Below, one piece after another: positions 1-64,000 of a DNA stretch of 64,000 nt. The DNA comes from Paenibacillus sp. (GTDB taxonomy: Bacteria; Bacillota; Bacilli; Paenibacillales; NBRC-103111), in assembly GCA_031180825.1 (NCBI GenBank), contig JAPSLM010000001.1, positions 310,001 to 374,000 on the forward strand, read 5' to 3'. Numbering within the stretch: position 1 is the first letter of the stretch; every line of letters starts with the position of its first letter. Under the pieces are notes generated by a model, which was not told the DNA's origin, did not search any database, and saw nothing but the letters and a program-made list of their open reading frames with translations. Made by a program: the position numbers and the translations under genes.

Positions 1-660
1 CCGGAGATGTGGAATACCGGCTACGCGCTGGAACGGATTCAGGAGCTCGCGGACCATTACGGGGAGCGGACCGAGGCGCTGCTGTCGGCGTTTAGCCGGA
101 AGCACGGCGTTAACATCATCGGCGGTTCGATCGCAGAGAAACGGGACAACGGCGTTTACAATACGATATTCGCGTATGACCGGCAAGGAAACCGTGCGGG
201 AGACTATTCGAAAATTCATTTGTTCCGGTTGATGGATGAGGAGAAATATCTGCAAAGCGGAGACCGTGCGGGCGAACTGCAGCTGGACGGCATTCCGGGC
301 GGCATGATGATCTGCTACGACATCCGCTTCCCGGAGCTTGCCCGAAAGCTGGCGCTCGGCGGCGCGCAAATTTTATTCGTTCCGGCCGAATGGCCGAACC
401 CGCGGCTGCATCATTGGCGCACGCTGCTGATGGCGAGGGCGATCGAGAACCAGATGTTCGTCGTCTCCTGCAACCGTGTAGGCGTGAGCGGGACGACGGA
501 GTTTTTCGGCCATTCGATGGTCGTCGATCCGTGGGGCGAGGTGCTGGCCGAAGGCGGGGTAGCCGAAACGATCGTTCGCGCTGCCGTAGACCTTAGCCAG
601 GTGCCTGCCGTGCGCAGCAAAATTCCGGTGTTTGAAGACCGACGCCCTTCCTTGTATTAA
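1..660 (+). CDS. mtnU: Carbon-nitrogen hydrolase, MtnU/omega-amidase type (5' partial)
   Basis: Nitrilase-superfamily amidase whose beginning lies before the window. The reading frame is open from base 1: the first two codons read Pro-Glu and belong to the motif PEMWNTGY, in which the Glu is the family's catalytic glutamate. The catalytic Lys lies in YSKIHLF and the nucleophilic Cys in MMICYDIRFPE, so the Glu-Lys-Cys triad is complete. Overall it resembles Bacillus subtilis MtnU (YkrU), which sits in the methionine-salvage locus and is thought to act on 2-oxo acid omega-amides. Only about 40 N-terminal residues should be missing. No other methionine-salvage gene is visible because the upstream neighbours are outside the window. 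The amidase class is sure; the exact substrate is inferred. Confidence 0.85.
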   Translation, partial: PEMWNTGYALERIQELADHYGERTEALLSAFSRKHGVNIIGGSIAEKRDNGVYNTIFAYDRQGNRAGDYSKIHLFRLMDEEKYLQSGDRAGELQLDGIPGGMMICYDIRFPELARKLALGGAQILFVPAEWPNPRLHHWRTLLMARAIENQMFVVSCNRVGVSGTTEFFGHSMVVDPWGEVLAEGGVAETIVRAAVDLSQVPAVRSKIPVFEDRRPSLY

Positions 661-677
661 AAAGCCCTGACAGTGCC

Positions 678-710
678 AAAACCGGCCCGGATCATTCCGG
701 CCGGTTTTTT
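678..710. terminator. Terminator shared by mtnU and the convergent LysR gene
   Basis: A 10-base perfect inverted repeat (aaaaccggcc at 678-687 with ggccggtttt at 699-708) is followed by a run of T. The A run on the left lets it also work for the leftward LysR gene, whose stop codon lies inside the loop at 692-694. Confidence 0.85.
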
Positions 711-1615
711 GCGCGCTCGGCTTCCATCACCTTGCGGAACGTTTCCATGAACGCGACGACCGCCTTAGATAAATAACGCCCTTTGCGGTGGGCGATCACG
801 AGGGTACGGGTCGGCCGGCTGGACAACTGCACATAGGCGGGCGCCAGCTCGCTTCCGCGTCCCCTGAGCAGCATACGCGGGATGAAGGCAATGCCCATCC
901 CGGCCGCGACGAGCGACTGGACCGTCTCGATATTGCTGCTCTCGAACACGATGTTCGGCGCAAATCCGGCATCGTTGCATAGCTCGATCGCAATTTGCCG
1001 GAACCCCTGGCCTCTTTTAAGCGCGATGAACGGCTCCTCTTGCAGCTCCGCAATGTCGACCGGCCTGCCGCCTTGGGTCAGACGCGCCGCCAGCGGGTGC
1101 TGCGGCGGGACGGCCAGTACGATCTCTTCCTCAATGACCGGCTCGTAGTCGAGCGAGTCGTCGATCAGGGGGAGGGAAAGCAGGCTGATGTCGGCCTGCC
1201 CGCTCGCCGTCAATTGTTCGAGGTTCGAGGTCGTCTCTTCGACGAGCACGATGTCGATTTCCGGGTAACGCTCCTGAAAAACGGGGAGGACGAGCGGCAG
1301 CACGTGCGCGCCTGTAATCGGGAGACTGCCCACGACAAGCTTCCCTTTGCGCATTTGAGAAATATCTTCCATTTCTTGCTTTAACTGCTCGACCATATCG
1401 AGAATTTTTTGCGCTTTTTCCACGAACCGGGTACCGGCATAGGTGACCTCCACCGAATTGGTCGTCCGTTGAAACAAAAGAACGCCGAGCTCTTTCTCCA
1501 GCTTGGAAAGCTGCTGGCTGAGCGACGGCTGGGCGATATGCAGCTTTTCGGCGGCACGGGAAAAGTTCTTGTCAATGGCAATCTGCAAAGCGTATTGAAG
1601 CTGGCGCAATTCCAT
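692..1615 (-). CDS. LysR-family transcriptional regulator
   Basis: A 307-residue LysR-type regulator. Residues 1-60 form the winged helix-turn-helix (MELRQLQYALQIA, then AEKLHIAQPSLSQQLSKLEK), followed by the two-lobe effector-binding domain from about residue 90. Length is normal for the family. It points away from leuC and is separated from it only by two small genes. LysR genes near leuCD can control branched-chain amino-acid synthesis, so leuC is a plausible target (inference). A perfect inverted repeat 39 bases upstream of its start may be its own operator. The effector and regulon cannot be read from sequence. Confidence 0.9.
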   Translation of the reverse strand: MELRQLQYALQIAIDKNFSRAAEKLHIAQPSLSQQLSKLEKELGVLLFQRTTNSVEVTYAGTRFVEKAQKILDMVEQLKQEMEDISQMRKGKLVVGSLPITGAHVLPLVLPVFQERYPEIDIVLVEETTSNLEQLTASGQADISLLSLPLIDDSLDYEPVIEEEIVLAVPPQHPLAARLTQGGRPVDIAELQEEPFIALKRGQGFRQIAIELCNDAGFAPNIVFESSNIETVQSLVAAGMGIAFIPRMLLRGRGSELAPAYVQLSSRPTRTLVIAHRKGRYLSKAVVAFMETFRKVMEAERAKNRPE

Positions 1616-1653
1616 GCGGTTCGGCTCCTTTTATAAAGAATACCTATCAATGC

Positions 1654-1671
1654 TACGTTAATCGTAACGTA
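1654..1671. promoter_or_regulatory. Inverted repeat upstream of the LysR gene, candidate auto-operator
   Basis: tacgtta and taacgta are perfect 7-base arms separated by 4 bases, placed 39 bases upstream of the LysR start codon. LysR regulators commonly repress themselves from such a dyad. No binding data; this is inference from position and symmetry. Confidence 0.45.
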
Positions 1672-1721
1672 TTTGTTATAAGATTGAAAGGCCCGGCGTG
1701 CGGAAGTTTTCGTTGGCAAAC

Positions 1722-1757
1722 AAAAAAAGGAAGAAAGAGCGGGAGGCTCCTTCTTCC
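1722..1757 (-). terminator. Probable terminator of the 52-residue gene
   Basis: ggaagaa (729-735) pairs with ttcttcc (751-757), with part of gagc/gctc extending the stem. On the minus strand it is followed by a T run (the seven A at 722-728). It lies about 60 bases past the stop of the small leftward gene. Confidence 0.5.
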
Positions 1758-1818
1758 AAGGCAGATCGGAACAGGGGCTGGCCTGCGCAAGCAGCCGCAT
1801 TTTCCGGCCGCAAAGGCA

Positions 1819-1977
1819 TCAGGTCCCGCAAGAGCCGGGATACCCGTCGTTCCGCTTCATTTTTTCCAAATGCTCGCGCATCTCTTCATCCCCGGGCAAT
1901 TCGGCGACCAGCTTTACTTTGCCGGGAACGGGCTCCTCACTCGGAGCTTCTTGCGCAGGGCGGGGCGTATCGCTCAT
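1819..1977 (-). CDS. Small hypothetical protein, 52 residues
   Basis: Reads MSDTPRPAQEAPSE and ends KRNDGYPGSCGT. A strong ribosome site (gaggagga) sits 6-7 bases before the ATG, and a terminator follows. The composition is acidic and Pro/Glu-rich at the N terminus with a single Cys near the end; no membrane segment or known domain is evident. It follows the DUF2512 gene by 24 bases on the same strand, so the two are probably co-transcribed. It is short enough to be missed by automatic annotation. Function unknown. Confidence 0.6.
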   Translation of the reverse strand: MSDTPRPAQEAPSEEPVPGKVKLVAELPGDEEMREHLEKMKRNDGYPGSCGT

Positions 1978-2001
1978 TGTGCTGTCCTCCTCGGGATATA
2001 A

Positions 2002-2343
2002 TCAGGAGTACCACCGGACGTCCCATCTTCGGAGCAGCAGGTGGTACCCGAACTCAACGGCAGCCGTAACGACGGCGATAACGGCAAGCTCCGGCCAAGA
2101 CAATCCCCAGCGATAGGCGGTTCCGACAGCCCATAAAAATAAGGCGGCCAGCAGTGCGTCGGCCAAGGTCGCGGGACCGTTCCCGAATTCGTCGAGAATC
2201 CATTGATCTCCGAGAAAAAAGGCCAGGATGCTCAGGCTGGCGGAAGCCATCAGCGCTTGGAACAGCGTCGCGTTTGTAAAATAAAGCAGCAGCGGGACGG
2301 TAAATAGAGCGTTGAGGACGAGTTTGACAAGCAGCTTGCTCAT
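2002..2343 (-). CDS. DUF2512 (YndM-like) membrane protein
   Basis: A 113-residue protein with about four hydrophobic helices: LLVKLVLNALFTVPLLLYF, a segment near ALMASASLSILAFFLG, one around ADALLAALFLWAVG and WPELAVIAVVTAAVEFG. The pattern with conserved Asp in FFLGDQWIL and a short polar tail RRWDVRWYS matches the DUF2512/YndM family of Bacillales inner-membrane proteins, whose function is unknown. Start chosen at 2343 with gggagctgg upstream. The following 52-residue gene lies 24 bases downstream. Confidence 0.8.
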   Translation of the reverse strand: MSKLLVKLVLNALFTVPLLLYFTNATLFQALMASASLSILAFFLGDQWILDEFGNGPATLADALLAALFLWAVGTAYRWGLSWPELAVIAVVTAAVEFGYHLLLRRWDVRWYS

Positions 2344-2748
2344 GCTTTCCAGCTCCCTTACTTTTGCTTTCGTTGAAAGGTTGTCCTAAAAAATATTCAA
2401 TTATACAAGGTTTGCGGGCAGCAAGCAGGGCCGCTGCCGGGGATAAACAAATCTGCCGTACGCAACGGAAGCATTGCCATGACGGAAACGTCTGCGCCTT
2501 GCGTGCGGGAAGTATTGACAAGGCAGTTAAACGAACCTGTTCACGCCCATGCGGCGCTAAAGATACCGATTGAATATGCGATTGCCCGGCCCGTCATCGG
2601 CAAGCTCTTCCTAAATATATAGCCCAAGGGCTGAATATCTATAGCAAAAACCTATGAAGGCTATAGATATTATATCTTGGATCAATGAAGATAGACGTGA
2701 TACGATAAGTGGCATTAGGAGCATCATTCAGATACCGAGGTGGAACCG
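2344..2748. other. Gene-poor leader between the DUF2512 gene and leuC
   Basis: 405 bases with no convincing gene. The left half is GC-rich and featureless to me; the right half (from about 2610) turns AT-rich and carries the inverted repeat listed separately. I see no T-box antiterminator or terminator hairpin, although leuC leaders in Bacillus often have one. Confidence 0.6.
2634..2671. promoter_or_regulatory. Perfect 12-base inverted repeat upstream of leuC
   Basis: Arms aatatctatagc (2634-2645) and gctatagatatt (2660-2671) are exact reverse complements separated by 14 bases, 78 bases before leuC. A related sequence, atatagcccaagggctgaatat, lies directly upstream at about 2617-2638. The size and T-rich/A-rich ends fit a LysR-type or other dimeric operator. 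The neighbouring LysR promoter contains aatacctat, similar to aatatctat here. Confidence 0.55.
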
Positions 2749-4167
2749 ATGGCAAAAACTATGTTCGAAAAAATTTGGGACAATCACGTCATTCATTCGG
2801 AGCCGGGCAAGCCGAGCATCATTTATATCGACCTTCATCTGGTCCATGAAGTGACTTCTCCGCAAGCGTTCGAAGGCTTGCGCCTGAGCGGCCGCAAGGT
2901 TCGCCGTCCGGATTTGACGTTCGCGACGATGGATCACAACGTGCCGACGAAGGATCGCTTCAATATTACCGATCCGATTTCCAAGCAGCAGATCGATACG
3001 CTGTCCAAAAACTGTGCGGATTTCGGCGTTACCTTGTTTGACCTGAACAGCATCGATCAAGGGGTTGTTCACGTCATGGGACCGGAGCTCGGGTTGACGC
3101 ATCCCGGCAAAACGATCGTCTGCGGCGACAGCCATACGTCGACCCACGGGGCGTTCGGGGCTTTGGCGTTCGGGATCGGAACGAGCGAAGTGGAGCACGT
3201 GCTTGCGACGCAGTGCTTGCAGCAGGCGAAGCCAAAAACGCTGGAAGTGCGCATCAACGGCAAGTTGAAGCCGGGGGTTACGGCGAAGGACTTGATTCTT
3301 GGCGTGATTGCCAAATACGGCACGGATTTTGCAACCGGCTATGTGATCGAGTACACGGGCGAAGCGATTCGCGGCTTGTCCATGGAAGAGCGCATGACCG
3401 TATGCAACATGTCGATCGAAGCGGGCGCAAGAGCGGGCTTGATCGCTCCCGACCAAACGACGTTCGACTACCTCCGCGGACGCGAATACGTGCCGCAGGG
3501 CGAGGCTTTCGAGCAGGCGGTAGCGGCTTGGAAGCAGCTGACGACGGACGAAGGCGCGGTATACGATCGCGTGGTCGAGTTTGACGCGGACAGCCTGATT
3601 CCGCAAGTGACCTGGGGCACGAGCCCGGGCATGGGTACGGACGTAACGTCCTGTGTGCCGAATCCTGCGGATTTCAGCACGGAGAACGAGCGCAAAGCGG
3701 CGGAAAAAGCGCTTGAGTACATGGGTTTGACGCCGGGAACGCCGATGACGGACGTTGCGATCGATTACGTATTTATCGGTTCCTGTACGAACGGCCGGAT
3801 CGAGGACCTGCGCGCGGCTGCCGCCGTAGCTCAAGGCTACAAGGTGTCTCCGAACGTAACGGCGATCGTCGTGCCGGGATCGGGCCGGGTCAAAATCCAA
3901 GCGGAAAAAGAAGGGCTCGATAAAATTTTCATCGAAGCGGGCTTTGAATGGCGCGATGCCGGCTGCAGCATGTGCCTCGCCATGAACCCGGACGTGCTGA
4001 AGCCGGGCCAACGCTGCGCTTCGACGTCGAACCGGAACTTCGAAGGCCGTCAAGGCCGCGACGGACGCACGCATCTCGTGTCTCCGGCGATGGCCGCCGC
4101 GGCAGCGATCGAAGGCCGTTTCACCGACGTGCGCGATTGGAAGTTCAAAGTGAAGCAGGAAGCTTAA
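2749..4167 (+). CDS. leuC: 3-isopropylmalate dehydratase large subunit
   Basis: LeuC, the [4Fe-4S] subunit that with LeuD isomerises 2-isopropylmalate to 3-isopropylmalate in leucine biosynthesis (cytoplasm). At 472 residues it has the length of B. subtilis LeuC. Signature [13 protein letters not shown] is present; the iron-sulfur ligands are Cys346 (FIGSCTNGR), Cys406 and Cys409 (GCSMCLAMN). I chose ATG 2749 over GTG 2740 because gaggtgg ends five bases before it and LeuC proteins begin MAKT. leuD follows after 35 bases, so the two form an operon. leuA, leuB and ilv genes are not in the window. Confidence 0.97.
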
Positions 4168-4202
4168 GAAGATCATTTTATCGAAGCGAGGAGTTAGACG
4201 AC

Positions 4203-4808
4203 ATGGAAGCTTTTAAACAGCATACCGGCCTGGTCGGTCCGGTGGACCGCGTGAACGTGGACACGGACGCCATTATCCCTAAACAATTTTTGAAGCGCAT
4301 CGAGCGCTCCGGCTTCGGCCAATTTCTGTTCTACGAGTGGCGCTTTGACCTGAATGGCAATACGATTCCGGAGTTCAGCCTGAATCAGCCGCGCTATCAA
4401 GGCGCTTCCATTCTGATTTCCCGCGCCAACTTCGGCTGCGGCTCCTCCCGGGAGCACGCCCCTTGGGCGATCCAGGACTACGGGTTCAAAGTGGTGATCG
4501 CGCCGTCGTTCGCCGACATTTTCTATAATAACTGCTTCAAGAACGGCATCCTGCCGATCAAGCTGAGCGAAGAGCAGGTCGAAGAGCTGTTCCAGCGCAC
4601 CGCCGCAAAAGAAGGCTATAAGCTGACCGTCGATCTGGAGAGCAAAAAGGTCACCGACGATCAAGGCCTCAGCATCGGCTTCGATCTGGATGAGCACCGC
4701 CGTCAATTCCTGCTGCTCGGTCTCGACGATATCGGCCTGACCCTGCAGCATGAAGACAAAATTGCGGCATACGAAGCGGCGCATACAGCGCGTCTCGCGT
4801 ACAAGTAA
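4203..4808 (+). CDS. leuD: 3-isopropylmalate dehydratase small subunit
   Basis: LeuD, the swivel-domain partner of LeuC, 201 residues (family norm about 200). It begins [16 protein letters not shown], includes [12 protein letters not shown] and the substrate-domain motif [14 protein letters not shown]. The open frame extends upstream into leuC but gaggag nine bases before ATG 4203 and homology fix this start. It is followed by a strong terminator, closing a two-gene leuCD operon. Confidence 0.97.
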
Positions 4809-4826
4809 GATCGATTTCAGGACGTG

Positions 4827-4866
4827 AAGCCCGGCCCGGCTCTCGAAGACGGGGCCGGGCTTTTTG
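4827..4866 (+). terminator. leuCD terminator
   Basis: aagcccggccc (4827-4837) pairs with gggccgggctt (4852-4862) and is followed by T residues, 19 bases after the leuD stop. Confidence 0.9.
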
Positions 4867-4997
4867 TATCCGGCCGCTTTTATCATACAATGTTCAAAAA
4901 CTTCGACAATTTTCGTGAAAAGTGTGATCTATGTTTTTTTAATCGCCGAAAGCGTTGTGTATAATATCACTGGAAGCATGATGGGAGGGTGACGCAA

Positions 4998-5870
4998 ATG
5001 AGTTTTGTCAAAATCGGCGTCGTGGGCGCCGGAACGATGGGTCAAGGTATTGCCGAAATGTTGGCTGCCAAAGGGTTGGAAGTCATGCTGATCGAACGGA
5101 CGCCTGAGAAGCTGGAGCAGGCCTGGGAGCAAATCGAGATCAGTTTGGACAAGCAGCTGGAAAAATGGGCGATCACTCCCGTTGAAAAAAAACTGATTCT
5201 TTCGCGCATCGCGAAGGAAACGTATATTTACCGGTTGGCCGAATGCGACATGGTCATCGAAACCGTGACCGAAGATCTGGAGATTAAAAAAGAAGTGTTC
5301 CGCAAGCTTGACGAGGTATGCCCGCCGTCGATCATTCTCGCCAGCAATACGTCTACGCTCAGCTTGACGGAACTGGCGGCGGAAACGCGGCATCCGGAGC
5401 GTGTGATCGGGCTTCATTTTTTATATCCGGTATCGAAAATTCATCTGGTGGAAATTATCCGGGCGCTGAAAACGGCAGAGGATGTCTTCGAAACGACCCG
5501 GAAGTTTGTCGAAGAAACGATTCAAAAACGCGGCATTCAAGTGTATGAATCGCCGGGCTATGTTACGACGCGGCTGATTTGCGTGCTGATCAACGAGGCG
5601 ATGCACGCGCTGTCGGAGAGGGTAGCCAGCGCGGACGATATTGATAATGCGATGCGAATCGGCTATGATTTTCATTATGGGCCGCTGGAGATGGCAGACC
5701 GCTTCGGCTTGGATTCGATATTGGCCGCAATGGAACGTATGTTCCGTGAATTCGGCGACGTAAAGTACCGGCCGTCGGTGCTGCTGAAGCAGATGGTCAG
5801 GGCCGGTCATCTCGGCACGAAGACGGGACAAGGCTTTTTCCGCTACGATAAGGACGGTGACCGGATATGA
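4998..5870 (+). CDS. 3-hydroxyacyl-CoA (3-hydroxybutyryl-CoA) dehydrogenase
   Basis: A 290-residue NAD-dependent dehydrogenase of the FadB2/Hbd type, reducing acetoacetyl-CoA or oxidising 3-hydroxybutyryl-CoA. The Rossmann motif GVVGAGTMGQGIAEM lies at residues 5-20; the C-terminal helical domain includes SPGYVTTRLICVLINEA and GYDFHYGPLEMAD. The catalytic-His region reads GLHFLYPVSKIHLVE, where most relatives have HFFNP or HFMNP, so the Asn is replaced by Tyr. ATG 4998 is preferred to GTG 4989 because gggaggg fits it. Its stop overlaps the ackA start by four bases, implying translational coupling. Confidence 0.88.
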   Translation: MSFVKIGVVGAGTMGQGIAEMLAAKGLEVMLIERTPEKLEQAWEQIEISLDKQLEKWAITPVEKKLILSRIAKETYIYRLAECDMVIETVTEDLEIKKEVFRKLDEVCPPSIILASNTSTLSLTELAAETRHPERVIGLHFLYPVSKIHLVEIIRALKTAEDVFETTRKFVEETIQKRGIQVYESPGYVTTRLICVLINEAMHALSERVASADDIDNAMRIGYDFHYGPLEMADRFGLDSILAAMERMFREFGDVKYRPSVLLKQMVRAGHLGTKTGQGFFRYDKDGDRI

Positions 5871-7081
5871 TCGTACTCGTCATCAATGCAGGCAGCTCCT
5901 CTCTTAAGTTTCAGCTTTACGAGATGGAGAACGAATCCGTGCTGGCCAAAGGAAAGGTGGAGCGGATCGGGATGGAGTCCGCGATCTTGACGTTCGAGCC
6001 GGAGGGCAAGCAGGACGTGCGCGAGGTCAGCGAAATTTTGGAGCACACGACCGCGATCCGCAAGGTCTTGGATATGCTGGTGCATCCGGTTCACGGGGTG
6101 CTTGAATCGGCCCGGCAGATCGATGCGGTGGGACACCGGGTCGTGCACGGGGGCGAATCGTTCTCCAATTCCGTTCTGGTCAACGAAGAGGTGAAGCAGG
6201 AGATCAAGCGGTTGTTCGATCTGGCTCCGCTGCATAATCCCGCCCATATGCTCGGGATTCAGGCGGTCGAAGCGAATATGCCGGACGTGCCGCAGGCCGT
6301 CGTGTTCGATACGGCGTTTCACCAAACGATGCCGCCGGTGACGTATTTGTACCCGATCCCGATGGTGCTCTACAAGAAGCATAAAATTCGCCGCTACGGC
6401 TTCCACGGCACCTCGCACGCTTATGTGAGCGAGCGCGCGGCGGCATTCCTCGGGCGTCCGCTCCGCGAGCTGAAGCTGGTCACCTGCCACATCGGAAACG
6501 GGGCGAGCTGCACCGCGGTGATGGACGGGCGGTCGTACGATACGAGCATGGGGATGACGCCGCTGGAAGGGCTGATGATGGGAACGCGAAGCGGGGATAT
6601 TGACCCGGCCATCGTCCCGTTTACGATGGGCAAGGAAGACCTGACGCTCAGCGAAGTAAACTCGATGCTCAACAAGCACAGCGGGCTGCTTGCCATCTCC
6701 GGCATCGGCAGCGATATGCGAGAGATTGACGAAGCAAGGCAGTCAGGAGACCGCAATGCGGCGCTTGCGTTCGACATGTATGAATACCGGCTGCGCAAGT
6801 ATATCGGCGCTTACGCGGCTGCCATGAACGGCTTGGACGCCATTGTCTTTACGGCGGGGGTTGGGGAAAACTCCGCTTCGCTGCGGGCCGCGGTTTGCCG
6901 AAATCTCAGCTTTCTCGGCCTGGAGCTGGACGAAGCGGCGAACGAACGGCGCGAATCCGGAGAGCGCGCCATTACGACGCCGGACTCCCGGGTTCAGGTG
7001 CTTGTCATCCCGACCAACGAGGAGCTTGTGATCGCCCGGGATACGTACCGGTTGATTTTGGAGCGAAATGATGTAAACTAA
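5867..7081 (+). CDS. ackA: Acetate kinase
   Basis: 404 residues, full length. Converts acetyl phosphate and ADP to acetate and ATP. Both family signatures are present: INAGSSSLKFQLY near the N terminus and RRYGFHGTSHAYVS in the middle, plus GLMMGTRSGDIDP and GVGENSASLR. The ATG overlaps the TGA of the dehydrogenase gene (ATGA at 5867-5870). No phosphotransacetylase gene is adjacent. Butyrate or propionate kinase is a close alternative family, but the sequence matches acetate kinases best. Confidence 0.93.
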   Translation: MIVLVINAGSSSLKFQLYEMENESVLAKGKVERIGMESAILTFEPEGKQDVREVSEILEHTTAIRKVLDMLVHPVHGVLESARQIDAVGHRVVHGGESFSNSVLVNEEVKQEIKRLFDLAPLHNPAHMLGIQAVEANMPDVPQAVVFDTAFHQTMPPVTYLYPIPMVLYKKHKIRRYGFHGTSHAYVSERAAAFLGRPLRELKLVTCHIGNGASCTAVMDGRSYDTSMGMTPLEGLMMGTRSGDIDPAIVPFTMGKEDLTLSEVNSMLNKHSGLLAISGIGSDMREIDEARQSGDRNAALAFDMYEYRLRKYIGAYAAAMNGLDAIVFTAGVGENSASLRAAVCRNLSFLGLELDEAANERRESGERAITTPDSRVQVLVIPTNEELVIARDTYRLILERNDVN

Positions 7082-7124
7082 TGAACGATGGTCAATTCTT
7101 ATTTAGTAGGCGGAGGAATGTTTC

Positions 7125-8423
7125 ATGAACCGTAACCTGTGTATGATCGGGGATGTGAATAAACATATAAACGAATCGGTGACGATCGGCTGCTGGCTGC
7201 ATAACATCCGTTCCAGCGGCAAGATCCGCTTCCTGCAGCTGCGGGATGGTTCCGGGTTTATACAGGGCGTTGTGATCAAGAACGAGGTGCCGGAGCAGGT
7301 ATGGGAAGATACGGGCAAGCTGACGCAAGAGAGCTCGCTTTACGTAACCGGAACGGTGCGCGAGGACACGCGCAGCAAAAGCGGCTTCGAGCTGACGGTG
7401 ACCGCCGTTGAAATTATTCAAATCACAAGCGATTATCCGATCACGCCGAAGGAGCATGGCGTCGATTTTCTGATGGATCACCGCCATCTGTGGATCCGTT
7501 CGCCCCGGCAGCGGGCGATTCTGGTCATCCGGGCGCAGATTATCCGGGCGATCCAGCAATTTTTCGACGAGCGCAACTTCCATTTGGTCGATCCGCCGAT
7601 TTTGACGCCTTCGTCCTGCGAAGGAACGACAAATTTGTTCCATACGAAATATTTTGACGAGGACGCTTACTTGACGCAAAGCGGCCAGCTGTATATGGAA
7701 GCCGCGGCGATGGCGCTTGGCCGGGTATACTCGTTCGGCCCGACCTTCCGGGCGGAGAAATCGAAGACGCGCCGGCATTTGATCGAATTCTGGATGATCG
7801 AACCGGAGATGGCGTTTGTTACGCACGAAGAGAATCTTCAAGTGCAGGAGCAATTCGTGTCCCACATCGTGCAGTCGGTGCTGCAGAACTGCCGCAAGGA
7901 GCTTGAGACGCTGGAACGCGATATAACGAAGCTCGAGAAGGTCGCGGGGCCGTTCCCGCGCATTACGTATGACGAAGCGGTCAAGTTCCTCCAAGAGAGC
8001 GGTCACGAATTCGTATGGGGCGAAGATTTCGGCGCGCCTCATGAGACTGCCATTGCCGAGAAATACGAGAAGCCGGTGTTTATCACGCACTATCCGACGG
8101 AGATCAAAGCTTTCTATATGAAGCCGGACCCGAACCGTCCGGAAGTCGTGCTTTGCGCGGATCTGATCGCCCCGGAAGGCTACGGGGAAATTATCGGCGG
8201 CAGCCAGCGGATCGACGATCCGGAGCTGATGGAAGAACGCTTCCGGCAGCACGAGCTGTCCAAAGAAGCGTACCAGTGGTATCTTGACCTGCGGAAATAC
8301 GGCTCCGTGCCGCATTCGGGCTTCGGCTTGGGGCTTGAGCGCACGGTCGCTTGGATTTGCGGGCTCGAACACGTTCGCGAGACGATTCCGTTCCCGCGGC
8401 TGCTGTACCGCTTGTACCCGTAA
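7125..8423 (+). CDS. asnS: Asparaginyl-tRNA synthetase
   Basis: A 432-residue class IIb synthetase charging tRNA-Asn. The N-terminal OB-fold anticodon-binding domain spans about residues 15-110 ([18 protein letters not shown]). Class II motif 2 is seen at [19 protein letters not shown] and motif 3 at [16 protein letters not shown]. Length matches Bacillus AsnS. A good ribosome site (ggcggagg) precedes ATG 7125. The following gene is dnaD, the usual asnS neighbour in Bacillales. Confidence 0.97.
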
Positions 8424-8478
8424 GGCCTGCGCGCGGAAGCCGTCTCTCGCGAGTCTGTAAGCGGAAAGTAGGGAAGGC

Positions 8479-9159
8479 ATGAGACGTAGCGATTACGACA
8501 CGAAAGAGCTGCCGTCCGTGCTGCTCGCGGGCTGGCAGGATGGGAACGTCGACGTTCCCTACTGGCTGTTCAAATATTACAAGCAGCTTGGGCTGCTGGA
8601 GCCGGACGTGATGCTTATTCTTCACGTCATGGCCTTTAAGCAAAAGGAGAACAAAGATTTTCCGACATTGGAAGAGCTCCAAGCCCGCATGTCGCTGACG
8701 CAGGAAAAGCTGATTGCCGTGCTGCAAAAGCTGATCCGGGAGCAGCTGCTGCGGATTGACGAGAGCGAAGATCCCGTAACCGGAGTGCACAGCGAAGCTT
8801 ATAATTTGCAGCCGCTGATGGAGCGGCTCGCGGAATGCCGCGTCGAAGAGCATCGGGCGGAGCTGGCGGCCAGGAAACAGGCTGAGCGTACGGGCAAAGC
8901 GGAACGAAAAGATATTTTTTCGATTTTCGAAAACGAATTCGGCCGCCCGCTCACTCCGATGGAGCTGGAATCGATATCCGGCTGGATCGACAAAGACGGT
9001 TATCCCGAGGAGCTCATCCTCGCCGGTCTTAAGGAAGCCGTGTTTGCCGGCAAGCTGCATTTCCGGTACATCGACCGGATCTTGCTGGAATGGCAGCGCA
9101 ACCGGATCACGACCGTCGAGCAGGCGAAGGAGCACTCGCAGAAATTCCGGTCCCGGTAA
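8479..9159 (+). CDS. dnaD: Replication initiation protein DnaD
   Basis: A 226-residue DnaD, which acts with DnaB and DnaI to load the replicative helicase at oriC and at stalled forks. The N-terminal winged-helix domain starts at VPYWLFKYYKQLGLLEPD, and the C-terminal DnaD domain includes FGRPLTPMELESISGW and AGKLHFRYIDRILLEW, the conserved YxxxIxxxW-like end. A charged linker around residues 125-150 joins them. The position after asnS is the standard Bacillales order. A terminator follows. Confidence 0.95.
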   Translation: MRRSDYDTKELPSVLLAGWQDGNVDVPYWLFKYYKQLGLLEPDVMLILHVMAFKQKENKDFPTLEELQARMSLTQEKLIAVLQKLIREQLLRIDESEDPVTGVHSEAYNLQPLMERLAECRVEEHRAELAARKQAERTGKAERKDIFSIFENEFGRPLTPMELESISGWIDKDGYPEELILAGLKEAVFAGKLHFRYIDRILLEWQRNRITTVEQAKEHSQKFRSR

Positions 9160-9173
9160 GAGGGCAACGAAGC

Positions 9174-9211
9174 AGCCCCGTACGCAATGAATTGCGCGCG
9201 GGGCTATTTGT
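9174..9211 (+). terminator. asnS-dnaD terminator
   Basis: agccccg (9174-9180) pairs with cggggct (9199-9205) with additional pairing of gcaat/attgc inside; a short T-rich tail follows. The remaining 225 bases before the next gene contain a run of T and a tataat at about 9379 but nothing I can define further. Confidence 0.7.
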
Positions 9212-9436
9212 CTTAATGGGAAAGTACCGGAACCGCCGCTGGTGTGAGTTAAACCCGCTGCGCCTTTCGCACGTCGGGCATGACTAAAGTACCAAAGCTG
9301 ATGCGTCGGTCGCAAACGTGAAAAACATTTTAAAAAACTGTAGTTTTTTTGTAACTTTTTTGTGTTTTATGGCGTCTATTATAATAGGCGTTACATGATT
9401 TTACAGATTTATAGAACGGTTAGAAGGAGGGGCCAC

Positions 9437-10291
9437 ATGTTCCGATGGCTGCGCAAACAGAAGGACGAGGCGCAGAATGAAGCGGCAGCCGCCGTGCCAG
9501 CCGCTCCGCAGGAGATCGGCGCCGAGCTTCCGGAAGCTTCGGCCGAAGGGGAAGCTGCTGCGGCAAGCGACGGCGCAAGTGTCCTGGTCGACACCAGACC
9601 ACCCATTGACACGAGTATTCCGCTCCTTACCGTAAAGGGAGTGGAGCGTTCATTTCCTGTCGGAGGACAGCAGCTTCATGTGCTCAAGGGAATCAATATG
9701 GAGCTGTATCCGATGCAGCTTGTTATGCTGAAAGGCCGGTCCGGCTCGGGAAAGACGACACTGCTTAACATGATTGGCGGTTTGGACCAGCCGAACCGGG
9801 GACAAATCATGTTCAAGGAATACCCGTTCCATGAATGCAGTGACGATCAGCGGACATACATAAGAAGAAAAGAAATTGGATTTATTTTCCAGTCTTTTGC
9901 GTTAATGCCGCTTTTGTCCGCTTGGGAAAACGTGGAATTGTCGCTGCGCATGGCGAAGGTTCCCCGATCCGAGTGGAAGTCCCGCGTCACCCATTGCTTG
10001 GAGCTGGTGGGCCTCGGCAAGCGGATGCATCATCGTCCGTTCGAGCTGTCGGGCGGGGAGCAGCAGCGTGTCGCCATTGCCAAAGCCATCGCGCACAAGC
10101 CCAGTCTGCTGCTTGCCGACGAACCGACGGCGGAGCTTGATTCGCAAATGGGCAAGCAAGTCATGACGGTATTTCGCGACATTATCCATACCGAACGCAT
10201 GACCATTTGCATGACAACGCATGATCCGACAATAATGGAGGTTGCCGACCGTGTATTCGAAATGGTGGATGGAAAATTTATCAGTGGTTAA
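9437..10291 (+). CDS. ABC exporter ATPase (MacB/LolD type) with Ala/Glu-rich N-terminal tail
   Basis: 284 residues. ATP-binding subunit related to MacB/LolD ATPases that drive FtsX-type permeases: Walker A GRSGSGKT (100-107), Q-loop FIFQSFALMPLL, signature LSGGEQQR, Walker B LLLADEPTAELD and switch TTHDP. The first 60 residues are an unusual low-complexity extension rich in Ala, Glu and Pro before the ABC domain begins at LLTVKGVERSF. ATG 9437 has the perfect site aaggagg; an upstream in-frame ATG at 9362 lacks one. First gene of an export operon; its end overlaps the adaptor gene. The tail could be a membrane or partner tether, but that is a guess. Confidence 0.88.
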   Translation: MFRWLRKQKDEAQNEAAAAVPAAPQEIGAELPEASAEGEAAAASDGASVLVDTRPPIDTSIPLLTVKGVERSFPVGGQQLHVLKGINMELYPMQLVMLKGRSGSGKTTLLNMIGGLDQPNRGQIMFKEYPFHECSDDQRTYIRRKEIGFIFQSFALMPLLSAWENVELSLRMAKVPRSEWKSRVTHCLELVGLGKRMHHRPFELSGGEQQRVAIAKAIAHKPSLLLADEPTAELDSQMGKQVMTVFRDIIHTERMTICMTTHDPTIMEVADRVFEMVDGKFISG

Positions 10292-11354
10292 AAAAACGGG
10301 CAGGCCGTTGCTGCTCGTTTGCATCGCCGCATCCCTCGCGCTGTCGTCCGGGTGCTCGCTGCTGCCAAAGGAGGACGAGGAGGAAGTATTGCCGGCCATT
10401 ACCCCGCCCCAGATGTCCAAAAAACCGGAGTATGTGGTCAAAACGGAGACGCTGGAGTCCGAAATTTCTTTCACCGGAAAGCTGATGTCGACTGTGGAAG
10501 AAGATTTATACTTTACGGATGATGCCAACCGGCGGATCAAGTCCTTTCCGGTCAAAACCGGAGACAAGGTCGAGCAGGGGCAGCTGATCGCCGAGCTTGA
10601 TGTCACGGAGCAGGAAAATAAATTGCGGCAAAAACGGCTGCAGACGCGCCAGGATGAATTAAGTATGATCGAAAAGCTGCGCAAAGCCGACGAGACGGGT
10701 CCCGAGCAGCTTGAGCGGGATAAAATCGAATTCGAATTGAAAAAGGAAGAAGTAGCCACGCTTGAAAAAACGATTGCCGGAGCCAAACTGACGGCTCCTT
10801 ATGCAGGCACGATTATTTCCGTTTACATGAAAAAAGGAGATACCGCCAAGGCTTACGATGCGGTCGCCACAATCGCGGATCTGTCTCAGCTTACGGTGGC
10901 TGCAACCGTTAGCGCGGACAACCTGACGAAGGTGGCCGTCGGCATGGAAACTCAAGTGGACATCAACGGCGTGGGCAAGCTCAAAGGCAAAGTGTCGAAA
11001 CTCCCGAATCCGAAGGCCGAGAACAACGGCAGCGGCGAAGGCGGGTACCCTGGCGGAGGCCAGCAGAGAAAGCCGGATTCGATCGAGAACTACTTGTTGA
11101 TCCAGCTTGAGCAATTTCCGGAGGGGCTTGCCCATGGAACGAGGCTCGGGGGGAGAATTATTACCCAGCGCAAGGAAAACGCCGTTACGATTCCGCCTGC
11201 CGCTCTTCGTTCGTATTCGGGACGCAATTACGTGCAGGTTGTGGACGATAAAGGAAACAAACGCGAAGTGGACGTCGAGATCGGACTGCAGACATCAACG
11301 GCTCTCGAGATTGTGAAAGGTCTCACGCCGGGGCAGAAAGTAGTGGGACGCTAA
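10269..11354 (+). CDS. Lipoprotein membrane-fusion adaptor (MacA/HlyD type)
   Basis: About 361 residues. Signal peptide ends in a lipobox (LSSGC), so the protein should be anchored outside the membrane. It shows the adaptor layout: lipoyl-like half (VKTGDKVEQGQLIAELDV), an alpha-helical hairpin of about residues 120-180, second lipoyl half (LTAPYAGTIISVYMKKGD) and beta-barrel region with PPAALRSYSGRNYVQVVD. A short Gly-rich loop lies around GSGEGGYPGGG. The start is uncertain: ATG 10269 (MENLSVVKK) or the GTG at 10284; both overlap the ATPase gene. The permease gene starts on its stop codon. Predicted to link the ABC exporter to its external cargo. Confidence 0.82.
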   Translation: MENLSVVKKTGRPLLLVCIAASLALSSGCSLLPKEDEEEVLPAITPPQMSKKPEYVVKTETLESEISFTGKLMSTVEEDLYFTDDANRRIKSFPVKTGDKVEQGQLIAELDVTEQENKLRQKRLQTRQDELSMIEKLRKADETGPEQLERDKIEFELKKEEVATLEKTIAGAKLTAPYAGTIISVYMKKGDTAKAYDAVATIADLSQLTVAATVSADNLTKVAVGMETQVDINGVGKLKGKVSKLPNPKAENNGSGEGGYPGGGQQRKPDSIENYLLIQLEQFPEGLAHGTRLGGRIITQRKENAVTIPPAALRSYSGRNYVQVVDDKGNKREVDVEIGLQTSTALEIVKGLTPGQKVVGR

Positions 11355-14236
11355 TGGCGATGCTCCGGTTTTTATTCCGTAAAATGTGGAACACGCGCTG
11401 GCTGACGGTCAGCACGCTTGCCGGCCTCATTATGGCCGTCGCTTTTACGACCAGCATCCCGATGTATTCCGACGGCTCGCTGAAGCGCGTCGTGTCGAAA
11501 TCGCTCGAGGAGAAAAACAACGGACTTTCCGCCGGTGCCGTCTTGATCCGTTTTCAAGCGTCCGGCAATGAAAAAGCCGATCTGAATGCGCTGGGCGACG
11601 TGGATCAATACATACAGGAAGATTTGCCCAAGAGCATCGCGTTTCCGTATCAGGCTTACGTTCGGACGTATTCCATTCGCGGCTCACAAATTACGCCGGA
11701 GGATAAGAGCAAGGTCGATCCGAGCAAACGCCGGCAGATGACGTTGATGGCCCAGAACGGCTTGAAGGATCAAGTCGAGCTGACGCAGGGACAGTGGTTC
11801 TCCGAGCAGCCGCAGGGCGGAATCATCGAAACCGTTATTCACGAGGAAGCGATGTTCCGCAATGATCTCCATATCGGCGACGTCTTCACTTACCCGATCA
11901 GCGGCGGAAACGGCATTGCCCCGCTCAAAGTGAAAGTGACGGGAACGTTTAAGCCGAAAAACGATACCGATCAGTATTGGTATCAAGGGATGGAAAGCTT
12001 GCTCACGTCCCTTTTTATGAGCGAAGCCGGCTTTACCGATCACGTGCTGAAAAACAAAAAAGTCCCGCTTAGCTTGGCGAATTGGTACTATGCTTTTGAT
12101 TTGCGGGAGATCAAGACGAGCCAGCTGTCGTCGCTGGAGACAAAGCTGGAACGCTTGGATATCGTCTTGTTCCAAAAGCTCAAGAACACGAGGGTGGATA
12201 TTTCGTTTATTCCGCTGCTGCAGGAATTTAAGGTACAGAGCTTGCAGCTGCAAATGCTGCTCTTTACGTTGGCCGCACCGATGATCGCTATGGTGTTCTA
12301 TTATATTGTCATGAACGCGAGGCAATCGCTAGATCGCCAGCGCACCGTCATTGCGGTTCTCCGCAGCCGGGGCGGCAGCACGAATCAGATCATTTGGATT
12401 TATTTGCTCGAAGGGCTGCTGCTTGGCGCGGTCGCGATGGTCATCGGCCCGCTGCTCGGCTGGTTTATGGCGAAGAGCATAGGGTCGTCCAGCGGATTCC
12501 TGACATTCGTCGACCGCCAGTCCGTACCTGTCGGGGTATCGGCCGAAGCGCTGCTGTACGGCGTGGGCGCCGTTGTTATTGCGCTGATGGCCAGCGTCAT
12601 TCCGGCCATTCTCTACGCCAAGGCCTCCATCGTCAGCTATAAGCAGAAGCTGGCGAGATCGGATCGCAAGCCGTTTTGGCAGCGCTGGTTTTTGGATGTG
12701 GCGCTGCTCGGTCTGGTCGGTTACGGGTATTACCTGTTTCACGACCGTCAGGACTTGTTCAGCCGGACCGGACTTACGACCGATCAGTTGAGCGTGAACC
12801 CGCTGCTGTTTTTTGTTCCGGCCTTGTCGATCATTGCGCTCGGGCTGTTTTTCCTGCGCATCTTCCCGTGGCTGCTTCGCTTCGGCAATTGGCTGGGCAA
12901 AAGGCTGCTTCCGGTTCCCGTCTATCTGACGTTAACCCAGCTTTCGCGTTCGTCCATGGCATATTATCCGCTGATGCTGCTGCTTATTTTGACGCTTGGG
13001 CTCGGCATCTATAACGCTTCTGCGGCCCGGACGATCGACTTGAACTCGACGGAACGGGTGCTTTATGCTTACGGTACCGATGTCGTAATGAGAGCGGAAT
13101 GGACCGCCGTATCCGAGGAGCTGCCGCCAACGTCCAATCCTAACAAGGGCGGGCAGGGCCAAGGACAGGGGCAAGGCGGTGCCGGCGGGAAGAATCCCGG
13201 TCAGCCCGGGGGGCAGGGCGAAGGTCCGCCGCCAAAGCAACGCTTCATCGAGCCTCCGTTCGAAGTGTTCCGGGAGCTGGAAGGCGTAGAACACGTAGCC
13301 CGCGTACTGCAATCCAAAGGGAACGTGGTCGTTTCCGGCAAGTCGCTCGGACAAGGCATGCTGGTGGGCATCGATAACGTCGATTTTGCGAAGGTGGCCT
13401 GGTTCCGTAAAGACTTGTACAAAACGCATCCTTATAACTATTTGAATTTGTTGGGGCAATACGAGCAAGCGGTCATCATTCCGACCTCTTTTGCCGATAA
13501 ACATCATATCAAGGCGGGAGATTTGATCAACATTTCGGTTTCCAGCCAGCCGATCGAATTTGTCGTGGTAGCCACCGTGCCGTACTGGCCGAGCCAGTAT
13601 CCGGACCAGACGCCGTTTTTCATCGCTAACCTTGACTATATATATGATCAAGGGCCCGTTACACCTTATGATGTATGGATGAAAATGAAAGACGGAGCCA
13701 AAGTGGCGCCGATCATGGAAGCGCTGAAAGCAAAGAATATCGGCATTGCCAGCGTCAAAGACGTCCGCAACGAACTGATCACGCAGAAAAAGCACCCGGC
13801 GCGCGGCGGTGTGTTCGGTATTTTGAGCCTCGGCTTTCTCGTATCCGTTCTTGTCTCGTTGATCGGTTACATTTTGTACTGGTTTTTCAACTTGTCCAGC
13901 CGGGTCGTTCAGTTCGGCGTGCTGCGCGCCATGGGGTTGTCGCGGAGGCAGCTTACGGGCATGCTGCTGCTTGAGCAGCTATTTACCGCCGGTCTGGCCA
14001 TTGCACTTGGTCTCGGCATCGGCAAACTGACGAGTTACTTGTTCCTGCCGTTCCTGCAAACTGCGGAGAACGTCAAGACGCAGGTCCCTCCGTTCCGCGT
14101 TATTTTCGATGCGAGAGATACGGATCAGCTGTACATCGTCGTGGCCGTTATGATGCTGACCGGTGCCGGACTGCTGTTCCTTCACATCAGAAGGCTGCGG
14201 GTACACCAGGCCGTGAAGCTGGGAGAGGAGAAATGA
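11354..14236 (+). CDS. FtsX/MacB-family ABC permease, large two-domain form
   Basis: 960 residues. N-terminal signal-anchor helix (LTVSTLAGLIMAVAFTTS), a large extracellular domain, an FtsX core at about residues 295-425 (LLFTLAAPMIAMVFYYIV, GLLLGAVAMVIGPLLG), a second extracellular domain, and a C-terminal FtsX core from about 820 (FLVSVLVSLIGYILYWF, VLRAMGLSRRQL). A Gly/Gln/Pro-rich low-complexity insert sits at about residues 596-626 in the second extracellular domain. The start overlaps the adaptor stop (taatg). Both ATPase genes flank it, so one of them or both should energise it. Confidence 0.88.
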   Translation: MAMLRFLFRKMWNTRWLTVSTLAGLIMAVAFTTSIPMYSDGSLKRVVSKSLEEKNNGLSAGAVLIRFQASGNEKADLNALGDVDQYIQEDLPKSIAFPYQAYVRTYSIRGSQITPEDKSKVDPSKRRQMTLMAQNGLKDQVELTQGQWFSEQPQGGIIETVIHEEAMFRNDLHIGDVFTYPISGGNGIAPLKVKVTGTFKPKNDTDQYWYQGMESLLTSLFMSEAGFTDHVLKNKKVPLSLANWYYAFDLREIKTSQLSSLETKLERLDIVLFQKLKNTRVDISFIPLLQEFKVQSLQLQMLLFTLAAPMIAMVFYYIVMNARQSLDRQRTVIAVLRSRGGSTNQIIWIYLLEGLLLGAVAMVIGPLLGWFMAKSIGSSSGFLTFVDRQSVPVGVSAEALLYGVGAVVIALMASVIPAILYAKASIVSYKQKLARSDRKPFWQRWFLDVALLGLVGYGYYLFHDRQDLFSRTGLTTDQLSVNPLLFFVPALSIIALGLFFLRIFPWLLRFGNWLGKRLLPVPVYLTLTQLSRSSMAYYPLMLLLILTLGLGIYNASAARTIDLNSTERVLYAYGTDVVMRAEWTAVSEELPPTSNPNKGGQGQGQGQGGAGGKNPGQPGGQGEGPPPKQRFIEPPFEVFRELEGVEHVARVLQSKGNVVVSGKSLGQGMLVGIDNVDFAKVAWFRKDLYKTHPYNYLNLLGQYEQAVIIPTSFADKHHIKAGDLINISVSSQPIEFVVVATVPYWPSQYPDQTPFFIANLDYIYDQGPVTPYDVWMKMKDGAKVAPIMEALKAKNIGIASVKDVRNELITQKKHPARGGVFGILSLGFLVSVLVSLIGYILYWFFNLSSRVVQFGVLRAMGLSRRQLTGMLLLEQLFTAGLAIALGLGIGKLTSYLFLPFLQTAENVKTQVPPFRVIFDARDTDQLYIVVAVMMLTGAGLLFLHIRRLRVHQAVKLGEEK

Positions 14237-14240
14237 TGCA

Positions 14241-15119
14241 GTGATTCATTGCGACGGACTCGTCAAAATATACAAGACCGACGATATCGAGGTCGTTGCG
14301 CTTCAGGGGCTGAACATTTCCGTCGCCAAAGGGGAAATGATGGCAATTATCGGGAACAGCGGCAGCGGCAAGTCGACGTTACTGAACATATTGGGGGGGC
14401 TGGACCGCCCCTCCGCCGGTCAGGTGCGCGTAGGTGAATGGAACCTGCTGAAAATAACGGACGACGAGCTGGTGCAGTACAAGCGCAAAACCGTCGGCTT
14501 CATCTGGCAGAACAATGCGCGTAACCTCATTCCTTACTTGACGGCGCTCGAAAATGTGGAAATGCCGATGATGCTCACCGGCCAGTACGACCGTGCCTAT
14601 GCGAAGCAGCTGCTGGAATGGGTCGGTCTCAAAGAACGGTTCAACAACAAGCTGCAGCAGCTGTCCGGCGGTGAGCAGCAGCGGGTGGCGATTGCGATCG
14701 CGCTGGCAAACCGCCCGTCCTTGCTGTTGGCCGACGAACCGACCGGTTCCGTCGATACCCGGACGTCGGATATGATCATGGACATTTTCCGGCATCTGAA
14801 TTCCGAGCTTGGCGTGACCATCGTTATCGTAACCCATGATATGGCCCTTGCCGGTAAAGTGGACCGTGTCGTCGCCATCCGCGACGGGATGACGAGCACC
14901 GAATTCGTCAAGCGCAATCCGAACCTGGAAGCCGAGGGCGAAACGGCGGCATCGCACGGATCGATTCACGATGTCCATGAAGAATACGTCGTGCTCGACC
15001 GGGCGGGGCGGCTTCAAATTCCGCGGGCGTATTTGCAGGCGCTCGGGATCGAAGGAAAGGCATCGATGGAATTCGACGGCGAAAAAATCATTATACGAAC
15101 GCCGAAGTCTTTAGATTAG
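14241..15119 (+). CDS. ABC exporter ATPase with C-terminal AbrB-like domain
   Basis: 292 residues, GTG start with gggagaggag upstream. Walker A GNSGSGKST, signature LSGGEQQR, Walker B LLLADEPTGSVD and THDMALAGKVDRV are all present, so the ATPase should be active. After the ABC domain (to about residue 225) comes a linker and a tail at 247-292, beginning EYVVLDRAGRLQIPRAYL and ending DGEKIIIRTPKSLD. This reads like a SpoVT/AbrB-type swapped-hairpin beta domain (DxxGRlxIPkxxxxxLgi...). Fusion of that fold to an exporter ATPase is unusual. It follows the permease by four bases and completes the ABC module. Confidence 0.85.
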   Translation: MIHCDGLVKIYKTDDIEVVALQGLNISVAKGEMMAIIGNSGSGKSTLLNILGGLDRPSAGQVRVGEWNLLKITDDELVQYKRKTVGFIWQNNARNLIPYLTALENVEMPMMLTGQYDRAYAKQLLEWVGLKERFNNKLQQLSGGEQQRVAIAIALANRPSLLLADEPTGSVDTRTSDMIMDIFRHLNSELGVTIVIVTHDMALAGKVDRVVAIRDGMTSTEFVKRNPNLEAEGETAASHGSIHDVHEEYVVLDRAGRLQIPRAYLQALGIEGKASMEFDGEKIIIRTPKSLD

Positions 15120-15173
15120 CACGAAGGATCTCGGAAGCAAAGAGATACATATTAACCGATGGGGATCTGAAAT

Positions 15174-16598
15174 ATGAACAAGTGCGCTAGGAGAACGGTG
15201 CTGCTGTCGCTCAGCGCCGGCTTGTTGGCGTCGACACTAACTGCTTGCACCAAAACGGGCAGTAATGACGGTAAAAGCGAAAGAATACTCCGGATTGCGA
15301 CCGATGATTATGCAAATGAAAATGATTATTTCCGGGAGCAGTTCAGCGAATTGTTCGAATTTGCCAATCCGAACATTAAGCTGGAATTCGTTTCGACCCT
15401 GGACGAACGTTTTAGGTACGGATCCCCCAATCCGAACGAGAAGTCCAAGGACCCGTTTGACCGTTTGAGCGAATTGATGACGGGCGACAATCCTCCGGAT
15501 GTCGTCATGATCGATTACGATCAACTCCCGGAGCTTGCCGGAAACAACCTGCTGAAGCAGTTGGATCAGGATATCGCCAAGGATAAATTCGATATGAGCG
15601 ATATCGCTCCTGCTGTCATCGAAGGTATCAAAAAGGCGGGCGACGGCAAAGTTTATGCGCTGGCTCCAACTTTTACTTCGTATGCTCTGATCTACAATAA
15701 AAAACTGTTCGATGAGGCGGGGGTTCCGTACCCGGTCGACAAAATGACATGGGACCAAGCCTTCGATCTGGCTCGGCGGCTATCCAAAGGGGAGGGGGTT
15801 AACCGGAAATTCGGTTTTTCGTTTTCAACTTCCAACAGCAGGGGAAACCGTCTGGATATTGCTATGCGGGTTTATACCGAGCCGTTGCAGTTGAGAATGT
15901 TTGACGATAGCGGCGAGAAAATGACGGTGGATTCCGAACAATGGGAACAAGTATGGAAGACGCTGCTGCAGTTGAAGACGGAAAAACTTTTACCGGAGCC
16001 GGTGGAAGATCAGAATGAGGATCATCCGTTTCAAGACGACGATTTCCTGTCGGGCCGTGTCGCGATGTCGCTTATTAACTATTGGGATGTTCATTCGGTT
16101 GCCGACATCATGAAAAACGCGCACAATTATAAAGGTCTGACTCCGTTCGATTGGGATGTCGTCACGTTGCCTGTTCACCCCGAAGCGCCGGAAAACGGTT
16201 ATGACATCCGAATGTACGGCTTGATGGGAATCAGTGCCAAGGCGCAAAATACGGAGGACGCGTGGAAATTCATCAAGTTCGTCAACGGCGAGGAGTGGGC
16301 CCGACTTAAAGGTAGCAGTTCCGACAACCTGATGGCGCGGCAAAAATATATTAAGCCGAAGAACGGAGCGGACTTCAACATCAAAGCGTTCACGACGCTG
16401 CTTCCCGCACCGGCCGTCGAAGACAAGCTCCATCGCAAGCTGCCGAACTTGTACCAAGTAAAAGCTATCGGCAAGCGCAAATTGTTAGAAGTCAGCGTGA
16501 ATCAACTTCGAATACGCGAGGCGCTGAAGCAATGGCAAAGCGAGGGGGATGCCATGCTTCAGAAGATGAAGGTCGATCCGAATGCGTCTTTCGATTAA
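15174..16598 (+). CDS. Extracellular solute-binding lipoprotein (copy 1)
   Basis: 474 residues. Lipobox LTAC places the lipid-anchored Cys at residue 25. The rest is a family-1-like extracellular binding protein with ILRIATDDYANENDYFREQF, NPPDVVMIDYDQLPELAGN, APTFTSYALIYNKKLFDEAG and a late DAWKFIKFVNGEEWARL segment. No importer permease lies nearby; the neighbours are an exporter and a paralogue. Start at ATG 15174 after gggg. It lies 54 bases downstream of the ABC ATPase gene, so co-transcription is plausible. Role inferred as capturing or sensing a ligand outside the cell for the export module. Confidence 0.85.
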   Translation: MNKCARRTVLLSLSAGLLASTLTACTKTGSNDGKSERILRIATDDYANENDYFREQFSELFEFANPNIKLEFVSTLDERFRYGSPNPNEKSKDPFDRLSELMTGDNPPDVVMIDYDQLPELAGNNLLKQLDQDIAKDKFDMSDIAPAVIEGIKKAGDGKVYALAPTFTSYALIYNKKLFDEAGVPYPVDKMTWDQAFDLARRLSKGEGVNRKFGFSFSTSNSRGNRLDIAMRVYTEPLQLRMFDDSGEKMTVDSEQWEQVWKTLLQLKTEKLLPEPVEDQNEDHPFQDDDFLSGRVAMSLINYWDVHSVADIMKNAHNYKGLTPFDWDVVTLPVHPEAPENGYDIRMYGLMGISAKAQNTEDAWKFIKFVNGEEWARLKGSSSDNLMARQKYIKPKNGADFNIKAFTTLLPAPAVEDKLHRKLPNLYQVKAIGKRKLLEVSVNQLRIREALKQWQSEGDAMLQKMKVDPNASFD

Positions 16599-16653
16599 CC
16601 TTTTTAAGACTTCCTTGATTTATACATAGAAACTAATCTGGAGGGATTCGAGA

Positions 16654-18120
16654 ATGCAAAAATATGTTAAGAAGACGGTGGCTGTATCGCTCTGCGTGGG
16701 CTTAATGGCGCCAACACTGGTTGCTTGTACGAAATCCGGGAGCGGGGACAGCAAAACGGAGAAGGTGCTTCGGATCGCAACCAGCATGGGATATGGCGGG
16801 GATAATGAGTATATCCGCCAGCGTTTTACCGAATTGTTCGAATTTGCAAACCCGAACATTAAGCTTGAATTCATCTCGACATCGGACGACCGTTATATGT
16901 ATGGAGGCCGGCCGGATCCGAAAGAGAAGCCGCAAGATCCGATGGAGAAGCTGAAGGAAGTCATGACGGGCGACAACCCTCCCGATGTCGTGATGGTCGG
17001 CTACGACCAGCTGCCGGAGTTAATCAACAACAATATGCTGAAGCAGCTTGATCAGGACATTGCGAAGGATAAATTCGATACGTCCGATATTGTTCCTGCT
17101 GTCATCGAGGGCATCAAAAAGGTGGGCAGCGGCAAAATTTACGCGCTGGCGCCGACCTTCTATTCTTCCGCACTGATTTACAATAAAAAATTATTCGATG
17201 AAGCGGGAGTTCAGTACCCGACCGACAAAATGACTTGGGATCAGACGTTCGACCTGGCCCGCAGATTGGCGAAAGGGGAAGGGGAGAACCGCAAGTACGG
17301 TTTCTCGTTCGCGCCGTACAACATGGGCGATGACATTTTTTATGCGTCACGTACGTATACGGCGGCGCTTGATCTCAAGGTTTTCGACGATAAAGGCGAA
17401 AAGATGACCGTCGATTCCGATCAATGGGAAAACGTGTGGAAAACGATGTTGCAGCTGAAAACCGAGAAAATTTTACCCGAGCCGATCGACTTCTCCAAGC
17501 GGCGGTCCGGGCCTAATGAAGACTTCAACCCGTTCATGGACGACGATTTCTTATCCGGTCGTGTAGCTATGTCCATCATCAGCTACGGCCAAATTAGCCA
17601 GTATACGAACGTCATGAAAAATGCGGCGAATATCAAAGGCATCACTCCGTTCGAGTGGGATGTCGTTACGATGCCCGTACATCAGGAAGCGCCGGAATAC
17701 GGCGGCAACATCGATTTGGACGGTCTGATGGGCATTAATGCCAAGGCGCAAAATGCCGAGGACGCCTGGAAATTTATCAAATTTATCAATGGCGAGGACT
17801 GGGCCCGTTTGAAAGCCACCACTACCCACAATCTGGTGTCGCGCCAAAAATACATCAAACCGAAGGACGGTGCGGAGTTCAACATCAAGGCGTTCACGAC
17901 GCTGCTTCCTGCGCCAGGCCTAGATTACAAGATTTATCGTGAAAAGCCGGCCCTGCACGATGTGGAGCGCCTCGGCTCGCAAAAGTTCCAGCAAGTTCTC
18001 CAGAATAAGCTGCAGGTGCGCGATGCGCTCAAGCAATGGCAAACGGAAGGCGATGCGATGCTGCAAAAAATTAAAGAGAATCCGAATGCTCCGCTTGATC
18101 CGATGACGCAAGGCGGATAA
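16654..18120 (+). CDS. Extracellular solute-binding lipoprotein (copy 2, paralogue of the preceding gene)
   Basis: 488 residues, lipobox LVAC with Cys25. It aligns throughout with the preceding gene (shared FELFEFANPNIKLEF-like block, MTGDNPPDVVM, LLKQLDQDIAKDKFD, RQKYIKPK and AFTTLLPAP), so the pair arose by tandem duplication and then diverged. An insertion around KRRSGPNEDFNPFMDDDF distinguishes it. Site ggaggg precedes the ATG. As with copy 1, no cognate permease is present. Confidence 0.85.
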   Translation: MQKYVKKTVAVSLCVGLMAPTLVACTKSGSGDSKTEKVLRIATSMGYGGDNEYIRQRFTELFEFANPNIKLEFISTSDDRYMYGGRPDPKEKPQDPMEKLKEVMTGDNPPDVVMVGYDQLPELINNNMLKQLDQDIAKDKFDTSDIVPAVIEGIKKVGSGKIYALAPTFYSSALIYNKKLFDEAGVQYPTDKMTWDQTFDLARRLAKGEGENRKYGFSFAPYNMGDDIFYASRTYTAALDLKVFDDKGEKMTVDSDQWENVWKTMLQLKTEKILPEPIDFSKRRSGPNEDFNPFMDDDFLSGRVAMSIISYGQISQYTNVMKNAANIKGITPFEWDVVTMPVHQEAPEYGGNIDLDGLMGINAKAQNAEDAWKFIKFINGEDWARLKATTTHNLVSRQKYIKPKDGAEFNIKAFTTLLPAPGLDYKIYREKPALHDVERLGSQKFQQVLQNKLQVRDALKQWQTEGDAMLQKIKENPNAPLDPMTQGG

Positions 18121-18188
18121 GCTGTCCCGTCTTAACCAAGAAAGCGAGCAGTACGTTCGGAGTGAACCCAACAAGGAGGAACAACAAG

Positions 18189-20396
18189 ATGAATTCCAAA
18201 CGCAAACGATATAAAACTTGCATAGTTATGCTGGCAGCCGTACTTGCCTTCGGGTCTGCGCTCCCCGCCTTCGCGGCGGAGGGCGGCACGAACCCGCCTT
18301 CGGCAACAACGGCGTCCATCTCGACAGGCACCGCTCCGGCGATCGGACAAGTAGCTCTTAACGCAAGCAGCTATTTCGAGCTTAAAAATGTCGTCATGAT
18401 GCCGGAGCAAGGCAACAAAACCGTGACGTTCACCGTAGGAGTCCACAATGGAGGGACGACCGACCTGCAGTTCATCGACTACTGGCCGCGGATGAGGACG
18501 AAAAACGGCAACCAAATTTCCGTTCGCGTCCTGCCGCAGGACAAGGATAAAAACCGCATTCCGGCCAAGTCGAGCCAAGATATTAGCTTTTATGCAACGG
18601 TGAACGAATCGACCGACCTGAAAGATCTTATTTTCGAAATGATCAAATGGGATTTCAGCATGCCGGAGACGGATTTTGTGCGAAAAATCGGAGAGGTGAG
18701 CGTTCCCGACGATTATTCCGTCGTTACGCCGGGCGGACAAGCGCACACGATTCAAATGGCGAATAATCCTGTCAAAGGCGTCATCAAAAAGGTATTGATG
18801 AGCAAGAACGAGAAAAATTACACGCCGACCATCGTGCTTAATCTGGAGAACGTAGGCTCGAAGAGCGTAGCGGTTCCCGGATATCAATATTTGCTTCGGA
18901 CAAGCGAAGGGTACATGTATCCGCTTGACGCCAAGGCTGTAAAAGATTTGACCATCAATCCGCAAACGAACAAGGATATCGATCTTACAGGCTCCGTTCC
19001 GGTTTCCGTCTCAACGGAAGGCTGGCAGCTGGTCATCGTTCAGAACGCGCAGGATTTGAAGCTGAATCTGCCGATCGCTTTCTTCGCTCTGCCGGGCGTA
19101 TCGGATACGGACGGGGTGGACACGGGTAAAGCCTTCAGCTTCACGAACAAAACGGGCACTTACACGGCTCAGTTAAACACGGTTCAACGGCTGCCTTGGG
19201 AGGACCAGGATCTTTTGACCGCAGGGTTTACGCTTTCCAACAAAGGCCCCGAAGCGCTTCCGATTCCCGAGCTGACGGGGTACTTCAAGCTGGACGACAA
19301 CGTGAAGGTGGAAGCAAAGCTGGTTCAAACGGACAATGTGATCGGCCTGGCCCCGAATGCGGAAGCTCAATTCCAGCTTATCGGGAAACTCCCTTATACG
19401 TCGCAGTTCGGCAAGGTGAAGCTTGTGCTGCAAGAGAAAACGGGCAGCGGAAGCAGCGACGGCAAGACGGAGCAGCAGACAGCGACAAACGACTTGCTCG
19501 AGTTCGTACACCGCTCGGAGCTGATGAATATTCCTTATAATAACATCGGAGAAACGTATAAAGTGACCAATGTGGGCCGCAGTATCAGCTATAAAGTGCG
19601 TTCCGTTACAACCTATGGAGGCGAGACGGCCGATACGTTTACCGCCCTTCTCGAAGTAAGCAACCTGGAATCAAGAGCCTCGGACATTTCAAAGCTGGTA
19701 GGTTATTTCAAAACGGCCAATGGAAGATACTTCCCGGCGGCTATTTCGGAAATTAAGACAAAAATCAATCCGGATGGAAAGGCACTTCTATTGCTTTCTA
19801 CTAATGTTTCTAAAGGATTCCCAACCTCCGGCACGAGTGTGATTATCGGTGAGGCCGTAACCGAAGGCAAGTTGACCGAGGCGGACAAGAAACCTGAAGC
19901 TTATGTCAACGCTGTTGCTCACTGGCTACCGCAAGAAGACTTTACAGTTAAGACAGATTTGAAAAACATTGATCTCGTTCCTTACCAGCTATCGTTTAGC
20001 AATATTCGCACAACAATTGATCAAGCCGGCGTAAAGCTCAAGATGGACTATGAGTTAACCAAAGATTTGATGCTGACCACGAACATGGAAGGACGCAAGC
20101 TGATCGTCGAGCTTGATGACGCGGACCGAAAAATTAAATTTAACAAAGAATTTGAGTTCAAAGATTTCGATGGAGGGACGCCTGATAAACAAGGTGCGGC
20201 CACTAATCGGCTCGATCCTAAGGATAAGATCGTTATCGGCAAGCATAAGGATTTGGAATTGAAAGCAGATGATAAAGAATTGATTTTTGAAGTCAGCTAT
20301 GTCAAAAAATTCAAGCTTAACCTCTACGATTCGTATCAAGGACAAAAGAAGCTGATTGCTACTAAAGAGGTAGAGTGGTTTATTGCCACGGAATAA
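18189..20396 (+). CDS. Large secreted protein with Ig-like/DUF4352-like repeats
   Basis: 735 residues. A signal peptide ends AFGSALPAFAA with cleavage near residue 31. The mature part seems to hold five beta-rich units of roughly 110-140 residues, each with an N-x-G or NxGxxxxxxP core followed by a Y-x-x-R-T-xEG-like strand (LNLENVGSKSVAVPGYQYLL, FTLSNKGPEALPIPELTGYF, LEVSNLESRASDISKLVGYF). No enzyme motif is visible. ATG 18189 follows a perfect aaggagga site; the GTG 27 bases upstream lacks one. Same repeat style as the protein at 25740-27548. I infer a cell-surface or envelope partner of the export module. Confidence 0.75.
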   Translation: MNSKRKRYKTCIVMLAAVLAFGSALPAFAAEGGTNPPSATTASISTGTAPAIGQVALNASSYFELKNVVMMPEQGNKTVTFTVGVHNGGTTDLQFIDYWPRMRTKNGNQISVRVLPQDKDKNRIPAKSSQDISFYATVNESTDLKDLIFEMIKWDFSMPETDFVRKIGEVSVPDDYSVVTPGGQAHTIQMANNPVKGVIKKVLMSKNEKNYTPTIVLNLENVGSKSVAVPGYQYLLRTSEGYMYPLDAKAVKDLTINPQTNKDIDLTGSVPVSVSTEGWQLVIVQNAQDLKLNLPIAFFALPGVSDTDGVDTGKAFSFTNKTGTYTAQLNTVQRLPWEDQDLLTAGFTLSNKGPEALPIPELTGYFKLDDNVKVEAKLVQTDNVIGLAPNAEAQFQLIGKLPYTSQFGKVKLVLQEKTGSGSSDGKTEQQTATNDLLEFVHRSELMNIPYNNIGETYKVTNVGRSISYKVRSVTTYGGETADTFTALLEVSNLESRASDISKLVGYFKTANGRYFPAAISEIKTKINPDGKALLLLSTNVSKGFPTSGTSVIIGEAVTEGKLTEADKKPEAYVNAVAHWLPQEDFTVKTDLKNIDLVPYQLSFSNIRTTIDQAGVKLKMDYELTKDLMLTTNMEGRKLIVELDDADRKIKFNKEFEFKDFDGGTPDKQGAATNRLDPKDKIVIGKHKDLELKADDKELIFEVSYVKKFKLNLYDSYQGQKKLIATKEVEWFIATE

Positions 20397-20431
20397 TTAC
20401 ATTCATGTAGTAATTTTTTCTTGATTAAACG

Positions 20432-20479
20432 AAACCGTTTCTGTATCAGTTGCGTAAAACTGAGCAGAAGCGGTTTTTT
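20432..20479 (+). terminator. Terminator of the ABC module
   Basis: aaaccgtttctg (20432-20443) pairs with cagaagcggtttt near 20465-20477, followed by six T. A weaker hairpin (attaca/tgtagtaat with T run) lies directly after the stop at about 20397-20420. Confidence 0.85.
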
Positions 20480-20532
20480 GCTGGGAAATCAGTTATTTCT
20501 ATGTACAATTGGTTAAATGTTCATTGGCGGTA

Positions 20533-20561
20533 TTGACATGTTTTACAAGACGATTTATGTT
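20533..20561 (+). promoter_or_regulatory. SigA-type promoter of the GbsR-like regulator gene
   Basis: ttgaca (20533-20538), 17-base spacer, tatgtt (20556-20561), 55 bases before the chosen start at 20616. Confidence 0.65.
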
Positions 20562-20568
20562 ATTTACG

Positions 20569-20593
20569 TTAACAACATTCTTAACGATGTTAA
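20569..20593. promoter_or_regulatory. Candidate operator downstream of the regulator promoter
   Basis: ttaaca (20569-20574) and tgttaa (20588-20593) form an inverted repeat with 13-base spacing, just after the -10 element, and further gtta/taac half-sites surround it. Typical location for autorepression by a MarR/GbsR protein; inferred. Confidence 0.4.
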
Positions 20594-20615
20594 TCTGAAG
20601 ATTAAGGAGAAGAAA

Positions 20616-21125
20616 ATGAGTAAACCGCATCTCTCGTTTGGCGAATATAAATGGACGGTCACCCAGCAAATGTCCCGTACTTTTGAATTGGAAGGTTGCA
20701 GCCCGCTTGTCGGCAAAATATTCGGCCTGCTTTTATTTGCACCAAAACCTGTCAGCCTCCAAGAAATCGCCGATCAGCTTGGCGTAACGAAAGCGGCCGT
20801 GAGTGTCCAAGTCCGCGCGTTGGAAAAATACTCCATGTGCCAAAAAATTCCGATGAGAAGCGACCGGAAAGACTACTATTACATATCCGAAGATTTTACA
20901 TTGATCAGCATGCGGGCCAGTAAGCAAAAAATCGAATTAATAACCAAGCGGAGCGAAGAACTGTTGTTCGCGCTCAAAGGAATGTCTCATATTGACGAGG
21001 CAGAAAAAGAATCGTTCGAGGTTTCCAAACGAAGATTTGCGGAAGTTGCCGCCATGTACCGCATGTTTTTATCGAGATTGGAGGGGATCGAAGAAGAGTG
21101 GATCCGTTTAAAAGAGCAGCTATAA
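20616..21125 (+). CDS. GbsR/MarR-like transcriptional regulator
   Basis: 169 residues. A winged helix-turn-helix is evident at LQEIADQLGVTKAAVSVQVRAL, followed by a wing (RSDRKDYYYISED) and a long C-terminal helix pair, the layout of GbsR-type MarR relatives. I start at ATG 20616 because aaggaga lies seven bases before it; the open frame extends 33 codons upstream through the promoter region, which I exclude. It directly precedes an RND pump operon, so control of that pump is the natural guess. The dimeric operator candidate lies in its own promoter. Confidence 0.82.
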   Translation: MSKPHLSFGEYKWTVTQQMSRTFELEGCSPLVGKIFGLLLFAPKPVSLQEIADQLGVTKAAVSVQVRALEKYSMCQKIPMRSDRKDYYYISEDFTLISMRASKQKIELITKRSEELLFALKGMSHIDEAEKESFEVSKRRFAEVAAMYRMFLSRLEGIEEEWIRLKEQL

Positions 21126-21290
21126 AGGCATGACGAAAGACGAGGGCCCGGATTTTTTTATGTTATGACTTTTTTCACCTTACAGCCGCTAACGAACCAA
21201 GCTATACTGAAAAAAGATTTGTGGAAAATGAAGGGGTAACCGGAAATGCCTCGTCTAAGTAGTCAGCAACCGTAATGGAGGAGTAGAGAG

Positions 21291-24200
21291 ATGAATTCAT
21301 TAACAAATTTTTCGATGAAGAACATCGCCGCAGTCATTATTATTGTGCTGATGTTATTTGGCGGCGGTACTTATGCGGCTTCCATCTTGAAGATGGAGCT
21401 CATACCGAGTACCACGCAAACGAGATTTAATATTACTACCCAGTATACAGCTCCTCCGAAGGATGTCTTGGAACTGGTGACCAAGCCTGTCGAGAAAGCG
21501 GTGGCGGGACTAGACGGGATCAAATCTTTGAAGTCCACCTCCAGCGATAACTTCTCCATGGTTACCGTCGAACTGCAGCAGGGGAAAAAAATCGAGGATG
21601 CCAGAAGGGAAGCCGAAGGCTTGCTTGCCAACGTCAAGCTGCCCCAAGGCGCGGAAAAACCGAAGGTTCAGACCTCGAGCGCCGAAGCGAGTGCCATTTA
21701 CTACCTCTCGGTCTACGGCGAAAACAACATGAGCCAGCAAGAGCTGGATAAAACCTACAAGGATATTATTCAGCCGGGCTTTGCCGCCATCAAAGGCGTG
21801 GACCGTGTCGAAGGGGTCGGCAACAAAGAAGCGGTCCTGACCTTAAGGATGAACGGCAACGCAATCGGCAGCTACGGGCTGACGCCGGCGCAGGTGTCCC
21901 AAACGATCCAAGCCTCCATTCTGACAAGTCCAGCCGGATTAGTCGACTTCAGCGGGAACACTCAGATGGTACGCGTAAAGAGCGATCTCAATACGATTTA
22001 CAGTTTGGAAAACATGAAAATTACGGCACCGGGGGGACAAACGCTTCTTCTGAAAGACATCGCGAAGGTCGAAGCGATTTCCGAGTCCAGATTCATTTCG
22101 CGCCTCGACGGCAAGCCGGCCATCGGTGTGACGATTTATAAAACCAAAAACTCTAACGACGTACAATTGGCTAAGGAAGCAGACGCTTTGATGGCCAAGT
22201 GGAAGCAGGAATTTCCGAACATTACGTTTAAAACGCTTTTTGCTACATCGAGCATGATCCAGGATTCGATTAACGGCATGGTCAAGGAAGGAGCGCTTGG
22301 CGCCCTGCTTGCCTCTATCATGATTTTGCTCTTCCTTAGAAACGTTCGGATGACCATCATCGTTTTGGTCTCTATCCCATTGTCGTTGTTGATCACGCTT
22401 CTCATCATGGCTCCGTTGGATATTTCGCTCAACATCATGACGCTGGGCGGGATTACGATCGCGATCGGGCGTGTCGTGGACGATAGTATCGTCGTTATCG
22501 AAAATATTTACAGCGAGCTCGTGAAAATTCACGAACGCGGAGAATCGGTCATTAAGAGAGCGACCGCGCAAGTCGCTTCGGCGATTACGTCCTCCACGCT
22601 TACCACCGTCGGGGTTTTTGCACCTATTGCTTTTGTCGGGGGAGAGCTCGGGGATTTGTTCCGGCCGTTCGCCGTCACGCTTTCCGCTGCCTTGCTGTCT
22701 TCGCTGCTGGTAGCCGTGACCGTTATTCCGATGCTGGCCAAGCTGCTCGTGCTGCGCTCCAAAAATATTAAGGTTCACGACGAAACGCAAGTCGGCAAAA
22801 TGTCCGGCGCTTACTTGAAAGTGTTGAAATGGTCGCTTAATAACCGTATCAAAACAATGCTGCTTTCCATGCTGGTATTTTTTGTGGCTATCGCAGGCTC
22901 GGTTCCGTTCCTGGCCGTAGAGTTCATGCCTTCCAGCGATTCGGACAAACAAATGTTTATTATGATTAAAATGCCTCGGGAAACATCGCTTGCATCGAAC
23001 GATTTAAAAATGAAGGAAATCGAAGCGATGATCCGCGAGACGAAAAACGAGGCGGGAGAACCCGCTTTCGAGTATATGCAATCCTATGTAGGGGGAGGTA
23101 CTGCAGATAACCGCATTGACTATGAAAGCCAGTTAATCGGTGCAGCGTCACAGGGAACGAACGCCAAGAAGCTGCTGAATGAAACGAAGGAAAAAATTAT
23201 GTACCTGCTTCCGAAAGGCTCCGAGGTAAACGGCATGCTGCTTAGCGGCGGAGGCCCCGGGGGCGGAGGAGACTTCTCCTATATGCTGAAAGGCGACGAT
23301 CTGAACCTGTTGACTCAGGGAGCCAAAATGGTGAAGGATAAGCTCAAGGAAATTCCCGAATTCCGCGATATCAAAGACAGCTTGAGCGAATCGAAGAATG
23401 AAGTGGAAATTGCCGTAGATCAAAACAAAGCCAGATTATACAATTTAACTTCCGCACAAATCGTCGAAACCGTCAATTCTTGGCTGAGAGAGGAAAAGAT
23501 CGGAGATCTGAAATTCGATAATACGACCTTCTCCACCAAGATCATGCTGGATAAGAGCTTCAAGGATTCCATTGACAAAATCGGCAGCTTCCTGATCAAG
23601 ACTCCTACGGGAGCGACTATCAAGCTGAATGAAGTAGCGAAGGTGCGTCAAATCGAAGCTCCGGCGTCGATTACCCGGGACCAGCAGGTCCAATACGTAA
23701 CCGTAACGGCAACGATCGAGTCCAGGGATAAGGGCGGCGTCAGCGCCAAAGCGGCCGAAATGCTAAGAACCTTGGATCTTCCGTCGGGAGTACGTCCTGA
23801 AGTCAAAGGGGTCTCGGACGATATTCAGAAAAACTTCATGCAAATGTTCGTAGCCATGGCCGTCTCCGTCTTTATTGTTTATCTGATTATGGTTTTGGCT
23901 TTCGGAAATGCGAGTGCGCCGTTTGCGATCTTATTCTCTTTGCCGCTTGCGGCGATCGGAGGCTTGCTCGGCTTGCTCGTCAGCGGCGAATCGCTCAACC
24001 TTACCTCATTGATCGGGTTCTTGATGCTGATCGGTGTCGTGGTGACCAATGCGATCGTGCTTATCGACCGCGTGCAGCAGCTGCGGGATGCGGGGCAATC
24101 CGTACGCGACGCGCTTTTGGAGGGTGGCTTATCCCGGCTTCGTCCGATTATCATGACGGCAGGGGCTACCATTATCGCCCTGCTGCCGTTGGCTCTTGGA

Positions 24201-24392
24201 TTCTCTAAAGGGGCGCTAATCTCTAAAGGCTTAGCTGTTGTCGTAATTGGCGGATTGACCACTTCGACTTTGCTTACGCTGGTCGTTGTGCCGGTCGTAT
24301 ACGAAATGATTTATAATACGAAGACCCGTATCGGCCGCTTGTTCAAAAGAAAGGCATCGGACTCCAAGTCTACGCCGGTAACGAATGCCTAA
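21291..24392 (+). CDS. RND efflux permease (AcrB/SwrC family)
   Basis: 1033 residues, full length for HAE-type RND pumps. The first membrane helix (MKNIAAVIIIVLMLFGGGTY) is followed by a large external loop, helices 2-6 around residues 330-530, a second external loop and helices 8-12 at the end. Helix 4 carries the proton-relay aspartates in GRVVDDSIVVIENIY. The second loop includes a Gly-rich stretch (LLSGGGPGGGGDFSYML). In Bacillus the relative SwrC/YerP exports surfactin. Here the adaptor gene and a secreted repeat protein follow, and a GbsR-like regulator precedes. Substrate unknown. Confidence 0.93.
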   Translation: MNSLTNFSMKNIAAVIIIVLMLFGGGTYAASILKMELIPSTTQTRFNITTQYTAPPKDVLELVTKPVEKAVAGLDGIKSLKSTSSDNFSMVTVELQQGKKIEDARREAEGLLANVKLPQGAEKPKVQTSSAEASAIYYLSVYGENNMSQQELDKTYKDIIQPGFAAIKGVDRVEGVGNKEAVLTLRMNGNAIGSYGLTPAQVSQTIQASILTSPAGLVDFSGNTQMVRVKSDLNTIYSLENMKITAPGGQTLLLKDIAKVEAISESRFISRLDGKPAIGVTIYKTKNSNDVQLAKEADALMAKWKQEFPNITFKTLFATSSMIQDSINGMVKEGALGALLASIMILLFLRNVRMTIIVLVSIPLSLLITLLIMAPLDISLNIMTLGGITIAIGRVVDDSIVVIENIYSELVKIHERGESVIKRATAQVASAITSSTLTTVGVFAPIAFVGGELGDLFRPFAVTLSAALLSSLLVAVTVIPMLAKLLVLRSKNIKVHDETQVGKMSGAYLKVLKWSLNNRIKTMLLSMLVFFVAIAGSVPFLAVEFMPSSDSDKQMFIMIKMPRETSLASNDLKMKEIEAMIRETKNEAGEPAFEYMQSYVGGGTADNRIDYESQLIGAASQGTNAKKLLNETKEKIMYLLPKGSEVNGMLLSGGGPGGGGDFSYMLKGDDLNLLTQGAKMVKDKLKEIPEFRDIKDSLSESKNEVEIAVDQNKARLYNLTSAQIVETVNSWLREEKIGDLKFDNTTFSTKIMLDKSFKDSIDKIGSFLIKTPTGATIKLNEVAKVRQIEAPASITRDQQVQYVTVTATIESRDKGGVSAKAAEMLRTLDLPSGVRPEVKGVSDDIQKNFMQMFVAMAVSVFIVYLIMVLAFGNASAPFAILFSLPLAAIGGLLGLLVSGESLNLTSLIGFLMLIGVVVTNAIVLIDRVQQLRDAGQSVRDALLEGGLSRLRPIIMTAGATIIALLPLALGFSKGALISKGLAVVVIGGLTTSTLLTLVVVPVVYEMIYNTKTRIGRLFKRKASDSKSTPVTNA

Positions 24393-24451
24393 GAATCCAT
24401 TTTCATTCAGATAGATAGAGAGTTCCATAAGGGAAAAAGGAGAATCAGCCC

Positions 24452-25708
24452 ATGAATCCGATCATTTCGAAATCATTCAAGCAAAGTACCAAAGTGATGG
24501 GGGCCGTCGTTATTTCGACGGCGCTCCTCGCCGGCTGCGGCGCCCAACAGCAAGCCGCACCGACGACAGCCAACGCGTCGGAACCCCAGCTTAAGACCGT
24601 TAAGGTCACGAAGATCGAGAAGCAGAGAATCGGCGATCCGCAGGAGCAGGTAGCCGATGTCATTTCTTCGATCCAGATTGACGTGGTGACCAAGGTAGGC
24701 GGGGACGTCATGGAAATTTTGAAGAAGCGCGGCGATATGGTGGAAAAGGGCGATGTCATTTTCCGCATGGACCCGACGGATGTCAATCTTAAAAAGGAAA
24801 AAGCGCAGATTGACGTTTCAAGCAGTCAACAGCAGTTGGAAAAAGCAAGGCAAGAATTGGCCAACAGCAAGCAGGAGATGAAAAATGGAATCAAGAAGCT
24901 GGAAGATTCCATTAAGGAAACCGAAAAGAACTATAACAAAATGCGTAATGATTACGATATGGGCTTGGTGACGAAATTCCAGCTTGAGCAAATGGAAACG
25001 CAGCTTAACAATCTTAAGCTCGAACTGGAAAACAATCTGAACAAGCAGAAGACGCTGGAATCGACGAACTCCTTGGCCCCGTTGGAGCAAGCGCTGCAGT
25101 CCTCGAATCTCATGATTCGCGAAGCCGACCGGACGCTCGAAAATATGGAAGTAAAAACGACGGTTAGCGGCATTTTAACCGATCTGCCGATTGAAGTGGG
25201 CATGTCTTTGAACGCCGGTTTCCAAGCCGGCAAAGTTCAGCAGCTCGATCCGATTAAAATCCGGGCGGAGCTGACCGAAGAGACGGCCAATTTGGTACGC
25301 GGCAAGCAGGAGCTTACATTTTACGTCCCAGGGACGCTGGAAAACACCAAAGCCAAGGTCAGCTATTTGGCTGACGTCATGAGCGCCAATTCCAAGTCTT
25401 ACACGTTGGAGCTCGAATATCCTAACGCTGAGCGTAAGCTTAAGCCTGGCATGAAGGCTCAGATTCTTGTAACGGAAGAAGCTGATCAGATGGTTGTTGC
25501 CGTTCCTACTACGGCTATCGTACGCGAAGGCGGAGATACGTTCGCTTTCGTACTCGTAGGCGATACGGCGGAGAAACGCAAAGTGGCTTTGGGCCGTCTG
25601 AACGAAACGATCCAAGAAGTGCTGTCCGGTCTCAAAGAGGGAGAGCAGCTCGTCATTTCGGGTCAAAACCAATTGAAAGACAAAGAGAAAGTCCAGCTGG
25701 CTAAGTAA
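24452..25708 (+). CDS. RND-pump adaptor lipoprotein
   Basis: 418 residues. Lipobox LAGC with Cys29. Classic membrane-fusion layout: first lipoyl half (DVVTKVGGDVMEILKKRGD), a long coiled-coil hairpin at about residues 110-205 rich in Lys/Glu/Gln/Asn, second lipoyl half (KTTVSGILTDLPIEVG), beta-barrel and membrane-proximal domain (VAVPTTAIVREGGDTF, LKEGEQLVISGQNQL). Site aaggaga before the ATG. It lies 59 bases after the RND gene and 31 before the secreted-protein gene, forming one operon. Confidence 0.92.
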   Translation: MNPIISKSFKQSTKVMGAVVISTALLAGCGAQQQAAPTTANASEPQLKTVKVTKIEKQRIGDPQEQVADVISSIQIDVVTKVGGDVMEILKKRGDMVEKGDVIFRMDPTDVNLKKEKAQIDVSSSQQQLEKARQELANSKQEMKNGIKKLEDSIKETEKNYNKMRNDYDMGLVTKFQLEQMETQLNNLKLELENNLNKQKTLESTNSLAPLEQALQSSNLMIREADRTLENMEVKTTVSGILTDLPIEVGMSLNAGFQAGKVQQLDPIKIRAELTEETANLVRGKQELTFYVPGTLENTKAKVSYLADVMSANSKSYTLELEYPNAERKLKPGMKAQILVTEEADQMVVAVPTTAIVREGGDTFAFVLVGDTAEKRKVALGRLNETIQEVLSGLKEGEQLVISGQNQLKDKEKVQLAK

Positions 25709-25739
25709 CCCGCAGCGGACCCGACAGGAGGAAAACCAA

Positions 25740-27548
25740 GTGAACAACAAGTTGAAAAAAACCGTAGCATCCGTCGTTATTACCGCCTCGATCATGAGCA
25801 CAGGTTATTCCGCTTTGGCGGCAGAGCCTGCAGGAAGCGAGCCTGCGGCGCAAGCCGTCGTAACCTATAAACTGACCGACCTTCTCGATGTGGAAGTTAA
25901 AGGAGTATTAAACGAGCGAATCCAGGACGGCACCCGACTCGGTGTCGTCATTCGAATGAAGAATAACGGCACCGGCTCGACGCGGGTACCGGATTACGAA
26001 TTGCGGGTGAAGACCAGCGAAGGCATCGAATATACGCTGCAGCCAAGCGCTTCGAATGCGAAGTCGATTCAGCCGAAAGCGAATACGGAGCTCAGCTATA
26101 TGACCGTCATTGACCGCACCGACACCGTAAATCTGGTCCAAGTGAATTGGACCGATGTCGATTACTACGTGTACCCGAAGAAGGAGACGCTGATTGTGGC
26201 GGCGCCGATTGCGGGGGAGCCTTGGAAGGGCGGAGATACGCCGATTACCGATCCAAGCGCGATTAAGAAATGGTCCGAATCCTTTACGATCCCAACCTTA
26301 ACCTCGCCGATTCAATATACGCCGGTAGCGATTAACAAGGAGTCGACGGATAAGGGTACCGTATACGTCGTGCAATTGCTTGCTTATAATCCTTCGGACC
26401 AGCGCGAAACGATTCCGGCTTTCACTATAGACGGTAAGGCGGCGGGAAAAATATTCTCCGGCGGTTTGGTAGAGCAAGGAAGCATTACGCTGGAAGCGAA
26501 GGAAGATAAATATATTCATTTCGCCATCCCGACGGACCAGGATACAATCTTGACCAGCCTGAATGTGCTGACGCCTGAAAAATTTGCTGTAGCAGGCGGA
26601 GCCGGTGGTGCAGGGCTCGGCGGAGGCGCAAGCACTGCCGGAGCTGAGGCAGGCGGAGCGGCTGGAGCAGGAGCGGGCGCCAATGCCGGCGCAGCCGGCG
26701 TGTATAACGTAGGGCGTCTGAACATTTTGCTGCCGTCGCAGCAATCCGGAGAAGTTGCACTAGCCTACAAGCTCGGCACTCCAATGTCGCTGGACAAACG
26801 GAGCCAGTTGATCCATCCGGATATGGAGGTTTCCGTTATCGAGTTCCATATGTTTGACAACAAAGACGAAGGCTCGAAAACCGTCTCGGCCAAATTCAAG
26901 CTTAGCAATAAGACGGACCGGCCGCTTGCCGTTCCGGCGTTTGCGACGGATCTGGTCAGTTCGGACGGTTATGAGTATAACGGCAGCCGTCAAAATATTA
27001 CGACGCCGAACGTGCTTCCGAATTCTTCGCTCACCGTAAACTACTTTTATACGATCCCGGTTTCCGAAACCGGAAAGGGCTTGTCTCTGAAGATCCAAGA
27101 TACGAAGACGGCCGCTCCGTATAAGACGACGATTGGCGCCTACAGCATTGCGCTTCAAACCGATGAAAGCAAGGATACGTTGGTGCTGTATCCATTTGAA
27201 ATTAAAGTGAACGACTGGCAAATCGGTACAAGCTTCAATGCCATGGGAGCGAAGAATTACCAGTACAAAGCGAAATTCGTTATGGAAGTCAACCGTCACG
27301 ATCAAGTCCAAGTGGATCCGAGCTTCTCAGGATTGCTGTTCGAACTGTACGACTCCGCAGACCGGTTGATCGGAACGGGCAACGGAGCGTTTGTCGGAGC
27401 TAACCGTCTGGCTACTGGCGAAAACAATATCACTTTTGACGGCAGCACGGAACAATTTGATCATCCGTTAACGGTTCGGATTTACGAACAGTTTACGACG
27501 GCGGACGGGCAGAAGTCCAAGCGTCTGCTTACCGTACTGAAGCAATAA
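25740..27548 (+). CDS. Secreted repeat protein of the RND module, with Gly/Ala-rich linker
   Basis: 602 residues, GTG start after a perfect aggagga site. Signal peptide ends STGYSALAA. Four Ig-like beta units recall those of the 18189-20396 protein: VVIRMKNNGTGSTRVPDYEL followed by RVKTSEGIEYTLQ, and AKFKLSNKTDRPLAVPAF followed by SSDGYEY. Between the second and third unit is a low-complexity Gly/Ala linker at about residues 283-320. No catalytic motif. Terminator follows. Because the same class of protein closes both export modules, I infer that these are dedicated extracytoplasmic partners or cargo. Confidence 0.72.
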   Translation: MNNKLKKTVASVVITASIMSTGYSALAAEPAGSEPAAQAVVTYKLTDLLDVEVKGVLNERIQDGTRLGVVIRMKNNGTGSTRVPDYELRVKTSEGIEYTLQPSASNAKSIQPKANTELSYMTVIDRTDTVNLVQVNWTDVDYYVYPKKETLIVAAPIAGEPWKGGDTPITDPSAIKKWSESFTIPTLTSPIQYTPVAINKESTDKGTVYVVQLLAYNPSDQRETIPAFTIDGKAAGKIFSGGLVEQGSITLEAKEDKYIHFAIPTDQDTILTSLNVLTPEKFAVAGGAGGAGLGGGASTAGAEAGGAAGAGAGANAGAAGVYNVGRLNILLPSQQSGEVALAYKLGTPMSLDKRSQLIHPDMEVSVIEFHMFDNKDEGSKTVSAKFKLSNKTDRPLAVPAFATDLVSSDGYEYNGSRQNITTPNVLPNSSLTVNYFYTIPVSETGKGLSLKIQDTKTAAPYKTTIGAYSIALQTDESKDTLVLYPFEIKVNDWQIGTSFNAMGAKNYQYKAKFVMEVNRHDQVQVDPSFSGLLFELYDSADRLIGTGNGAFVGANRLATGENNITFDGSTEQFDHPLTVRIYEQFTTADGQKSKRLLTVLKQ

Positions 27549-27571
27549 TTCATCATCATTTGAAGCAAACG

Positions 27572-27596
27572 AAGCCGGCCTCAGGGTCGGCTTTTC
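27572..27596 (+). terminator. Terminator of the RND module
   Basis: aagccggcc (27572-27580) pairs with ggtcggctt (27585-27592 region), followed by tttt, 24 bases past the stop. Confidence 0.75.
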
Positions 27597-27639
27597 CCCA
27601 ACTATCACCAGTTGTCCCGTAGTATGCGAATGCGGATCA

Positions 27640-27648
27640 TGGTATAAT
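27640..27648 (+). promoter_or_regulatory. Extended -10 promoter of pgpA
   Basis: TGG-TATAAT (27640-27648), an extended -10 element 31 bases before the start codon; no clear -35 box at the usual spacing. The same TGGTATAAT form recurs upstream of the genes at 31679 and 38590. Confidence 0.5.
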
Positions 27649-27679
27649 GAAAGCATTTCCACCTAAAGGAGCGATTCTC

Positions 27680-28231
27680 ATGAAACGTCAGGTTCACAGC
27701 AAAGAAATAAAAGCCGCGGTATATCAAAAGCTGGAGGAACGCGGCGTGACGATGGAAGACATAGCCCTGATCGTCAGAGAAATGCAGCTTCCTTATCATC
27801 CCGATTTGACGCTGGAGACTTGTGTCGAATCCGTCCATGCGGTTTTGCAGAAGCGGGAGCTTCAGCATGCGATACTCGTCGGGATCGAATTGGACGTATT
27901 GGCTGAAAAAGGTCTGTTATCCGAGCCGCTGCAATCGATTATCGAAAGCGACGAAGGGCTGTTCGGATGCGACGAAACGCTGGCTCTCGGGTCGGTGTTC
28001 GGCTACGGCAGCATCGCACTGACGACGTTTGGCCATTTGGATAAACAAAAAGTGGGAATTATTAAGCGGCTTGATACCAAGAGCGGAAACGGTGTACACA
28101 CTTTCCTGGATGATCTGGTTGCCAGCATCGCGGCATCGGCGTCAAGCCGGCTGGCCCATCGGCAGCGAGATGCGGATGAGCGGGACAATCTCGTTGCTTA
28201 CATTGCTCCGTCGGAAGAAAACGTAGGCTGA
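27680..28231 (+). CDS. Phosphatidylglycerophosphatase A (PgpA/YutG family)
   Basis: 183 residues. Matches the Firmicute YutG/PgpA family, proposed to dephosphorylate phosphatidylglycerophosphate. Recognisable blocks: MEDIALIVREMQLPY, AILVGIELDVLAEKG, DEGLFGCDETLALGSVFGYGS, FLDDLVASIAASASSRLAH. The acidic pairs (ESDEGLFGCDE and LDD) match the family's metal-binding residues. ATG 27680 has aaaggag upstream; an earlier ATG in frame (27647) overlaps the promoter. Single gene with own promoter and terminator. Lipid role is inferred from the family. Confidence 0.82.
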   Translation: MKRQVHSKEIKAAVYQKLEERGVTMEDIALIVREMQLPYHPDLTLETCVESVHAVLQKRELQHAILVGIELDVLAEKGLLSEPLQSIIESDEGLFGCDETLALGSVFGYGSIALTTFGHLDKQKVGIIKRLDTKSGNGVHTFLDDLVASIAASASSRLAHRQRDADERDNLVAYIAPSEENVG

Positions 28232-28257
28232 AGTGGAATTTTTGTTATATATTGGAG

Positions 28258-28290
28258 AAGCTTCCTTATGCAAATAAGGGAGCTTTTTTT
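28258..28290 (+). terminator. pgpA terminator
   Basis: aagcttccttat pairs with ataagggagctt (one G-T pair) and runs into seven T. Confidence 0.88.
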
Positions 28291-28345
28291 GGGTTAAGAT
28301 ACTAACAGAACTTCATCTTCATTCGATAAGCGGAGTGAAAATAAA

Positions 28346-28510
28346 ATGAATTGGGTGTACTGGGTAAAGTTGTATGACAGCAAGTTCCAAGCCGGGTGTC
28401 TGGCCAAGCGGATGGAGGAGGACTGGTGGATTTACGGTTACGAATGCCCAAGCGAAGTCCAAGTGTTCCGTTCCAAAAAAGGCCGTTTCGGCGTCCGCTA
28501 TACTGTCTAA
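28346..28510 (+). CDS. Small aromatic-rich protein, 54 residues
   Basis: Begins MNWVYWVKLYDSKFQAG and ends KGRFGVRYTV. It contains four Trp, five Tyr and two Cys (one in AGCLAK, one in YECPSE). Upstream gcggagtg gives a moderate ribosome site. It lies between the pgpA terminator and the tRNA promoter, so it is an isolated small gene. Length and composition suggest a compact soluble beta fold, not a membrane peptide. Function unknown; I have no family for it. Confidence 0.6.
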   Translation: MNWVYWVKLYDSKFQAGCLAKRMEEDWWIYGYECPSEVQVFRSKKGRFGVRYTV

Positions 28511-28519
28511 TTTTTTTAC

Positions 28520-28549
28520 TTGACTCCGGCGTTTAAGTTAGTGTATAGT
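28520..28549 (+). promoter_or_regulatory. Promoter of the tRNA cluster
   Basis: ttgact (28520-28525), 18-base spacer, tatagt (28544-28549), 39 bases before the first tRNA. Confidence 0.75.
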
Positions 28550-28587
28550 TATCTTTGTCGCTGTCATTATACAGTGTGAATTTCTGA

Positions 28588-28664
<77 letters not shown>

Positions 28665-28673
28665 AAGCTTCAA

Positions 28674-28750
28674 GGGCCCTTAGCTCAGTTGGTTAGAGCG
28701 GTCGGCTCATAACCGATTGGTCGGGGGTTCGAGTCCCTCAGGGCCCACCA
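28674..28750 (+). tRNA. tRNA-Ile2 (CAT, lysidine type)
   Basis: 77 bases with encoded CCA. The anticodon is written CAT, but the body (GGGCCCTTAGCTCAG, loop ctcataa, fully paired GGGCCC/GGGCCC acceptor) matches the minor isoleucine tRNA whose C34 is changed to lysidine by TilS, not elongator methionine tRNA. It would read AUA codons. Likely to be mislabelled as Met by simple anticodon reading. Confidence 0.85.
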
Positions 28751-28762
28751 AAACAGAACTGC

Positions 28763-28848
28763 GCCGGAGTGGCGGAATTGGCAGACGCACAGGACTTAAA
28801 ATCCTGCGGTAGGTGACTACCGTACCGGTTCGAGTCCGGTCTTCGGCA
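28763..28848 (+). tRNA. tRNA-Leu (TAA)
   Basis: 86 bases with the long variable arm of class II tRNAs (gcggtaggtgactaccgt). Acceptor GCCGGAG pairs with CTTCGGC. Anticodon TAA in acttaaaat. No CCA is encoded (A is followed by gtt), unlike the two preceding tRNAs. Confidence 0.93.
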
Positions 28849-28871
28849 GTTCGAACAGAGTATTCTACATA

Positions 28872-28909
28872 AGAGTTTTGCTTTGATCCGTCAGAGCAAA
28901 ACTCTTTTT
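28872..28909 (+). terminator. Terminator of the tRNA cluster
   Basis: agagttttgct (28872-28882) pairs perfectly with agcaaaactct (28895-28905), followed by T residues. Confidence 0.9.
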
Positions 28910-28940
28910 CGTTTCAGAGGAGATTTTTGCTTCGGAGCCT

Positions 28941-28949
28941 CATATACTT
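28941..28949 (+). promoter_or_regulatory. Candidate late-sporulation (SigK-like) -10 element
   Basis: catatactt, 29 bases before the GerPF-like gene. The same catatact(g) occurs before the small heat-shock-like gene and before gerPA. SigK -10 elements have the form CATA-N3-TA, and gerP is a SigK operon in Bacillus. The -35 half is not clear. Confidence 0.45.
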
Positions 28950-28977
28950 TAGAACACGATCAGGAAGGAGGGCTCCT

Positions 28978-29196
28978 ATGCCTTCGATTATTTTGGCTCC
29001 GATCAAAATTACCGGTGCCGACGGGGAAATCATTTTCGGCGATGTGCTTCAAGTAAATCCGAAAAGCACCTCAAAAGCAAACTCAGGCGCCGGGGGCAGC
29101 AATACGGGAGATTTTAGCGCTACATTCTCGCTTGTCAGCCTTACCAATAATTTTGACCCGGACATTGCCGATTCCAATAACGCGGCAAATAATTAG
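28978..29196 (+). CDS. GerPA/GerPF-family spore germination protein
   Basis: 72 residues, ATG after a strong aaggaggg site. Shows the family pattern: PSIILAPIKITGADGEIIFG, GDVLQVNPKSTSK, then SNTGDFSA and a DPDIADSN tail. GerP proteins act in the inner spore coat and help nutrient germinants reach their receptors. It is monocistronic, closed by its own terminator, and separated from gerPA-E by an inverted gene. The operon downstream lacks its own gerPF, so this gene may supply that member; GerPA and GerPF are too similar for me to choose firmly. Confidence 0.85.
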   Translation: MPSIILAPIKITGADGEIIFGDVLQVNPKSTSKANSGAGGSNTGDFSATFSLVSLTNNFDPDIADSNNAANN

Positions 29197-29247
29197 GGCA
29201 CATGATGCAACAGGTAAGCACGCTTCCAATAGCACGACCCATTCCGT

Positions 29248-29289
29248 ACGTCCCAGACGGCCGTTAGCGCCCGATTTGGGACGTTTTTG
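29248..29289. terminator. Terminator after the GerPF-like gene
   Basis: acgtccca (29248-29255) pairs with tgggacgt (29277-29284) and is followed by ttttt on the plus strand. It lies between convergent genes and may serve both. Confidence 0.8.
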
Positions 29290-29303
29290 TTGTGGCAAAC
29301 CTT

Positions 29304-29780
29304 TTATTCCGTAAAACGGATTTTGACGTCCGTATAAGGGTGGTCCATAGGCTCCTTGCGCATGTGCAGCTGAAGTATGCCGTTCTTATAAACCGCTTTG
29401 CAGCTGCTTGGGATGATTGGGTTAACCATCCGGATTGATTGGGTTTTATCATCCGGAAGTCCTTCCAGATGGATTTGGTAAGGATTGAGCTTCAACCGGA
29501 TCTTGCGGGCTTGTACTTTGTCGGGGATATGGATCTTGGCAATAATATTGTTATGGGTATCGAAAATTTCCGAATGGAAATGATGCTTGAGCGCCTGAAC
29601 TTCAACGTTGGGCAAGGCCCGGTTCAGCACTTCCTTGATATACCCTTCAACCCAGGATACGGGATCTCCGTTCTCGCCGTTGAAGGATGGGGTAGGAAAC
29701 GGCAGCTTCCCGTTAAAAAACTGCTCAAAATGTTTCCAGTTCATGTCAAAAAACGAGTTGTTGTTTTTGGAATCGCCCAT
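29304..29780 (-). CDS. Small heat-shock (Hsp20/alpha-crystallin)-like protein
   Basis: 158 residues. An N-terminal helical part (FFDMNWKHFEQFFNGKLP) is followed by a beta-sandwich pattern typical of the alpha-crystallin domain: SEIFDTHNNIIAKIHIPD, IRLKLNPYQIHLEG, and a late CKAVYKNGILQLHMRK resembling the family's A-x-x-x-n-GvL motif. Start at 29780 is fixed by aaggag nine bases upstream. It is inserted on the opposite strand within the gerP locus and has the same catatactg promoter element as gerPA and the GerPF-like gene, so I infer forespore/mother-cell expression and a coat-related role. Confidence 0.72.
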   Translation of the reverse strand: MGDSKNNNSFFDMNWKHFEQFFNGKLPFPTPSFNGENGDPVSWVEGYIKEVLNRALPNVEVQALKHHFHSEIFDTHNNIIAKIHIPDKVQARKIRLKLNPYQIHLEGLPDDKTQSIRMVNPIIPSSCKAVYKNGILQLHMRKEPMDHPYTDVKIRFTE

Positions 29781-29803
29781 GTTTATCCACTCCTTACTGA
29801 TTC

Positions 29804-29812
29804 CAGTATATG
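29804..29812 (-). promoter_or_regulatory. Candidate SigK-like -10 element of the Hsp20-like gene
   Basis: Minus strand catatactg, 24 bases before the start codon; identical to the element before gerPA. Confidence 0.45.
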
Positions 29813-29874
29813 AGCATGAAGCGCAAACCATGAGTCCTCCCAGGCTGTCTAAAACATACTTCTTCTTCTTGGAT

Positions 29875-29883
29875 CATATACTG
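29875..29883 (+). promoter_or_regulatory. Candidate SigK-like -10 element of the gerPA-E operon
   Basis: catatactg, 32 bases before gerPA; an aca at 29854 lies about where a SigK -35 could be, though the spacing (18) is long. It faces the copy at 29804-29812, giving a divergent promoter region of about 130 bases. Confidence 0.45.
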
Positions 29884-29915
29884 CATTAAAAACATTTGAG
29901 TTAGGGTGCTGCCTC

Positions 29916-30152
29916 ATGCCGGCTATCGTGGGCGCCATCAAAATTGTGAACGTCGGTACAGGCTCCATCGTGCACGTAGGAGATTCGATCCAGCTGGCTC
30001 CGAGCGTAACGTCCAAAACGTTTGCCGGGGCGGGTTCTTTCAATACGGGGGATAATTTGCGGGTCTGCAATATGGTCAGCACCACCAATACTTACGATAA
30101 CGACATCGCTGACTCTAATGTAGCTTCCGCCGATAAGGCAGGTGTCGTATAA
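29916..30152 (+). CDS. gerPA: Spore germination protein GerPA
   Basis: 78 residues beginning MPAIVGAIKIVNVGTGSIVH, with AGAGSFNTGD and a DNDIADSN tail, as in GerPA/GerPF proteins. First gene of a five-gene run gerPA-B-C-D-E. These proteins form or shape the inner spore coat and are needed for permeability to germinants. The ribosome site (agggtg) is modest. Confidence 0.9.
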   Translation: MPAIVGAIKIVNVGTGSIVHVGDSIQLAPSVTSKTFAGAGSFNTGDNLRVCNMVSTTNTYDNDIADSNVASADKAGVV

Positions 30153-30158
30153 ACCGCC

Positions 30159-30410
30159 ATGCAGCTCATCATACATCAAAGCATCGTTATTCAAAATTTC
30201 AAGATCGGCGCCGTGTCGAACTCTTCCGTGCTTCAGATCGGGACGGCAGGTACCATTCGCGCATTGGCCAATCTATACAATACCGGAGGGTTTACCGGCC
30301 CGGCCCCTCAATTTACCGCTCAGACAACCGCTCCGCAAGCTGGGACGCAAGGCGTGATCGAAGAACCTACCCCTATGTCCTTGGTGCCGCTTCCTACACC
30401 TTCCAGGTAA
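30159..30410 (+). CDS. gerPB: Spore germination protein GerPB
   Basis: 83 residues starting MQLIIHQSIVIQNFKIGAVS, with SSVLQIGTAGTIRALANLYN, the core seen in GerPB. A Pro/Thr/Gln-rich tail follows. It begins 6 bases after gerPA. Coat protein, part of the gerP operon. Confidence 0.9.
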   Translation: MQLIIHQSIVIQNFKIGAVSNSSVLQIGTAGTIRALANLYNTGGFTGPAPQFTAQTTAPQAGTQGVIEEPTPMSLVPLPTPSR

Positions 30411-30425
30411 ACGGAGGAATGACGG

Positions 30426-31052
30426 ATGGATTCATCTTACCCGGAATCTTACTTTCAACAGCTGCACGACTATTTAAAATGGCAGACGAACCGCATCCGT
30501 TCCTTGGAGCATAAGGTTGAGTTGCTTTCCCAAGAGCTCGAATCGGTAAAAAAGCAGCGGGGAGTGACGATCGAGCGAATTGAGTACAAGTTTGACCAGT
30601 TGAAAGTAGAGAAGCTCGATGGGACGCTTAACGTGGGGCTGTCGCCGGCCGGGCTCGGCGAACAATCGGTCGAGGAGATGGACGCCGGCGGTGAAACGAT
30701 TCGAACCAACGCAGCCGTGTCGGAGTCGTTTGCCCGTATCCAACAGCGGGTGACGGATTATTTGCAGCAATCGTGTCCCGCCGAAGTGGCGCAAATGGAA
30801 GAGAAATACGAAGTGAAATTGGATGAGGATACGACCGAATCCATCATTGGCGATCTCCAGGGGCAGATCGGGCAGCGGATCGATTATTATTTGAAATTTG
30901 GAATCGAGCCGGACGTCGTGATCTTGACGAAAGAGCAGGAACAGAGCATCACGGATAAAGTAATCCGGGATATTCGGCTTGGACTCGAACAATTTTTTTT
31001 AAAGCGCAAAACCGAAGGGGGAGCGACAAATGATTCTGCAGGTGGAGAATAA
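30426..31052 (+). CDS. gerPC: Spore germination protein GerPC
   Basis: 208 residues. Begins with a helical/coiled-coil section (YFQQLHDYLKWQTNRIRSLE, then HKVELLSQELESVKKQ) followed by the GerPC beta segment TIERIEYKFDQLKVEKLDGT and LNVGLSPAG. The C-terminal half is helical and charged. Good site cggagg before ATG. Its 3' end overlaps gerPD by 23 bases. Confidence 0.9.
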   Translation: MDSSYPESYFQQLHDYLKWQTNRIRSLEHKVELLSQELESVKKQRGVTIERIEYKFDQLKVEKLDGTLNVGLSPAGLGEQSVEEMDAGGETIRTNAAVSESFARIQQRVTDYLQQSCPAEVAQMEEKYEVKLDEDTTESIIGDLQGQIGQRIDYYLKFGIEPDVVILTKEQEQSITDKVIRDIRLGLEQFFLKRKTEGGATNDSAGGE

Positions 31053-31212
31053 AGAGATTTGCGTCGGCAGCATTCAATTGGAGGGTGTTGCCAGCTCATC
31101 GGTCTTTCTGATCGGCGACGCCGAGGTAATCAGCTTGTCCAGCGTGTTCGATACGCCGCCGGAATCGCTCATTATCGGGCCGCTCGTACCGCTCGCGTCG
31201 GGAGGCGCCTGA
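31030..31212 (+). CDS. gerPD: Spore germination protein GerPD
   Basis: 60 residues: MILQVENKEICVGSIQLEGV then SSSVFLIGDAEVISLSSVFD, the GerPD pattern. The ATG lies inside gerPC and the TGA overlaps the gerPE start, so translation of C, D and E is coupled. Confidence 0.9.
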   Translation: MILQVENKEICVGSIQLEGVASSSVFLIGDAEVISLSSVFDTPPESLIIGPLVPLASGGA

Positions 31213-31598
31213 TGGCTTGCGCTCCGCGCACATCCGTCGTGCGTAGCTTGAAGGTCCACGATGTTGGTTATGGCTCTGCTATTTTTGTGGGGGACTTGGT
31301 CGATTTTTCCCCGGTCTCTTACGTTTTCGCCGTGCAAAGGGAGATACCCGTTTTTTACGGAAATGAAGGGAATTTGAGCGCTTATCCCATCTATTCCGTC
31401 CCTCTTCCCATGGCCCGGCAGGAGCCGGCCGTGCAGATGGAAGTGACCAACACACGTCCGGTGATCTGTGCCGGGGATGTAAGGATCATCGCCGTTTCTA
31501 CGGCGTCCATGGTACAGTTCGGATCCGTCCGATCGATTCGTGCGGATACGAGGGTGAAAAACATCCGCCAATTGCTGCGCGGACTTCCTCCGAAATGA
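31212..31598 (+). CDS. gerPE: Spore germination protein GerPE
   Basis: 128 residues, starting on the last base of the gerPD stop (tgatg). It contains RTSVVRSLKVHDVGYGSAIFVG, split by family logic into the SxVxxLKVxxVxxxSxxxVGD motif, and a late ICAGDVRIIAVSTASMVQFG. Last gene of the operon; no gerPF follows, unlike Bacillus where gerPF is sixth. Confidence 0.88.
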   Translation: MACAPRTSVVRSLKVHDVGYGSAIFVGDLVDFSPVSYVFAVQREIPVFYGNEGNLSAYPIYSVPLPMARQEPAVQMEVTNTRPVICAGDVRIIAVSTASMVQFGSVRSIRADTRVKNIRQLLRGLPPK

Positions 31599-31626
31599 GA
31601 AGGAATAAGCTTCCGTCTCCGTTCTG

Positions 31627-31635
31627 TGGTATAAT
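31627..31635 (+). promoter_or_regulatory. Extended -10 promoter of the VOC gene
   Basis: TGG-TATAAT (31627-31635), 43 bases before the start codon; no clear -35. Confidence 0.5.
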
Positions 31636-31678
31636 CATATCGATATACTGAAAACGAACGGATAAGGGAGAGAAAACG

Positions 31679-32068
31679 ATGGCGCGTAAAAAAATAGAGC
31701 ACGTAGGGATTATGGTCCGGGATATCGACACGTCGGTGCAGTTTTACAAAGACGTCGTAGGCCTTGTACTGAAGGATAAGCTCGTTCATACGAACGGTAT
31801 CGTCACGCTCGCTTTTCTCGGTTTTAACGAGTCGGACGAAACGGAGCTGGAATTGATCCAGGGCTATAACGACGGTCTTCCGGCAGAGGGCAAGGTGCAT
31901 CATGTCGCTTTTGCGGTAGACGACATTGAGGAAGAGTTCGCCAGAATCAAGACACTAGACGTGCGTTTAATCGATCAAGAGATTACGACGCTGCCGAACG
32001 GCTCGCGTTATTTCTTTTTCTATGGACCGGATGGCGAGTGGATCGAATTTTTCCAATCGACGAGATAA
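31679..32068 (+). CDS. VOC-superfamily (glyoxalase-like) protein
   Basis: 129 residues. Two beta-alpha-beta-beta-beta halves typical of vicinal-oxygen-chelate enzymes: KIEHVGIMVRDIDTSVQFYK with the first His, and KVHHVAFAVDDIEEEFARI followed by YFFFYGPDGEWIEFFQ with the metal-binding Glu. His8, His84-region and the Glu near the end fit a metal site as in glyoxalase I or methylmalonyl-CoA epimerase. Substrate not defined. Site gggagag precedes ATG. Confidence 0.85.
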   Translation: MARKKIEHVGIMVRDIDTSVQFYKDVVGLVLKDKLVHTNGIVTLAFLGFNESDETELELIQGYNDGLPAEGKVHHVAFAVDDIEEEFARIKTLDVRLIDQEITTLPNGSRYFFFYGPDGEWIEFFQSTR

Positions 32069-32103
32069 CGGCGCGCATGCATTCCGGAAAAGCAAAGCCC
32101 GAT

Positions 32104-32268
32104 ATGAAAATAAATTGTTTAAAGTGCAAGCACTTTTATGTGACTTGGGATCCTGGTTTTCCGAGGGGCTGCCGCGCGTACGGTTTTAAAACGGCGGACA
32201 TGCCTTCCGCTTTGGTGCTGCGTTCCTCGGGCAAGCCCTGTTTGTCCTACGAAGAAAAAATCAAGTAA
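32104..32268 (+). CDS. Small cysteine-rich (zinc-ribbon-like) protein
   Basis: 54 residues from ATG 32104: MKINCLKCKHFYVTWDPGFP, then GCRAYGFKTADMPS and SSGKPCLSYEEKI. Four Cys (CxxC plus two more) suggest a zinc or Fe-S site. Short relatives in Firmicutes start at this Met and are sometimes labelled uracil-DNA glycosylase without basis. An earlier in-frame ATG at 32074 is possible; neither start has a strong ribosome site. It follows the VOC gene by 35 bases. Function unknown. Confidence 0.65.
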   Translation: MKINCLKCKHFYVTWDPGFPRGCRAYGFKTADMPSALVLRSSGKPCLSYEEKIK

Positions 32269-32286
32269 TCTGGCAGGGGAAACGAC

Positions 32287-32487
32287 ATGCTGTTCAGTAA
32301 CCGTCAAAAGAAGCTGATTCTCGACGTTCTGCTTAAGGAGCGCCGACGCCTGTTTTCCAAGCATAAGGGCGAACTGCTCGACAAAACGATCGAGGACTTG
32401 TCCCAAATGCTGCGCAATGAAATAATCAATGCAGAGCCTAAAGATAACGTCATCGATTGGAGCGGGAAAGGCGGCAAGCGCCGCTAG
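32287..32487 (+). CDS. Small basic helical protein, 66 residues
   Basis: Starts MLFSNRQKKLILDVLLKERR and ends NVIDWSGKGGKRR. Mostly helical and strongly basic with a Gly-Lys-Arg tail, which might contact nucleic acid. aggggaaa precedes the ATG. Probably co-transcribed with the two genes before it; terminator follows. No family recognised. Confidence 0.6.
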   Translation: MLFSNRQKKLILDVLLKERRRLFSKHKGELLDKTIEDLSQMLRNEIINAEPKDNVIDWSGKGGKRR

Positions 32488-32501
32488 GCCGGTCAATCAG
32501 G

Positions 32502-32528
32502 AGGCATCCCTTCGCGGGGTGCCTTTTA
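32502..32528. terminator. Hairpin terminator between convergent small genes
   Basis: aggcatccc pairs with ggggtgcct around a ttcgc loop (one mismatch), followed by tttt. It abuts the stop of the leftward gene. Confidence 0.75.
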
Positions 32529-32684
32529 TTTACGAATCAACCCTAAGGACAACGCTTGTTCCTCCGTTAAAATAAATTGCTCGCCCAGCCCGAGCTCCTC
32601 GTCCGGATCTCTGCCGAACATGCTTAGCACTTCCAGCCATATCCCCTTTTCTATCGCTTCGGAAGCAGTGATCAAAACTTTCAT
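32526..32684 (-). CDS. Small hypothetical protein, 52 residues
   Basis: MKVLITASEAIEKGIWLEVL, then FGRDPDEELGLGEQFILTEE and QALSLGLIRK. I chose ATG 32684 because ggaggg lies seven bases upstream; the frame is open much further but that stretch lies across the promoter of the rightward gene. Acidic and soluble, with an ending (L-T-E-E-x-A-x-x-L-G-L) that resembles small Bacillales proteins of unknown role. Confidence 0.7.
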   Translation of the reverse strand: MKVLITASEAIEKGIWLEVLSMFGRDPDEELGLGEQFILTEEQALSLGLIRK

Positions 32685-32745
32685 CCCAAGCCCTCCAATC
32701 AGACTCGCTTCCTTTATTTTACCCAAGAAAAGAACATTCAACCAC

Positions 32746-32774
32746 TTGAATTGCGAACGCATGTTTGGTATATA
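32746..32774 (+). promoter_or_regulatory. Promoter of the WYL-like mini-protein gene
   Basis: ttgaat (32746-32751), 17-base spacer, tatata/tataat (32769-32776), 44 bases before GTG 32820. Confidence 0.5.
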
Positions 32775-32819
32775 ATAAAGATAGAGGAACGAGTGTTCTG
32801 GCTTTGGGGAGGGGAAACT

Positions 32820-33059
32820 GTGATTCCATGGCAAAAGTATACAGGGCGTATGGTTGAGATCATTTACGGGGACCGTTCCGGGCAATTCAGCCAGCGAAGG
32901 ATCGTCATTCATTCCGTGCGGCCTGCTTTCATTCGGGCTTATTGCACGGAGCGCGGAGCGATTCGCTGCTTTGCTGTGGATCGCATATTGGCTGTGCAGC
33001 CGGTTCCATCCGCGAAACGAACTTCGTCAAAGTCAGTTAGACAGCGGGAATTGGCTTAA
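32820..33059 (+). CDS. WYL-domain-like mini-protein, 79 residues
   Basis: GTG start after ggggaggggaaa. The sequence VEIIYGDRSGQFSQRRIVIH, then VRPAFIRAYCTERGAIRCF and AVDRILAVQPV follows the WYL pattern (iYxdxxGxxtxRxixPxxl...yl.a.c..r..xRxFrldRi). WYL domains bind nucleic acid or nucleotide-like ligands and usually sit behind an HTH; here there is none. It is followed 8 bases later by another small gene, suggesting an operon. The family call is by pattern only. Confidence 0.6.
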   Translation: MIPWQKYTGRMVEIIYGDRSGQFSQRRIVIHSVRPAFIRAYCTERGAIRCFAVDRILAVQPVPSAKRTSSKSVRQRELA

Positions 33060-33067
33060 GGAGAGGG

Positions 33068-33244
33068 ATGCATGTGAGAAGCAATCTGTACGATGAGTTG
33101 AAAGAGCACCGGCACGGAGATCAGGAACGGTTAAAAAAACTGATGGAAGAGATTCGTATGCTGATGGAAGCGAAAAAAAAGCGCCCTCTGCTGGACCGAT
33201 TCCGTACAAAACGTCCGAACACGAAGCCGAAAGCTTGGGATTAA
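33068..33244 (+). CDS. Small basic coiled-coil-like protein, 58 residues
   Basis: MHVRSNLYDELKEHRHGDQE, then a helix LKKLMEEIRMLMEAKKKR and a basic tail RFRTKRPNTKPKAWD. aaggag lies upstream; with ATG 33068 the spacing is only four bases, with GTG 33074 it is ten, so the protein may begin MRSNLYDEL. Not recognised. Its tight link to the WYL-like gene suggests they work together. Confidence 0.55.
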   Translation: MHVRSNLYDELKEHRHGDQERLKKLMEEIRMLMEAKKKRPLLDRFRTKRPNTKPKAWD

Positions 33245-33282
33245 CCGGCGTAAGCAAGTTCCCGTAAGCAGCGGGGCGTAGA

Positions 33283-33331
33283 AAAAATAAAGCCCGTCGC
33301 AGGGGCAGCACCCTTAAGCGGAAACCGGGCT
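33283..33331 (-). terminator. Probable terminator of the leftward Cys-containing gene
   Basis: agcccg (33291-33296) and cgggct (33326-33331) form the stem; on the minus strand a T-rich run (aaaaaataa on plus) follows. The loop is long and overlaps the gene's 3' end. Confidence 0.45.
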
Positions 33332-33484
33332 AATGCTGCCGTTCTCTTTCGAATCGGAGACAACCTGACAAATTCCTGCGTTATATTTCGTAGAATTGAT
33401 GAAGTGGAAACCCGTCTTGAAAACGACGTATTTTTTAAGCGGATTCGGCTTGTGAAGCTTTTGGCAAGCAAGGCAATAGTACAT
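33314..33484 (-). CDS. Small CxxC protein, 56 residues
   Basis: MYYCLACQKLHKPNPLKKYV, then TGFHFINSTKYNAGICQVVS and a polar tail. Start fixed by aaggag eight bases upstream of ATG 33484. The CxxC with later His and Cys could bind zinc. No family recognised. Confidence 0.65.
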   Translation of the reverse strand: MYYCLACQKLHKPNPLKKYVVFKTGFHFINSTKYNAGICQVVSDSKENGSISPVSA

Positions 33485-33786
33485 AGGTTTTCTCCTTTTC
33501 GGGTCACGATATGACAATTATAGACACATTATATGCGTAAAATTGTGAAATATCACCCAAAATGATATAAAGTTTTACTAAAGATTGTCCAACTCCTATT
33601 ACCCGTCATCGAAATAACTTAAACGCAAGAAAAGACAAAGTTCGAGTTTTTTGTTGTTTTTTCGCTACAGCCTTCTTTATTTAGCGGAGGGCTTTCATCG
33701 GATTGTGAAATTGTGGTACCCTATAGTTGTCCGATAGAACTGAAAATAGAGAGCGTTTGATATTATTCGGAAAAGGTGAGAGCTAA
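33485..33786. other. Non-coding AT-rich gap
   Basis: 302 bases between divergent genes. Holds two ttgtgaaat stretches (33543 and about 33703) and T-rich runs; presumably both promoters. Nothing else identifiable. Confidence 0.5.
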
Positions 33787-34110
33787 ATGAAACATTTTGA
33801 GGAATGGGTTATGCAATTTTACGGACAACGGAAATGGACGCAATATGGGGTCTTCGAACGTATGGGGTTTCTGATGGAAGAAACGGGAGAGCTGGCGCAA
33901 GCTGTGCGTACTTATGAAATCGGCCGGGATCGTCCGGACGAAGCGATAAAGCCCGAGCCTGTTTTGAAGGAGGAGCTGATGGGAGAGCTCGGGGACATTT
34001 TGGCGAATCTGGCGATTTTGGCCGACAAGTACGGCTTTACTTTGGAGGACGCCGCTAAGGCTCATCAGCAAAAATTATTGAAGCGATTCGAAGCCGGGCC
34101 GGTAAACTGA
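33787..34110 (+). CDS. MazG-like nucleotide pyrophosphohydrolase
   Basis: 107 residues, a single MazG-type all-alpha NTP pyrophosphohydrolase domain. Metal-binding residues fit the pattern EExGE at 31-35 (MEETGELAQAV) and E67-x-x-D70 (GELGDILANL). These enzymes hydrolyse (d)NTPs to monophosphates and clear damaged or non-canonical nucleotides. Start ATG 33787 after aaaaggtgaga. The exonuclease gene follows 74 bases later. Confidence 0.82.
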   Translation: MKHFEEWVMQFYGQRKWTQYGVFERMGFLMEETGELAQAVRTYEIGRDRPDEAIKPEPVLKEELMGELGDILANLAILADKYGFTLEDAAKAHQQKLLKRFEAGPVN

Positions 34111-34184
34111 ACCGCTTTGCTTTGGGTATAACGATCCGCAGATGGTGGACAAACTAGATAAAATTTCTCAAGCAGGAGAGAACA

Positions 34185-34748
34185 ATGCTCGCAGTCATCT
34201 TTGATGTAGAGACTACGTATGTAACCGTAAAAGGCGATATCCCGGAGATCGTGGAGATCGGCGCATGTAAAGTCAATCTGAATTCAAATGACCCCAGCGA
34301 AGCCGGCAAAGATTGTTTTCAATGCTATACGTTCCCTGAAATTAAAGGACATTTCGGCAAAAAGACCTTAAAATTTATCGGCTTGAAAGAAGAGGATCTG
34401 GGCAAAGCAGTCCCGTTCCGCGAGGGATACGACCGTTTTATGGAATGGATCGGCTCCGAGCCGGTCTATTTCTGCAGTTGGGGGGTCGACGACCGCAAAA
34501 TTTTGCTGGAGCATTGCAAACGGTTCGAGCTGTCTCCAAGCTGGCTGAACCATTACCATGATATTCAGAGGCCCATCTCACAGCTGCTGGTCAAGCGCAA
34601 TCAAATGAAGCTGAAGGATGCGATTGAGTTGGCCGGTATCGAGAAAGAAGGCAGACTTCACTCCGCCTTGGTCGATGCGGTCAACACGACGAAATTGTTT
34701 GTCCGGTATTACGATCAGCTTAATTTAAGAGCTGTCGTGCGGGGATGA
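34185..34748 (+). CDS. DEDDh 3'-5' exonuclease (KapD/ERI1-like)
   Basis: 187 residues. Exo I motif reads IFDVETTYV (Asp7, Glu9), Exo II lies near FCSWGVDDRKIL, and Exo III is LHSALVDAVNTTKLF with the catalytic His and Asp. It resembles B. subtilis KapD, an exonuclease-like protein linked to sporulation control. The usual DFEFT of that subgroup reads DVETT here. Site caggaga precedes ATG. Last host-like gene before the tRNA-Val-bounded island. Confidence 0.82.
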   Translation: MLAVIFDVETTYVTVKGDIPEIVEIGACKVNLNSNDPSEAGKDCFQCYTFPEIKGHFGKKTLKFIGLKEEDLGKAVPFREGYDRFMEWIGSEPVYFCSWGVDDRKILLEHCKRFELSPSWLNHYHDIQRPISQLLVKRNQMKLKDAIELAGIEKEGRLHSALVDAVNTTKLFVRYYDQLNLRAVVRG

Positions 34749-34898
34749 AAGCCCGGTTTCTGTTTACCCCAATGGGGGAGAGTATTCTATCCTCCTCTGA
34801 CTTGTATTCTTCGTTGCAATCTCACACTGATAGCAAGGATACCCAAAATGATACCAACTGCAGTTTGAAGGGCAATATCTTGATATGGCGGAGAACGG

Positions 34899-34940
34899 AC
34901 AAAAAAGAAAAAAGCCCGTAGAATCAAGGATTCACGGGCT
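34899..34940 (-). terminator. Terminator of the left tRNA-Val
   Basis: agcccgt (34913-34919) and acgggct (34934-34940) form the stem; on the minus strand it runs into T residues. Nearly the same hairpin follows the right tRNA-Val. Confidence 0.8.
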
Positions 34941-34950
34941 CATTTCGATA

Positions 34951-35023
34951 TGACCTGTAGTGGGCTCGAACCACTGACCCCCACCCTGTCAAGATGGTGC
35001 TCTCCCAGCTGAGCTAACAAGTC
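34951..35023 (-). tRNA. tRNA-Val (GAC), left copy
   Basis: 73 bases, no encoded CCA. Acceptor GACTTGT pairs with ACAGGTC; anticodon loop ttgacag gives GAC. The T stem is AGTGG/CCACT. It is identical to the right copy over the 5' two thirds but has a different, still fully paired, T stem. It has its own promoter and terminator, so it should be expressed. Confidence 0.92.
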
Positions 35024-35061
35024 AGACTAATAAAATTTTTATTTTTTATCCTGCAAAAAGT

Positions 35062-35090
35062 AATATACAGCAAATGAAGAAAATTGTCAA
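35062..35090 (-). promoter_or_regulatory. Promoter of the left tRNA-Val
   Basis: Minus strand ttgaca (35085-35090), exactly 17 bases, tatatt (35062-35067), 39 bases upstream of the tRNA. Confidence 0.8.
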
Positions 35091-35433
35091 GGGCGAAATG
35101 AAAACATGCCTCGAAGCATCGAATGCTTTAGCGGCAAAATTGTACAAATCGCTGAAATATTTTGAAAGTAACCACTGGATAGACGGTTCGTCCGTAGACT
35201 GGCCACTTCAACGACGACCGTAGTTTTTCCAGGTCGATCGCTGCTTAAGAGCATGCTGATGTGTCCTTTTTTCTTTGCCAACCAATGACAAACTTTTTTC
35301 CACACCTTCTCTTGATAGCCGAGACCATAAAATTTTGGTCTGTTACTTTGTATGCTTTGGAGAAGTAGCCACTATTATTATGGTTTGTTATGATATAGTT
35401 ATAATTCACCAATAATCCAAAAGTTTAAGGGAG

Positions 35434-35904
35434 ATGACTCTATTGTCAGTTTTAATGGAAGAATTAAAAAAATTCCTAGAAATTGATAATTGGAAATATA
35501 TTGAGCATAGAGACGGGACGCTTCTGGCTGCTCAACCGATTAGATGCACACATGGAACATTTGAAGGATTTTTCGATCTTCGACACCCACAGCGGATCGA
35601 TTTTTATTTCAAAGTACCTATTACGATCCCTGAAGAAAAGAAAGAAGCAATAAGTCAATTTATCCATCTGGCTAACTATGGGTTGTCCGCTGTCACATTT
35701 GAATTGCATTGGGAAAGAGGCGAGGTGCGAAGCAGAACATCACTCATCTGGGTTGAAGAATCTGCTCCTTCTGAGGAAACAATTAAGTATCATTTGATCA
35801 GAAACTATCTCTGTTTAGATGAGTATTTTCAGGGCATCACGGCCATTGTATATGCTGGAGCCTCTCCACAGGAAGCAATTGAAAAGTCGGAGAAAAAGAG
35901 TTAA
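35434..35904 (+). CDS. YbjN-like domain protein
   Basis: 156 residues, or 153 if translation begins at the TTG at 35443, which is better spaced from aaggga. A single alpha/beta domain: MEELKKFLEIDNWKYIEHRD, FDLRHPQRIDFYFKVPITIP, EEKKEAISQFIHLANYGLSA and a late FQGITAIVYAGASPQEAI. This is the arrangement of the YbjN/type III chaperone-like fold, small proteins of unclear regulatory role. Codon usage is A/T-rich, unlike neighbours outside the island. Followed by a hairpin. Confidence 0.6.
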   Translation: MTLLSVLMEELKKFLEIDNWKYIEHRDGTLLAAQPIRCTHGTFEGFFDLRHPQRIDFYFKVPITIPEEKKEAISQFIHLANYGLSAVTFELHWERGEVRSRTSLIWVEESAPSEETIKYHLIRNYLCLDEYFQGITAIVYAGASPQEAIEKSEKKS

Positions 35905-35925
35905 GGAAAAAAATTATCGATGATG

Positions 35926-35951
35926 AGGAGTTGATTATTAAATCAGCTCCT
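35926..35951 (+). terminator. Hairpin after the YbjN-like gene
   Basis: aggagttgatt pairs with aatcagctcct (one G-T pair) around a 4-base loop. There is no proper T run after it, so termination is uncertain. Confidence 0.4.
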
Positions 35952-36041
35952 TAATTAGAGATGGTTAAATAAGCTAGAGAGTGCTTTCAAGAGATATAAG
36001 GGAAAAAAACAAACAATTTTACTTCGATCTTTCAGTAAAGG

Positions 36042-36116
36042 CTATAAAACAATAAAAAGAAATGACAATAAAAGCATATAATGAATTTTGTTAGCTATCA
36101 GATCTAAAGACGACAC
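36042..36116 (-). CDS. Possible 24-residue hydrophobic peptide (holin/type I-toxin-like)
   Basis: GTG start preceded by a textbook ribosome site, aaggaggtga, with a tataat 25-30 bases further upstream. The peptide reads MSSLDLIANKIHYMLLLSFL followed by FIVL, a short polar start and a membrane-spanning end. The set-up (perfect site, tiny hydrophobic product, AT-rich accessory DNA) resembles the small holin-like toxins of Paenibacillus and Bacillus, but the match is only in style and the C terminus is shorter. The rest of this 35.9-36.45 kb gap holds no other convincing gene. Confidence 0.35.
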   Translation of the reverse strand: MSSLDLIANKIHYMLLLSFLFIVL

Positions 36117-36514
36117 TAAGTCACCTCCTTCATTTTTCCATTATACACTACACTATTCCATAATCCCAAGCTTTATGCTTGGTTCAATACTAAGACTTTA
36201 AATACATCAAGTTTATTTCGTTTTAATGAAACATTCTATCTGTCAAAAAAAGATTGCAATTCATGAGAGAAGTAATTTGTCAAATAAAATTGCGAATTCT
36301 TTATGTAATCCTATTAAAGATTTCCAAATCTATTGCCGAAGAATGAAAGTAGGGAATCAAAATTTTATTGAATAATTTTTTACCACAATTCTATCTTTAT
36401 TAATTTTGCAGTGATACAATATTGGTAATAAATGGACCATGAATAGTTTCCGGGGGAGTTAGCTGGTATACGGATAATCGCCGGAATAAGGTAATTTATA
36501 AAATTTGGGCTCCG

Positions 36515-37087
36515 ATGTACGACAATATTTTTAATTCAGGCGTGTTTATGGCGGCACGGAAGAAAGTTTTTCAGAATGTTCAATTGGAACCTGAACAAAA
36601 AATCCTTTTGATTGGGGTAGGCACAGGAGCAAACCTTGCCTTCATTATGAACAAAGAAGCGGAAATCACGGGAATTGATTTGTCGTCTGATATGCTACAG
36701 AAAGCTAAGAAAAAGTATGGCTCACCGCAGGTCACGTTCCTGGAAATGGATGCGCAAGAGTTGACATTCCTACAGGAGTCGTTTGATCTGGTGATTGCAA
36801 ATCTCATCTTGTCAGTAGTCCCTGATCCGGATCAATGTTTTCGGGAAATGTTACGCGTTACGCGTACAGGGGGAAGAATAGTGATTTTTGATAAATTCGT
36901 GCTCCCGAATCAGGAATTAACCCTGAGCAAGAAAATACTGCGCCCTATTATACGGATGATGGGTACGGATATTGGACGTCAATTTGAACACATCGTCCAG
37001 CCGTATTCGAAAAGTATTGTGGTGGCCGAGGATTCTCCGATCTTATTTAATGGTATGTATCGATCAATTTTGCTTCGCAAAATCTAA
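36515..37087 (+). CDS. Class I SAM-dependent methyltransferase (start unclear)
   Basis: 190 residues from ATG 36515. SAM-binding motif I is LLIGVGTGANLAFI, motif II has GIDLSSDMLQKAKKKYG, then FLEMDAQELTF and IANLILSVVPDP with LRVTRTGGRIVIFDKF; this is the UbiE/phospholipid methyltransferase style. ATG 36515 has no ribosome site. In frame upstream the sequence WYTDNRRNKVIYKIWAP looks like true protein, reaching a gggggag site at about 36452, yet no ATG/GTG/TTG stands at the right place (codon there is gtt). The gene may have lost its start or use a rare one. Confidence 0.72.
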   Translation: MYDNIFNSGVFMAARKKVFQNVQLEPEQKILLIGVGTGANLAFIMNKEAEITGIDLSSDMLQKAKKKYGSPQVTFLEMDAQELTFLQESFDLVIANLILSVVPDPDQCFREMLRVTRTGGRIVIFDKFVLPNQELTLSKKILRPIIRMMGTDIGRQFEHIVQPYSKSIVVAEDSPILFNGMYRSILLRKI

Positions 37088-37177
37088 ATGTAATTATTTT
37101 ACGAAGAGTTGCCATGCCTAAGGATGATGAAATTTGCAGAACGGGTAAAATAAGTACTTTTATGGTTGGGGTTGGAA

Positions 37178-37636
37178 ATGAGGAAAATATGTTATTCCGT
37201 ATTGATTCTATTAGTTGCATCATCTGCTGCTTGGATTTATTGGACTAAAGCTATGGATAGTAAATCCGTTATTCCGGTTATAAATGGCTTCTATGGACTT
37301 TTTATTGAAAAAGATTATTCAAATATGTATACATACACAGACTTCAGTAAATATTCCCAAAATCCTGATGCAACCAATGAAGGCAAAGCTAGTCTGGCGC
37401 ATGGGTTACTAAATAATGATAGACACTGGTACGGTGAAATAAAAAGGTATGATATAAAGAGTGTAAATTGGAGAGGAATTGATAAAAGAAGTGCGAGGAT
37501 TGCTGTTATGGCATTAGATGGGGATGGAAATGAAAAAACTTATCATGATACGGTTATCATTGAAAAGAAAGAAATGGGGTGGTTCATTACGGAGTATATT
37601 TCCGGATCACCTTGGAGAACGATGAAAATGCCTTAA
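37178..37636 (+). CDS. Hypothetical membrane-anchored protein
   Basis: 152 residues from ATG 37178 (MRKICYSVLILLVASSAAW). One N-terminal signal-anchor helix, then an extracytoplasmic domain of about 125 residues with FYGLFIEKDYSNMYTYTDFS and AVMALDGDGNEKTYHDTVII. The latter resembles lumazine-like/NTF2-type domains found in extracellular hypothetical proteins, but I cannot assign it. The ribosome site is weak. Codon usage is AT-rich. Confidence 0.55.
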   Translation: MRKICYSVLILLVASSAAWIYWTKAMDSKSVIPVINGFYGLFIEKDYSNMYTYTDFSKYSQNPDATNEGKASLAHGLLNNDRHWYGEIKRYDIKSVNWRGIDKRSARIAVMALDGDGNEKTYHDTVIIEKKEMGWFITEYISGSPWRTMKMP

Positions 37637-37638
37637 AG

Positions 37639-37761
37639 CAGAATTCGTCGTGGCTCAATCGCATCGAGTGCCATTTTGCGCTGTTCCGTTCTTTTGTTCC
37701 GACCCGGTCTAACTATCGGAACCACGATGAATTAGCTGATGCCGTAAATTTGCTTCAGAGC
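37639..37761 (+). pseudogene. IS630-family transposase remnant
   Basis: About 41 codons read NSSWLNRIECHFALFRSF, then SNYRNHDELADAVNLLQ. The block SWLNRIECxFxALR followed by HDExxxAI is the C-terminal end of IS630-type (DDE) transposases. The rest of the gene and terminal repeats are gone. It is a scar of an insertion sequence inside the island. Confidence 0.7.
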
Positions 37762-37786
37762 GACGCCATTCATTGGAGGATAACCG

Positions 37787-38125
37787 ATGAAAAAAATTCT
37801 GTTTCTTTCATCAGTATTGGGAATGTCCCTTTTTATATTTATTAATAGTGGTTGTGGCAAGCCATCTCACAATGATGGGAATGCGCCAGGGGCTTTAGTA
37901 AAATTAGAGGAAGCCCAGAAGTCTGCAACTGATAAATTTAACCTTAAAAAGGTAGTTTCGTCCGAACTTAGATCACTAACAAAAGAGGAAAGAGCTCATT
38001 TAACCAACGAACAAAAAAATTTGACACCGGTTTATTATGTAATTAAAGGAGAGAATAATGAGGGAAATGAAGTGACCGTCTATATTTCTTCAAATTCCGT
38101 GAAAGACCACTTTTCAATTCCTTAA
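37787..38125 (+). CDS. Small lipoprotein, 112 residues
   Basis: Signal peptide MKKILFLSSVLGMSLFIFIN ends in a lipobox NSGC, giving a lipid-anchored Cys near residue 23. The mature part is charged (LVKLEEAQKSATDKFN, LRSLTKEERAHLTNEQK) with a C-terminal strand TPVYYVIKGENN. ggagga precedes the ATG. Function unknown; likely extracellular. Confidence 0.7.
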   Translation: MKKILFLSSVLGMSLFIFINSGCGKPSHNDGNAPGALVKLEEAQKSATDKFNLKKVVSSELRSLTKEERAHLTNEQKNLTPVYYVIKGENNEGNEVTVYISSNSVKDHFSIP

Positions 38126-38177
38126 GCCATAATTGCCGAGTCCGGTTTAAGGCATTCACTTCATAATGGCTTATTTT
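38123..38177 (+). terminator. Terminator after the small lipoprotein gene
   Basis: taagccat (38123-38130) pairs with atggctta (38166-38173) followed by tttt; the loop has internal gcc/ggc pairing. Confidence 0.5.
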
Positions 38178-38278
38178 GCCGTTTAGAATCCTGTTTTATA
38201 CATAGAATTAAATGAAAGACGATACTTTCATTGAGGATAGAGAAGTGACTGATTGCTCGGAACATACAAGAAAGAAAA

Positions 38279-38309
38279 GAGCCCGTAGAATCAAGGATTC
38301 ACGGACTCT
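38279..38309 (-). terminator. Terminator of the right tRNA-Val
   Basis: gagcccgt (38279-38286) pairs with acggactc (38301-38308), one mismatch, T run on the minus strand. It is the duplicate of the hairpin at 34899-34940. Confidence 0.75.
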
Positions 38310-38317
38310 TTTCAATA

Positions 38318-38390
38318 TGACCTGTGCAGGGCTCGAACCTGCGACCCCCACCCTGTCAAGATGGTGCTCTCCCAGCTGAGCTAACAAGTC
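38318..38390 (-). tRNA. tRNA-Val (GAC), right copy
   Basis: 73 bases, same acceptor, D arm and anticodon arm as the left copy; T stem GCAGG/CCTGC. No CCA encoded. It has a canonical promoter. Confidence 0.93.
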
Positions 38391-38419
38391 ATGGTATATA
38401 TCTTGTGGGGACGTTTTTC

Positions 38420-38448
38420 ATAATACCAAGATGGACGTATAATGTCAA
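38420..38448 (-). promoter_or_regulatory. Promoter of the right tRNA-Val
   Basis: Minus strand ttgaca (38443-38448), 17-base spacer, tattat (38420-38425), 30 bases upstream of the tRNA. The spacer differs completely from that of the left copy. Confidence 0.82.
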
Positions 38449-38533
38449 GCGTTTGCCTGAAATTTTTTTTGTTTTTGTAAATATGCGTTTTACTCTCCCC
38501 AGAACTGCGTCTTTTATCCTAATACATTGGTTA

Positions 38534-38542
38534 TGGTATAAT
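38534..38542 (+). promoter_or_regulatory. Extended -10 promoter of the gene at 38590
   Basis: TGG-TATAAT (38534-38542), 48 bases before the start; -35 not clear. Confidence 0.5.
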
Positions 38543-38589
38543 ATATGAAGTAGACAATGCAGATATGCTTTTGAAAAGAGGGGACTTTG

Positions 38590-39540
38590 ATGAGAGATTT
38601 CCGATGGGCGCACTTGCAGCCGCATATGGAAGGAGGAGAGAACGAGCAGCCCGAACCGGAGCAGGAGCCGCTGGACTGGGGCGAGCAGGAATGGGGGACG
38701 CACCGGTACCATGTCAATCGGCTGGTCGAGGACTCCGTATCGCTGCTTCCTATGCCGGAGAAAGCCGTGGTATTGGGATCGGGAAATCACGGTGATGTGG
38801 GCCTTCCCAGGCTTTCCGTCCATTTTCAGCAGGTGACCGCGCTGGATACCGAAGATAATATGCTGCAGGAATGGCTCGATTCGGCCAGGGGAATCGTTAA
38901 TAGCCGGATCCGTTCCTTGACGCGGGTCGACTATACCCGATTGGATCAAATTTCCTTCTATGAAACGTTTGAGGAGCTGCTGGCAGAGGGCAAGCCTGCC
39001 GGGGAAATTACGGATTACTTAAGGGACTGCGCTTTTCGCGTTCGTGGGCTGGAGGCGATGCCTCATTTGAAAAAATCGTTTTCGCTCGTCGTTTCCTCCG
39101 GCGTGCATACGCAATTATTTTATCCGGATGCGCTCATGCAATTTTATGGCTATATGGAAAAATACAATGAGCATGAAACCCGGCAAATCGTCGAGACGCT
39201 GGGATATTTGCGGAACAGCCTGATATCGGATTATAACCGGATGCTGCTGTCGCTTGTAAAACCAGACGGCCGGGTCACGGTATGGACCGACATGATTTTG
39301 CTGGACGAGGACAAGCAGTGGATCGCCGAGGAGTTGGATCGGCGGCGTACCGATAAGGAAAGGACGCGCTTTTTGTTCGAAGCTTTCGGGCAATACGGGA
39401 TCGAAGCGGCCGTGCAGGGCATCAAGGAACTTCATGACGCCCTGCAGCCGGATCAATTATTGTTCCGCAGCTGGGTCGGGTATACCGATTCCGGCAAAAC
39501 GTATTTGGTCGCCGGGTTATCCGGCCGTCTCCGCCTGTAA
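38590..39540 (+). CDS. Methyltransferase-fold protein of unknown function
   Basis: 316 residues. Residues 1-45 are charged and Gln/Glu-rich (EGGENEQPEPEQEPLDWGEQ). A nucleotide/SAM-binding-like turn follows, VVLGSGNHGDVGLPRLSV, then VTALDTEDNMLQEWLDSA with an acidic strand end. Later segments include SLVVSSGVHTQLFY and DGRVTVWTDMILLDEDKQW, consistent with a Rossmann methyltransferase-like fold, but I cannot name a substrate. ATG 38590 follows gaggggac. Its end overlaps the convergent PilZ gene by 24 bases. Confidence 0.65.
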   Translation: MRDFRWAHLQPHMEGGENEQPEPEQEPLDWGEQEWGTHRYHVNRLVEDSVSLLPMPEKAVVLGSGNHGDVGLPRLSVHFQQVTALDTEDNMLQEWLDSARGIVNSRIRSLTRVDYTRLDQISFYETFEELLAEGKPAGEITDYLRDCAFRVRGLEAMPHLKKSFSLVVSSGVHTQLFYPDALMQFYGYMEKYNEHETRQIVETLGYLRNSLISDYNRMLLSLVKPDGRVTVWTDMILLDEDKQWIAEELDRRRTDKERTRFLFEAFGQYGIEAAVQGIKELHDALQPDQLLFRSWVGYTDSGKTYLVAGLSGRLRL

Positions 39541-39969
39541 TATTCCGAATTCGGCTAGAATCTCTTCCGTACAGAAGCTGCACTGCGAGATGACGGCGGT
39601 TTTGCGGAGCTTGATCGCTAATTGGTTGATCATGCCGGTCAATGCCGCCGTCTCCTTTTCGGTATGCGAAAATTGAATACCGTATTCCGGATGACCGGTT
39701 TCCGTTCGTCCGGAGCGAACAAGCGCACCCAGCGTCCGGTATTCCTTGGCCAGAGCGGTGAACCTCAGCTCGATCAGCAAATGCCTTTCATCCGGCAGCG
39801 GGGCTGCGGTAAAGAAACGGGCTCCACCGGCGCTAAGGTCCAGCAAGGCGGCTTTCGTCTTTTTGAATTCCGGCTCAAGGTCGGCCATTCCGATTATTTT
39901 CAAATCCGCGCATAGCGGCTGCTGAAAGCGCAATCGAAAAAAACTGCGCTTGTTTTTTTCCATACTCAT
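39517..39969 (-). CDS. PilZ-domain protein
   Basis: 150 residues from MSMEKNKRSFFRLRFQ. The RxxxR-like c-di-GMP motif corresponds to KRSFFRLRF and the D-x-S-x-x-G motif to LLDLSAGGARF, so cyclic-di-GMP binding is plausible. The remaining beta barrel includes LIELRFTALAKEYRTLGALV. A C-terminal extension holds two Cys in SQCSFCTEE. Start 39969 has ttggaga upstream. Cyclic-di-GMP receptor role is family-based; a GGDEF protein is encoded 3 kb away. Confidence 0.8.
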   Translation of the reverse strand: MSMEKNKRSFFRLRFQQPLCADLKIIGMADLEPEFKKTKAALLDLSAGGARFFTAAPLPDERHLLIELRFTALAKEYRTLGALVRSGRTETGHPEYGIQFSHTEKETAALTGMINQLAIKLRKTAVISQCSFCTEEILAEFGILQAETAG

Positions 39970-40123
39970 TCTCCAACAGTCCTTTGCAGCAGGGTAAAGA
40001 GGGCGAGCCGCGGGAAGGTACCAAGTGGTGCTCCCTTCCAAATCCGGATAAATCTATTATACAATATTGACGGAAAAAGAACATTAAAACTTCCACTTGT
40101 TACAACCTAAAGGAGAAACAGAG

Positions 40124-40748
40124 ATGACCGGAAACGAAAAAGAGCGAATTTTTTTCGATTTTACGCCGGTATGGGGTTCGGTAGCCATGGACCGTTAAGC
40201 TCGAAGTCTGGTTATCCGAAGTCGGGAAAGGGGAGCTGGAATCCGCCGCGGACGAATTCCGGGAAGAAATGGCACTGCTCGAACACCGTCTGCCGGACTG
40301 GTTAAAGCAGCTTCCGCAGCAGCATGTGCATTCGGATATCGTTTGCGATAACGTACTTATACGGCAGGACCGGGTGGCGGCGATTTTGGATTTTGAATTT
40401 GTGATGATCGATTTCCGGGCGCTTGAGCTGGCAGTGCTGCTCTATGAATGGGTCGATTTGACGGAAAACGGAAAGATCAGCGATTTGGCCTTGGAGGCCA
40501 TCGAGGCGTGCCTTGAAGGTTACGGCCGGAGCGCGAGCTTGACTGCGCCGGAAATTCAGGCGCTGCCACAGCTAATCGTATTGAGGTGCATGGTATTGAT
40601 GCTTCATTTTCTGGGGCGGTATTGGTCCGGACTAGACGCTACCCGCTACTTAATGGACTTTGCCCAAACTCGGAGCAGGCTGCGCCAGCACGGACCTGAC
40701 TTGATTAAACTGGCAGAACAACATATCGGAACGGAGAATCGCGGATGA
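40124..40748 (+). pseudogene. Decayed aminoglycoside/homoserine-kinase-type phosphotransferase gene
   Basis: A start with an excellent site (aaaggaga) opens a frame MTGNEKERIFFDFTPVWGS that stops after 24 codons (taa at 40196). The downstream frame, beginning about KLEVWLSEVGKGELESA, gives the C-terminal lobe of an APH-family kinase: QHVHSDIVCDNVLIR holds the catalytic HxD-x4-N and ILDFEFVMIDFRALELA the DFE metal site. The N-terminal ATP-binding lobe, about 90-100 residues, is absent. So the gene has an internal deletion with a frame change. The next gene starts on its stop (ATGA). Confidence 0.75.
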
Positions 40749-41038
40749 AAAAATTATACAGTCAAATGACGAAAGCCGAATTGGAGCAGGAAATGAAAGA
40801 CCTGCGGGAGGAGCTGGAGCGGGCTGAATTTCCAAGCCAGCGCTCCGTTATCGAGCGCAAGTATTACACGGCACAAGCCTACACGCTCGACCCGGCCGAT
40901 TTTCCGCCGGGGGTGTATAAGGTGGAGCATGTGCAGCTGCCGTTTATTTTAAGCTATGTCAACGGTATTATGGCTTGGGGGACATTAGGGGAAGAGCCGG
41001 ATGCCAGCTTCCCGATTTCGATGCTGACCCGGCTCTAA
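40745..41038 (+). CDS. yfhH: YfhH-family (DUF1811) protein
   Basis: 97 residues: MKKLYSQMTKAELEQEMKDL, then KYYTAQAYTLDPADFPPG and YVNGIMAWGTLGEEPDASFP, ending ISMLTRL. It matches B. subtilis YfhH, a small protein of unknown role, in order and length. The ATG overlaps the TGA of the decayed kinase gene, so it may still be co-translated with that remnant. Its last four bases overlap the end of fnr, which runs the other way. Confidence 0.88.
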   Translation: MKKLYSQMTKAELEQEMKDLREELERAEFPSQRSVIERKYYTAQAYTLDPADFPPGVYKVEHVQLPFILSYVNGIMAWGTLGEEPDASFPISMLTRL

Positions 41039-41757
41039 ATGCGGCACATATCAACCGGACAATTCTCACACTGGCAAATGTCGCGGAGATAAGGCAAATC
41101 TTTGATAACGATGTAATTGTTTTCCATAGCAAGAATGTTGGCGCGTTTCAAATCGCCGAGCATCCGGTTGACGCTCTCCCGGGTGGCGCCGATCATGTCG
41201 GCAAGCTCACTGTTTGTAAGCTTTTTGGTAATGACGATATCCGATCCGTGACTTTTGCCGTACGTATTGCACAGCCGGATCAGCGTCGAGCAGAGAGCGC
41301 CGGGCTTGCCGAACATCATGAGATCACGGAATTTCGTTTGAGTCATCCGATGCATAAGTCCCATCCACTTCATGAACTCGACGGCGAGATCGCCATGCTG
41401 CCACAGCAGGACCTCCAAATCTTTTTGCTGGATGACCCCGATGATGGAGTTTTCCGTAACTTCGGCGTTGAAGCTGTGAACGGAATTTTGAAAAGGATCG
41501 ACCTGTCCGAACAAGTCTCCGGTGTTATAAACATACAGGATGAAGCTTTTCCCTTCATCGCTGGCTTTCGTAATCTTCACCTGGCCGCGCTTCAAAAAGT
41601 AAAGCTTATCGGCCGTGTCGCCCTCCCAGAACAAATGATTCCCGGCTTCGGCTCTCATTTCGTACATGATTTCCTTAAGCTTCGTTAAGCTCTCTTCCGT
41701 AAAACAATCTGAGTTAGCCACTTGGCTGACCGGTTTTCGTTGCAGCGTATCCGTCAT
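41035..41757 (-). CDS. fnr: Fnr, Bacillus-type oxygen-sensing Crp/Fnr regulator
   Basis: 240 residues. cAMP-receptor-like beta roll at about 35-140 (EAGNHLFWEGDTADKLYFLK), dimer helix, and helix-turn-helix NSELADMIGATRESVNRML. The C terminus carries Cys228, 230, 233 and 238 (CQCENCPVDMC); three of them fit the C-x2-C-x4-C that, with an internal Asp, holds the [4Fe-4S] cluster in B. subtilis Fnr. The start at 41757 is favoured by ggagg seven bases upstream; an earlier ATG at 41817 lacks one. It should activate anaerobic genes. A perfect FNR box lies 84 bases upstream. Confidence 0.9.
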   Translation of the reverse strand: MTDTLQRKPVSQVANSDCFTEESLTKLKEIMYEMRAEAGNHLFWEGDTADKLYFLKRGQVKITKASDEGKSFILYVYNTGDLFGQVDPFQNSVHSFNAEVTENSIIGVIQQKDLEVLLWQHGDLAVEFMKWMGLMHRMTQTKFRDLMMFGKPGALCSTLIRLCNTYGKSHGSDIVITKKLTNSELADMIGATRESVNRMLGDLKRANILAMENNYIVIKDLPYLRDICQCENCPVDMCRI

Positions 41758-41840
41758 GGTACATACCTCCGGCGTCGGTCCGGTTAAGACCTCTGTAGGT
41801 TTTGTTGTATCTAACATACCCTATTCCGTCGAATTTGTGA

Positions 41841-41856
41841 TGTGATATTCATCACA
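41841..41856. promoter_or_regulatory. FNR box between fnr and the MobA-like gene
   Basis: TGTGA-tattca-TCACA is a perfect match to the Fnr/Crp palindrome TGTGA-N6-TCACA, placed between the divergent fnr and mobA-like genes. Confidence 0.75.
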
Positions 41857-41880
41857 CTTTCTTAAATCTTCATATTTTTT

Positions 41881-41896
41881 TGTGATCTTTGTAACA
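41881..41896. promoter_or_regulatory. Second, weaker FNR-like site
   Basis: TGTGA-tctttg-TAACA, one change from the palindrome in the second half-site, 40 bases centre to centre from the first box. Spacing equals roughly four helical turns, so both could be bound on one face. Confidence 0.5.
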
Positions 41897-41964
41897 TGCA
41901 GCGCTTCGCCCGGTGTGTATAGTGAAGATAAGAATCACATTACATGGGGGAAGTGAAAAACGTT

Positions 41965-42597
41965 ATGATGACCGGAGTGCTATTGGCGGGCGGCCACCCG
42001 CGGCGTATCGAAGGCCGTCCCGCAGAACTGTTGGTGTTGGCCGGTGAAACGGTCGTAGCGAAGCAAATCCATGAAATGCTCACAATCTGCGGAGAAGTCA
42101 TTATCGTAACGAACGAGCCCAAAATTTTTCTGGAACATGTCCCCCGGTCCGTACGCATCATTACGGATTTTTACCCGGGCCGCGGGCCTCTCGGCGGGCT
42201 TCATGCGGCGCTCACGCTGTCCAGATACCCGGAGCTATGGGTAACCGGCGGGGCGATGCCGTTCATTTCGGCAAGAGCAGCTTCCTTCCTGGCGGAGCAT
42301 CGCAGCGTTTTCGGCTACGATGCCGTGCTGCCGGAGGTATCGGGACGGCCCGAACCTCTGCATGGCATATACCGCCAAAGCTGTCTTACGGCCTTGACGC
42401 CGCTGCTGGAATCAGGAAACGACTTACAGCCGGGCTGGATGGCGTTCCTGCGCAAGCTTCGTTGGGGCTGCGTCGAAGCGGATATGCTGCGCAAGCAAAA
42501 TTTGGGGGATGCTTTTACATTTCGGATTAAAACCGAAAAGCAGTATTCGGAAGCGGTTTCGCGGGCGCAGGCGCAGGTTCGTAGCGTATACCGGTAA
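41965..42597 (+). CDS. Degenerate MobA-like nucleotidyltransferase
   Basis: 210 residues from ATG 41965, chosen because gggggaag fits it. The fold is that of MobA, which adds GMP to molybdopterin: MTGVLLAGG start, GRGPLGGLHAALTLSRYPEL, PEPLHGIYRQSCLTAL. Yet key residues are changed. The family's LAGGxSxRMGxxKA reads LAGGHPRRIEGRPAEL, losing the Gly-Lys pair, and the metal-binding Asp of CDMPF is missing (GGAMPF). It may be a non-catalytic regulator or a related transferase. It faces fnr across shared FNR boxes; molybdoenzymes are often Fnr-controlled. Confidence 0.72.
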   Translation: MMTGVLLAGGHPRRIEGRPAELLVLAGETVVAKQIHEMLTICGEVIIVTNEPKIFLEHVPRSVRIITDFYPGRGPLGGLHAALTLSRYPELWVTGGAMPFISARAASFLAEHRSVFGYDAVLPEVSGRPEPLHGIYRQSCLTALTPLLESGNDLQPGWMAFLRKLRWGCVEADMLRKQNLGDAFTFRIKTEKQYSEAVSRAQAQVRSVYR

Positions 42598-42629
42598 AAA
42601 GGGGCGGGGCTTTCCGCCTTTTTATTTTT
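42596..42629 (+). terminator. Terminator of the MobA-like gene
   Basis: aaaaaggggcgg pairs with ccgccttttt (two-base bulge) and is followed by more T, overlapping the stop codon. Confidence 0.65.
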
Positions 42630-42713
42630 CGATTTGTGCTGAGAGTTATGGAAGTTAAATGCCAAGTATAGAAAAGTCGCCGGATTACGATGCTAAGCTT
42701 GAGGTGATGGCTG

Positions 42714-43244
42714 ATGAATCGGGCGTTATGGACGTCCCTTGCCGCTATAGGTACGGCACAAGCGCTGAAAATACCCGGCCGGTTCCGTCAGAGCGGCCGT
42801 TTCGAGTGGTTGGACCTGTTTCGGACTGGCGGTATGCCGAGCTCGCATTCGGCCGGAGTCGTTTCGCTCGCGACGTATATCGGGCTTAAAAAAGGGACTT
42901 CCTCGATCTCATTTTCGCTTGCCGTCGTATTAAGCCTGATCGTGATGTACGACGCCATGGGAATTCGCCGTCATGCCGGCATGATTGCATCGGAGGTCAA
43001 CCAGCTGGAGGACGTGCTCGTGAAATTGACGGAGCAGCATCCTCCTCATGTGCACCGCAAGGACAAAGAGCTGGAAGAGCGCTTGGGTCATTTGCCGGAA
43101 GAAGTGTTGGGAGGAGCGGCCGTCGGGGCGGCCATCGGATGGCTCAGCTATTTGACGGAGTTTCCCCGGCATCGCCCGGGGAAAGCTTGGGCCTCTTTCA
43201 TACGGAAATCGTTGTACACGTTGAGCTCTCGCATGGTTCGATAA
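42714..43244 (+). CDS. Divergent PAP2-family (DUF212/YuiD) membrane protein
   Basis: 176 residues. Recognised by FRTGGMPSSHSAGVVSLATY, the phosphatase-like SxxH motif, and YDAMGIRRHAGMIASEVNQL with the RRHAG motif. A further membrane segment lies at VLGGAAVGAAIGWLSYL. The family occurs in bacteria and plants; its substrate is not established. ATG 42714 follows gaggtgat. The 3' end overlaps the convergent kinase gene by 47 bases. Confidence 0.85.
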   Translation: MNRALWTSLAAIGTAQALKIPGRFRQSGRFEWLDLFRTGGMPSSHSAGVVSLATYIGLKKGTSSISFSLAVVLSLIVMYDAMGIRRHAGMIASEVNQLEDVLVKLTEQHPPHVHRKDKELEERLGHLPEEVLGGAAVGAAIGWLSYLTEFPRHRPGKAWASFIRKSLYTLSSRMVR

Positions 43245-44838
43245 GATCGTTTGCCCCGGACGTCGGTAAAGTAATGGTAAATTTGGTGCCTTCGTCCGGC
43301 ACGCTCTCTACTTCTATGGTCCCTTCATGATCCTGAACGATTTTATGGCAGATGGATAAGCCCAGCCCCGTCCCGGAATCTTTGGTCGTATAGAACGGGA
43401 TAAATATTTTATCCAGCTCCGATTCCGGAATGCCTTTGCCGGTATCGGATATTTCTATCACCGCATCGGATCCGGCGGCAAACAGCCGGATTCGGACGAT
43501 GCCTTGCTCAGGCATAGCTTCAAAGGCGTTCTTGACCAGGTTTAGCAGCAGCTGAAGCATTTTATCCTGATCCATCAGCATTTGAATATCCTGCTCGTCG
43601 TGTTCGAATTTGATTTGGTGACCGAGTCTCGTCGTCTCCGAATCCAGAAGCGAGAGAACCCTGTAAATACAAGCTTGAATGGATTGAATTTTATACTGGG
43701 TGACATGCGGCTTGGAAAATTGCAAAAATTCGGCGGTCAGCATGCTCATCCGGTTAATTTCATCCATAATCAGCTCGTACCAAGGCTCAATGTTATAATC
43801 CCCGGCTTTGGATAATTGCAAAAACCCCTTGATCGTCGTCAGCGGATTGCGGATTTCGTGCGCCATACCCGAAGCCAGCTCGCCGACGACACGAAGCTTC
43901 TCCGACCGCAGCATATGCTCCTCGCGTTTCAGCCAGCTTTCCCGCTTCATCATATACAATCCGTGCTCGGCGACGACGATCAGATCGTCCTTCGTTACCC
44001 CGTCCCGGGAATAACAAGCCATGCCGAAATTGATTTCGATGCCGGTCAGCTTGGGAAATTCGGAAGCGAGCAGCTGTGTGACGGCATTGACCGTCTGCTG
44101 CATGTCGTCCGATCGCAGGACGATTGCGAATTCGTCTCCGCCATAACGGCATATCAACAAAGCGTCAGGGAACATGATGCGCAGCAGCTCGGCCGCTTGT
44201 CTCAAAATTTTGTTGACTCCCTGAAAACCGTTTGTCGTGTTCAGCGATTTGAGATCCTTGCAATCGATGAGCACAAGGATAACAGGCTCCTTTTGCTTGA
44301 CGAGCTGCTCCATCTGCTTATGAAATTCTTGAAAATTATATAGGCCTGTTAAGGAATCGTGGGTACTCAGATGCTTCTTCTCCTTGGTAAGCAGCTGTTT
44401 CTGCTGCTCGATATCATAAATGTATTTGCGGAACATAAAAGCAAGCAGCAGGCAGGTTGCCGCCGTAAACGAAACTTCAATCAGCGTGCTCCAGCTGAAC
44501 GAGCGGCCGGCTAGCGAAATAAGGGCATAAGCCAGCATTAAGACCGTATTGACGCTGGCCGCATAGCGAAAAGAAGCCGTCCCATAAAACATTTTGCACA
44601 TATGCAGCAAATAAAGCGGAAAGCACCAGTCGCTCGAGCTGGCGGCGTGGAGCGTGACCAGAAGACCGAGTTGAACGGCAAGCTGTGCAGGTAAGAACGT
44701 GTGAACGGGACGGATCTGCGTGTATGCGTAGCCAAGGGATGCGAGAACGAGCAGCAGCGGACTCGAGGTCTGATTGTGATAGAGGGAGGAAGCGCAAACC
44801 AAACCGGTATAAATGAGGAAGATCCAGCTACCTTTCAT
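43198..44838 (-). CDS. Membrane sensor with GGDEF domain fused to a histidine kinase
   Basis: 546 residues. About five N-terminal membrane helices (residues 5-135), a short coiled coil, then a GGDEF domain at 155-300 with an intact GGDEF (233-237) but a divergent metal loop (LIDCKDLKSLNTTNG, where active enzymes have DxDxFKxxND). A HisKA domain follows with the phosphoacceptor His327 in GMAHEIRNPLTT, and an HATPase domain with NLVKNAFEAM, DTGKGIP and GTGLGLSICHKIV. No response regulator is adjacent, so it could feed Spo0F-type phosphorelay as orphan sporulation kinases do. The fusion order is uncommon. Confidence 0.88.
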   Translation of the reverse strand: MKGSWIFLIYTGLVCASSLYHNQTSSPLLLVLASLGYAYTQIRPVHTFLPAQLAVQLGLLVTLHAASSSDWCFPLYLLHMCKMFYGTASFRYAASVNTVLMLAYALISLAGRSFSWSTLIEVSFTAATCLLLAFMFRKYIYDIEQQKQLLTKEKKHLSTHDSLTGLYNFQEFHKQMEQLVKQKEPVILVLIDCKDLKSLNTTNGFQGVNKILRQAAELLRIMFPDALLICRYGGDEFAIVLRSDDMQQTVNAVTQLLASEFPKLTGIEINFGMACYSRDGVTKDDLIVVAEHGLYMMKRESWLKREEHMLRSEKLRVVGELASGMAHEIRNPLTTIKGFLQLSKAGDYNIEPWYELIMDEINRMSMLTAEFLQFSKPHVTQYKIQSIQACIYRVLSLLDSETTRLGHQIKFEHDEQDIQMLMDQDKMLQLLLNLVKNAFEAMPEQGIVRIRLFAAGSDAVIEISDTGKGIPESELDKIFIPFYTTKDSGTGLGLSICHKIVQDHEGTIEVESVPDEGTKFTITLPTSGANDLIEPCESSTCTTISV

Positions 44839-44955
44839 ATTGGAACTCCAACTCCCGACGGAACCGTGATTTTATTAGTACTAAAAGAAATTCTGTATTG
44901 GAGATGGAATTCCTGCTTGAAATCCCAAATTCAGTAAAAAACTTTTTTGAAGTTC

Positions 44956-45002
44956 AAAAAAGAGAACCAAGCGAACGGCCCGTCGGGCTGCGCTTGGTTC
45001 TC
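44956..45002 (-). terminator. Terminator of the DUF3892 gene
   Basis: gagaaccaagcg (44962-44973) pairs perfectly with cgcttggttctc (44991-45002); a T run follows on the minus strand. Confidence 0.92.
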
Positions 45003-45007
45003 CGCAT

Positions 45008-45241
45008 TTAAAATCCGGGCAGGTTATCGAGATTGTTGCTTGGATCTCCGTCCGCATTGGAACGTAAATGCTCGTCCCCGTCTCTTCCGCGGAATACGTT
45101 GACGTTCTCCAACTGTCCGTTTTTGGCGAGCTGCTGCGCTTCCAAATAATCGACCACCTGGCCGGAAGACAGCTTCAATTCGACGATGTCGCCATCGCCG
45201 TTTTTGCGTACGGCTACGACTTGCTGTTTAATTTGTTCCAT
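45008..45241 (-). CDS. DUF3892-like small protein
   Basis: 77 residues: MEQIKQQVVAVRKNGDGDIV, ELKLSSGQVVDYLEAQQLAK, FRGRDGDEHLRSNADGDPSN. The pattern of two strands, a helix and the GRDGDExLRSNxDGDxSNNL ending matches DUF3892. Role unknown. It lies 43 bases after the MBL-fold gene on the same strand. Confidence 0.75.
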   Translation of the reverse strand: MEQIKQQVVAVRKNGDGDIVELKLSSGQVVDYLEAQQLAKNGQLENVNVFRGRDGDEHLRSNADGDPSNNLDNLPGF

Positions 45242-45284
45242 GGGGTATCGCCTCCACGGATATCATGCGCCGAATGAAGGGATT

Positions 45285-46028
45285 TTATGCTTCGAACGTA
45301 TAAGTCTTGAACTGCTCGATAAACGTCATATCTCCGGTTTTGCCGATGAACTGAGGCATATCGTCGCCATAATGCATCAGCAGCATCTTTTGCTGAATCG
45401 GCTTCGGCAGCGTCAGCAGCTCGTCCAAGGTGGCGTGAACGATGCCCGGTGAAAACAATTGGCAATCATGAAAAAAAGCGGTGCAGCCCTGATGATGAAG
45501 CTCGTGCAGCAGCGGACCGTTGAACCGGGTATCGGCGCTGAAGAAAATTTTGCCGTTAAGCAGGATCGAATAGCATGGCTTGCCCGGAATGTGATCGGCC
45601 GGCAGCAGCTCGACCGTCAGACCGGGATGGACCGGTGTCGGCGTGCGCTCGTCCAGGGCGACGACATCGAAGTAATCGTTAAGGGACGTAACGTTTTCCG
45701 CGGGATTCTCCAGTCCGCCGCGGAGCGATTGCTCCCATAGGACCGTTTCCAGCTTGGAGGATACGAGCAGCGGTATTTTTCTTTTAAATGCGTACATATA
45801 GCGAAAGGCGAGTTCCTCGAGCCCGCCTACATGGTCCGCGTGAATGTGAGAGATGAGCACCGCATCGATCCGATCCAGAGAAACGCCGAGCTCGTGCAAA
45901 GCTCTTGGCGCGGTATAACCGCAGTCGATTAACAGCGTGAAGCCGCCGGCATAAACCAAGGCATTATTATTATAGTACGTTTTCGCAAAAGCGCTTCCCG
46001 TACCTATCATTTGAATTTGCAGACTCAC
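45285..46028 (-). CDS. MBL-fold metallohydrolase (RNase Z-like)
   Basis: 247 residues from GTG 46028, fixed by cggagga directly upstream. The metal site HxHxDH is HIHADHVGG; further ligands are in LPADHIPGK, FFSADTRFNG and MLLMHYGDD. The N-terminal IQMIGTGSAFAKTYYNNN resembles RNase Z/phosphodiesterase-type members. Substrate (tRNA precursor, cyclic nucleotide or other phosphodiester) cannot be decided; the flexible arm of true RNase Z is not apparent. Confidence 0.82.
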   Translation of the reverse strand: MSLQIQMIGTGSAFAKTYYNNNALVYAGGFTLLIDCGYTAPRALHELGVSLDRIDAVLISHIHADHVGGLEELAFRYMYAFKRKIPLLVSSKLETVLWEQSLRGGLENPAENVTSLNDYFDVVALDERTPTPVHPGLTVELLPADHIPGKPCYSILLNGKIFFSADTRFNGPLLHELHHQGCTAFFHDCQLFSPGIVHATLDELLTLPKPIQQKMLLMHYGDDMPQFIGKTGDMTFIEQFKTYTFEA

Positions 46029-46147
46029 TTGGTTCCTCCGCTCGTTAAGGCTTCCAGCCGGATATGCTTTTAAATTTAACATGGTTATCTTGCGCGATTC
46101 AAGATAGGTTTTCACATTTTGGGTAAATTTAATACATCATGATCCTC

Positions 46148-46176
46148 TTGTAACGGGAACAAATGTTCTATATAAT
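46148..46176 (+). promoter_or_regulatory. Promoter with an embedded LexA-type box
   Basis: ttgtaa (46148-46153), 17-base spacer, tataat (46171-46176). Inside the spacer at 46157-46168 lies GAAC-AAAT-GTTC, the core of the Gram-positive LexA (DinR) site CGAAC-RNRY-GTTYG; only the outer C and G differ. A repressor bound there would block the polymerase. Confidence 0.65.
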
Positions 46177-46215
46177 AAAATCAAATCTTGATTTAAATCC
46201 AGCAGGTGAGGGAAC

Positions 46216-46563
46216 ATGCGGAATACGACAGTGGAACCTTGGGTGCATCAATATGTCGTCACGCTTTATTTGCTTAAGGCGCTTGAACGCGACCGGAAGC
46301 ACGCCGAAACGATGAAGCTGTCCAGAATATGGGGCGGATTTTTCGAAAGGCTTCTGCTGTTGGCCGAGCGGGAGCATAACCATGTAAAGCAGCGGCTGCG
46401 CCGGAGCGGATGCCGCATTGTACTGGAGGAACTGACCCCGGAGCGTCACTGCCATGTCATGTATGTATTTCAAGGCTACGAGTTTCATTGCTCTATGATA
46501 CCTATCGTGCTGAAGGGCAAATGCGAAGAAAAGCTGCAGGAGCTGCTTGGGGGCGTGTGCTGA
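46216..46563 (+). CDS. Hypothetical protein, candidate SOS gene
   Basis: 115 residues, cytoplasmic, helix-rich at the start (VHQYVVTLYLLKALERDRKH, RIWGGFFERLLLLAEREHNH) followed by strands (RRSGCRIVLEELTPERHCHV, FQGYEFHCSMIPIVLKG). Three Cys and several His. aggtgaggg precedes ATG. Its promoter contains a LexA-like box, so induction by DNA damage is predicted. No homologous family comes to mind, though I believe similar small proteins occur in other Paenibacillus. Confidence 0.68.
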   Translation: MRNTTVEPWVHQYVVTLYLLKALERDRKHAETMKLSRIWGGFFERLLLLAEREHNHVKQRLRRSGCRIVLEELTPERHCHVMYVFQGYEFHCSMIPIVLKGKCEEKLQELLGGVC

Positions 46564-46794
46564 GATTTCCCGGGAAAGCGCATGAATCGTCATGGCTCGC
46601 CTTGCGGGAGTACCGTTCGACAACGCCTCCTTGTTGGCATATTTTGTATGGAAAATGGAAAAAATCTTCTTCACACACAACATCTAGAGAGGCATTTAAA
46701 AAAAGCTGAAAGTTTTCCGAACGAAGCGCGCAACTCTTACCGCCCTATGGAGTATAAGATAGCAGAACGAAGAACATGATGGAGGTTGCTGTAA

Positions 46795-47409
46795 ATGAAG
46801 GTGCCGCGATTGCTGACGCTGGTGCTGTCGCTTTCCTTGTTCGGAACAGCGGGAGCGTTCGCCAGCTCCATGTGGGGCGATTTCGAAGGTTTTCCGAAAG
46901 TAAAGCTTATGATCAATAACGCGGAAAAGCCGTTTAAAGACGGTGAAACTCCCGCTTTTGTCGCGAAGGGAAGCGCCGTATTCCCCGTTCGCGTGTTGTC
47001 GGATTCTTTGCAGGCTCTCGTGAAATGGGATGACGCCGCGAAGACCGTTTCCATTTACAAGCCGAACGTACATATGTTTGTTGCGAAGAAGGTCAATGAC
47101 GACTATTCGATCAAGCAGCCGTTCGGCGGTGTGAAGAAGGGCGACCGGTTAGACTTTGCCGTGTTTGCGCAAGTCGACAGCTTGACGACGCCAATCTCTT
47201 CTTTCAAAATCTCGATTCACGCTCCGAACGGAGAGCAAGTGGCGGTCCATGAGAAGACCGTCAACGGCCAGAAGGAAAGCTTCTGGTACCCGTGGCCGTT
47301 TAACGTCACGTTCGCCGAATCCGGGAACTATGTTGTTAAGTTTTCGATCAAACCGGACGAGCGCAGCGATTATACGGTCGTTTCGGAAAAGGTGATCGCA
47401 TCCGAATAA
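46795..47409 (+). CDS. Secreted copper-amine-oxidase N-terminal-like domain protein
   Basis: 204 residues. Signal peptide MKVPRLLTLVLSLSLFGTAG cleaves near AFAS. Residues about 30-100 (GFPKVKLMINNAEKPFKDG, FPVRVLSDSLQALVKWDDA, KTVSIYKPNV) follow the pattern of the copper-amine-oxidase N-terminal-like domain, common in Paenibacillus surface proteins. The second half is an Ig-like beta domain (FKISIHAPNGEQVAVHEK). tggaggt precedes the ATG. Probably structural or surface-binding; no enzyme core. Confidence 0.75.
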   Translation: MKVPRLLTLVLSLSLFGTAGAFASSMWGDFEGFPKVKLMINNAEKPFKDGETPAFVAKGSAVFPVRVLSDSLQALVKWDDAAKTVSIYKPNVHMFVAKKVNDDYSIKQPFGGVKKGDRLDFAVFAQVDSLTTPISSFKISIHAPNGEQVAVHEKTVNGQKESFWYPWPFNVTFAESGNYVVKFSIKPDERSDYTVVSEKVIASE

Positions 47410-47440
47410 CGCCGGCGGATCGTTGGGGCAACCCGGTTCA

Positions 47441-47470
47441 TTGACTTCGTCTTATCGTGCGTGTTACGAT
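47441..47470 (+). promoter_or_regulatory. Promoter of the DUF1292 gene
   Basis: ttgact (47441-47446), 18-base spacer, tacgat (47465-47470), 41 bases before the start. Confidence 0.5.
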
Positions 47471-47510
47471 ACGGGAGAACATTAAATTCAAGATGAAATG
47501 AGGTTTTCCC

Positions 47511-47810
47511 ATGAGCGATCACATTCATGACGCTTCCTGCGATCACGATCACGACCATGAGGACGATATCTTTATCGTGACCGACCAAGACGGAGTCGAG
47601 CATGAGATGGTGATGGTATACACTTTTGAAGCGAACGATCGGGCCTATGCGGTACTTCTTGATCGCAACGATATGGAGGCAGACGGCGTTATTTTCCGGA
47701 TAGACGAAGAGGACGGCGAAGCTTTTCTTGCGAGTATCGAAGACGAGCAAGAGTGGGATCGCGTCGTTCAAATCTACAACGAAATTGTGGAACAACAAGA
47801 GCAGCAATAA
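47511..47810 (+). CDS. DUF1292 (YrzB-like) protein
   Basis: 99 residues. A His/Asp-rich head (MSDHIHDASCDHDHDHEDD) that could bind metal precedes the DUF1292 core: DIFIVTDQDGVEHEMVMVYT, DRAYAVLLDRNDME and DEEDGEAFLASIEDEQEWDR. Small acidic family conserved in Bacillales, function unknown; the usual yrzL-yrrK neighbours are not here, so this is a second-type copy. Strong terminator follows. Confidence 0.85.
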   Translation: MSDHIHDASCDHDHDHEDDIFIVTDQDGVEHEMVMVYTFEANDRAYAVLLDRNDMEADGVIFRIDEEDGEAFLASIEDEQEWDRVVQIYNEIVEQQEQQ

Positions 47811-47821
47811 CGTATACCCGT

Positions 47822-47853
47822 AAAAACCTTTCTTGCTTGCAAGAAAGGTTTTT
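47822..47853 (+). terminator. Terminator of the DUF1292 gene
   Basis: Perfect 14-base stem, aaaaacctttcttg (47822-47835) with caagaaaggttttt (47840-47853), 4-base loop. Confidence 0.95.
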
Positions 47854-47942
47854 CGCGTTTTAAACGCTGCAACGAAGAAGAATTGGGAAAGAGGCGAAAA
47901 AGAAACCGTTTCCGCCAATGCGGAAAACGGTCTTGTGGGACG

Positions 47943-48362
47943 TCATTTACGCGGATTAAAGTACATGGTTCGTCCGTTGAATAAATGCAATTCCGCTTTC
48001 CACAGCTTGGCAAGATACTTGCAAAACTCGTTGCCCTTGGCTTTGTCCCCGTGCGTGGCATCCTCGGGAAGGACAAACTGGACGTAGTGCCTTTGCGTAT
48101 CGCCCGACGTTTCGGAGCCGACTCCTACCACAATATATTTGTAGCGCGGGCTGGTTGCTTTTAAATAAAACCACTTGCCTTCCCCTTCGGGTTTCGTTTG
48201 AATCTCATACGGAAATCCGGCTTCGTCGTATTCCCAATTGAGCTGTTTGCCGGTCAGCGCAAGCTGCTCGCGGTAATGCTCCAGCTGGGCCTTCAATTCA
48301 TCTAACGTCAGGGAGGAAACGGCGGACCCTTCGACGAACTTGATATAAGCGCTTTGCGCCAT
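47943..48362 (-). CDS. DUF1885 family protein
   Basis: 139 residues: MAQSAYIKFVEGSAVSSLTL, LDELKAQLEHYREQLALTGK, GFPYEIQTKPEGEGKWFYLK, YKYIVVGVGSETSGDTQRHY and LYNG-like ending FNGRTMYFNPRK. It corresponds to the Bacillales DUF1885 family (small alpha/beta protein, structure known from Geobacillus, role unknown). aggtgc precedes the start. Divergent from the HAD gene. Confidence 0.8.
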   Translation of the reverse strand: MAQSAYIKFVEGSAVSSLTLDELKAQLEHYREQLALTGKQLNWEYDEAGFPYEIQTKPEGEGKWFYLKATSPRYKYIVVGVGSETSGDTQRHYVQFVLPEDATHGDKAKGNEFCKYLAKLWKAELHLFNGRTMYFNPRK

Positions 48363-48499
48363 GATGAATGCACCTGCCTATACATATGGACTGGAACGAT
48401 TTTCTTGTTTGAAGCACCATGAACATCATAGCATTAAGAAAAATCAAATACAATACTTGTTCCGGCTGCGATCGACGGGCAGGGAAGAGGGAGAGAGAA

Positions 48500-49342
48500 A
48501 TGAGAGACAGAAGATTTGAAGGGTACTTGTTGGTTACGGATATGGACGGAACGCTGCTAGACAGCGCCAAACAAATTAGCTGGGGAAATCGTGCCGCCAT
48601 CGAACGGTTTACGAGCCTGGGCGGCCGGTTCACGTTAGCGACGGGACGGATTGCGGGATCGGTCCGGCCTTTCGTACAACAGCTGCCTGTGAATGCGCCG
48701 GCCATTTTGTACAACGGAGCGGTCATTCACGATTTCAGCCGCGGGGAGGTCGTTTGGGAACGGACGCTGCCCGCTTCGGCCAAGGAAGCGGTAGGGCGCG
48801 TTCTGGAGCGGTTTCCCGGCATCGGCGCGGAATTGTATGTGCGCGGAGAGGAAGCGCCCTATGTGCTGCAGGAGAATGAAACGACGGAGCGTCACCGGGC
48901 TGTAGAAAAGTTTCCCCTGCGGCAGCTGCATTCGTACGACGACGTCTCCGGGCCGTGGATCAAGCTGCTGTTCGCCTGGGAGCCGCCGCTGCTTGACGAA
49001 GCCGTATCCGAAATCGTGCGGCTGACCGCAGGGACGGAGGTCGACTGGGTTCGTTCGGACGATAAATATTTCGAAATGCTGCCTGCAGAAGCGACGAAGG
49101 GGCATGCGCTGGAACGGCTGGCGGCGGAACTCGGCATTCCGATGGAGCGCTGCATCGCGCTGGGGGATCATCTGAACGATCTGGAGATGATACGCCGGGC
49201 AGGCATCGGTATCGCCGTTGCCAATGCGCATCCGGAGCTTCTGGACGCAGCCAAGCGCCGCGGCAAGCATCATAACGAGCATGCGATAGCCGACGCGATC
49301 GAATGGCTGGAGGAACAAGCCCGGCAGGGGACGCTAACATAA
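48500..49342 (+). CDS. Cof-type HAD hydrolase
   Basis: 280 residues from ATG 48500 (gagggagag upstream; earlier in-frame ATG lacks a site). HAD motif I is LLVTDMDGTLLDSAKQIS with the nucleophile Asp, motif II TLATGRI, motif III Lys in AEATKGHALERLA, and motif IV ALGDHLNDLEMI. The type IIB cap lies between residues about 85 and 195. Such enzymes dephosphorylate sugar phosphates, flavins or similar; specificity is not predictable. Confidence 0.9.
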   Translation: MRDRRFEGYLLVTDMDGTLLDSAKQISWGNRAAIERFTSLGGRFTLATGRIAGSVRPFVQQLPVNAPAILYNGAVIHDFSRGEVVWERTLPASAKEAVGRVLERFPGIGAELYVRGEEAPYVLQENETTERHRAVEKFPLRQLHSYDDVSGPWIKLLFAWEPPLLDEAVSEIVRLTAGTEVDWVRSDDKYFEMLPAEATKGHALERLAAELGIPMERCIALGDHLNDLEMIRRAGIGIAVANAHPELLDAAKRRGKHHNEHAIADAIEWLEEQARQGTLT

Positions 49343-49347
49343 AAATA

Positions 49348-49370
49348 AAGCTTCTCCGGAGGAGAAGCTT
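49348..49370. terminator. Hairpin between the HAD gene and speA
   Basis: aagcttctcc (49348-49357) and ggagaagctt (49361-49370) are a perfect stem. A-rich on the left, so it is best for the leftward speA; it may also serve the HAD gene. Confidence 0.65.
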
Positions 49371-49381
49371 GAATTGGTTTT

Positions 49382-50857
49382 CTAGAAAATCGCGGGCGCT
49401 TCGACGATGACCTTGACGTATTCGATGCTGCGGTCTTCCGGTCCTTTGACCGGCAGACCGACGTCGATATGCTCGGTAATGTAGTCGATGAGATCCTGCG
49501 AGATGACTTCGCCCGGGAGCAGAATCGGAATGCCCGGCGGGTAAACGTAGATGAATTCGGCGATAATGCGGTCGGCCGATTCCTTGAACGGGATCAGCTC
49601 CGTGTCTCCGTAGAACGCGTCGCGCGGAGCCAGGGCGAGCTGCGGAATTTTCGGGATTTTGATGACCAGTTCGTTGGCCTGGCGAATGTTGTAGTTCTCC
49701 TCGGACAGCCGGCGCAGCGCGCCAAGCAGGGTGTCGATGTTTTCACGCGTATCGCCCGGCGTAACGAGGCACAGCACGTTATACATATCGCTGAGCTCGA
49801 CTTCGATATTATAATGCTCGCGCAGCCAATTTTCCGCATCGTAGCCCGTAATGCCGAGATGGCGTACGTGGATATTGACCTTTGTCGGATCGTAATCGTG
49901 GGTTGCTTCCGTACCCAAAATTTCTTCCCCGAAGCATTCCAGTCCCGGGATGCGGTTGATTTCCTCGCGGGCGTAGTTGGCCAGCTCCAGCGCCAGCTCC
50001 GCCATCCTATGGCCGTTCAGCGCCAGGTTCCGCCGCGCGCAGTCGAGCGATCCGAGCAAAATATAGGACGTCGAAGTCGTCGTCAGCATACTGATGATTG
50101 TCTTCGCGCGGCGCACGTTGACGCGTCCTTCGCGAATGTTCAGCACAGAGCTTTGCGTCATCGAGCCGCCCAGCTTATGCACGCTTGTAGCGGCCATATC
50201 GGCGCCGGCCTGCATGGCGGACATCGGCAGCTTGTCGTGGAAATGAATCAGCACGCCATGGGCTTCGTCCACCAGCACCGGAATGTTGTAGCTGTGGACG
50301 ATATCCACGATTTCCTTCAGGTTCGCGCACACGCCGTAATACGTCGGATTGATGACCAGCAGCGCTTTGGCGTCCGGATGGCGCTCTAGAGCGCGTTTGA
50401 CGGAGGTGGTCGTTACGCCGTGATCGATTCCGAGGTTTTCGTCGCGCACCGGCTTCAGGAAGATCGGCTTCGCCCCGGCGAAAATAATTGCGCTCATGAT
50501 CGATTTGTGAATATTGCGCGGAACGATGATTTTGTCGCCTTGGGAGCAGACGGTAAGGATCATCGTCATGATGGCGCCGCTTGTGCCCTGCACGGAAAAA
50601 AACGTATGATCGGCTCCGAACGCGGCGGCGGCCAGCTGCTGGGACTCTTCAATAACGCCTGTCGGCTGGTGCAGGTCATCAAGCGGAGCTATATTAATCA
50701 GGTCGATGGACAGCGCGTTATCGCCGATAAACTCCCGGAACTCGGGGTCCATACCGACACCTTTCTTATGTCCTGGAATGTGAAACTGCACCGGGTTGCG
50801 CCCGGCATGCTCCTTCAGTGCGGTAAACAGGGGAGTTTTCGTTTGATCCACGGTCAT
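49382..50857 (-). CDS. speA: Arginine decarboxylase, SpeA (Orn/Lys/Arg decarboxylase group)
   Basis: 491 residues, collinear with B. subtilis SpeA (490). PLP enzyme making agmatine from arginine, first step of polyamine synthesis. The PLP-binding Lys is in SVHKLGGSMTQSS; also FHIPGHKKGVGMDPEF, FFSVQGTSGAIMTMIL and LVDEAHGVLIHFHD. The C-terminal domain has VYPPGIPILLPGE. The substrate could be lysine or ornithine in this family, but overall similarity favours SpeA. speE/speB are not adjacent. Promoter upstream on the minus strand. Confidence 0.9.
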   Translation of the reverse strand: MTVDQTKTPLFTALKEHAGRNPVQFHIPGHKKGVGMDPEFREFIGDNALSIDLINIAPLDDLHQPTGVIEESQQLAAAAFGADHTFFSVQGTSGAIMTMILTVCSQGDKIIVPRNIHKSIMSAIIFAGAKPIFLKPVRDENLGIDHGVTTTSVKRALERHPDAKALLVINPTYYGVCANLKEIVDIVHSYNIPVLVDEAHGVLIHFHDKLPMSAMQAGADMAATSVHKLGGSMTQSSVLNIREGRVNVRRAKTIISMLTTTSTSYILLGSLDCARRNLALNGHRMAELALELANYAREEINRIPGLECFGEEILGTEATHDYDPTKVNIHVRHLGITGYDAENWLREHYNIEVELSDMYNVLCLVTPGDTRENIDTLLGALRRLSEENYNIRQANELVIKIPKIPQLALAPRDAFYGDTELIPFKESADRIIAEFIYVYPPGIPILLPGEVISQDLIDYITEHIDVGLPVKGPEDRSIEYVKVIVEAPAIF

Positions 50858-50925
50858 CCCTACCCTTCATGTGTACAAGTTTAGTTGGCTAGGCCGGTGT
50901 CTGCCGGAAAAAAGCAAACAAAATG

Positions 50926-50953
50926 AGTATAGCAAAAAGCGACACGGATGCAA
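50926..50953 (-). promoter_or_regulatory. Promoter of speA
   Basis: Minus strand ttgcat (50948-50953), 16-base spacer, tatact (50926-50931), about 70 bases before the start. The rest of the 358-base gap to the MFS gene shows no further gene; the right-hand part must hold the MFS promoter (tatggtacgat near 51116-51126). Confidence 0.5.
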
Positions 50954-51215
50954 GCGGTTTTTGGTAAATAGTTTGTTAACCTGGCCGAATAATTAACCGC
51001 AAAAACGAATAAACGCGGGAAAAGCTTGCCGGCCGCGCTCTGCAAAAGCTCGCGCGCGCAGGTTTGTCGATTTTGTTAATCTTAAACAGCTTTCGTTTCC
51101 ATCGTCAAAACAGTTATGGTACGATAAGAATAATTTCTGCGAATGGCTTCGGCCGAACCCGCGGCTCAGGCCGTCTTTTGGATCAACCAACAAATCGGGA
51201 GGAACAATTGCGCAT

Positions 51216-52394
51216 ATGAAAAAACAGCTGGCTATTATTATGATACTGCTGATGACAATCTTTATCGGCTTCGGCATTATCATCCCCGTGCTTCCCGATG
51301 CCGTCACCGGATCGGGGGCCGACAGCTTCCATCTAGGCATGCTGTTGTCGGTCTATTCTTTGGCTTCGTTTCTGATGTCTCCTTTGTGGGGCGGATTATC
51401 GGACCGGATCGGGCGCCGCCCGCTTATTATGACCGGGGCGCTCGGCTTTAGCGTCAGCTTCTTCTTGTTCGGCATCGCGGGGGACAACCTGGTCCTGATG
51501 TATGTGTCGCGGATTTTGGGAGGGATGTTCTCGGGAGCGGCTACCGCATGCGCCGTCGCTTACGTCGCTGACATCACCACCGAGGAAAACCGTACGAAGG
51601 GCATGGGGCTGGTCGGCATGTCGATCGGACTGGGCTTTATCTTCGGCCCGGCGTTCGGAGGCTTGCTGAGCCACTTCGGGCTGCAGGTGCCGTTCTTCGC
51701 GTCTTCCGTGCTGGCGCTGGCTACCTTTGCCTTTGCGTTTTTCTTGCTGCCGGAGTCGCTGACCGTGGAGATGCGGAGCAAGCCAAGGGAAGCGAAAACT
51801 TCCCGTTGGAGCGCATTTGTCGGCTCGCTCAAATATTTGTACGTGCTTTCGTTCTTCGTCTCGTTCACGCTGGCGGGACTGGAGGCAACGCTTCTGCTGT
51901 TCGAACGGGACCAGATCGGCGCGACGCCGACGCAGCTCGGCATCATGTTTGCGGTAAGCGGCGTAGTCGGCGCCTTGATTCAAGGCGGCGTGGTCCGGCG
52001 GCTGATCAAAAAGGGGCAGGAAGCCCGGGTGATCGGTATCGGCCTGGTGCTGTCGGCGCTCGGCTTCGTTTTGATCCTGTTTTCCAGCAGCCTGCTTACC
52101 GCCTCGATCTACCTGAGCGTCTTTGCCGCGGGGAACGCGCTGATTCGCCCTTGCGTCACCTCGCTGATTACGCAGAAGACGAAGGTCGGACAAGGGGTCG
52201 CCTCCGGTTTAAGCTCTTCGATGGACAGCTTGGGCCGCATAACCGGACCGCTGCTCGGGGCAGGCGTTTACGATTACAACCACAGCGTGCCGTTCGTGAC
52301 CGGAGCGGTCCTTTCCATCGCCGCCTTGTATCTGCTGTACCGGTTCATCGTTGCGGATCGCGCGGATGCCCGGACAGCGGGACAGCCCGTATAA
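51216..52394 (+). CDS. MFS multidrug-efflux transporter
   Basis: 392 residues, 12 membrane helices. Motif A GGLSDRIGRRPLIM lies after helix 2 and motif C-like GLGFIFGPAFGGLLSHFG in helix 5, which marks the 12-helix drug:proton antiporter group (TetA/NorA/Bmr style). The second half includes GRITGPLLGAGVYDY. Substrate not defined. gggagg lies 13 bases before ATG, a little long. The nearest regulator, a TetR gene on the other strand 700 bases away, is broken. Confidence 0.88.
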   Translation: MKKQLAIIMILLMTIFIGFGIIIPVLPDAVTGSGADSFHLGMLLSVYSLASFLMSPLWGGLSDRIGRRPLIMTGALGFSVSFFLFGIAGDNLVLMYVSRILGGMFSGAATACAVAYVADITTEENRTKGMGLVGMSIGLGFIFGPAFGGLLSHFGLQVPFFASSVLALATFAFAFFLLPESLTVEMRSKPREAKTSRWSAFVGSLKYLYVLSFFVSFTLAGLEATLLLFERDQIGATPTQLGIMFAVSGVVGALIQGGVVRRLIKKGQEARVIGIGLVLSALGFVLILFSSSLLTASIYLSVFAAGNALIRPCVTSLITQKTKVGQGVASGLSSSMDSLGRITGPLLGAGVYDYNHSVPFVTGAVLSIAALYLLYRFIVADRADARTAGQPV

Positions 52395-52416
52395 CGAAAT
52401 AAGCAGGAACGCCAAG

Positions 52417-52456
52417 AAGCCGCCGCATGCGCTTGTTCGCTGCGACGGCTTTTTTC
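52417..52456 (+). terminator. Terminator of the MFS gene
   Basis: aagccgccgca (52417-52427) pairs with tgcgacggctt (52441-52451), one mismatch, then T run. Confidence 0.85.
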
Positions 52457-52458
52457 AT

Positions 52459-53049
52459 TTACTTCGGCAGGCTCAGCGCCGAATCCGTCCGGCCGCCGGC
52501 CGCTGGGGGCCATTCTTCTCGCGTCATGGCATAGATCGCATGATCCTCCCATACGCCGTGGATTTGCAAATAGTTGCGGGCCAGGCCTTCCAGCCGCATG
52601 GCGTTTTTTTCGACGACCCGAATCGATCCTCTGTTGCGGGGCATGATGGCGGCTTGAACCCGGTGAAGCCCGCAGCTCTCAAAAGCGAATCGAAGCACAA
52701 GGCCGACCGCCTCGGACATGTAGCCCTGCCCATTGAAGCGTTCGGAAATGTAGTACCCGAGGTTGGCGTTCTGCCATGGCCCTCGAACGATGGAGGATAG
52801 CCTGACCCGGCCGATAAGCTCGTCCGTGCCGTTCAAGAAAATACCGAAGGCGTAGGCGCTGTCCTGTTCCCGTTCGGCGATCGTTTTCACCAGAGATTCC
52901 CGTACGGCGTCCAGAGTAAAAGCATTGCTGTCCTGCAGAGGCTCGAACGGACGGAAGAACGGTTCGTTTTCCGCCCGCAGCAGATGAAGCGCCGGGACAT
53001 CCGGTAAATCAAGAGGTCGGATATAGATCCGGTCTCCGTGTACAATCAT
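52459..53049 (-). CDS. GNAT acetyltransferase, RimJ/RimL type
   Basis: 196 residues from ATG 53049 (aaaggaga upstream). N-terminal strand DRIYIRPLDLPDVPALHLL; acetyl-CoA loop at YISERFNGQGYMSEAVGLVL (the R/QxxGxG/A-like motif is GQGYMSEA); then FAFESCGLHRVQAAIMPRN and the typical GSIRVVEKNAMRLEGLARNY. It belongs to the ribosomal-protein-alanine acetyltransferase-like group, though many members act on other amines. Confidence 0.88.
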   Translation of the reverse strand: MIVHGDRIYIRPLDLPDVPALHLLRAENEPFFRPFEPLQDSNAFTLDAVRESLVKTIAEREQDSAYAFGIFLNGTDELIGRVRLSSIVRGPWQNANLGYYISERFNGQGYMSEAVGLVLRFAFESCGLHRVQAAIMPRNRGSIRVVEKNAMRLEGLARNYLQIHGVWEDHAIYAMTREEWPPAAGGRTDSALSLPK

Positions 53050-53098
53050 GAAGCTGTCTCCTTTTGGAACCCGAGTATGAAGCGTATGTCTCCACAGC

Positions 53099-53760
53099 TT
53101 ACCGAGTGGCAAGTCCGTGCATAATAAAACGGATGCACGTCTCCGCTTCTTCTTCCTCGTCCCATTCTTGTTCCGGTACGAGCAGGAAACGGGTAATCAG
53201 GAAGCCGATAATGACCGAGGCGGTCAGCCGGACCACGGTGGCGGCAGGAAGGGGGATGATCTGCCCTTCTTGTTGAAAAATACAATTACTTTTTTGATTC
53301 GCACTAATACTTCGTTCATGACGTCTGTTTTGAACTGCTCCTGAAGGTCGGGATGAAATGGAAGCTCCTGCATCAAAATTTTAATTATGGCCAATGCTGG
53401 CGGGCGAACTCCAGAAGGTTGCGGATAAGCGACCGCAGAAAGTCCTCGTACCGCGTATACTTCGCTCCAGCACCGGTGTGAAATTACGGAGGACGAACGG
53501 GGCGACGAGCTTAGCCATGATAGGACGGACGATGGACAACAGCAAGTTTTTTTTGGTCTTGTAATGCCGCAAGATCGTACCTTCCGCAACGCCTGCTTTT
53601 TGCGCGATTTCACTGGTCGAAGCTGCGGCGTAGCCTTTCCCGGCGAAAATCTCGATGGCCGCAATGCAAAATTTTCGTTTGTTTCTCCGTCATTTTCGGT
53701 TCTTCGTCGCTTAGCTTAAGCAGCTGTTCGATCCAATCTTCGTTCGATTCGGGTATCATG
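53099..53760 (-). pseudogene. TetR/AcrR-family regulator gene with several frameshifts
   Basis: Read leftward from ATG 53760: MIPESNEDWIEQLLKLSDEE continues to TEKQTKIL, where the frame changes; the next frame gives AAIEIFAGKGYAAASTSEIA and AGVAEGTILRHYKTKKNLLL, a clear TetR helix-turn-helix. Further shifts occur near RYEDFLRSLIRN, before ILMQELPFHPDLQEQF, and near KGQIIPLP, ending DEEEEAETCIRFIMHGLATR. At least four indels are needed, so the gene is dead unless the sequence has errors here. Intact relatives have about 215 residues. Confidence 0.8.
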
Positions 53761-53892
53761 ACTCACTCATCTTTGATGCATAGTTCGGGAGCCTCATATA
53801 TTATACACCAAAATTGTCCCGAAGTGTAAAAACGAGCGTTCGAAAGAGGTTTCGCCGCATACGTTTCCGTAAAAACAGGTAGGGGGAACAGC

Positions 53893-53917
53893 AAAAAACC
53901 GCCCCTTCCGGGACGGT
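53893..53917 (-). terminator. Terminator of the helical-repeat secreted protein gene
   Basis: accgcccc and gggacggt pair (one mismatch) around ttcc; a T run follows on the minus strand. Confidence 0.75.
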
Positions 53918-53956
53918 AATTGGTACATAAGTACTATGGAACGTTTGGAGCGTTAT

Positions 53957-54709
53957 TCATTTCAGGCTTCTTATGTCCTGCGAAGGCTTGCGGTCGACCA
54001 TGTTCTCAATCCATGGGGTCATCTCGTCCTTGATTTTGCCGATCAGCCGCTCTTTGGAGATCCCTTTGCTTTGCGCGATATCGGTCAGCGATTTGCCCGA
54101 TTTCAGCTCGGATGTCAACTGGTCCTCGGTCATTCCGAGGATGGAGGCGAGCTTGACCGGCGCAATGCCCGGATGCTGGTTCCGCGCATGCATGCCGAAG
54201 CGGCCGCCTTTCTCGTCAAAGGTGCGGTTAACCATCGATTTCAGGTGCTCCGCCATACGGCTCTTAAGCTTCTCCGCTTGCTCCGCGGTCAGCTTTCCGG
54301 AGGCTGCGGCTTCGTCGATCGTTTTGCTGCGCGCCGCCTGCAGCTTGGCGAGCAAATCGGCTTCGCCCATGTTTTTCTCCGCCGCGAGCCGTACGAGCGT
54401 CTTGTCTTGGAGGGAGGCCATCAGCGAGGCTTTATCCATGCCGAGAATCGCAGCGGCTTCGTCGAAGATCGGCAGGTCTTTGGCGGAAGCGCCGGAGACC
54501 TTGGAACCGTCATGCCTGCTTCGCTTGGCGAACCGTTCCCGGAAAGGGCCGGCTTTCGACGAGGCTTCCGCTTTCGTCGCGGACGACTGCCGGGCGGCCG
54601 CATTCTCGGCGTGCGCCGATTGTCCGGCTCCATACAGTACCAAGCCTCCGAGCAGCAGCGCAAAAGCCAGAGAGGAGACAGTTGCCCGTTTCGCATACGT
54701 TTGCTTCAT
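53957..54709 (-). CDS. Secreted helical-repeat protein
   Basis: 250 residues with signal peptide (RATVSSLAFALLLGGLVLYG, cleavage near AHA-E). The mature part is Ala/Lys/Glu-rich and helical. Two repeats of about 75 residues are visible: AAAILGMDKASLMASLQDKT leading to LAAEKNMGEADLLAKLQ, and LASILGMTEDQLTSELKSGK leading to IAQSKGISKERLIGKIK. The motif ILGM-x6-L-x-S-L-x-x-G/K recurs in Firmicute secreted proteins of unknown role. Function not assigned. Confidence 0.72.
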   Translation of the reverse strand: MKQTYAKRATVSSLAFALLLGGLVLYGAGQSAHAENAAARQSSATKAEASSKAGPFRERFAKRSRHDGSKVSGASAKDLPIFDEAAAILGMDKASLMASLQDKTLVRLAAEKNMGEADLLAKLQAARSKTIDEAAASGKLTAEQAEKLKSRMAEHLKSMVNRTFDEKGGRFGMHARNQHPGIAPVKLASILGMTEDQLTSELKSGKSLTDIAQSKGISKERLIGKIKDEMTPWIENMVDRKPSQDIRSLK

Positions 54710-54869
54710 GCAGGTTCACCTTCCGATGCTGGATTGGTTCTGCAACCATTTTTAGGATGGGCGGCGAGGCTTAAGCTTACTTTAAAGCAAGCTTAGGTTA
54801 ACATAAATTTTTGAGCAACGACGCATAGACCGCCGGTGGGCGGTCTGGTCGGAATATAGATGACTTCGT

Positions 54870-55298
54870 TTATTTCACAATCAGTACGGGAACCTTGGCT
54901 TGCTGCACGACATTATGGCTGACGCTTCCGAGAAAAAACTCGCGGATTTTCCCGAGTCCCCGGCTTCCCATGACAATCAGGTCGCACCCGATTTCTTCCG
55001 CATGCGCCAGAATGGTATGTGCCGGCTGCCCCCGGGTCAGCGTGTATTTCACGTTTAACGTCGATGGGACCAAGGCTTTGGCTTCTTCGATCGTCGCTTC
55101 GGCTGCTTCGATATAATTGCCGTTAACCGCATATTCGCTTCCGATAAAGGCAGGAACGGCGTACACATGAATAATTTCAAGACGCGGAGGATGCAGGCTG
55201 TGGGATTGCTCCTGGACCAATTCGACCGCCCGTTTCAAGGCTTGCTTCGATAAATTCGAACCGTCGTAGGCAACAAGGATTTTAGAAAATAACATCAT
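54870..55298 (-). CDS. Universal stress protein (UspA family)
   Basis: 142 residues. ILVAYDGSNLSKQALKRAVE at the start and the ATP-binding motif GSRGLGKIREFFLGSVSHNV at the end (G-2x-G-9x-G-S) mark an ATP-binding UspA protein. The start could be GTG 55304, ATG 55298 or ATG 55295; the gaggtgagg site best suits the ATG pair. Likely a stress-survival protein; no neighbour indicates a specific task. Confidence 0.9.
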   Translation of the reverse strand: MMLFSKILVAYDGSNLSKQALKRAVELVQEQSHSLHPPRLEIIHVYAVPAFIGSEYAVNGNYIEAAEATIEEAKALVPSTLNVKYTLTRGQPAHTILAHAEEIGCDLIVMGSRGLGKIREFFLGSVSHNVVQQAKVPVLIVK

Positions 55299-55389
55299 CC
55301 TCACCTCATTTGCGGTTAGTGGGTTACGACTTCATTATACCATAAACAACCGCTTACAAGGCAGAAAATTCAGAAAATTTCCTCAATAT

Positions 55390-55716
55390 TTAAGACTCCG
55401 CGTTCATATTGTAAAAGTTCAAGAGGACCGTCACCACGCCTAGCGCCAGAATGAAGAGGGTTACCCCCGGACCGAATGAGAATACGAAGGGCAGCATCAT
55501 AAACCAAACGCCAGCCAAAAAAGCGATCCAATGCTGCCACGAGCCCCAGCCGATTTTACCGAGCGCCAGCAGCGAGAAGACGAGTTCGAGGAAGCCGGCC
55601 CCCATGCTGCCCCACAGAGCTCCGGAATGGCCGGAAAAACCGAGGATCCATGGAGCGCCCACGAACCAAAGACCGATTAGCGCCGCCAGCAGGTTGCGAA
55701 CCGCGTTTTTCGTCAT
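55390..55716 (-). CDS. SPW-repeat membrane protein
   Basis: 108 residues with two SPW-type repeats: LLAALIGLWFVGAPWILGFS and WIAFLAGVWFMMLPFVFSFG, each two membrane helices with a P-W/P-F turn. Four helices in total. Family members are small bacterial membrane proteins of unknown role. Ends MNAES. Confidence 0.82.
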   Translation of the reverse strand: MTKNAVRNLLAALIGLWFVGAPWILGFSGHSGALWGSMGAGFLELVFSLLALGKIGWGSWQHWIAFLAGVWFMMLPFVFSFGPGVTLFILALGVVTVLLNFYNMNAES

Positions 55717-55830
55717 GTCAACCCCTCCCTGAAATGGATGACCGTTCTATGTAAACTATATGCAATCGATTTCAAAAGGTGCCAAATTTCCGCTAATTAT
55801 TGTAAAAAATGTGAGCGGTGAGGGGGCGTG

Positions 55831-55869
55831 AAAAAAGGCCCGCCATCGGCTTGAGCCGAAGGGAGCCTT
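55831..55869 (-). terminator. Terminator of the YktB-like gene
   Basis: Nested pairing aaggc/gcctt and tcggc/gccga with T run on the minus strand. Confidence 0.6.
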
Positions 55870-55878
55870 GGTCTATGC

Positions 55879-56505
55879 TTACAGCTTGGCCATGCGGTAT
55901 AAAGGCAGGGCGGAGAGCATGGTGTCTTTAGCCAGCCGGAGGAAAGCCTGTCCGTCCGCGAGCACCGGATCGCCGGCAGGAATGTTGCGGCCGACCAGGA
56001 GCTCGGCCTTCTTCACGTCGCGAAACCGGCGGAGGGCCTGCTCCAGCTCGCCGTCATCCAAGTCCCGAACCGGAAGCGCATCTTTTTTCATATGGTCGAA
56101 CGAAAGCACGAAATCTTCGGGCAAAGCGGAGCGGACCTCCGGCAGGCGATCCAAATACGTTTGGGCGATCGCCTGTTTATTCGGCAGCTCGTAGATCAGG
56201 GCGAGCCAAATGAACACCCGATCGTCGAACAAGCCGATCTGAAAATGGGGAAGCTGCTTGTAGCCGCGCTTGCTGCTGGAGAACGACATCCACGTGTCGA
56301 CGGGCGGGTTCACCTTGCGGCGCGCATGCTTGGCGACGTGCAGAAACAGTTCTTCTCCCGCCTCCACGGCAATCTCATCCAGCAGCTCGCCGCTGATGGC
56401 GCCGAACTTGGGCTGAATGCGCGTGCGGATCGCTTCCATCCGTCCCTCCAGGCCTTCTATCGTAAAGGTTTCGAAATCCGTTGGGGTAAAGCCGGTAAAG
56501 TGCAT
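55879..56505 (-). CDS. yktB: YktB-family (DUF1054) protein
   Basis: 208 residues. TGFTPTDFETFTIEGLEGRM at the start, HVAKHARRKVNPPVDTWMSF and KRGYKQLPHFQIGLFDDRVF in the middle, FRDVKKAELLVGR near the end are diagnostic of DUF1054/YktB. A known structure shows an alpha/beta fold, function unsettled. aaggagtc precedes the ATG. Confidence 0.88.
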   Translation of the reverse strand: MHFTGFTPTDFETFTIEGLEGRMEAIRTRIQPKFGAISGELLDEIAVEAGEELFLHVAKHARRKVNPPVDTWMSFSSSKRGYKQLPHFQIGLFDDRVFIWLALIYELPNKQAIAQTYLDRLPEVRSALPEDFVLSFDHMKKDALPVRDLDDGELEQALRRFRDVKKAELLVGRNIPAGDPVLADGQAFLRLAKDTMLSALPLYRMAKL

Positions 56506-56703
56506 GACTGAAGACTCCTTTTTTTATCGATGACAACAATATAGCATAAAACGAACGTCCGGGCACGCGTTCGACGACTGACGACATTTTTTTAGCCCGA
56601 AGCCAAAAAAAACACAAGGACGAGAAAAAGCATTCCATTGTTGAAAGCGGTTTTACGAAGTAGGATGAAACTACATTACAAGACGGATAAAGGGGGGCAA
56701 CGC

Positions 56704-57660
56704 ATGGAGGTAAAAATACAAGCGGTGAAAAATATCGGCCACACGGCCGGGACCCGTAAAAACGTATTGCGGTTCATGTGGAAGTACAAAACGCTTTATT
56801 TGATCTCGCTTCCGGGGATCGCCTACTTTTTAATCTTCAAGTACGTTCCGCTGCTCGGCTCGGTGATCGCCTTTCAGGACTACAATATTTTTCAAGGCAT
56901 TCCGGGCAGCGAATGGGTCGGGCTCGCGCATTTTAAACGGATGTTCGCCCATTACGATTTCTTGAACATTCTGAACAATACGCTGCTGATCGGACTGTAC
57001 GATCTGCTTATTGCGTTCCCGGCGCCGATCGTCCTGGCGCTGCTGCTCAACGAGCTGCGTCTGGTGCTGTACAAGCGGGTGCTGCAGACGATCGTCTATA
57101 TGCCGCACTTTTTGTCCTGGGTCATCGTCAGCGGCATCGCCATCGGCATTTTGTCGCCGTCGACCGGAGCGGTGAACCAGTTCATCGGCTGGCTCGGCTT
57201 CGAGCCGGTCTACTTCCTCGGCGAAGAATCGTGGATTCGCACGGTGCTTATCGGCTCCGGCATCTGGCGGGATTCGGGGTACGGAACGATCATTTTCCTC
57301 GCGGCGCTGGCAGGTATCAATCCGGACTTGTACGAGGCGGCCGAGGTGGACGGCGCAAGCCGCTGGCGCCAGACGCTATCGATTACGATTCCGGCGCTGC
57401 TGCCGACGATCATGATCATGTTTTTGCTTCATATCGGCAAGTTCTTGGATTTCGGCTTCGAGCGTGTCTACGTGTTTCTGAATCCGCTCAACAAAAACAA
57501 CGGCGAAATTTTGGACACGTACATTTATCAGGTCGGTCTGCTCGGACAGCAGTTCAGCTATACGACGGCTATCGGCTTGTTCAAATCGGTCGTCGGTCTG
57601 GTGCTGATCGTGATCGGCAACACGCTCAGCAAGAAAACGACCGGGGAAAGCTTGTATTAA
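56704..57660 (+). CDS. Sugar ABC transporter permease, LplB type
   Basis: 318 residues, six membrane helices, with the long N-terminal start (YKTLYLISLPGIAYFLIFKY, FQDYNIFQGIPGSEWVGLAH) typical of LplB/YtcP-group polysaccharide permeases. The EAA loop is DLYEAAEVDGASRWRQTLSI. ATG 56704 follows aggggggc; the longer open frame upstream (TTG 56638) is rejected. Pairs with the next gene. Confidence 0.9.
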   Translation: MEVKIQAVKNIGHTAGTRKNVLRFMWKYKTLYLISLPGIAYFLIFKYVPLLGSVIAFQDYNIFQGIPGSEWVGLAHFKRMFAHYDFLNILNNTLLIGLYDLLIAFPAPIVLALLLNELRLVLYKRVLQTIVYMPHFLSWVIVSGIAIGILSPSTGAVNQFIGWLGFEPVYFLGEESWIRTVLIGSGIWRDSGYGTIIFLAALAGINPDLYEAAEVDGASRWRQTLSITIPALLPTIMIMFLLHIGKFLDFGFERVYVFLNPLNKNNGEILDTYIYQVGLLGQQFSYTTAIGLFKSVVGLVLIVIGNTLSKKTTGESLY

Positions 57661-57691
57661 CGGCTGAGGGAAGCGGGAGGTGTTCAAACTT

Positions 57692-58570
57692 ATGAAAAAA
57701 GCAAGCGCAAGCTGGCAAGTTTTCAATGCGGCGAATCTTATTTTTCTGACCTTGCTCGGTCTGGCGATGTTTTTGCCGTTCCTCGGCGTGCTGGCGCAAT
57801 CGTTCAGCAGCTCCGAAGCCGTCATTGCCGGAAAAGTATTGTTCTGGCCTGTCGATTTCACCTGGATCAACTATCAGTATGTGTTCAGCGACGCTTCCAT
57901 CTGGCGTTCCTTCGGGATTACGGTGTACATTACGGTGGTCGGCACGCTCATCAATCTGATTGCGACCGCTTCGCTCGCCTATCCGGTATCGAGGCAGGAA
58001 TATGTGGGGCGGAAGCTCGTCGTCGTTATGGTGCTCATCACGATGGTATTCAGCGCTCCGCTCGTTCCGAACTTCATCTTGATGAAAAGCCTCGGATTGA
58101 CGAATACGCTCTGGGCGCTGCTGCTTCCCGGCGCGATCAGCGCATTCAACTTTTTCATTATGCGCTCGTTCTTTATGCAGATTCCCTCGGAGATTATCGA
58201 TTCCGGCCGGATTGACGGCTGCACCGAGCTGCGGATGATCTGGAGCATTGTGATGCCGCTCTCCAAGCCCGTGATGGCGTCCCTGGGCATTTTCTATGCG
58301 GTAGGCCACTGGAATACGTATATGAACGCGCTGTACTACGTGAACAAACCGGCCTTGAGGCCGCTGCAGGTGAAGCTTCGGCAGCTGATCGATGCGAACG
58401 AGATCAATATCGACCCGTCGGCTTCCCAGTTCAGCTCGCTGGCGCATATGGACCCGGAAGGCATCAAGATGGCGACGATTATCATCGCGACGCTGCCGAT
58501 CGTGCTGATTTATCCGTTCCTGCAAAAGCATTTTGTCAAAGGCATGATGGTCGGTTCCGTGAAATCTTAA
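57692..58570 (+). CDS. Sugar ABC transporter permease, LplC type
   Basis: 292 residues, six membrane helices; starts ATG 57692 with gggagg at -17 to -12 (GTG 57680 is a poorer option). EAA loop: EIIDSGRIDGCTELRMIWSI. The early FLGVLAQSFSSSEAVIAGKV and the central MVFSAPLVPNFILMKSLGLT are characteristic of LplC relatives. Together with LplB-type and the binding protein, and an external ATPase such as MsmX, it imports an oligosaccharide. Confidence 0.9.
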   Translation: MKKASASWQVFNAANLIFLTLLGLAMFLPFLGVLAQSFSSSEAVIAGKVLFWPVDFTWINYQYVFSDASIWRSFGITVYITVVGTLINLIATASLAYPVSRQEYVGRKLVVVMVLITMVFSAPLVPNFILMKSLGLTNTLWALLLPGAISAFNFFIMRSFFMQIPSEIIDSGRIDGCTELRMIWSIVMPLSKPVMASLGIFYAVGHWNTYMNALYYVNKPALRPLQVKLRQLIDANEINIDPSASQFSSLAHMDPEGIKMATIIIATLPIVLIYPFLQKHFVKGMMVGSVKS

Positions 58571-58746
58571 CATCGAAATCTTAACTTCCGGCATCCGGTA
58601 TTGGAAGCCCTTATAACGGTAAAACAGGACGTTGCTCCCCAAAAAAAGCGCAGTCCCGGGCAGGCAATAGGCTATGCTCGGAAGGAGTCGTCCTTTTACA
58701 CTAAATGCAATCGCTCCATATCATTTCTCGGAAAAGAGGGGTACGT

Positions 58747-60312
58747 ATGAAGAGATGGATGAAGGTCGGGCTTGCCTCGGCCGCAGCTGCGAGCATACTG
58801 GCCGCCTGCGCCAAGACGCCGGAGCCGCCGGCGGCGGAAGGAACCGGCAATACGAATGAAAAGGCGAAATTTTCCATCTCGATGAGGACGCTTGCCTTCA
58901 ATCACGTGGAGAAGTCGCCCAACATCAACGAAGACAAATGGGTGAAAAAGCTGGAGGAGCTGACCAACACGGACCTGAACATCGTGCTCGTCCCGCACAA
59001 GGAGTTCGAGCAGAAGATGATCCAGATGTTCGCGACCAACGACATTCCCGATGTCGTGCAGGGAAGCGGTGGCGTGGCGGGCAAGGAGATGGCCGGTTCC
59101 GTTCAGGCGGGCGTCTTTCTTCCGCTGGACGATTTACTGCAAAAGCACGGGCAAAACCTGCTGAAGAAAATTCCGAAGGAGGCCTGGCAGAAAGAGACGT
59201 ATCAGGGCAAAATTTACGCGATTCCCGAGTTCCTCTCGAACCCTTCGCGGCGCGCGACCGCGATCCGCAAGGATCTGCTCGACAAAGCGGGACTGCCGGT
59301 GCCGAAGACGGTCGACGAATACTTGAACGTGCTGCGGAAGTTCAAGGAGCTGGGAGTCGAGCAGCCGTATCAGGGCCGCGAGAATTTCAAGTACGCGGAT
59401 ACGTTCTTCGGCGCCTACGATGCGTTCCCTTACCTCTCGATGCACATGCAGCAGGGCGATCAAATCGTGCCTAAGTTTTTCAACGTCGATAACATGACGA
59501 AGGCGCTGCAAACGTACAAAACGATGTTTGACGAAGGCCTGATCTCCAAGGAGTTTGCGACGATCAACCCGACCGTTTACAAAAATAATATTTTGGCCGG
59601 CAAGGCGGGCATGTGGTCGATGAACGCCAACGAAGTGCTGCAGTGGGAGAAGCAGCTGCAGGCGAACGTCCCGACCGCCAAGATCGAGCTGATTCCGTCG
59701 CCGGTCGGTCCGGACGGCAAGGGCGGCTACTACTTGTACAACTCCGTCACCCGCGCCTGGTTCATCAACAAAAAGGCGAAAAATCCGGAGGCGATCATCA
59801 AATTTTTCGATTGGATGCTGTCGGACGAGGCGGAGAAGTTCTTTACGTTCGGCATCGAGGGCGAGACCTACAAGACGGTGGACGGCAAGATCGAATACAA
59901 ATCGCCGACGGACCCGCAAGGCGTGGACGAAGAGCGCTACCGCCAAGCGTTCCTGTGGATGGTGCAGGACACGAAGTACAACAAAGGCACGCTTAGCCTG
60001 ACGCCGGAAGGGCAGAAATTGATGGGCATCTATGATACAATGTTGGCAAACGAAGGACGCGACGGCATCCAATTTGAGCCGCGATTGGAAGCGTATATCA
60101 AAAATCCGGGCATTTCGCCGGAATCCGATTTTGCCGCGCCGGTGCTGCTCCAGCATATGGTCAAGATGGTATACGGCAAGGAGCCGATCTCCGATTGGCC
60201 GAAGGTCATCGAGGAGTGGAAATCGAAGGGCGGCAATGACGTTGTCAAAGAAGCGACTGAGAAATTCAAAAGCAAAGATCCGAACGTGACGATCTCGATG
60301 CCGCGCCGTTAA
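58747..60312 (+). CDS. Oligosaccharide-binding lipoprotein (LplA type)
   Basis: 521 residues. Lipobox LAAC with Cys21. Large two-lobe binding protein: LEELTNTDLNIVLVPHKEFE, NDIPDVVQGSGGVAGKE, GKIYAIPEFLSNPSRRATAI, FNVDNMTKALQTYKTMFDEG and late KEPISDWPKVIEEW. Such proteins deliver pectin-, mannan- or glycosaminoglycan-derived oligosaccharides in Paenibacillus; the ligand cannot be read. agagggg precedes ATG. A long palindromic stretch and the regulatory genes follow. Confidence 0.9.
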   Translation: MKRWMKVGLASAAAASILAACAKTPEPPAAEGTGNTNEKAKFSISMRTLAFNHVEKSPNINEDKWVKKLEELTNTDLNIVLVPHKEFEQKMIQMFATNDIPDVVQGSGGVAGKEMAGSVQAGVFLPLDDLLQKHGQNLLKKIPKEAWQKETYQGKIYAIPEFLSNPSRRATAIRKDLLDKAGLPVPKTVDEYLNVLRKFKELGVEQPYQGRENFKYADTFFGAYDAFPYLSMHMQQGDQIVPKFFNVDNMTKALQTYKTMFDEGLISKEFATINPTVYKNNILAGKAGMWSMNANEVLQWEKQLQANVPTAKIELIPSPVGPDGKGGYYLYNSVTRAWFINKKAKNPEAIIKFFDWMLSDEAEKFFTFGIEGETYKTVDGKIEYKSPTDPQGVDEERYRQAFLWMVQDTKYNKGTLSLTPEGQKLMGIYDTMLANEGRDGIQFEPRLEAYIKNPGISPESDFAAPVLLQHMVKMVYGKEPISDWPKVIEEWKSKGGNDVVKEATEKFKSKDPNVTISMPRR

Positions 60313-60456
60313 TTGCATCTCTTCAATTCATGTTACGGTTGAAATGTAAGCGTTTTTCCACCTCGCGCCTTGCAAGCGTGAGGAACGACTCTTTTATCCC
60401 TTTTCGCGGAGAGAAAAGGCGGTTCGTGAGTGGTCGAGGTGCGGTGTCCTGCCGGA

Positions 60457-60572
60457 GGGCATGTATCGTTTCGCGGCGAGTTTTTTGTTCCGATCCCTGC
60501 AGCTGAAATCTTTTATCCAATCGGGGGATCGGAACAAAACGTGTCTGAGCTGAAGCGAAACGATACATGCCC
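60457..60572. repeat. 116-base imperfect palindrome, possible structured RNA or repeat element
   Basis: Outer arms are a perfect 18-base inverted repeat (60457-60474 with 60555-60572, gggcatgtatcgtttcgc). Inner arms are a perfect 15-base repeat (60483-60497 with 60525-60539, ttttgttccgatccc). Loop 27 bases, internal loops of 8 and 15 bases. Smaller hairpins (ccttttc/gaaaagg, cctcgcg/cgtgagg) occur just upstream at 60359-60420. It fills the 337-base gap between the binding protein and the regulator genes, which holds no coding gene that I trust. Confidence 0.8.
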
Positions 60573-60649
60573 GGCTGCGAAGTTATACCCGGCCCTCATA
60601 CGCACTAGTCTTTTCTCCCCGCGCCCCCCTTCTGAAAGGAGCGTTCGCC

Positions 60650-61687
60650 ATGTACCGAATCTTGATCGCAGATGACGAGCCGATGATTCGCAAAGGCCTG
60701 CAAAAGCTGGTGGAGCAATCCGGTCTGCCCATAACGAGCATCCGCACGGCTGAGAACGGCACGGATGCGCTGCAGCGGATTCGCGAAGAACGCCCCGATT
60801 TTTTGTTTACCGACATTCGGATGCCGAAGCTGGACGGGCTGGAGCTGTGCCGGCACGTGGCCGAGATGGACGCGGATATCCAGATTGTCGTCGTCTCCGG
60901 CTATAACGATTTTGAATACGCGCAGAAGAGCGTATCTTACGGCGTGAAGGAATATTTGCTGAAGCCGGTCACCATCAAGGGGTTTCAGGAGGTGCTGGAG
61001 AAGCTCGTGCGCTTCAGCGCGAAGCAGCGCTCCGAGACGTTCGTTCCCGTAACCCGGCTGGAAGCGTGGGCGGCGAAGCTGGATGAAGCCGTATGGCTGC
61101 TGCAGGAGCGGGAGCTGCAGGCCGTATTGGCGGCGATGCGCGCCGAGCTGGACGGCTTCGGCCTGAAGCCGAGCCGGCTGTGCGATGTGTTTGAAGAGCT
61201 GCACGTTCTGCTTTTGAGCCGGATCAACAAACGGGATGTATTCACGCTGCGCGCGGGCCTAGAGCTGGCGGACGTTTCGGAGAAGGAGGAAGCGTGGCGG
61301 CGGTTTGACGGCAGCGTCCGCAGCTTGTGCGAGGAGCTCAGACTGAAGCGCAGGGGCAGACGCAAGGACCCGGTCGAGGAGGCGAAGCAGTACATCGAGG
61401 ATCATTTGGCCGAGGAGGTTTCGCTGGAGGAGGTGGCGGAGCACATCGGCTTGAACGCCTCGTATTTCAGCCAGCTGTTCAAGCAATCGACGCAGGAAAC
61501 GTTCGTCCAATACCGGACCCGCAGGCGGATGGAAAAAGCGAAAAAGCTTCTCCAGCTGCCGCATTACCGGATCACCGACATCTCGGGCGAGGTCGGGTAC
61601 GCCGACCATCCGCATTTTACGAAGACGTTCAAGAAATACGCCGGGTGCCTTCCGTCCGAGTACCGGCAAAAGATGGGCATCGAATAA
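60650..61687 (+). CDS. AraC-type response regulator (YesN family)
   Basis: 345 residues. Receiver domain 1-120 with ILIADDEPMIRKG, phospho-acceptor Asp55 (LFTDIRMPKLDG) and VVVSGYNDFEYAQKSVSYGV; a helical linker; AraC DNA-binding domain from about 245 with two helix-turn-helix units (LEEVAEHIGLNASYFSQLF and ITDISGEVGYADHPHFTKTF). Strong aaaggagc site. Its gene ends on the start of the kinase gene (taatg), so they are coupled. Predicted to activate the neighbouring transporter genes. Confidence 0.92.
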   Translation: MYRILIADDEPMIRKGLQKLVEQSGLPITSIRTAENGTDALQRIREERPDFLFTDIRMPKLDGLELCRHVAEMDADIQIVVVSGYNDFEYAQKSVSYGVKEYLLKPVTIKGFQEVLEKLVRFSAKQRSETFVPVTRLEAWAAKLDEAVWLLQERELQAVLAAMRAELDGFGLKPSRLCDVFEELHVLLLSRINKRDVFTLRAGLELADVSEKEEAWRRFDGSVRSLCEELRLKRRGRRKDPVEEAKQYIEDHLAEEVSLEEVAEHIGLNASYFSQLFKQSTQETFVQYRTRRRMEKAKKLLQLPHYRITDISGEVGYADHPHFTKTFKKYAGCLPSEYRQKMGIE

Positions 61688-63552
61688 TGAAGCGCAAAAC
61701 GCTGTCCGGCCAAATTTACATCTATTTTCTCATTGTGATTGCCGTGTCTTTGATTACCGTCGGCGTCGTTTCTTACGTGCAATCTTCCAAAGAGCTGGAT
61801 CGCCAGGCCGAGCAGTACATGGAGCAGATTGTGGACAGCGCGGCATATCAGACGGATATTTACTTGCAGACGTACGAGCTGCTGAGCAATTCGTTCACTT
61901 CGAACCCCGACGTCCGGTCGTTCATGGAGATTGCGCCCGACGACGGATACGGGTATTACTATTACTCCACGCAGATCAAAAAGTTTGCGTCGAACTCCGT
62001 GCAATCGATCGCAGCGCTGTACAAGCAGTTGAACATGATTTATATCGTCGGGCAGCACCGTCGTTCCGTTATTTACGATAACCAGAACCTGATTTTTCTG
62101 GACCCTGCGGAGTATAAGACCAAGTTCGAATATATCATGAAAAATACGCCCGACGACGGGCAGATGGTTTTGCTGAACGCGAGCCTGCGGTCGGAAGATA
62201 AAGGGACCGTTGTCACAATGGCGCGAAAGGTGCGCGATTCCGCCTACAACGATGCGAACCGCGGGGTCGTCGCCATCGAATTTAAGCTCGCGGAGCTGGC
62301 GAAAATATGGCAGCGAGCGAATGTGGGCAGGGACGGATACTTCTTCATCATTAATGGAAAAGGAGAATTTATTTACCACCCGGCCTTGCCGCTGAAGGAC
62401 GCAAAGCTGGAACCGGAGCTGTTCGGGCATATGGAGCAGAGTGCGGGGCAATCGGTCATCGACCGCTATGAGGGGCAGGAGCGGCTGTTTGTCTCCCGAG
62501 GTTCGAGCTACTCGGATTGGAAGCTTGTCGCCTCCATTCCGGTACAGGAGCTCCGCCGTCCGGCATCCACGATCCGTACGACGACGCTCGGCGTCGGTCT
62601 GCTCACGCTGATTGCCGCGCTGTGGCTCGCCTATCGTTTCGGCCGTTCCATCGTCGCGCCGATTCGCGAGCTGAAAGAAAGCATGCGGCAGACGGAGAAA
62701 GGGAACTGGCGGCACATCGACGAGATCGGCCGGACGGACGAGATCGGCGGATTGATTCACAGCTACAACCTGATGGTGACGCGATTGTCGGAGATGATCG
62801 AGAAGGTATACGAAGCCGAGCTCCAGCAGCAAAAAAATGCGCTTGAGCTGGGCCGGGCGGAGCTGGAGCGGCAGCGGGCGGAATTTCAATCGCTTCAGCT
62901 TCAGATCAATCCGCATTTTTTGTATAACACGCTGGAAACGATCAACTGCTACGCCATCGTACAGGATTCGTACGAGATTACCGAGATGGTGGAAGCGATG
63001 GCCTTCATGCTGCGCTATTCGATCCAAACCAATCTGGAAGAGATCACCGTGGCCAACGAATTGAACCACGTGCGCAATTACATGATCGTGCTGCGGCACC
63101 GGATCGGCCGGGAATTCGAAATCGACGTCGTCATCCCGCCATCGCTGCTGCTGGAAAACATGGTGCGCTTGACGCTGCAGCCGCTGATCGAAAATATTTT
63201 TCAGCATGCGTTTCCCGGCGGCTTCGAACCGCGCCATTATATCCGCATCGACGCGCAGAAGCAGGGCGAGCGGTTCCAAGTGTCCGTCGAAGACAATGGA
63301 GCGGGCATAGAGCCCGACCGGCTGGATGAGCTGCGCAGACGTTTGAAGCAAAACCGCCTTGCCGACGAGCACGAAGTCGGACGGCAGCGCGGGGGGATCG
63401 GACTGATGAACGTTCACCGGCGCATCCAGATGGTGTTCGGAGAGCAGTACGGCCTGTCGATTGAAAGCGAATGGGGCCATGGCAGCCGCATTACGATGAC
63501 GATGCCGGAAACGTCGGCGCCAGCGCTGCGCTCCATTAAAGATCATGCCTGA
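61687..63552 (+). CDS. Sensor histidine kinase, YesM family
   Basis: 621 residues from ATG 61687. Membrane helices at about 12-32 and 297-317 enclose an extracellular Cache-like sensor; HAMP follows (RFGRSIVAPIRELKESMRQT). The phospho-acceptor His410 lies in QINPHFLYNTLETIN, the LytS/YesM type motif, and the ATPase domain has QPLIENIFQHAF, DNGAGIEPDRL and GGIGLMNVHRRIQ. Senses a sugar or sugar-bound partner outside and phosphorylates the YesN-type regulator. Longer frame upstream (into the regulator gene) is rejected. Confidence 0.93.
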   Translation: MKRKTLSGQIYIYFLIVIAVSLITVGVVSYVQSSKELDRQAEQYMEQIVDSAAYQTDIYLQTYELLSNSFTSNPDVRSFMEIAPDDGYGYYYYSTQIKKFASNSVQSIAALYKQLNMIYIVGQHRRSVIYDNQNLIFLDPAEYKTKFEYIMKNTPDDGQMVLLNASLRSEDKGTVVTMARKVRDSAYNDANRGVVAIEFKLAELAKIWQRANVGRDGYFFIINGKGEFIYHPALPLKDAKLEPELFGHMEQSAGQSVIDRYEGQERLFVSRGSSYSDWKLVASIPVQELRRPASTIRTTTLGVGLLTLIAALWLAYRFGRSIVAPIRELKESMRQTEKGNWRHIDEIGRTDEIGGLIHSYNLMVTRLSEMIEKVYEAELQQQKNALELGRAELERQRAEFQSLQLQINPHFLYNTLETINCYAIVQDSYEITEMVEAMAFMLRYSIQTNLEEITVANELNHVRNYMIVLRHRIGREFEIDVVIPPSLLLENMVRLTLQPLIENIFQHAFPGGFEPRHYIRIDAQKQGERFQVSVEDNGAGIEPDRLDELRRRLKQNRLADEHEVGRQRGGIGLMNVHRRIQMVFGEQYGLSIESEWGHGSRITMTMPETSAPALRSIKDHA

Positions 63553-63595
63553 TTTTAATTTAATATTCCTTTTCATGGAGACGGAGGAAATTCAT

Positions 63596-64000
63596 ATGAA
63601 AATCGATTTGACGGGCAAAGTGGCTTTGGTTACGGGCTCTAACGCGGGGATCGGCCGTGCGATCGCGATCGCGCTTGCTGCGGGCGGGGCCAAGGCAGGC
63701 GTCAACTGCTTGCGCAACGTGGCGCAGGGGGAAGAGACGGTTGCCGCTATCCGGGCAGCCGGAGGCGAAGCGGTGCTCGTACAGGCCGATGTTACGGACA
63801 CTGCGGAGATCGACCGTCTCGTATCGGAAGTCGAGCGGGCGTTCGGCGGAACGGTCGATATTTTGGTCAACAACGCCGGCCATCTGGTGAAGCGCCAGCC
63901 GAACATCGACATGACCGAAGAGTTGTACCAGCAGATCATGGATGTCAACCTGAAAAGCACGGTATTCATGTGCAAGCGCGTCCTCCCGGGCATGAAGGCG
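63596..64000 (+). CDS. Short-chain dehydrogenase/reductase (3' partial)
   Basis: 135 codons before the window ends. Classical SDR: NAD(P)-binding TGSNAGIGRA, adenine-ring Asp in VQADVTDTAEI, NNAGHL; the catalytic Ser-Tyr-Lys lie beyond the window. cggagg precedes ATG 63596. Coming after a sugar transporter and its regulator, a sugar-acid or polyol dehydrogenase is plausible (for example KduD-like), but that is inference from place. Confidence 0.88.
   Translation, partial: MKIDLTGKVALVTGSNAGIGRAIAIALAAGGAKAGVNCLRNVAQGEETVAAIRAAGGEAVLVQADVTDTAEIDRLVSEVERAFGGTVDILVNNAGHLVKRQPNIDMTEELYQQIMDVNLKSTVFMCKRVLPGMKA

Follow-up and report, generated by a model that had tools for sequence, protein, structure and literature searches.

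Two adjacent operons in the window (the whole 64,000-nucleotide stretch analysed here, judged Paenibacillus-like) each join an exporter and its adaptor to a large secreted repeat protein of one family, referred to below as REP. Genomic data lend good support to a partnership between REP and the adaptor. We consider it about an even chance that REP is a third, wall-zone component of adaptor-dependent exporters in Paenibacillales, docking on the adaptor as TolC does in diderms. Paenibacillales should be devoid of an outer membrane, and since most of the REP relatives examined adjoin an exporter adaptor, REP is a candidate for the missing outer pump part in such bacteria.

Gene content of the two modules

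The features of both modules are as follows (window positions, strand, description):

9437-20396, +, module 1 transcription unit, ending in REP A
9437-10291, +, first ABC ATPase of module 1, LolD/DevA/FtsE-like, 284 aa (ABC_tran)
10242-11354, +, adaptor (membrane fusion protein) lipoprotein of module 1 (HlyD_D23, 2.6e-12; TIGR01730 above cut-off)
11354-14236, +, long FtsX-type permease of module 1, 960 aa (FtsX, 2.1e-22, two stretches)
14241-15119, +, second ABC ATPase of module 1, with a C-terminal extension (ABC_tran, 3.5e-32)
15174-16598, +, extracellular solute-binding lipoprotein 1 of module 1 (SBP_bac_1, 7e-28)
16654-18120, +, extracellular solute-binding lipoprotein 2 of module 1 (SBP_bac_1, 5.9e-27)
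18162-20396, +, REP A, secreted repeat protein of module 1, 744 aa (Sec-type signal and no lipobox, by eye)
20431-20477, +, terminator hairpin separating the two modules (folding energy -26.8 kcal/mol, z -6.33)
20616-27548, +, module 2 transcription unit, ending in REP B
20616-21125, +, MarR/GbsR-type regulator of module 2 (MarR, 1.4e-5; CudC-like, 1.7e-14, below cut-off)
21291-24392, +, RND permease (AcrB family) of module 2, 1033 aa (ACR_tran, 4.6e-203)
24452-25708, +, adaptor lipoprotein of module 2 (TIGR01730, 1.2e-44; invariant Cys29; conserved tip N162-G171)
25740-27548, +, REP B, secreted repeat protein of module 2, 602 aa, with four Ig-like domains

The ORF check placed every gene named in the first-pass annotation at its coordinates, and family matches bore out the gene make-up proposed there for both modules; signal peptides and lipoboxes were assigned by eye. 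Modules 1 and 2 are probably two units, since a strong terminator hairpin separates them. A terminator-like repeat followed by T's was seen by eye downstream of REP B, at about 27573-27592.

The first ATPase starts at ATG 9437, preceded by AAGGAGG. The module 1 adaptor ORF, taken from 10242, overlaps this ATPase, and its real start may be located further downstream. The tail of the second ATPase has a weak match to MraZ, below cut-off, and an in-frame alternative ATG would give a REP A of 735 aa. All scores of the curated LolD, LolC/E and MacB models against module 1 were below cut-off. In module 2, the regulator starts at ATG 20616 behind AAGGAGAAG, within a longer ORF from 20517. Several NCBIfam subfamily models match the RND permease, all below their own cut-offs.

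The REP family

The two secreted proteins were initially thought to look like one repeat family, and they are indeed homologous. BLASTP aligns REP A with REP B over 84 aa (E 2e-6), profile-profile comparison extends the match to 341 columns (probability 97.6, E 2.6e-12), and segments 60-195 and 190-320 of REP A each match domain 1 of REP B. Matches to the REP profile are present in 101 of the 104 genomes of one bacterial family; in the genome that contains the window six were counted, four of them among the matches listed. REP paralogues diverge strongly between operon types.

Four Ig-like domains are predicted in the REP B model, at about 43-157, 185-287, 319-472 and 474-602. Residues 51-109, within domain 1 only, belong to DUF4352 (29.7 bits against the Pfam cut-off of 25.9), a domain which we take to be akin to MPT63-like Ig domains. 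REP differs from these in its tandem array and in a distinct conserved C-terminal domain. REP A, whose relatives were collected in sets A5 and A6, scored above cut-off with no family in Pfam or NCBIfam, so its assignment to a known family of either database was dropped. Sequence search among solved structures gave one chance match for B-type REP (E 0.37) and none for A-type. The fold search with REP B returned single-domain and weak multi-Ig matches and no full-length one, the nearest solved fold being 5bxg, a beta-sandwich protein of C. difficile. A family scan of REP A, REP B and eight further REPs found no SLH domain, and the idea that REP is an SLH surface-layer protein was rejected on these ten proteins.

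REP genes accompany adaptor genes

In the genome of the window, all five REP genes found lie in exporter operons, and five of the six adaptor genes have a REP alongside, with two adaptor rows excluded from the count (C17:145358 and C12:228584; E 3.9e-4 and 5.6e-4, frames shorter than 200 aa). In six relatives with single-contig genomes, which carry up to ten REP copies, 31 of 31 REP genes have a same-strand adaptor gene no more than 8 kb away; for five A-type REPs that adjoin a B-type module the nearest adaptor counted is the neighbour's, their own being about 5.4-5.8 kb away on the opposite side. Random placement gave 0.36 REP-adaptor pairs on average and never more than 4 in 20,000 trials. 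For this count REP and adaptor rows were entered by hand, fragment rows inside counted genes were omitted and two pairs of adjacent adaptors were merged (G070, 8.483 Mb; G097, 6.302 Mb).

A scan of named genomes found an adaptor gene upstream of REP in 79 of 80 loci, the remaining locus being cut by a contig end. Among the fetched loci, a hand-chosen set in which neighbour counts cover REP matches inside the fetched stretches, 98 of the 109 REP genes with adequate flanks have an adaptor (51 of 160 distinct REP genes were left out for short flanks). The first-pass annotation would have given up its reading if the two secreted proteins lacked homology or if family members usually occurred away from exporters; REP A and REP B are homologous, and the family members usually lie beside exporters. 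Ten of the 11 adequately flanked REPs without an adaptor are A-type proteins from two genera of a sister family and adjoin S-layer-like genes in a locus with no exporter. The eleventh, in locus L146, likewise has no exporter. Conversely, REP is missing within 8 kb of 15 of the 46 adaptors counted in the six genomes; adaptors can therefore work without REP.

REP may be the last or the first gene of its operon. Since gene order varies as well, the linkage does not represent a single frozen operon. Evolutionary distances of REP co-vary with those of the adaptor (r 0.97) hardly better than with those of the RND permease (r 0.94). The mirror-tree analysis is thus not decisive as proof of contact between REP and adaptor, and the co-variation fits plain co-inheritance. 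Such co-variation would also be expected if an ancestral adaptor-REP operon had been copied many times while REP played an unrelated role at the cell surface, a scenario to which the exporter-less REPs of the S-layer-like locus lend some weight. We nevertheless regard it as very unlikely, because REP stayed with the adaptor while gene order and energiser changed, and because the linkage is complete across six genomes carrying as many as ten REP genes.

The energiser varies while the adaptor stays

It had been suggested that the two modules tie the same partner class to two unrelated energy systems. This proved correct but understated, as at least six arrangements exist. REP-adaptor pairs are accompanied by RND pumps, MacB-type ABC transporters, long FtsX ABC transporters with binding proteins, ABC-2 transporters and MFS pumps. 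A sugar-type permease pair and polysaccharide clusters without a pump gene were found as well. The constant partner of REP is the adaptor, not the pump, and the rest of the operon varies. Gene families point to a role in export and may also hint at the substrate and at physical contact between the partners.

One could suppose that REP, a large secreted protein encoded at the operon end, is itself the substrate of the neighbouring pump. This is almost certainly not the case: REP carries a standard Sec-type signal at its start (judged by eye), and REP genes also occur in clusters that have no pump. To our knowledge, RND and MFS pumps do not carry folded proteins of 65-80 kDa.

It is also conceivable that REP acts as an extracytoplasmic chaperone or binding protein, receiving cargo from the adaptor or sensing it in the gap that separates membrane from wall. 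In its favour, module 1 encodes solute-binding lipoproteins between its pump genes and REP A, other families have one to three copies of them, and REP paralogues diverge strongly among operon types. However, an unsystematic look identified no pocket or catalytic motif, and a family which serves polysaccharide clusters as well as RND and ABC pumps would face widely differing cargoes. We therefore find this function unlikely.

The adaptor tip and a TolC-like protein in the third slot

The model of the module 2 adaptor (pLDDT 85.9) has lipoyl, barrel and alpha-hairpin domains, and its best Foldseek matches are AcrA and MexA. In the adaptor alignment, N162-G171 is the best conserved block of the hairpin, with a mean entropy of 1.00 bit compared to 1.96 and 2.11 bit in the blocks before it and 1.60 and 1.74 bit in those after it; another block near the C-terminus is equally conserved (0.96 bit). 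In the model, this block is located at the hairpin apex (helix 109-169, turn 170-174).

The RLS docking motif has the spacing R-xxx-L-xxxxxx-[ST]. It is absent from the tip of the module 2 adaptor, where K163 and D167 replace R and L in an alignment made by eye. In 38 REP-linked adaptors of the RND and polysaccharide types, K occupies the matching place in 38 and D in 35; tips of REP-linked and OEP-type adaptors were matched to each other by eye. An ND-type tip is found in 57 of 59 REP-linked adaptors of RND operons, 11 of 24 of other operons and none of those from ABC-2 (0/7) or MacB-type (0/6) operons. One REP-linked adaptor also matches the strict RLS pattern. The place and role of the motif follow the sections of PMC4446572 that deal with it, where it is described as not absolute.

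In 22 loci of one adaptor/ABC-2 operon type, a TolC-like protein (PF02321) occupies the slot of REP. These Paenibacillaceae proteins take the third position in a TetR-adaptor-ABC-2 operon homologous to the REP operon on contig C14 of the window's genome; unlike REP, they contain the OEP domain, and they bear no similarity to REP. Among the best 20 PF02321 loci, the TolC-like gene adjoins an ABC-2 permease in 16, three more (L218, L229, L236) are long frames lacking such a match, and L235 is an adaptor. The genome of the window (85% complete) gave no PF02321 match at E up to 0.001. All 21 whole adaptors of the TolC-like loci have the tip R-xxx-[LM]-xxxxxx-[SA]. The strict form of the motif was abandoned, as it matches in only three of the 22 OEP-type loci, once off the tip. 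In this one operon type, the third slot can hold a TolC-like protein in place of REP, and the hairpin tip of the adaptor changes along with it.

This sharing of the slot also bears on the possibility that REP is a scaffold bound to the wall or S-layer, which anchors and positions the adaptor ring outside the cargo path. The A-type REPs of ten genomes that lie in the S-layer-like locus without an exporter agree with it (the one neighbour tested has an SLH domain), as do two REP-less adaptor operons followed by genes for SLH-domain surface proteins (L205, and L208 just over cut-off) and weak fold matches of REP to the scaffold proteins RbmA and WxLIP. One would not expect a pure anchor, though, to alternate with a TolC-like coiled-coil protein in the same slot, and the ten scanned REPs have neither SLH nor another wall-binding family. 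We consider a pure scaffold somewhat unlikely.

Proposed role of REP

In the reading that we prefer, with REP as the third component, a membrane pump or translocase would pass its cargo to the adaptor ring, as in diderm tripartite pumps. The adaptor hairpin would point outward, and its tip, the TolC-docking site of diderms, would dock on REP. REP, secreted by the Sec route, may form a rod of Ig-like domains that is located within the peptidoglycan or above it and extends or anchors the adaptor tube across the wall, so that cargo would be freed outside and not beside the membrane; both the outward direction and the nature of the cargo are suggested by the gene families. A literal REP tube is doubtful, because neither a pore nor a ring is apparent in the predicted beta-sandwich array. 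As only the adaptor would be contacted, one adaptor-REP pair could serve RND, ABC, MFS and polysaccharide export.

More tentatively, we speculate that Paenibacillales possess an all-purpose outer module for crossing a thick wall, in which an adaptor ring is combined with an Ig rod in place of TolC and which RND, ABC, MFS and polysaccharide systems share, and that the tip sequence encodes whether the outer partner is an Ig rod or TolC-like. If REP is indeed the partner of these adaptors, Gram-positive export would gain a wall-crossing stage, and the outer partner could be read from the adaptor tip.

Comparison with known exporters

Reviews describe it as a puzzle that long-hairpin adaptors are kept in bacteria without an outer membrane, since such hairpins elsewhere dock TolC, and the parts of PMC4446572 and PMC5985334 that concern Gram-positive MacAB-like pumps treat the role of the adaptor there as an open question. 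For these adaptors, REP is a candidate partner whose contact site can be predicted, which turns the puzzle into a question of binding and knock-out experiments.

YknWXYZ of Bacillus and Spr0693-0695 of Streptococcus share with the REP systems an adaptor, an ATPase, a MacB-type permease and the lack of an outer membrane. In the genome of the window, the YknWXYZ-like operon on contig C12 has the adaptor, the ATPase and the MacB-type permease (MacB_PCD, 5.5e-42; FtsX, 2e-19; ABC_tran and HlyD families). The sections of the literature on YknWXYZ and Spr0693-0695 name no secreted Ig-repeat partner, and the fourth protein, YknW, is described there as a membrane protein. The statement that no described system has the composition of the two modules agrees with our full-text search of one open-licence library, where none was found.

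Module 2 most closely resembles the diderm RND tripartite pumps AcrAB-TolC and MexAB-OprM. It has neither a TolC-family factor nor the RLS motif, and has in common with them an AcrB-family RND permease, an AcrA/MexA-like adaptor and a third gene in the operon, which here encodes the Ig-repeat protein REP B in place of a TolC-family protein.

Two homologous secreted proteins in the window

Each of the two modules ends in a secreted repeat protein (REP; Sec-type signal read by eye), and a strong terminator hairpin lies between them.

9437-20396: module 1, ATPase, adaptor lipoprotein, 960-aa FtsX permease, second ATPase, two solute-binding lipoproteins, REP A
20616-27548: module 2, MarR/GbsR-type regulator, RND permease, adaptor lipoprotein, REP B

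The genes were re-read in the window, and the gene list and coordinates of the first-pass annotation proved correct. Its description of twin modules with secreted proteins of one family also holds: REP A and REP B are homologous both by BLASTP (E 2e-6) and by comparison of a profile of 12 REP A relatives (A-type) with a profile of 49 REP B relatives (B-type; probability 97.6, E 2.6e-12). The nearest full-length named relatives of REP B come from Paenibacillus ehimensis, P. tyrfis, P. elgii and P. oleatilyticus (87-90% identity); over a partial alignment, Paenibacillus sp. A3 reaches 93%.

In the AlphaFold2 model (mean pLDDT 82.4) REP B folds into four beta-sandwich domains, and residues 288-318 form a Gly/Ala-rich linker of low confidence. 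Profile comparison shows domains 1, 2 and 3 to be mutually homologous and domain 4 to be distinct. The first two A-type segments match domain 1, which is partly covered by DUF4352 above the cut-off, and the last one matches domain 4 weakly (probability 18). The best solved match to the REP B fold is the beta-sandwich protein 5bxg; no solved structure matched its full length in the fold search. Low-complexity Gly/Ala/Ser-rich linkers, found in REP B (26601-26693 in the window) and in the REPs of loci L012 and L013, vary in position among paralogues.

The adaptor is the constant partner of REP

The window spans 310001-374000 of contig C29 of the source genome (4.33 Mb, 85% complete). Five REP genes were identified in this genome, the two of the window and three more; a B-like REP profile gave six matches by count, four of them among the matches listed. 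REP is preceded by RND and adaptor genes on contig C17, by adaptor, ATPase and MacB-type permease genes on C12, and by TetR, adaptor and ABC-2 permease genes on C14, where the REP start overlaps the permease stop. No ATPase gene adjoins this C14 operon (L011:5837-10030). Six adaptor genes were counted, and the only one without REP is located on C23 with an ATPase and a MacB-type permease.

Of 104 genomes in the same family, 101 gave matches to a profile of four B-like paralogues, with at most 15 in any one genome. Six single-contig genomes (41.4 Mb) together carry 31 genes for REP and 46 for adaptors, two pairs of adjacent adaptor genes being merged in this count. Every one of the 31 REPs has a same-strand adaptor no more than 8 kb away, the nearest within 5 kb; for five A-type REPs this nearest adaptor is that of the adjacent B-type module, their own being at a distance of 5.4-5.8 kb. 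A REP was located within 8 kb of 31 of the 46 adaptors. Random placement would give 0.36 of the 31 REPs an adaptor, and no more than 4 in any of 20,000 trials. The adaptor gene was upstream of REP in 79 of the best 80 of 96 loci from the named-genome scan, the exception beginning at a contig end. The fetched loci hold 160 distinct REP genes; among the 109 with enough flank, a hand-picked rather than random set, an adaptor lies no further than 8 kb from 98.

At higher taxonomic ranks, the A-type profile found matches in 42 of 398 class genomes and in 7 of 398 phylum genomes, all seven in the same order, and a B-type profile found them in 26 of 299 class genomes. Seven A-type class matches lie outside the order (families f3, f13, f14, f20, f26 twice and f44).

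The adaptor is the constant partner of REP and the energiser varies. The first-pass annotation had tied one partner class to two energy systems; this is supported and can be widened. Most REP-adaptor loci have an RND permease; others have a MacB-type ABC transporter or an ABC-2 permease, the latter in two gene orders. The module 1 arrangement of long FtsX ABC transporter and binding proteins (one to three) recurs in f20, f3 and f26 (L151, L163, L164; the L164 stretch starts within the first ATPase, and that of L165 ends within the permease). Adaptor and REP also accompany an MFS transporter (L183 and L186, MFS_1 4e-55 and 1.8e-55) or a sugar-type permease pair, named by eye, with a binding protein (L156, L172, L185). 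In six polysaccharide clusters (L059, L072, L114, L123, L097, L192) the pair has no adjoining RND, ABC or MFS pump gene; Wzz was matched in L192 (7.3e-13), the other cluster genes being named by eye. In f1 loci REP comes last; it is often the first gene in sister family f2, and also in L145 of genome G115. Preservation of the adaptor-REP linkage through changes of gene order and energiser speaks for a functional connection.

Some importer-like operons unusually contain an adaptor. It lies between the sugar-type ABC permease pair and the solute-binding protein in L156:3541-10438, L172:4494-11409, L185:6639-13361 and L207:8003-12277; REP is present in the first three and absent from L207.

Exceptions to the linkage

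Ten of the 11 adaptor-less REPs among the 109 belong to two f2 genera (g24, g26), and the eleventh is L146 of G115. The only REP of g24 and g26 genomes is located close to metK (named by eye) and to a large secreted protein, which has an SLH domain in the one case tested. Such single A-type REPs near an S-layer-like gene and metK, with no exporter, were seen in L147, L148, L150, L158, L159 and L176-L180. These ten surface-layer-like loci indicate that REP can exist without an exporter.

Fifteen of the 46 adaptors in the single-contig genomes lack REP. Two (L203, L204) accompany a TolC-like protein, those of L205 and L208 are followed by an SLH protein and that of L217 by a 1,061-aa secreted protein; no such third gene was seen at the loci of the other ten. 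L205:6732-15044 encodes an adaptor, an RND pump and a 966-aa protein with RCC1 repeats and SLH domains, which may be a further type of outer partner. In L208:298-7537 an adaptor and a long FtsX-type permease are followed, in place of REP, by a 1,094-aa protein whose SLH match is barely above the cut-off. A polysaccharide-type cluster without REP (L213:4481-8419) has a 604-aa adaptor adjoining a Wzz-like gene (by eye).

A TolC-like protein in the position of REP

PF02321 matched in 66 of 103 family genomes, some matches being adaptor hairpins or other long frames; a profile search of the source genome (85% complete) found none. L203, L204 and 20 further loci encode, after adaptor and ABC-2 permease, a protein of 429-551 aa; these proteins form one family, and both members tested have an OEP domain (5.7e-8 and 1.6e-9). 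The L203 permease and adaptor are homologous to those of the TetR-adaptor-ABC-2-REP operon of the source genome (E 2e-30 and 5e-26), so the TolC-like protein occupies the slot of REP in a homologous operon. Sequence comparison of the OEP protein with REP found no similarity. OEP proteins with adaptor and ABC-2 permease (L203:5769-9671, L204:5894-9774, L238-L257) occur in many Paenibacillaceae, where an outer membrane is not expected.

The adaptor hairpin tip

Conservation was measured as mean entropy over 47 non-redundant adaptors out of 83 (RND and other type). The block with consensus ynK.rNdyd has 1.00 bit, compared with 1.96 and 2.11 bit for the two ten-residue blocks that precede it and 1.60 and 1.74 bit for the two that follow; the sole lower block (0.96 bit) is near the C-terminus. 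The ynK.rNdyd block is at the apex of the adaptor model (helix 109-169, turn 170-174; pLDDT 85.9). Among solved structures this model is closest in fold to AcrA and MexA, which serve as adaptors in pumps of TolC or OprM type. N162, K163, N166, G171, Q180 and the lipobox Cys29 are invariant in 38 aligned adaptors, 35 of which have D at position 167.

Tip residues were placed by what we take to be the spacing of the RLS motif. At these places the RND- and polysaccharide-type REP-linked adaptors have K (38/38), D (35/38) and T (25/38), and the 21 whole TolC-like-linked adaptors have R, then L/M, then S/A (the L252 adaptor frame is split in two pieces); the two sets were matched by eye. The ND-type tip is found in 57 of 59 RND and 11 of 24 other REP-linked adaptors, and in none of the seven ABC-2 and six MacB-type ones; a strict RLS-like match occurs in one REP-linked adaptor. 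As described in PMC4446572, the RLS motif is located at the hairpin tip, has a role in TolC binding and is not absolute.

Candidate mechanism and comparison with known systems

Alongside the computed homology, partnership, fold, tip conservation and common slot, we propose tripartite export with REP as the third component as a candidate. The adaptor ring would collect cargo from any translocase present, and its hairpin tip would meet REP. As a rod of Ig-like domains, presumably in the wall zone, REP may anchor or lengthen a path through the wall.

In the open-licence literature (titles and abstract openings) we found no description of the REP family beside exporters, and no earlier description of REP as a third component of tripartite export. 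The portions seen of PMC5985334, PMC4446572, PMC5768738 and PMC8277102 do not name a secreted Ig-repeat partner. Excerpts of PMC5985334 ask what role the adaptor has in the absence of an outer membrane and report that YknX binds peptidoglycan, and those of PMC4446572 find the preserved large hairpins of some Gram-positive adaptors hard to explain. Spr0693-0695 was modelled as a tube ending ~154 Å above the membrane, a height comparable to the space below the peptidoglycan (PMC5768738).
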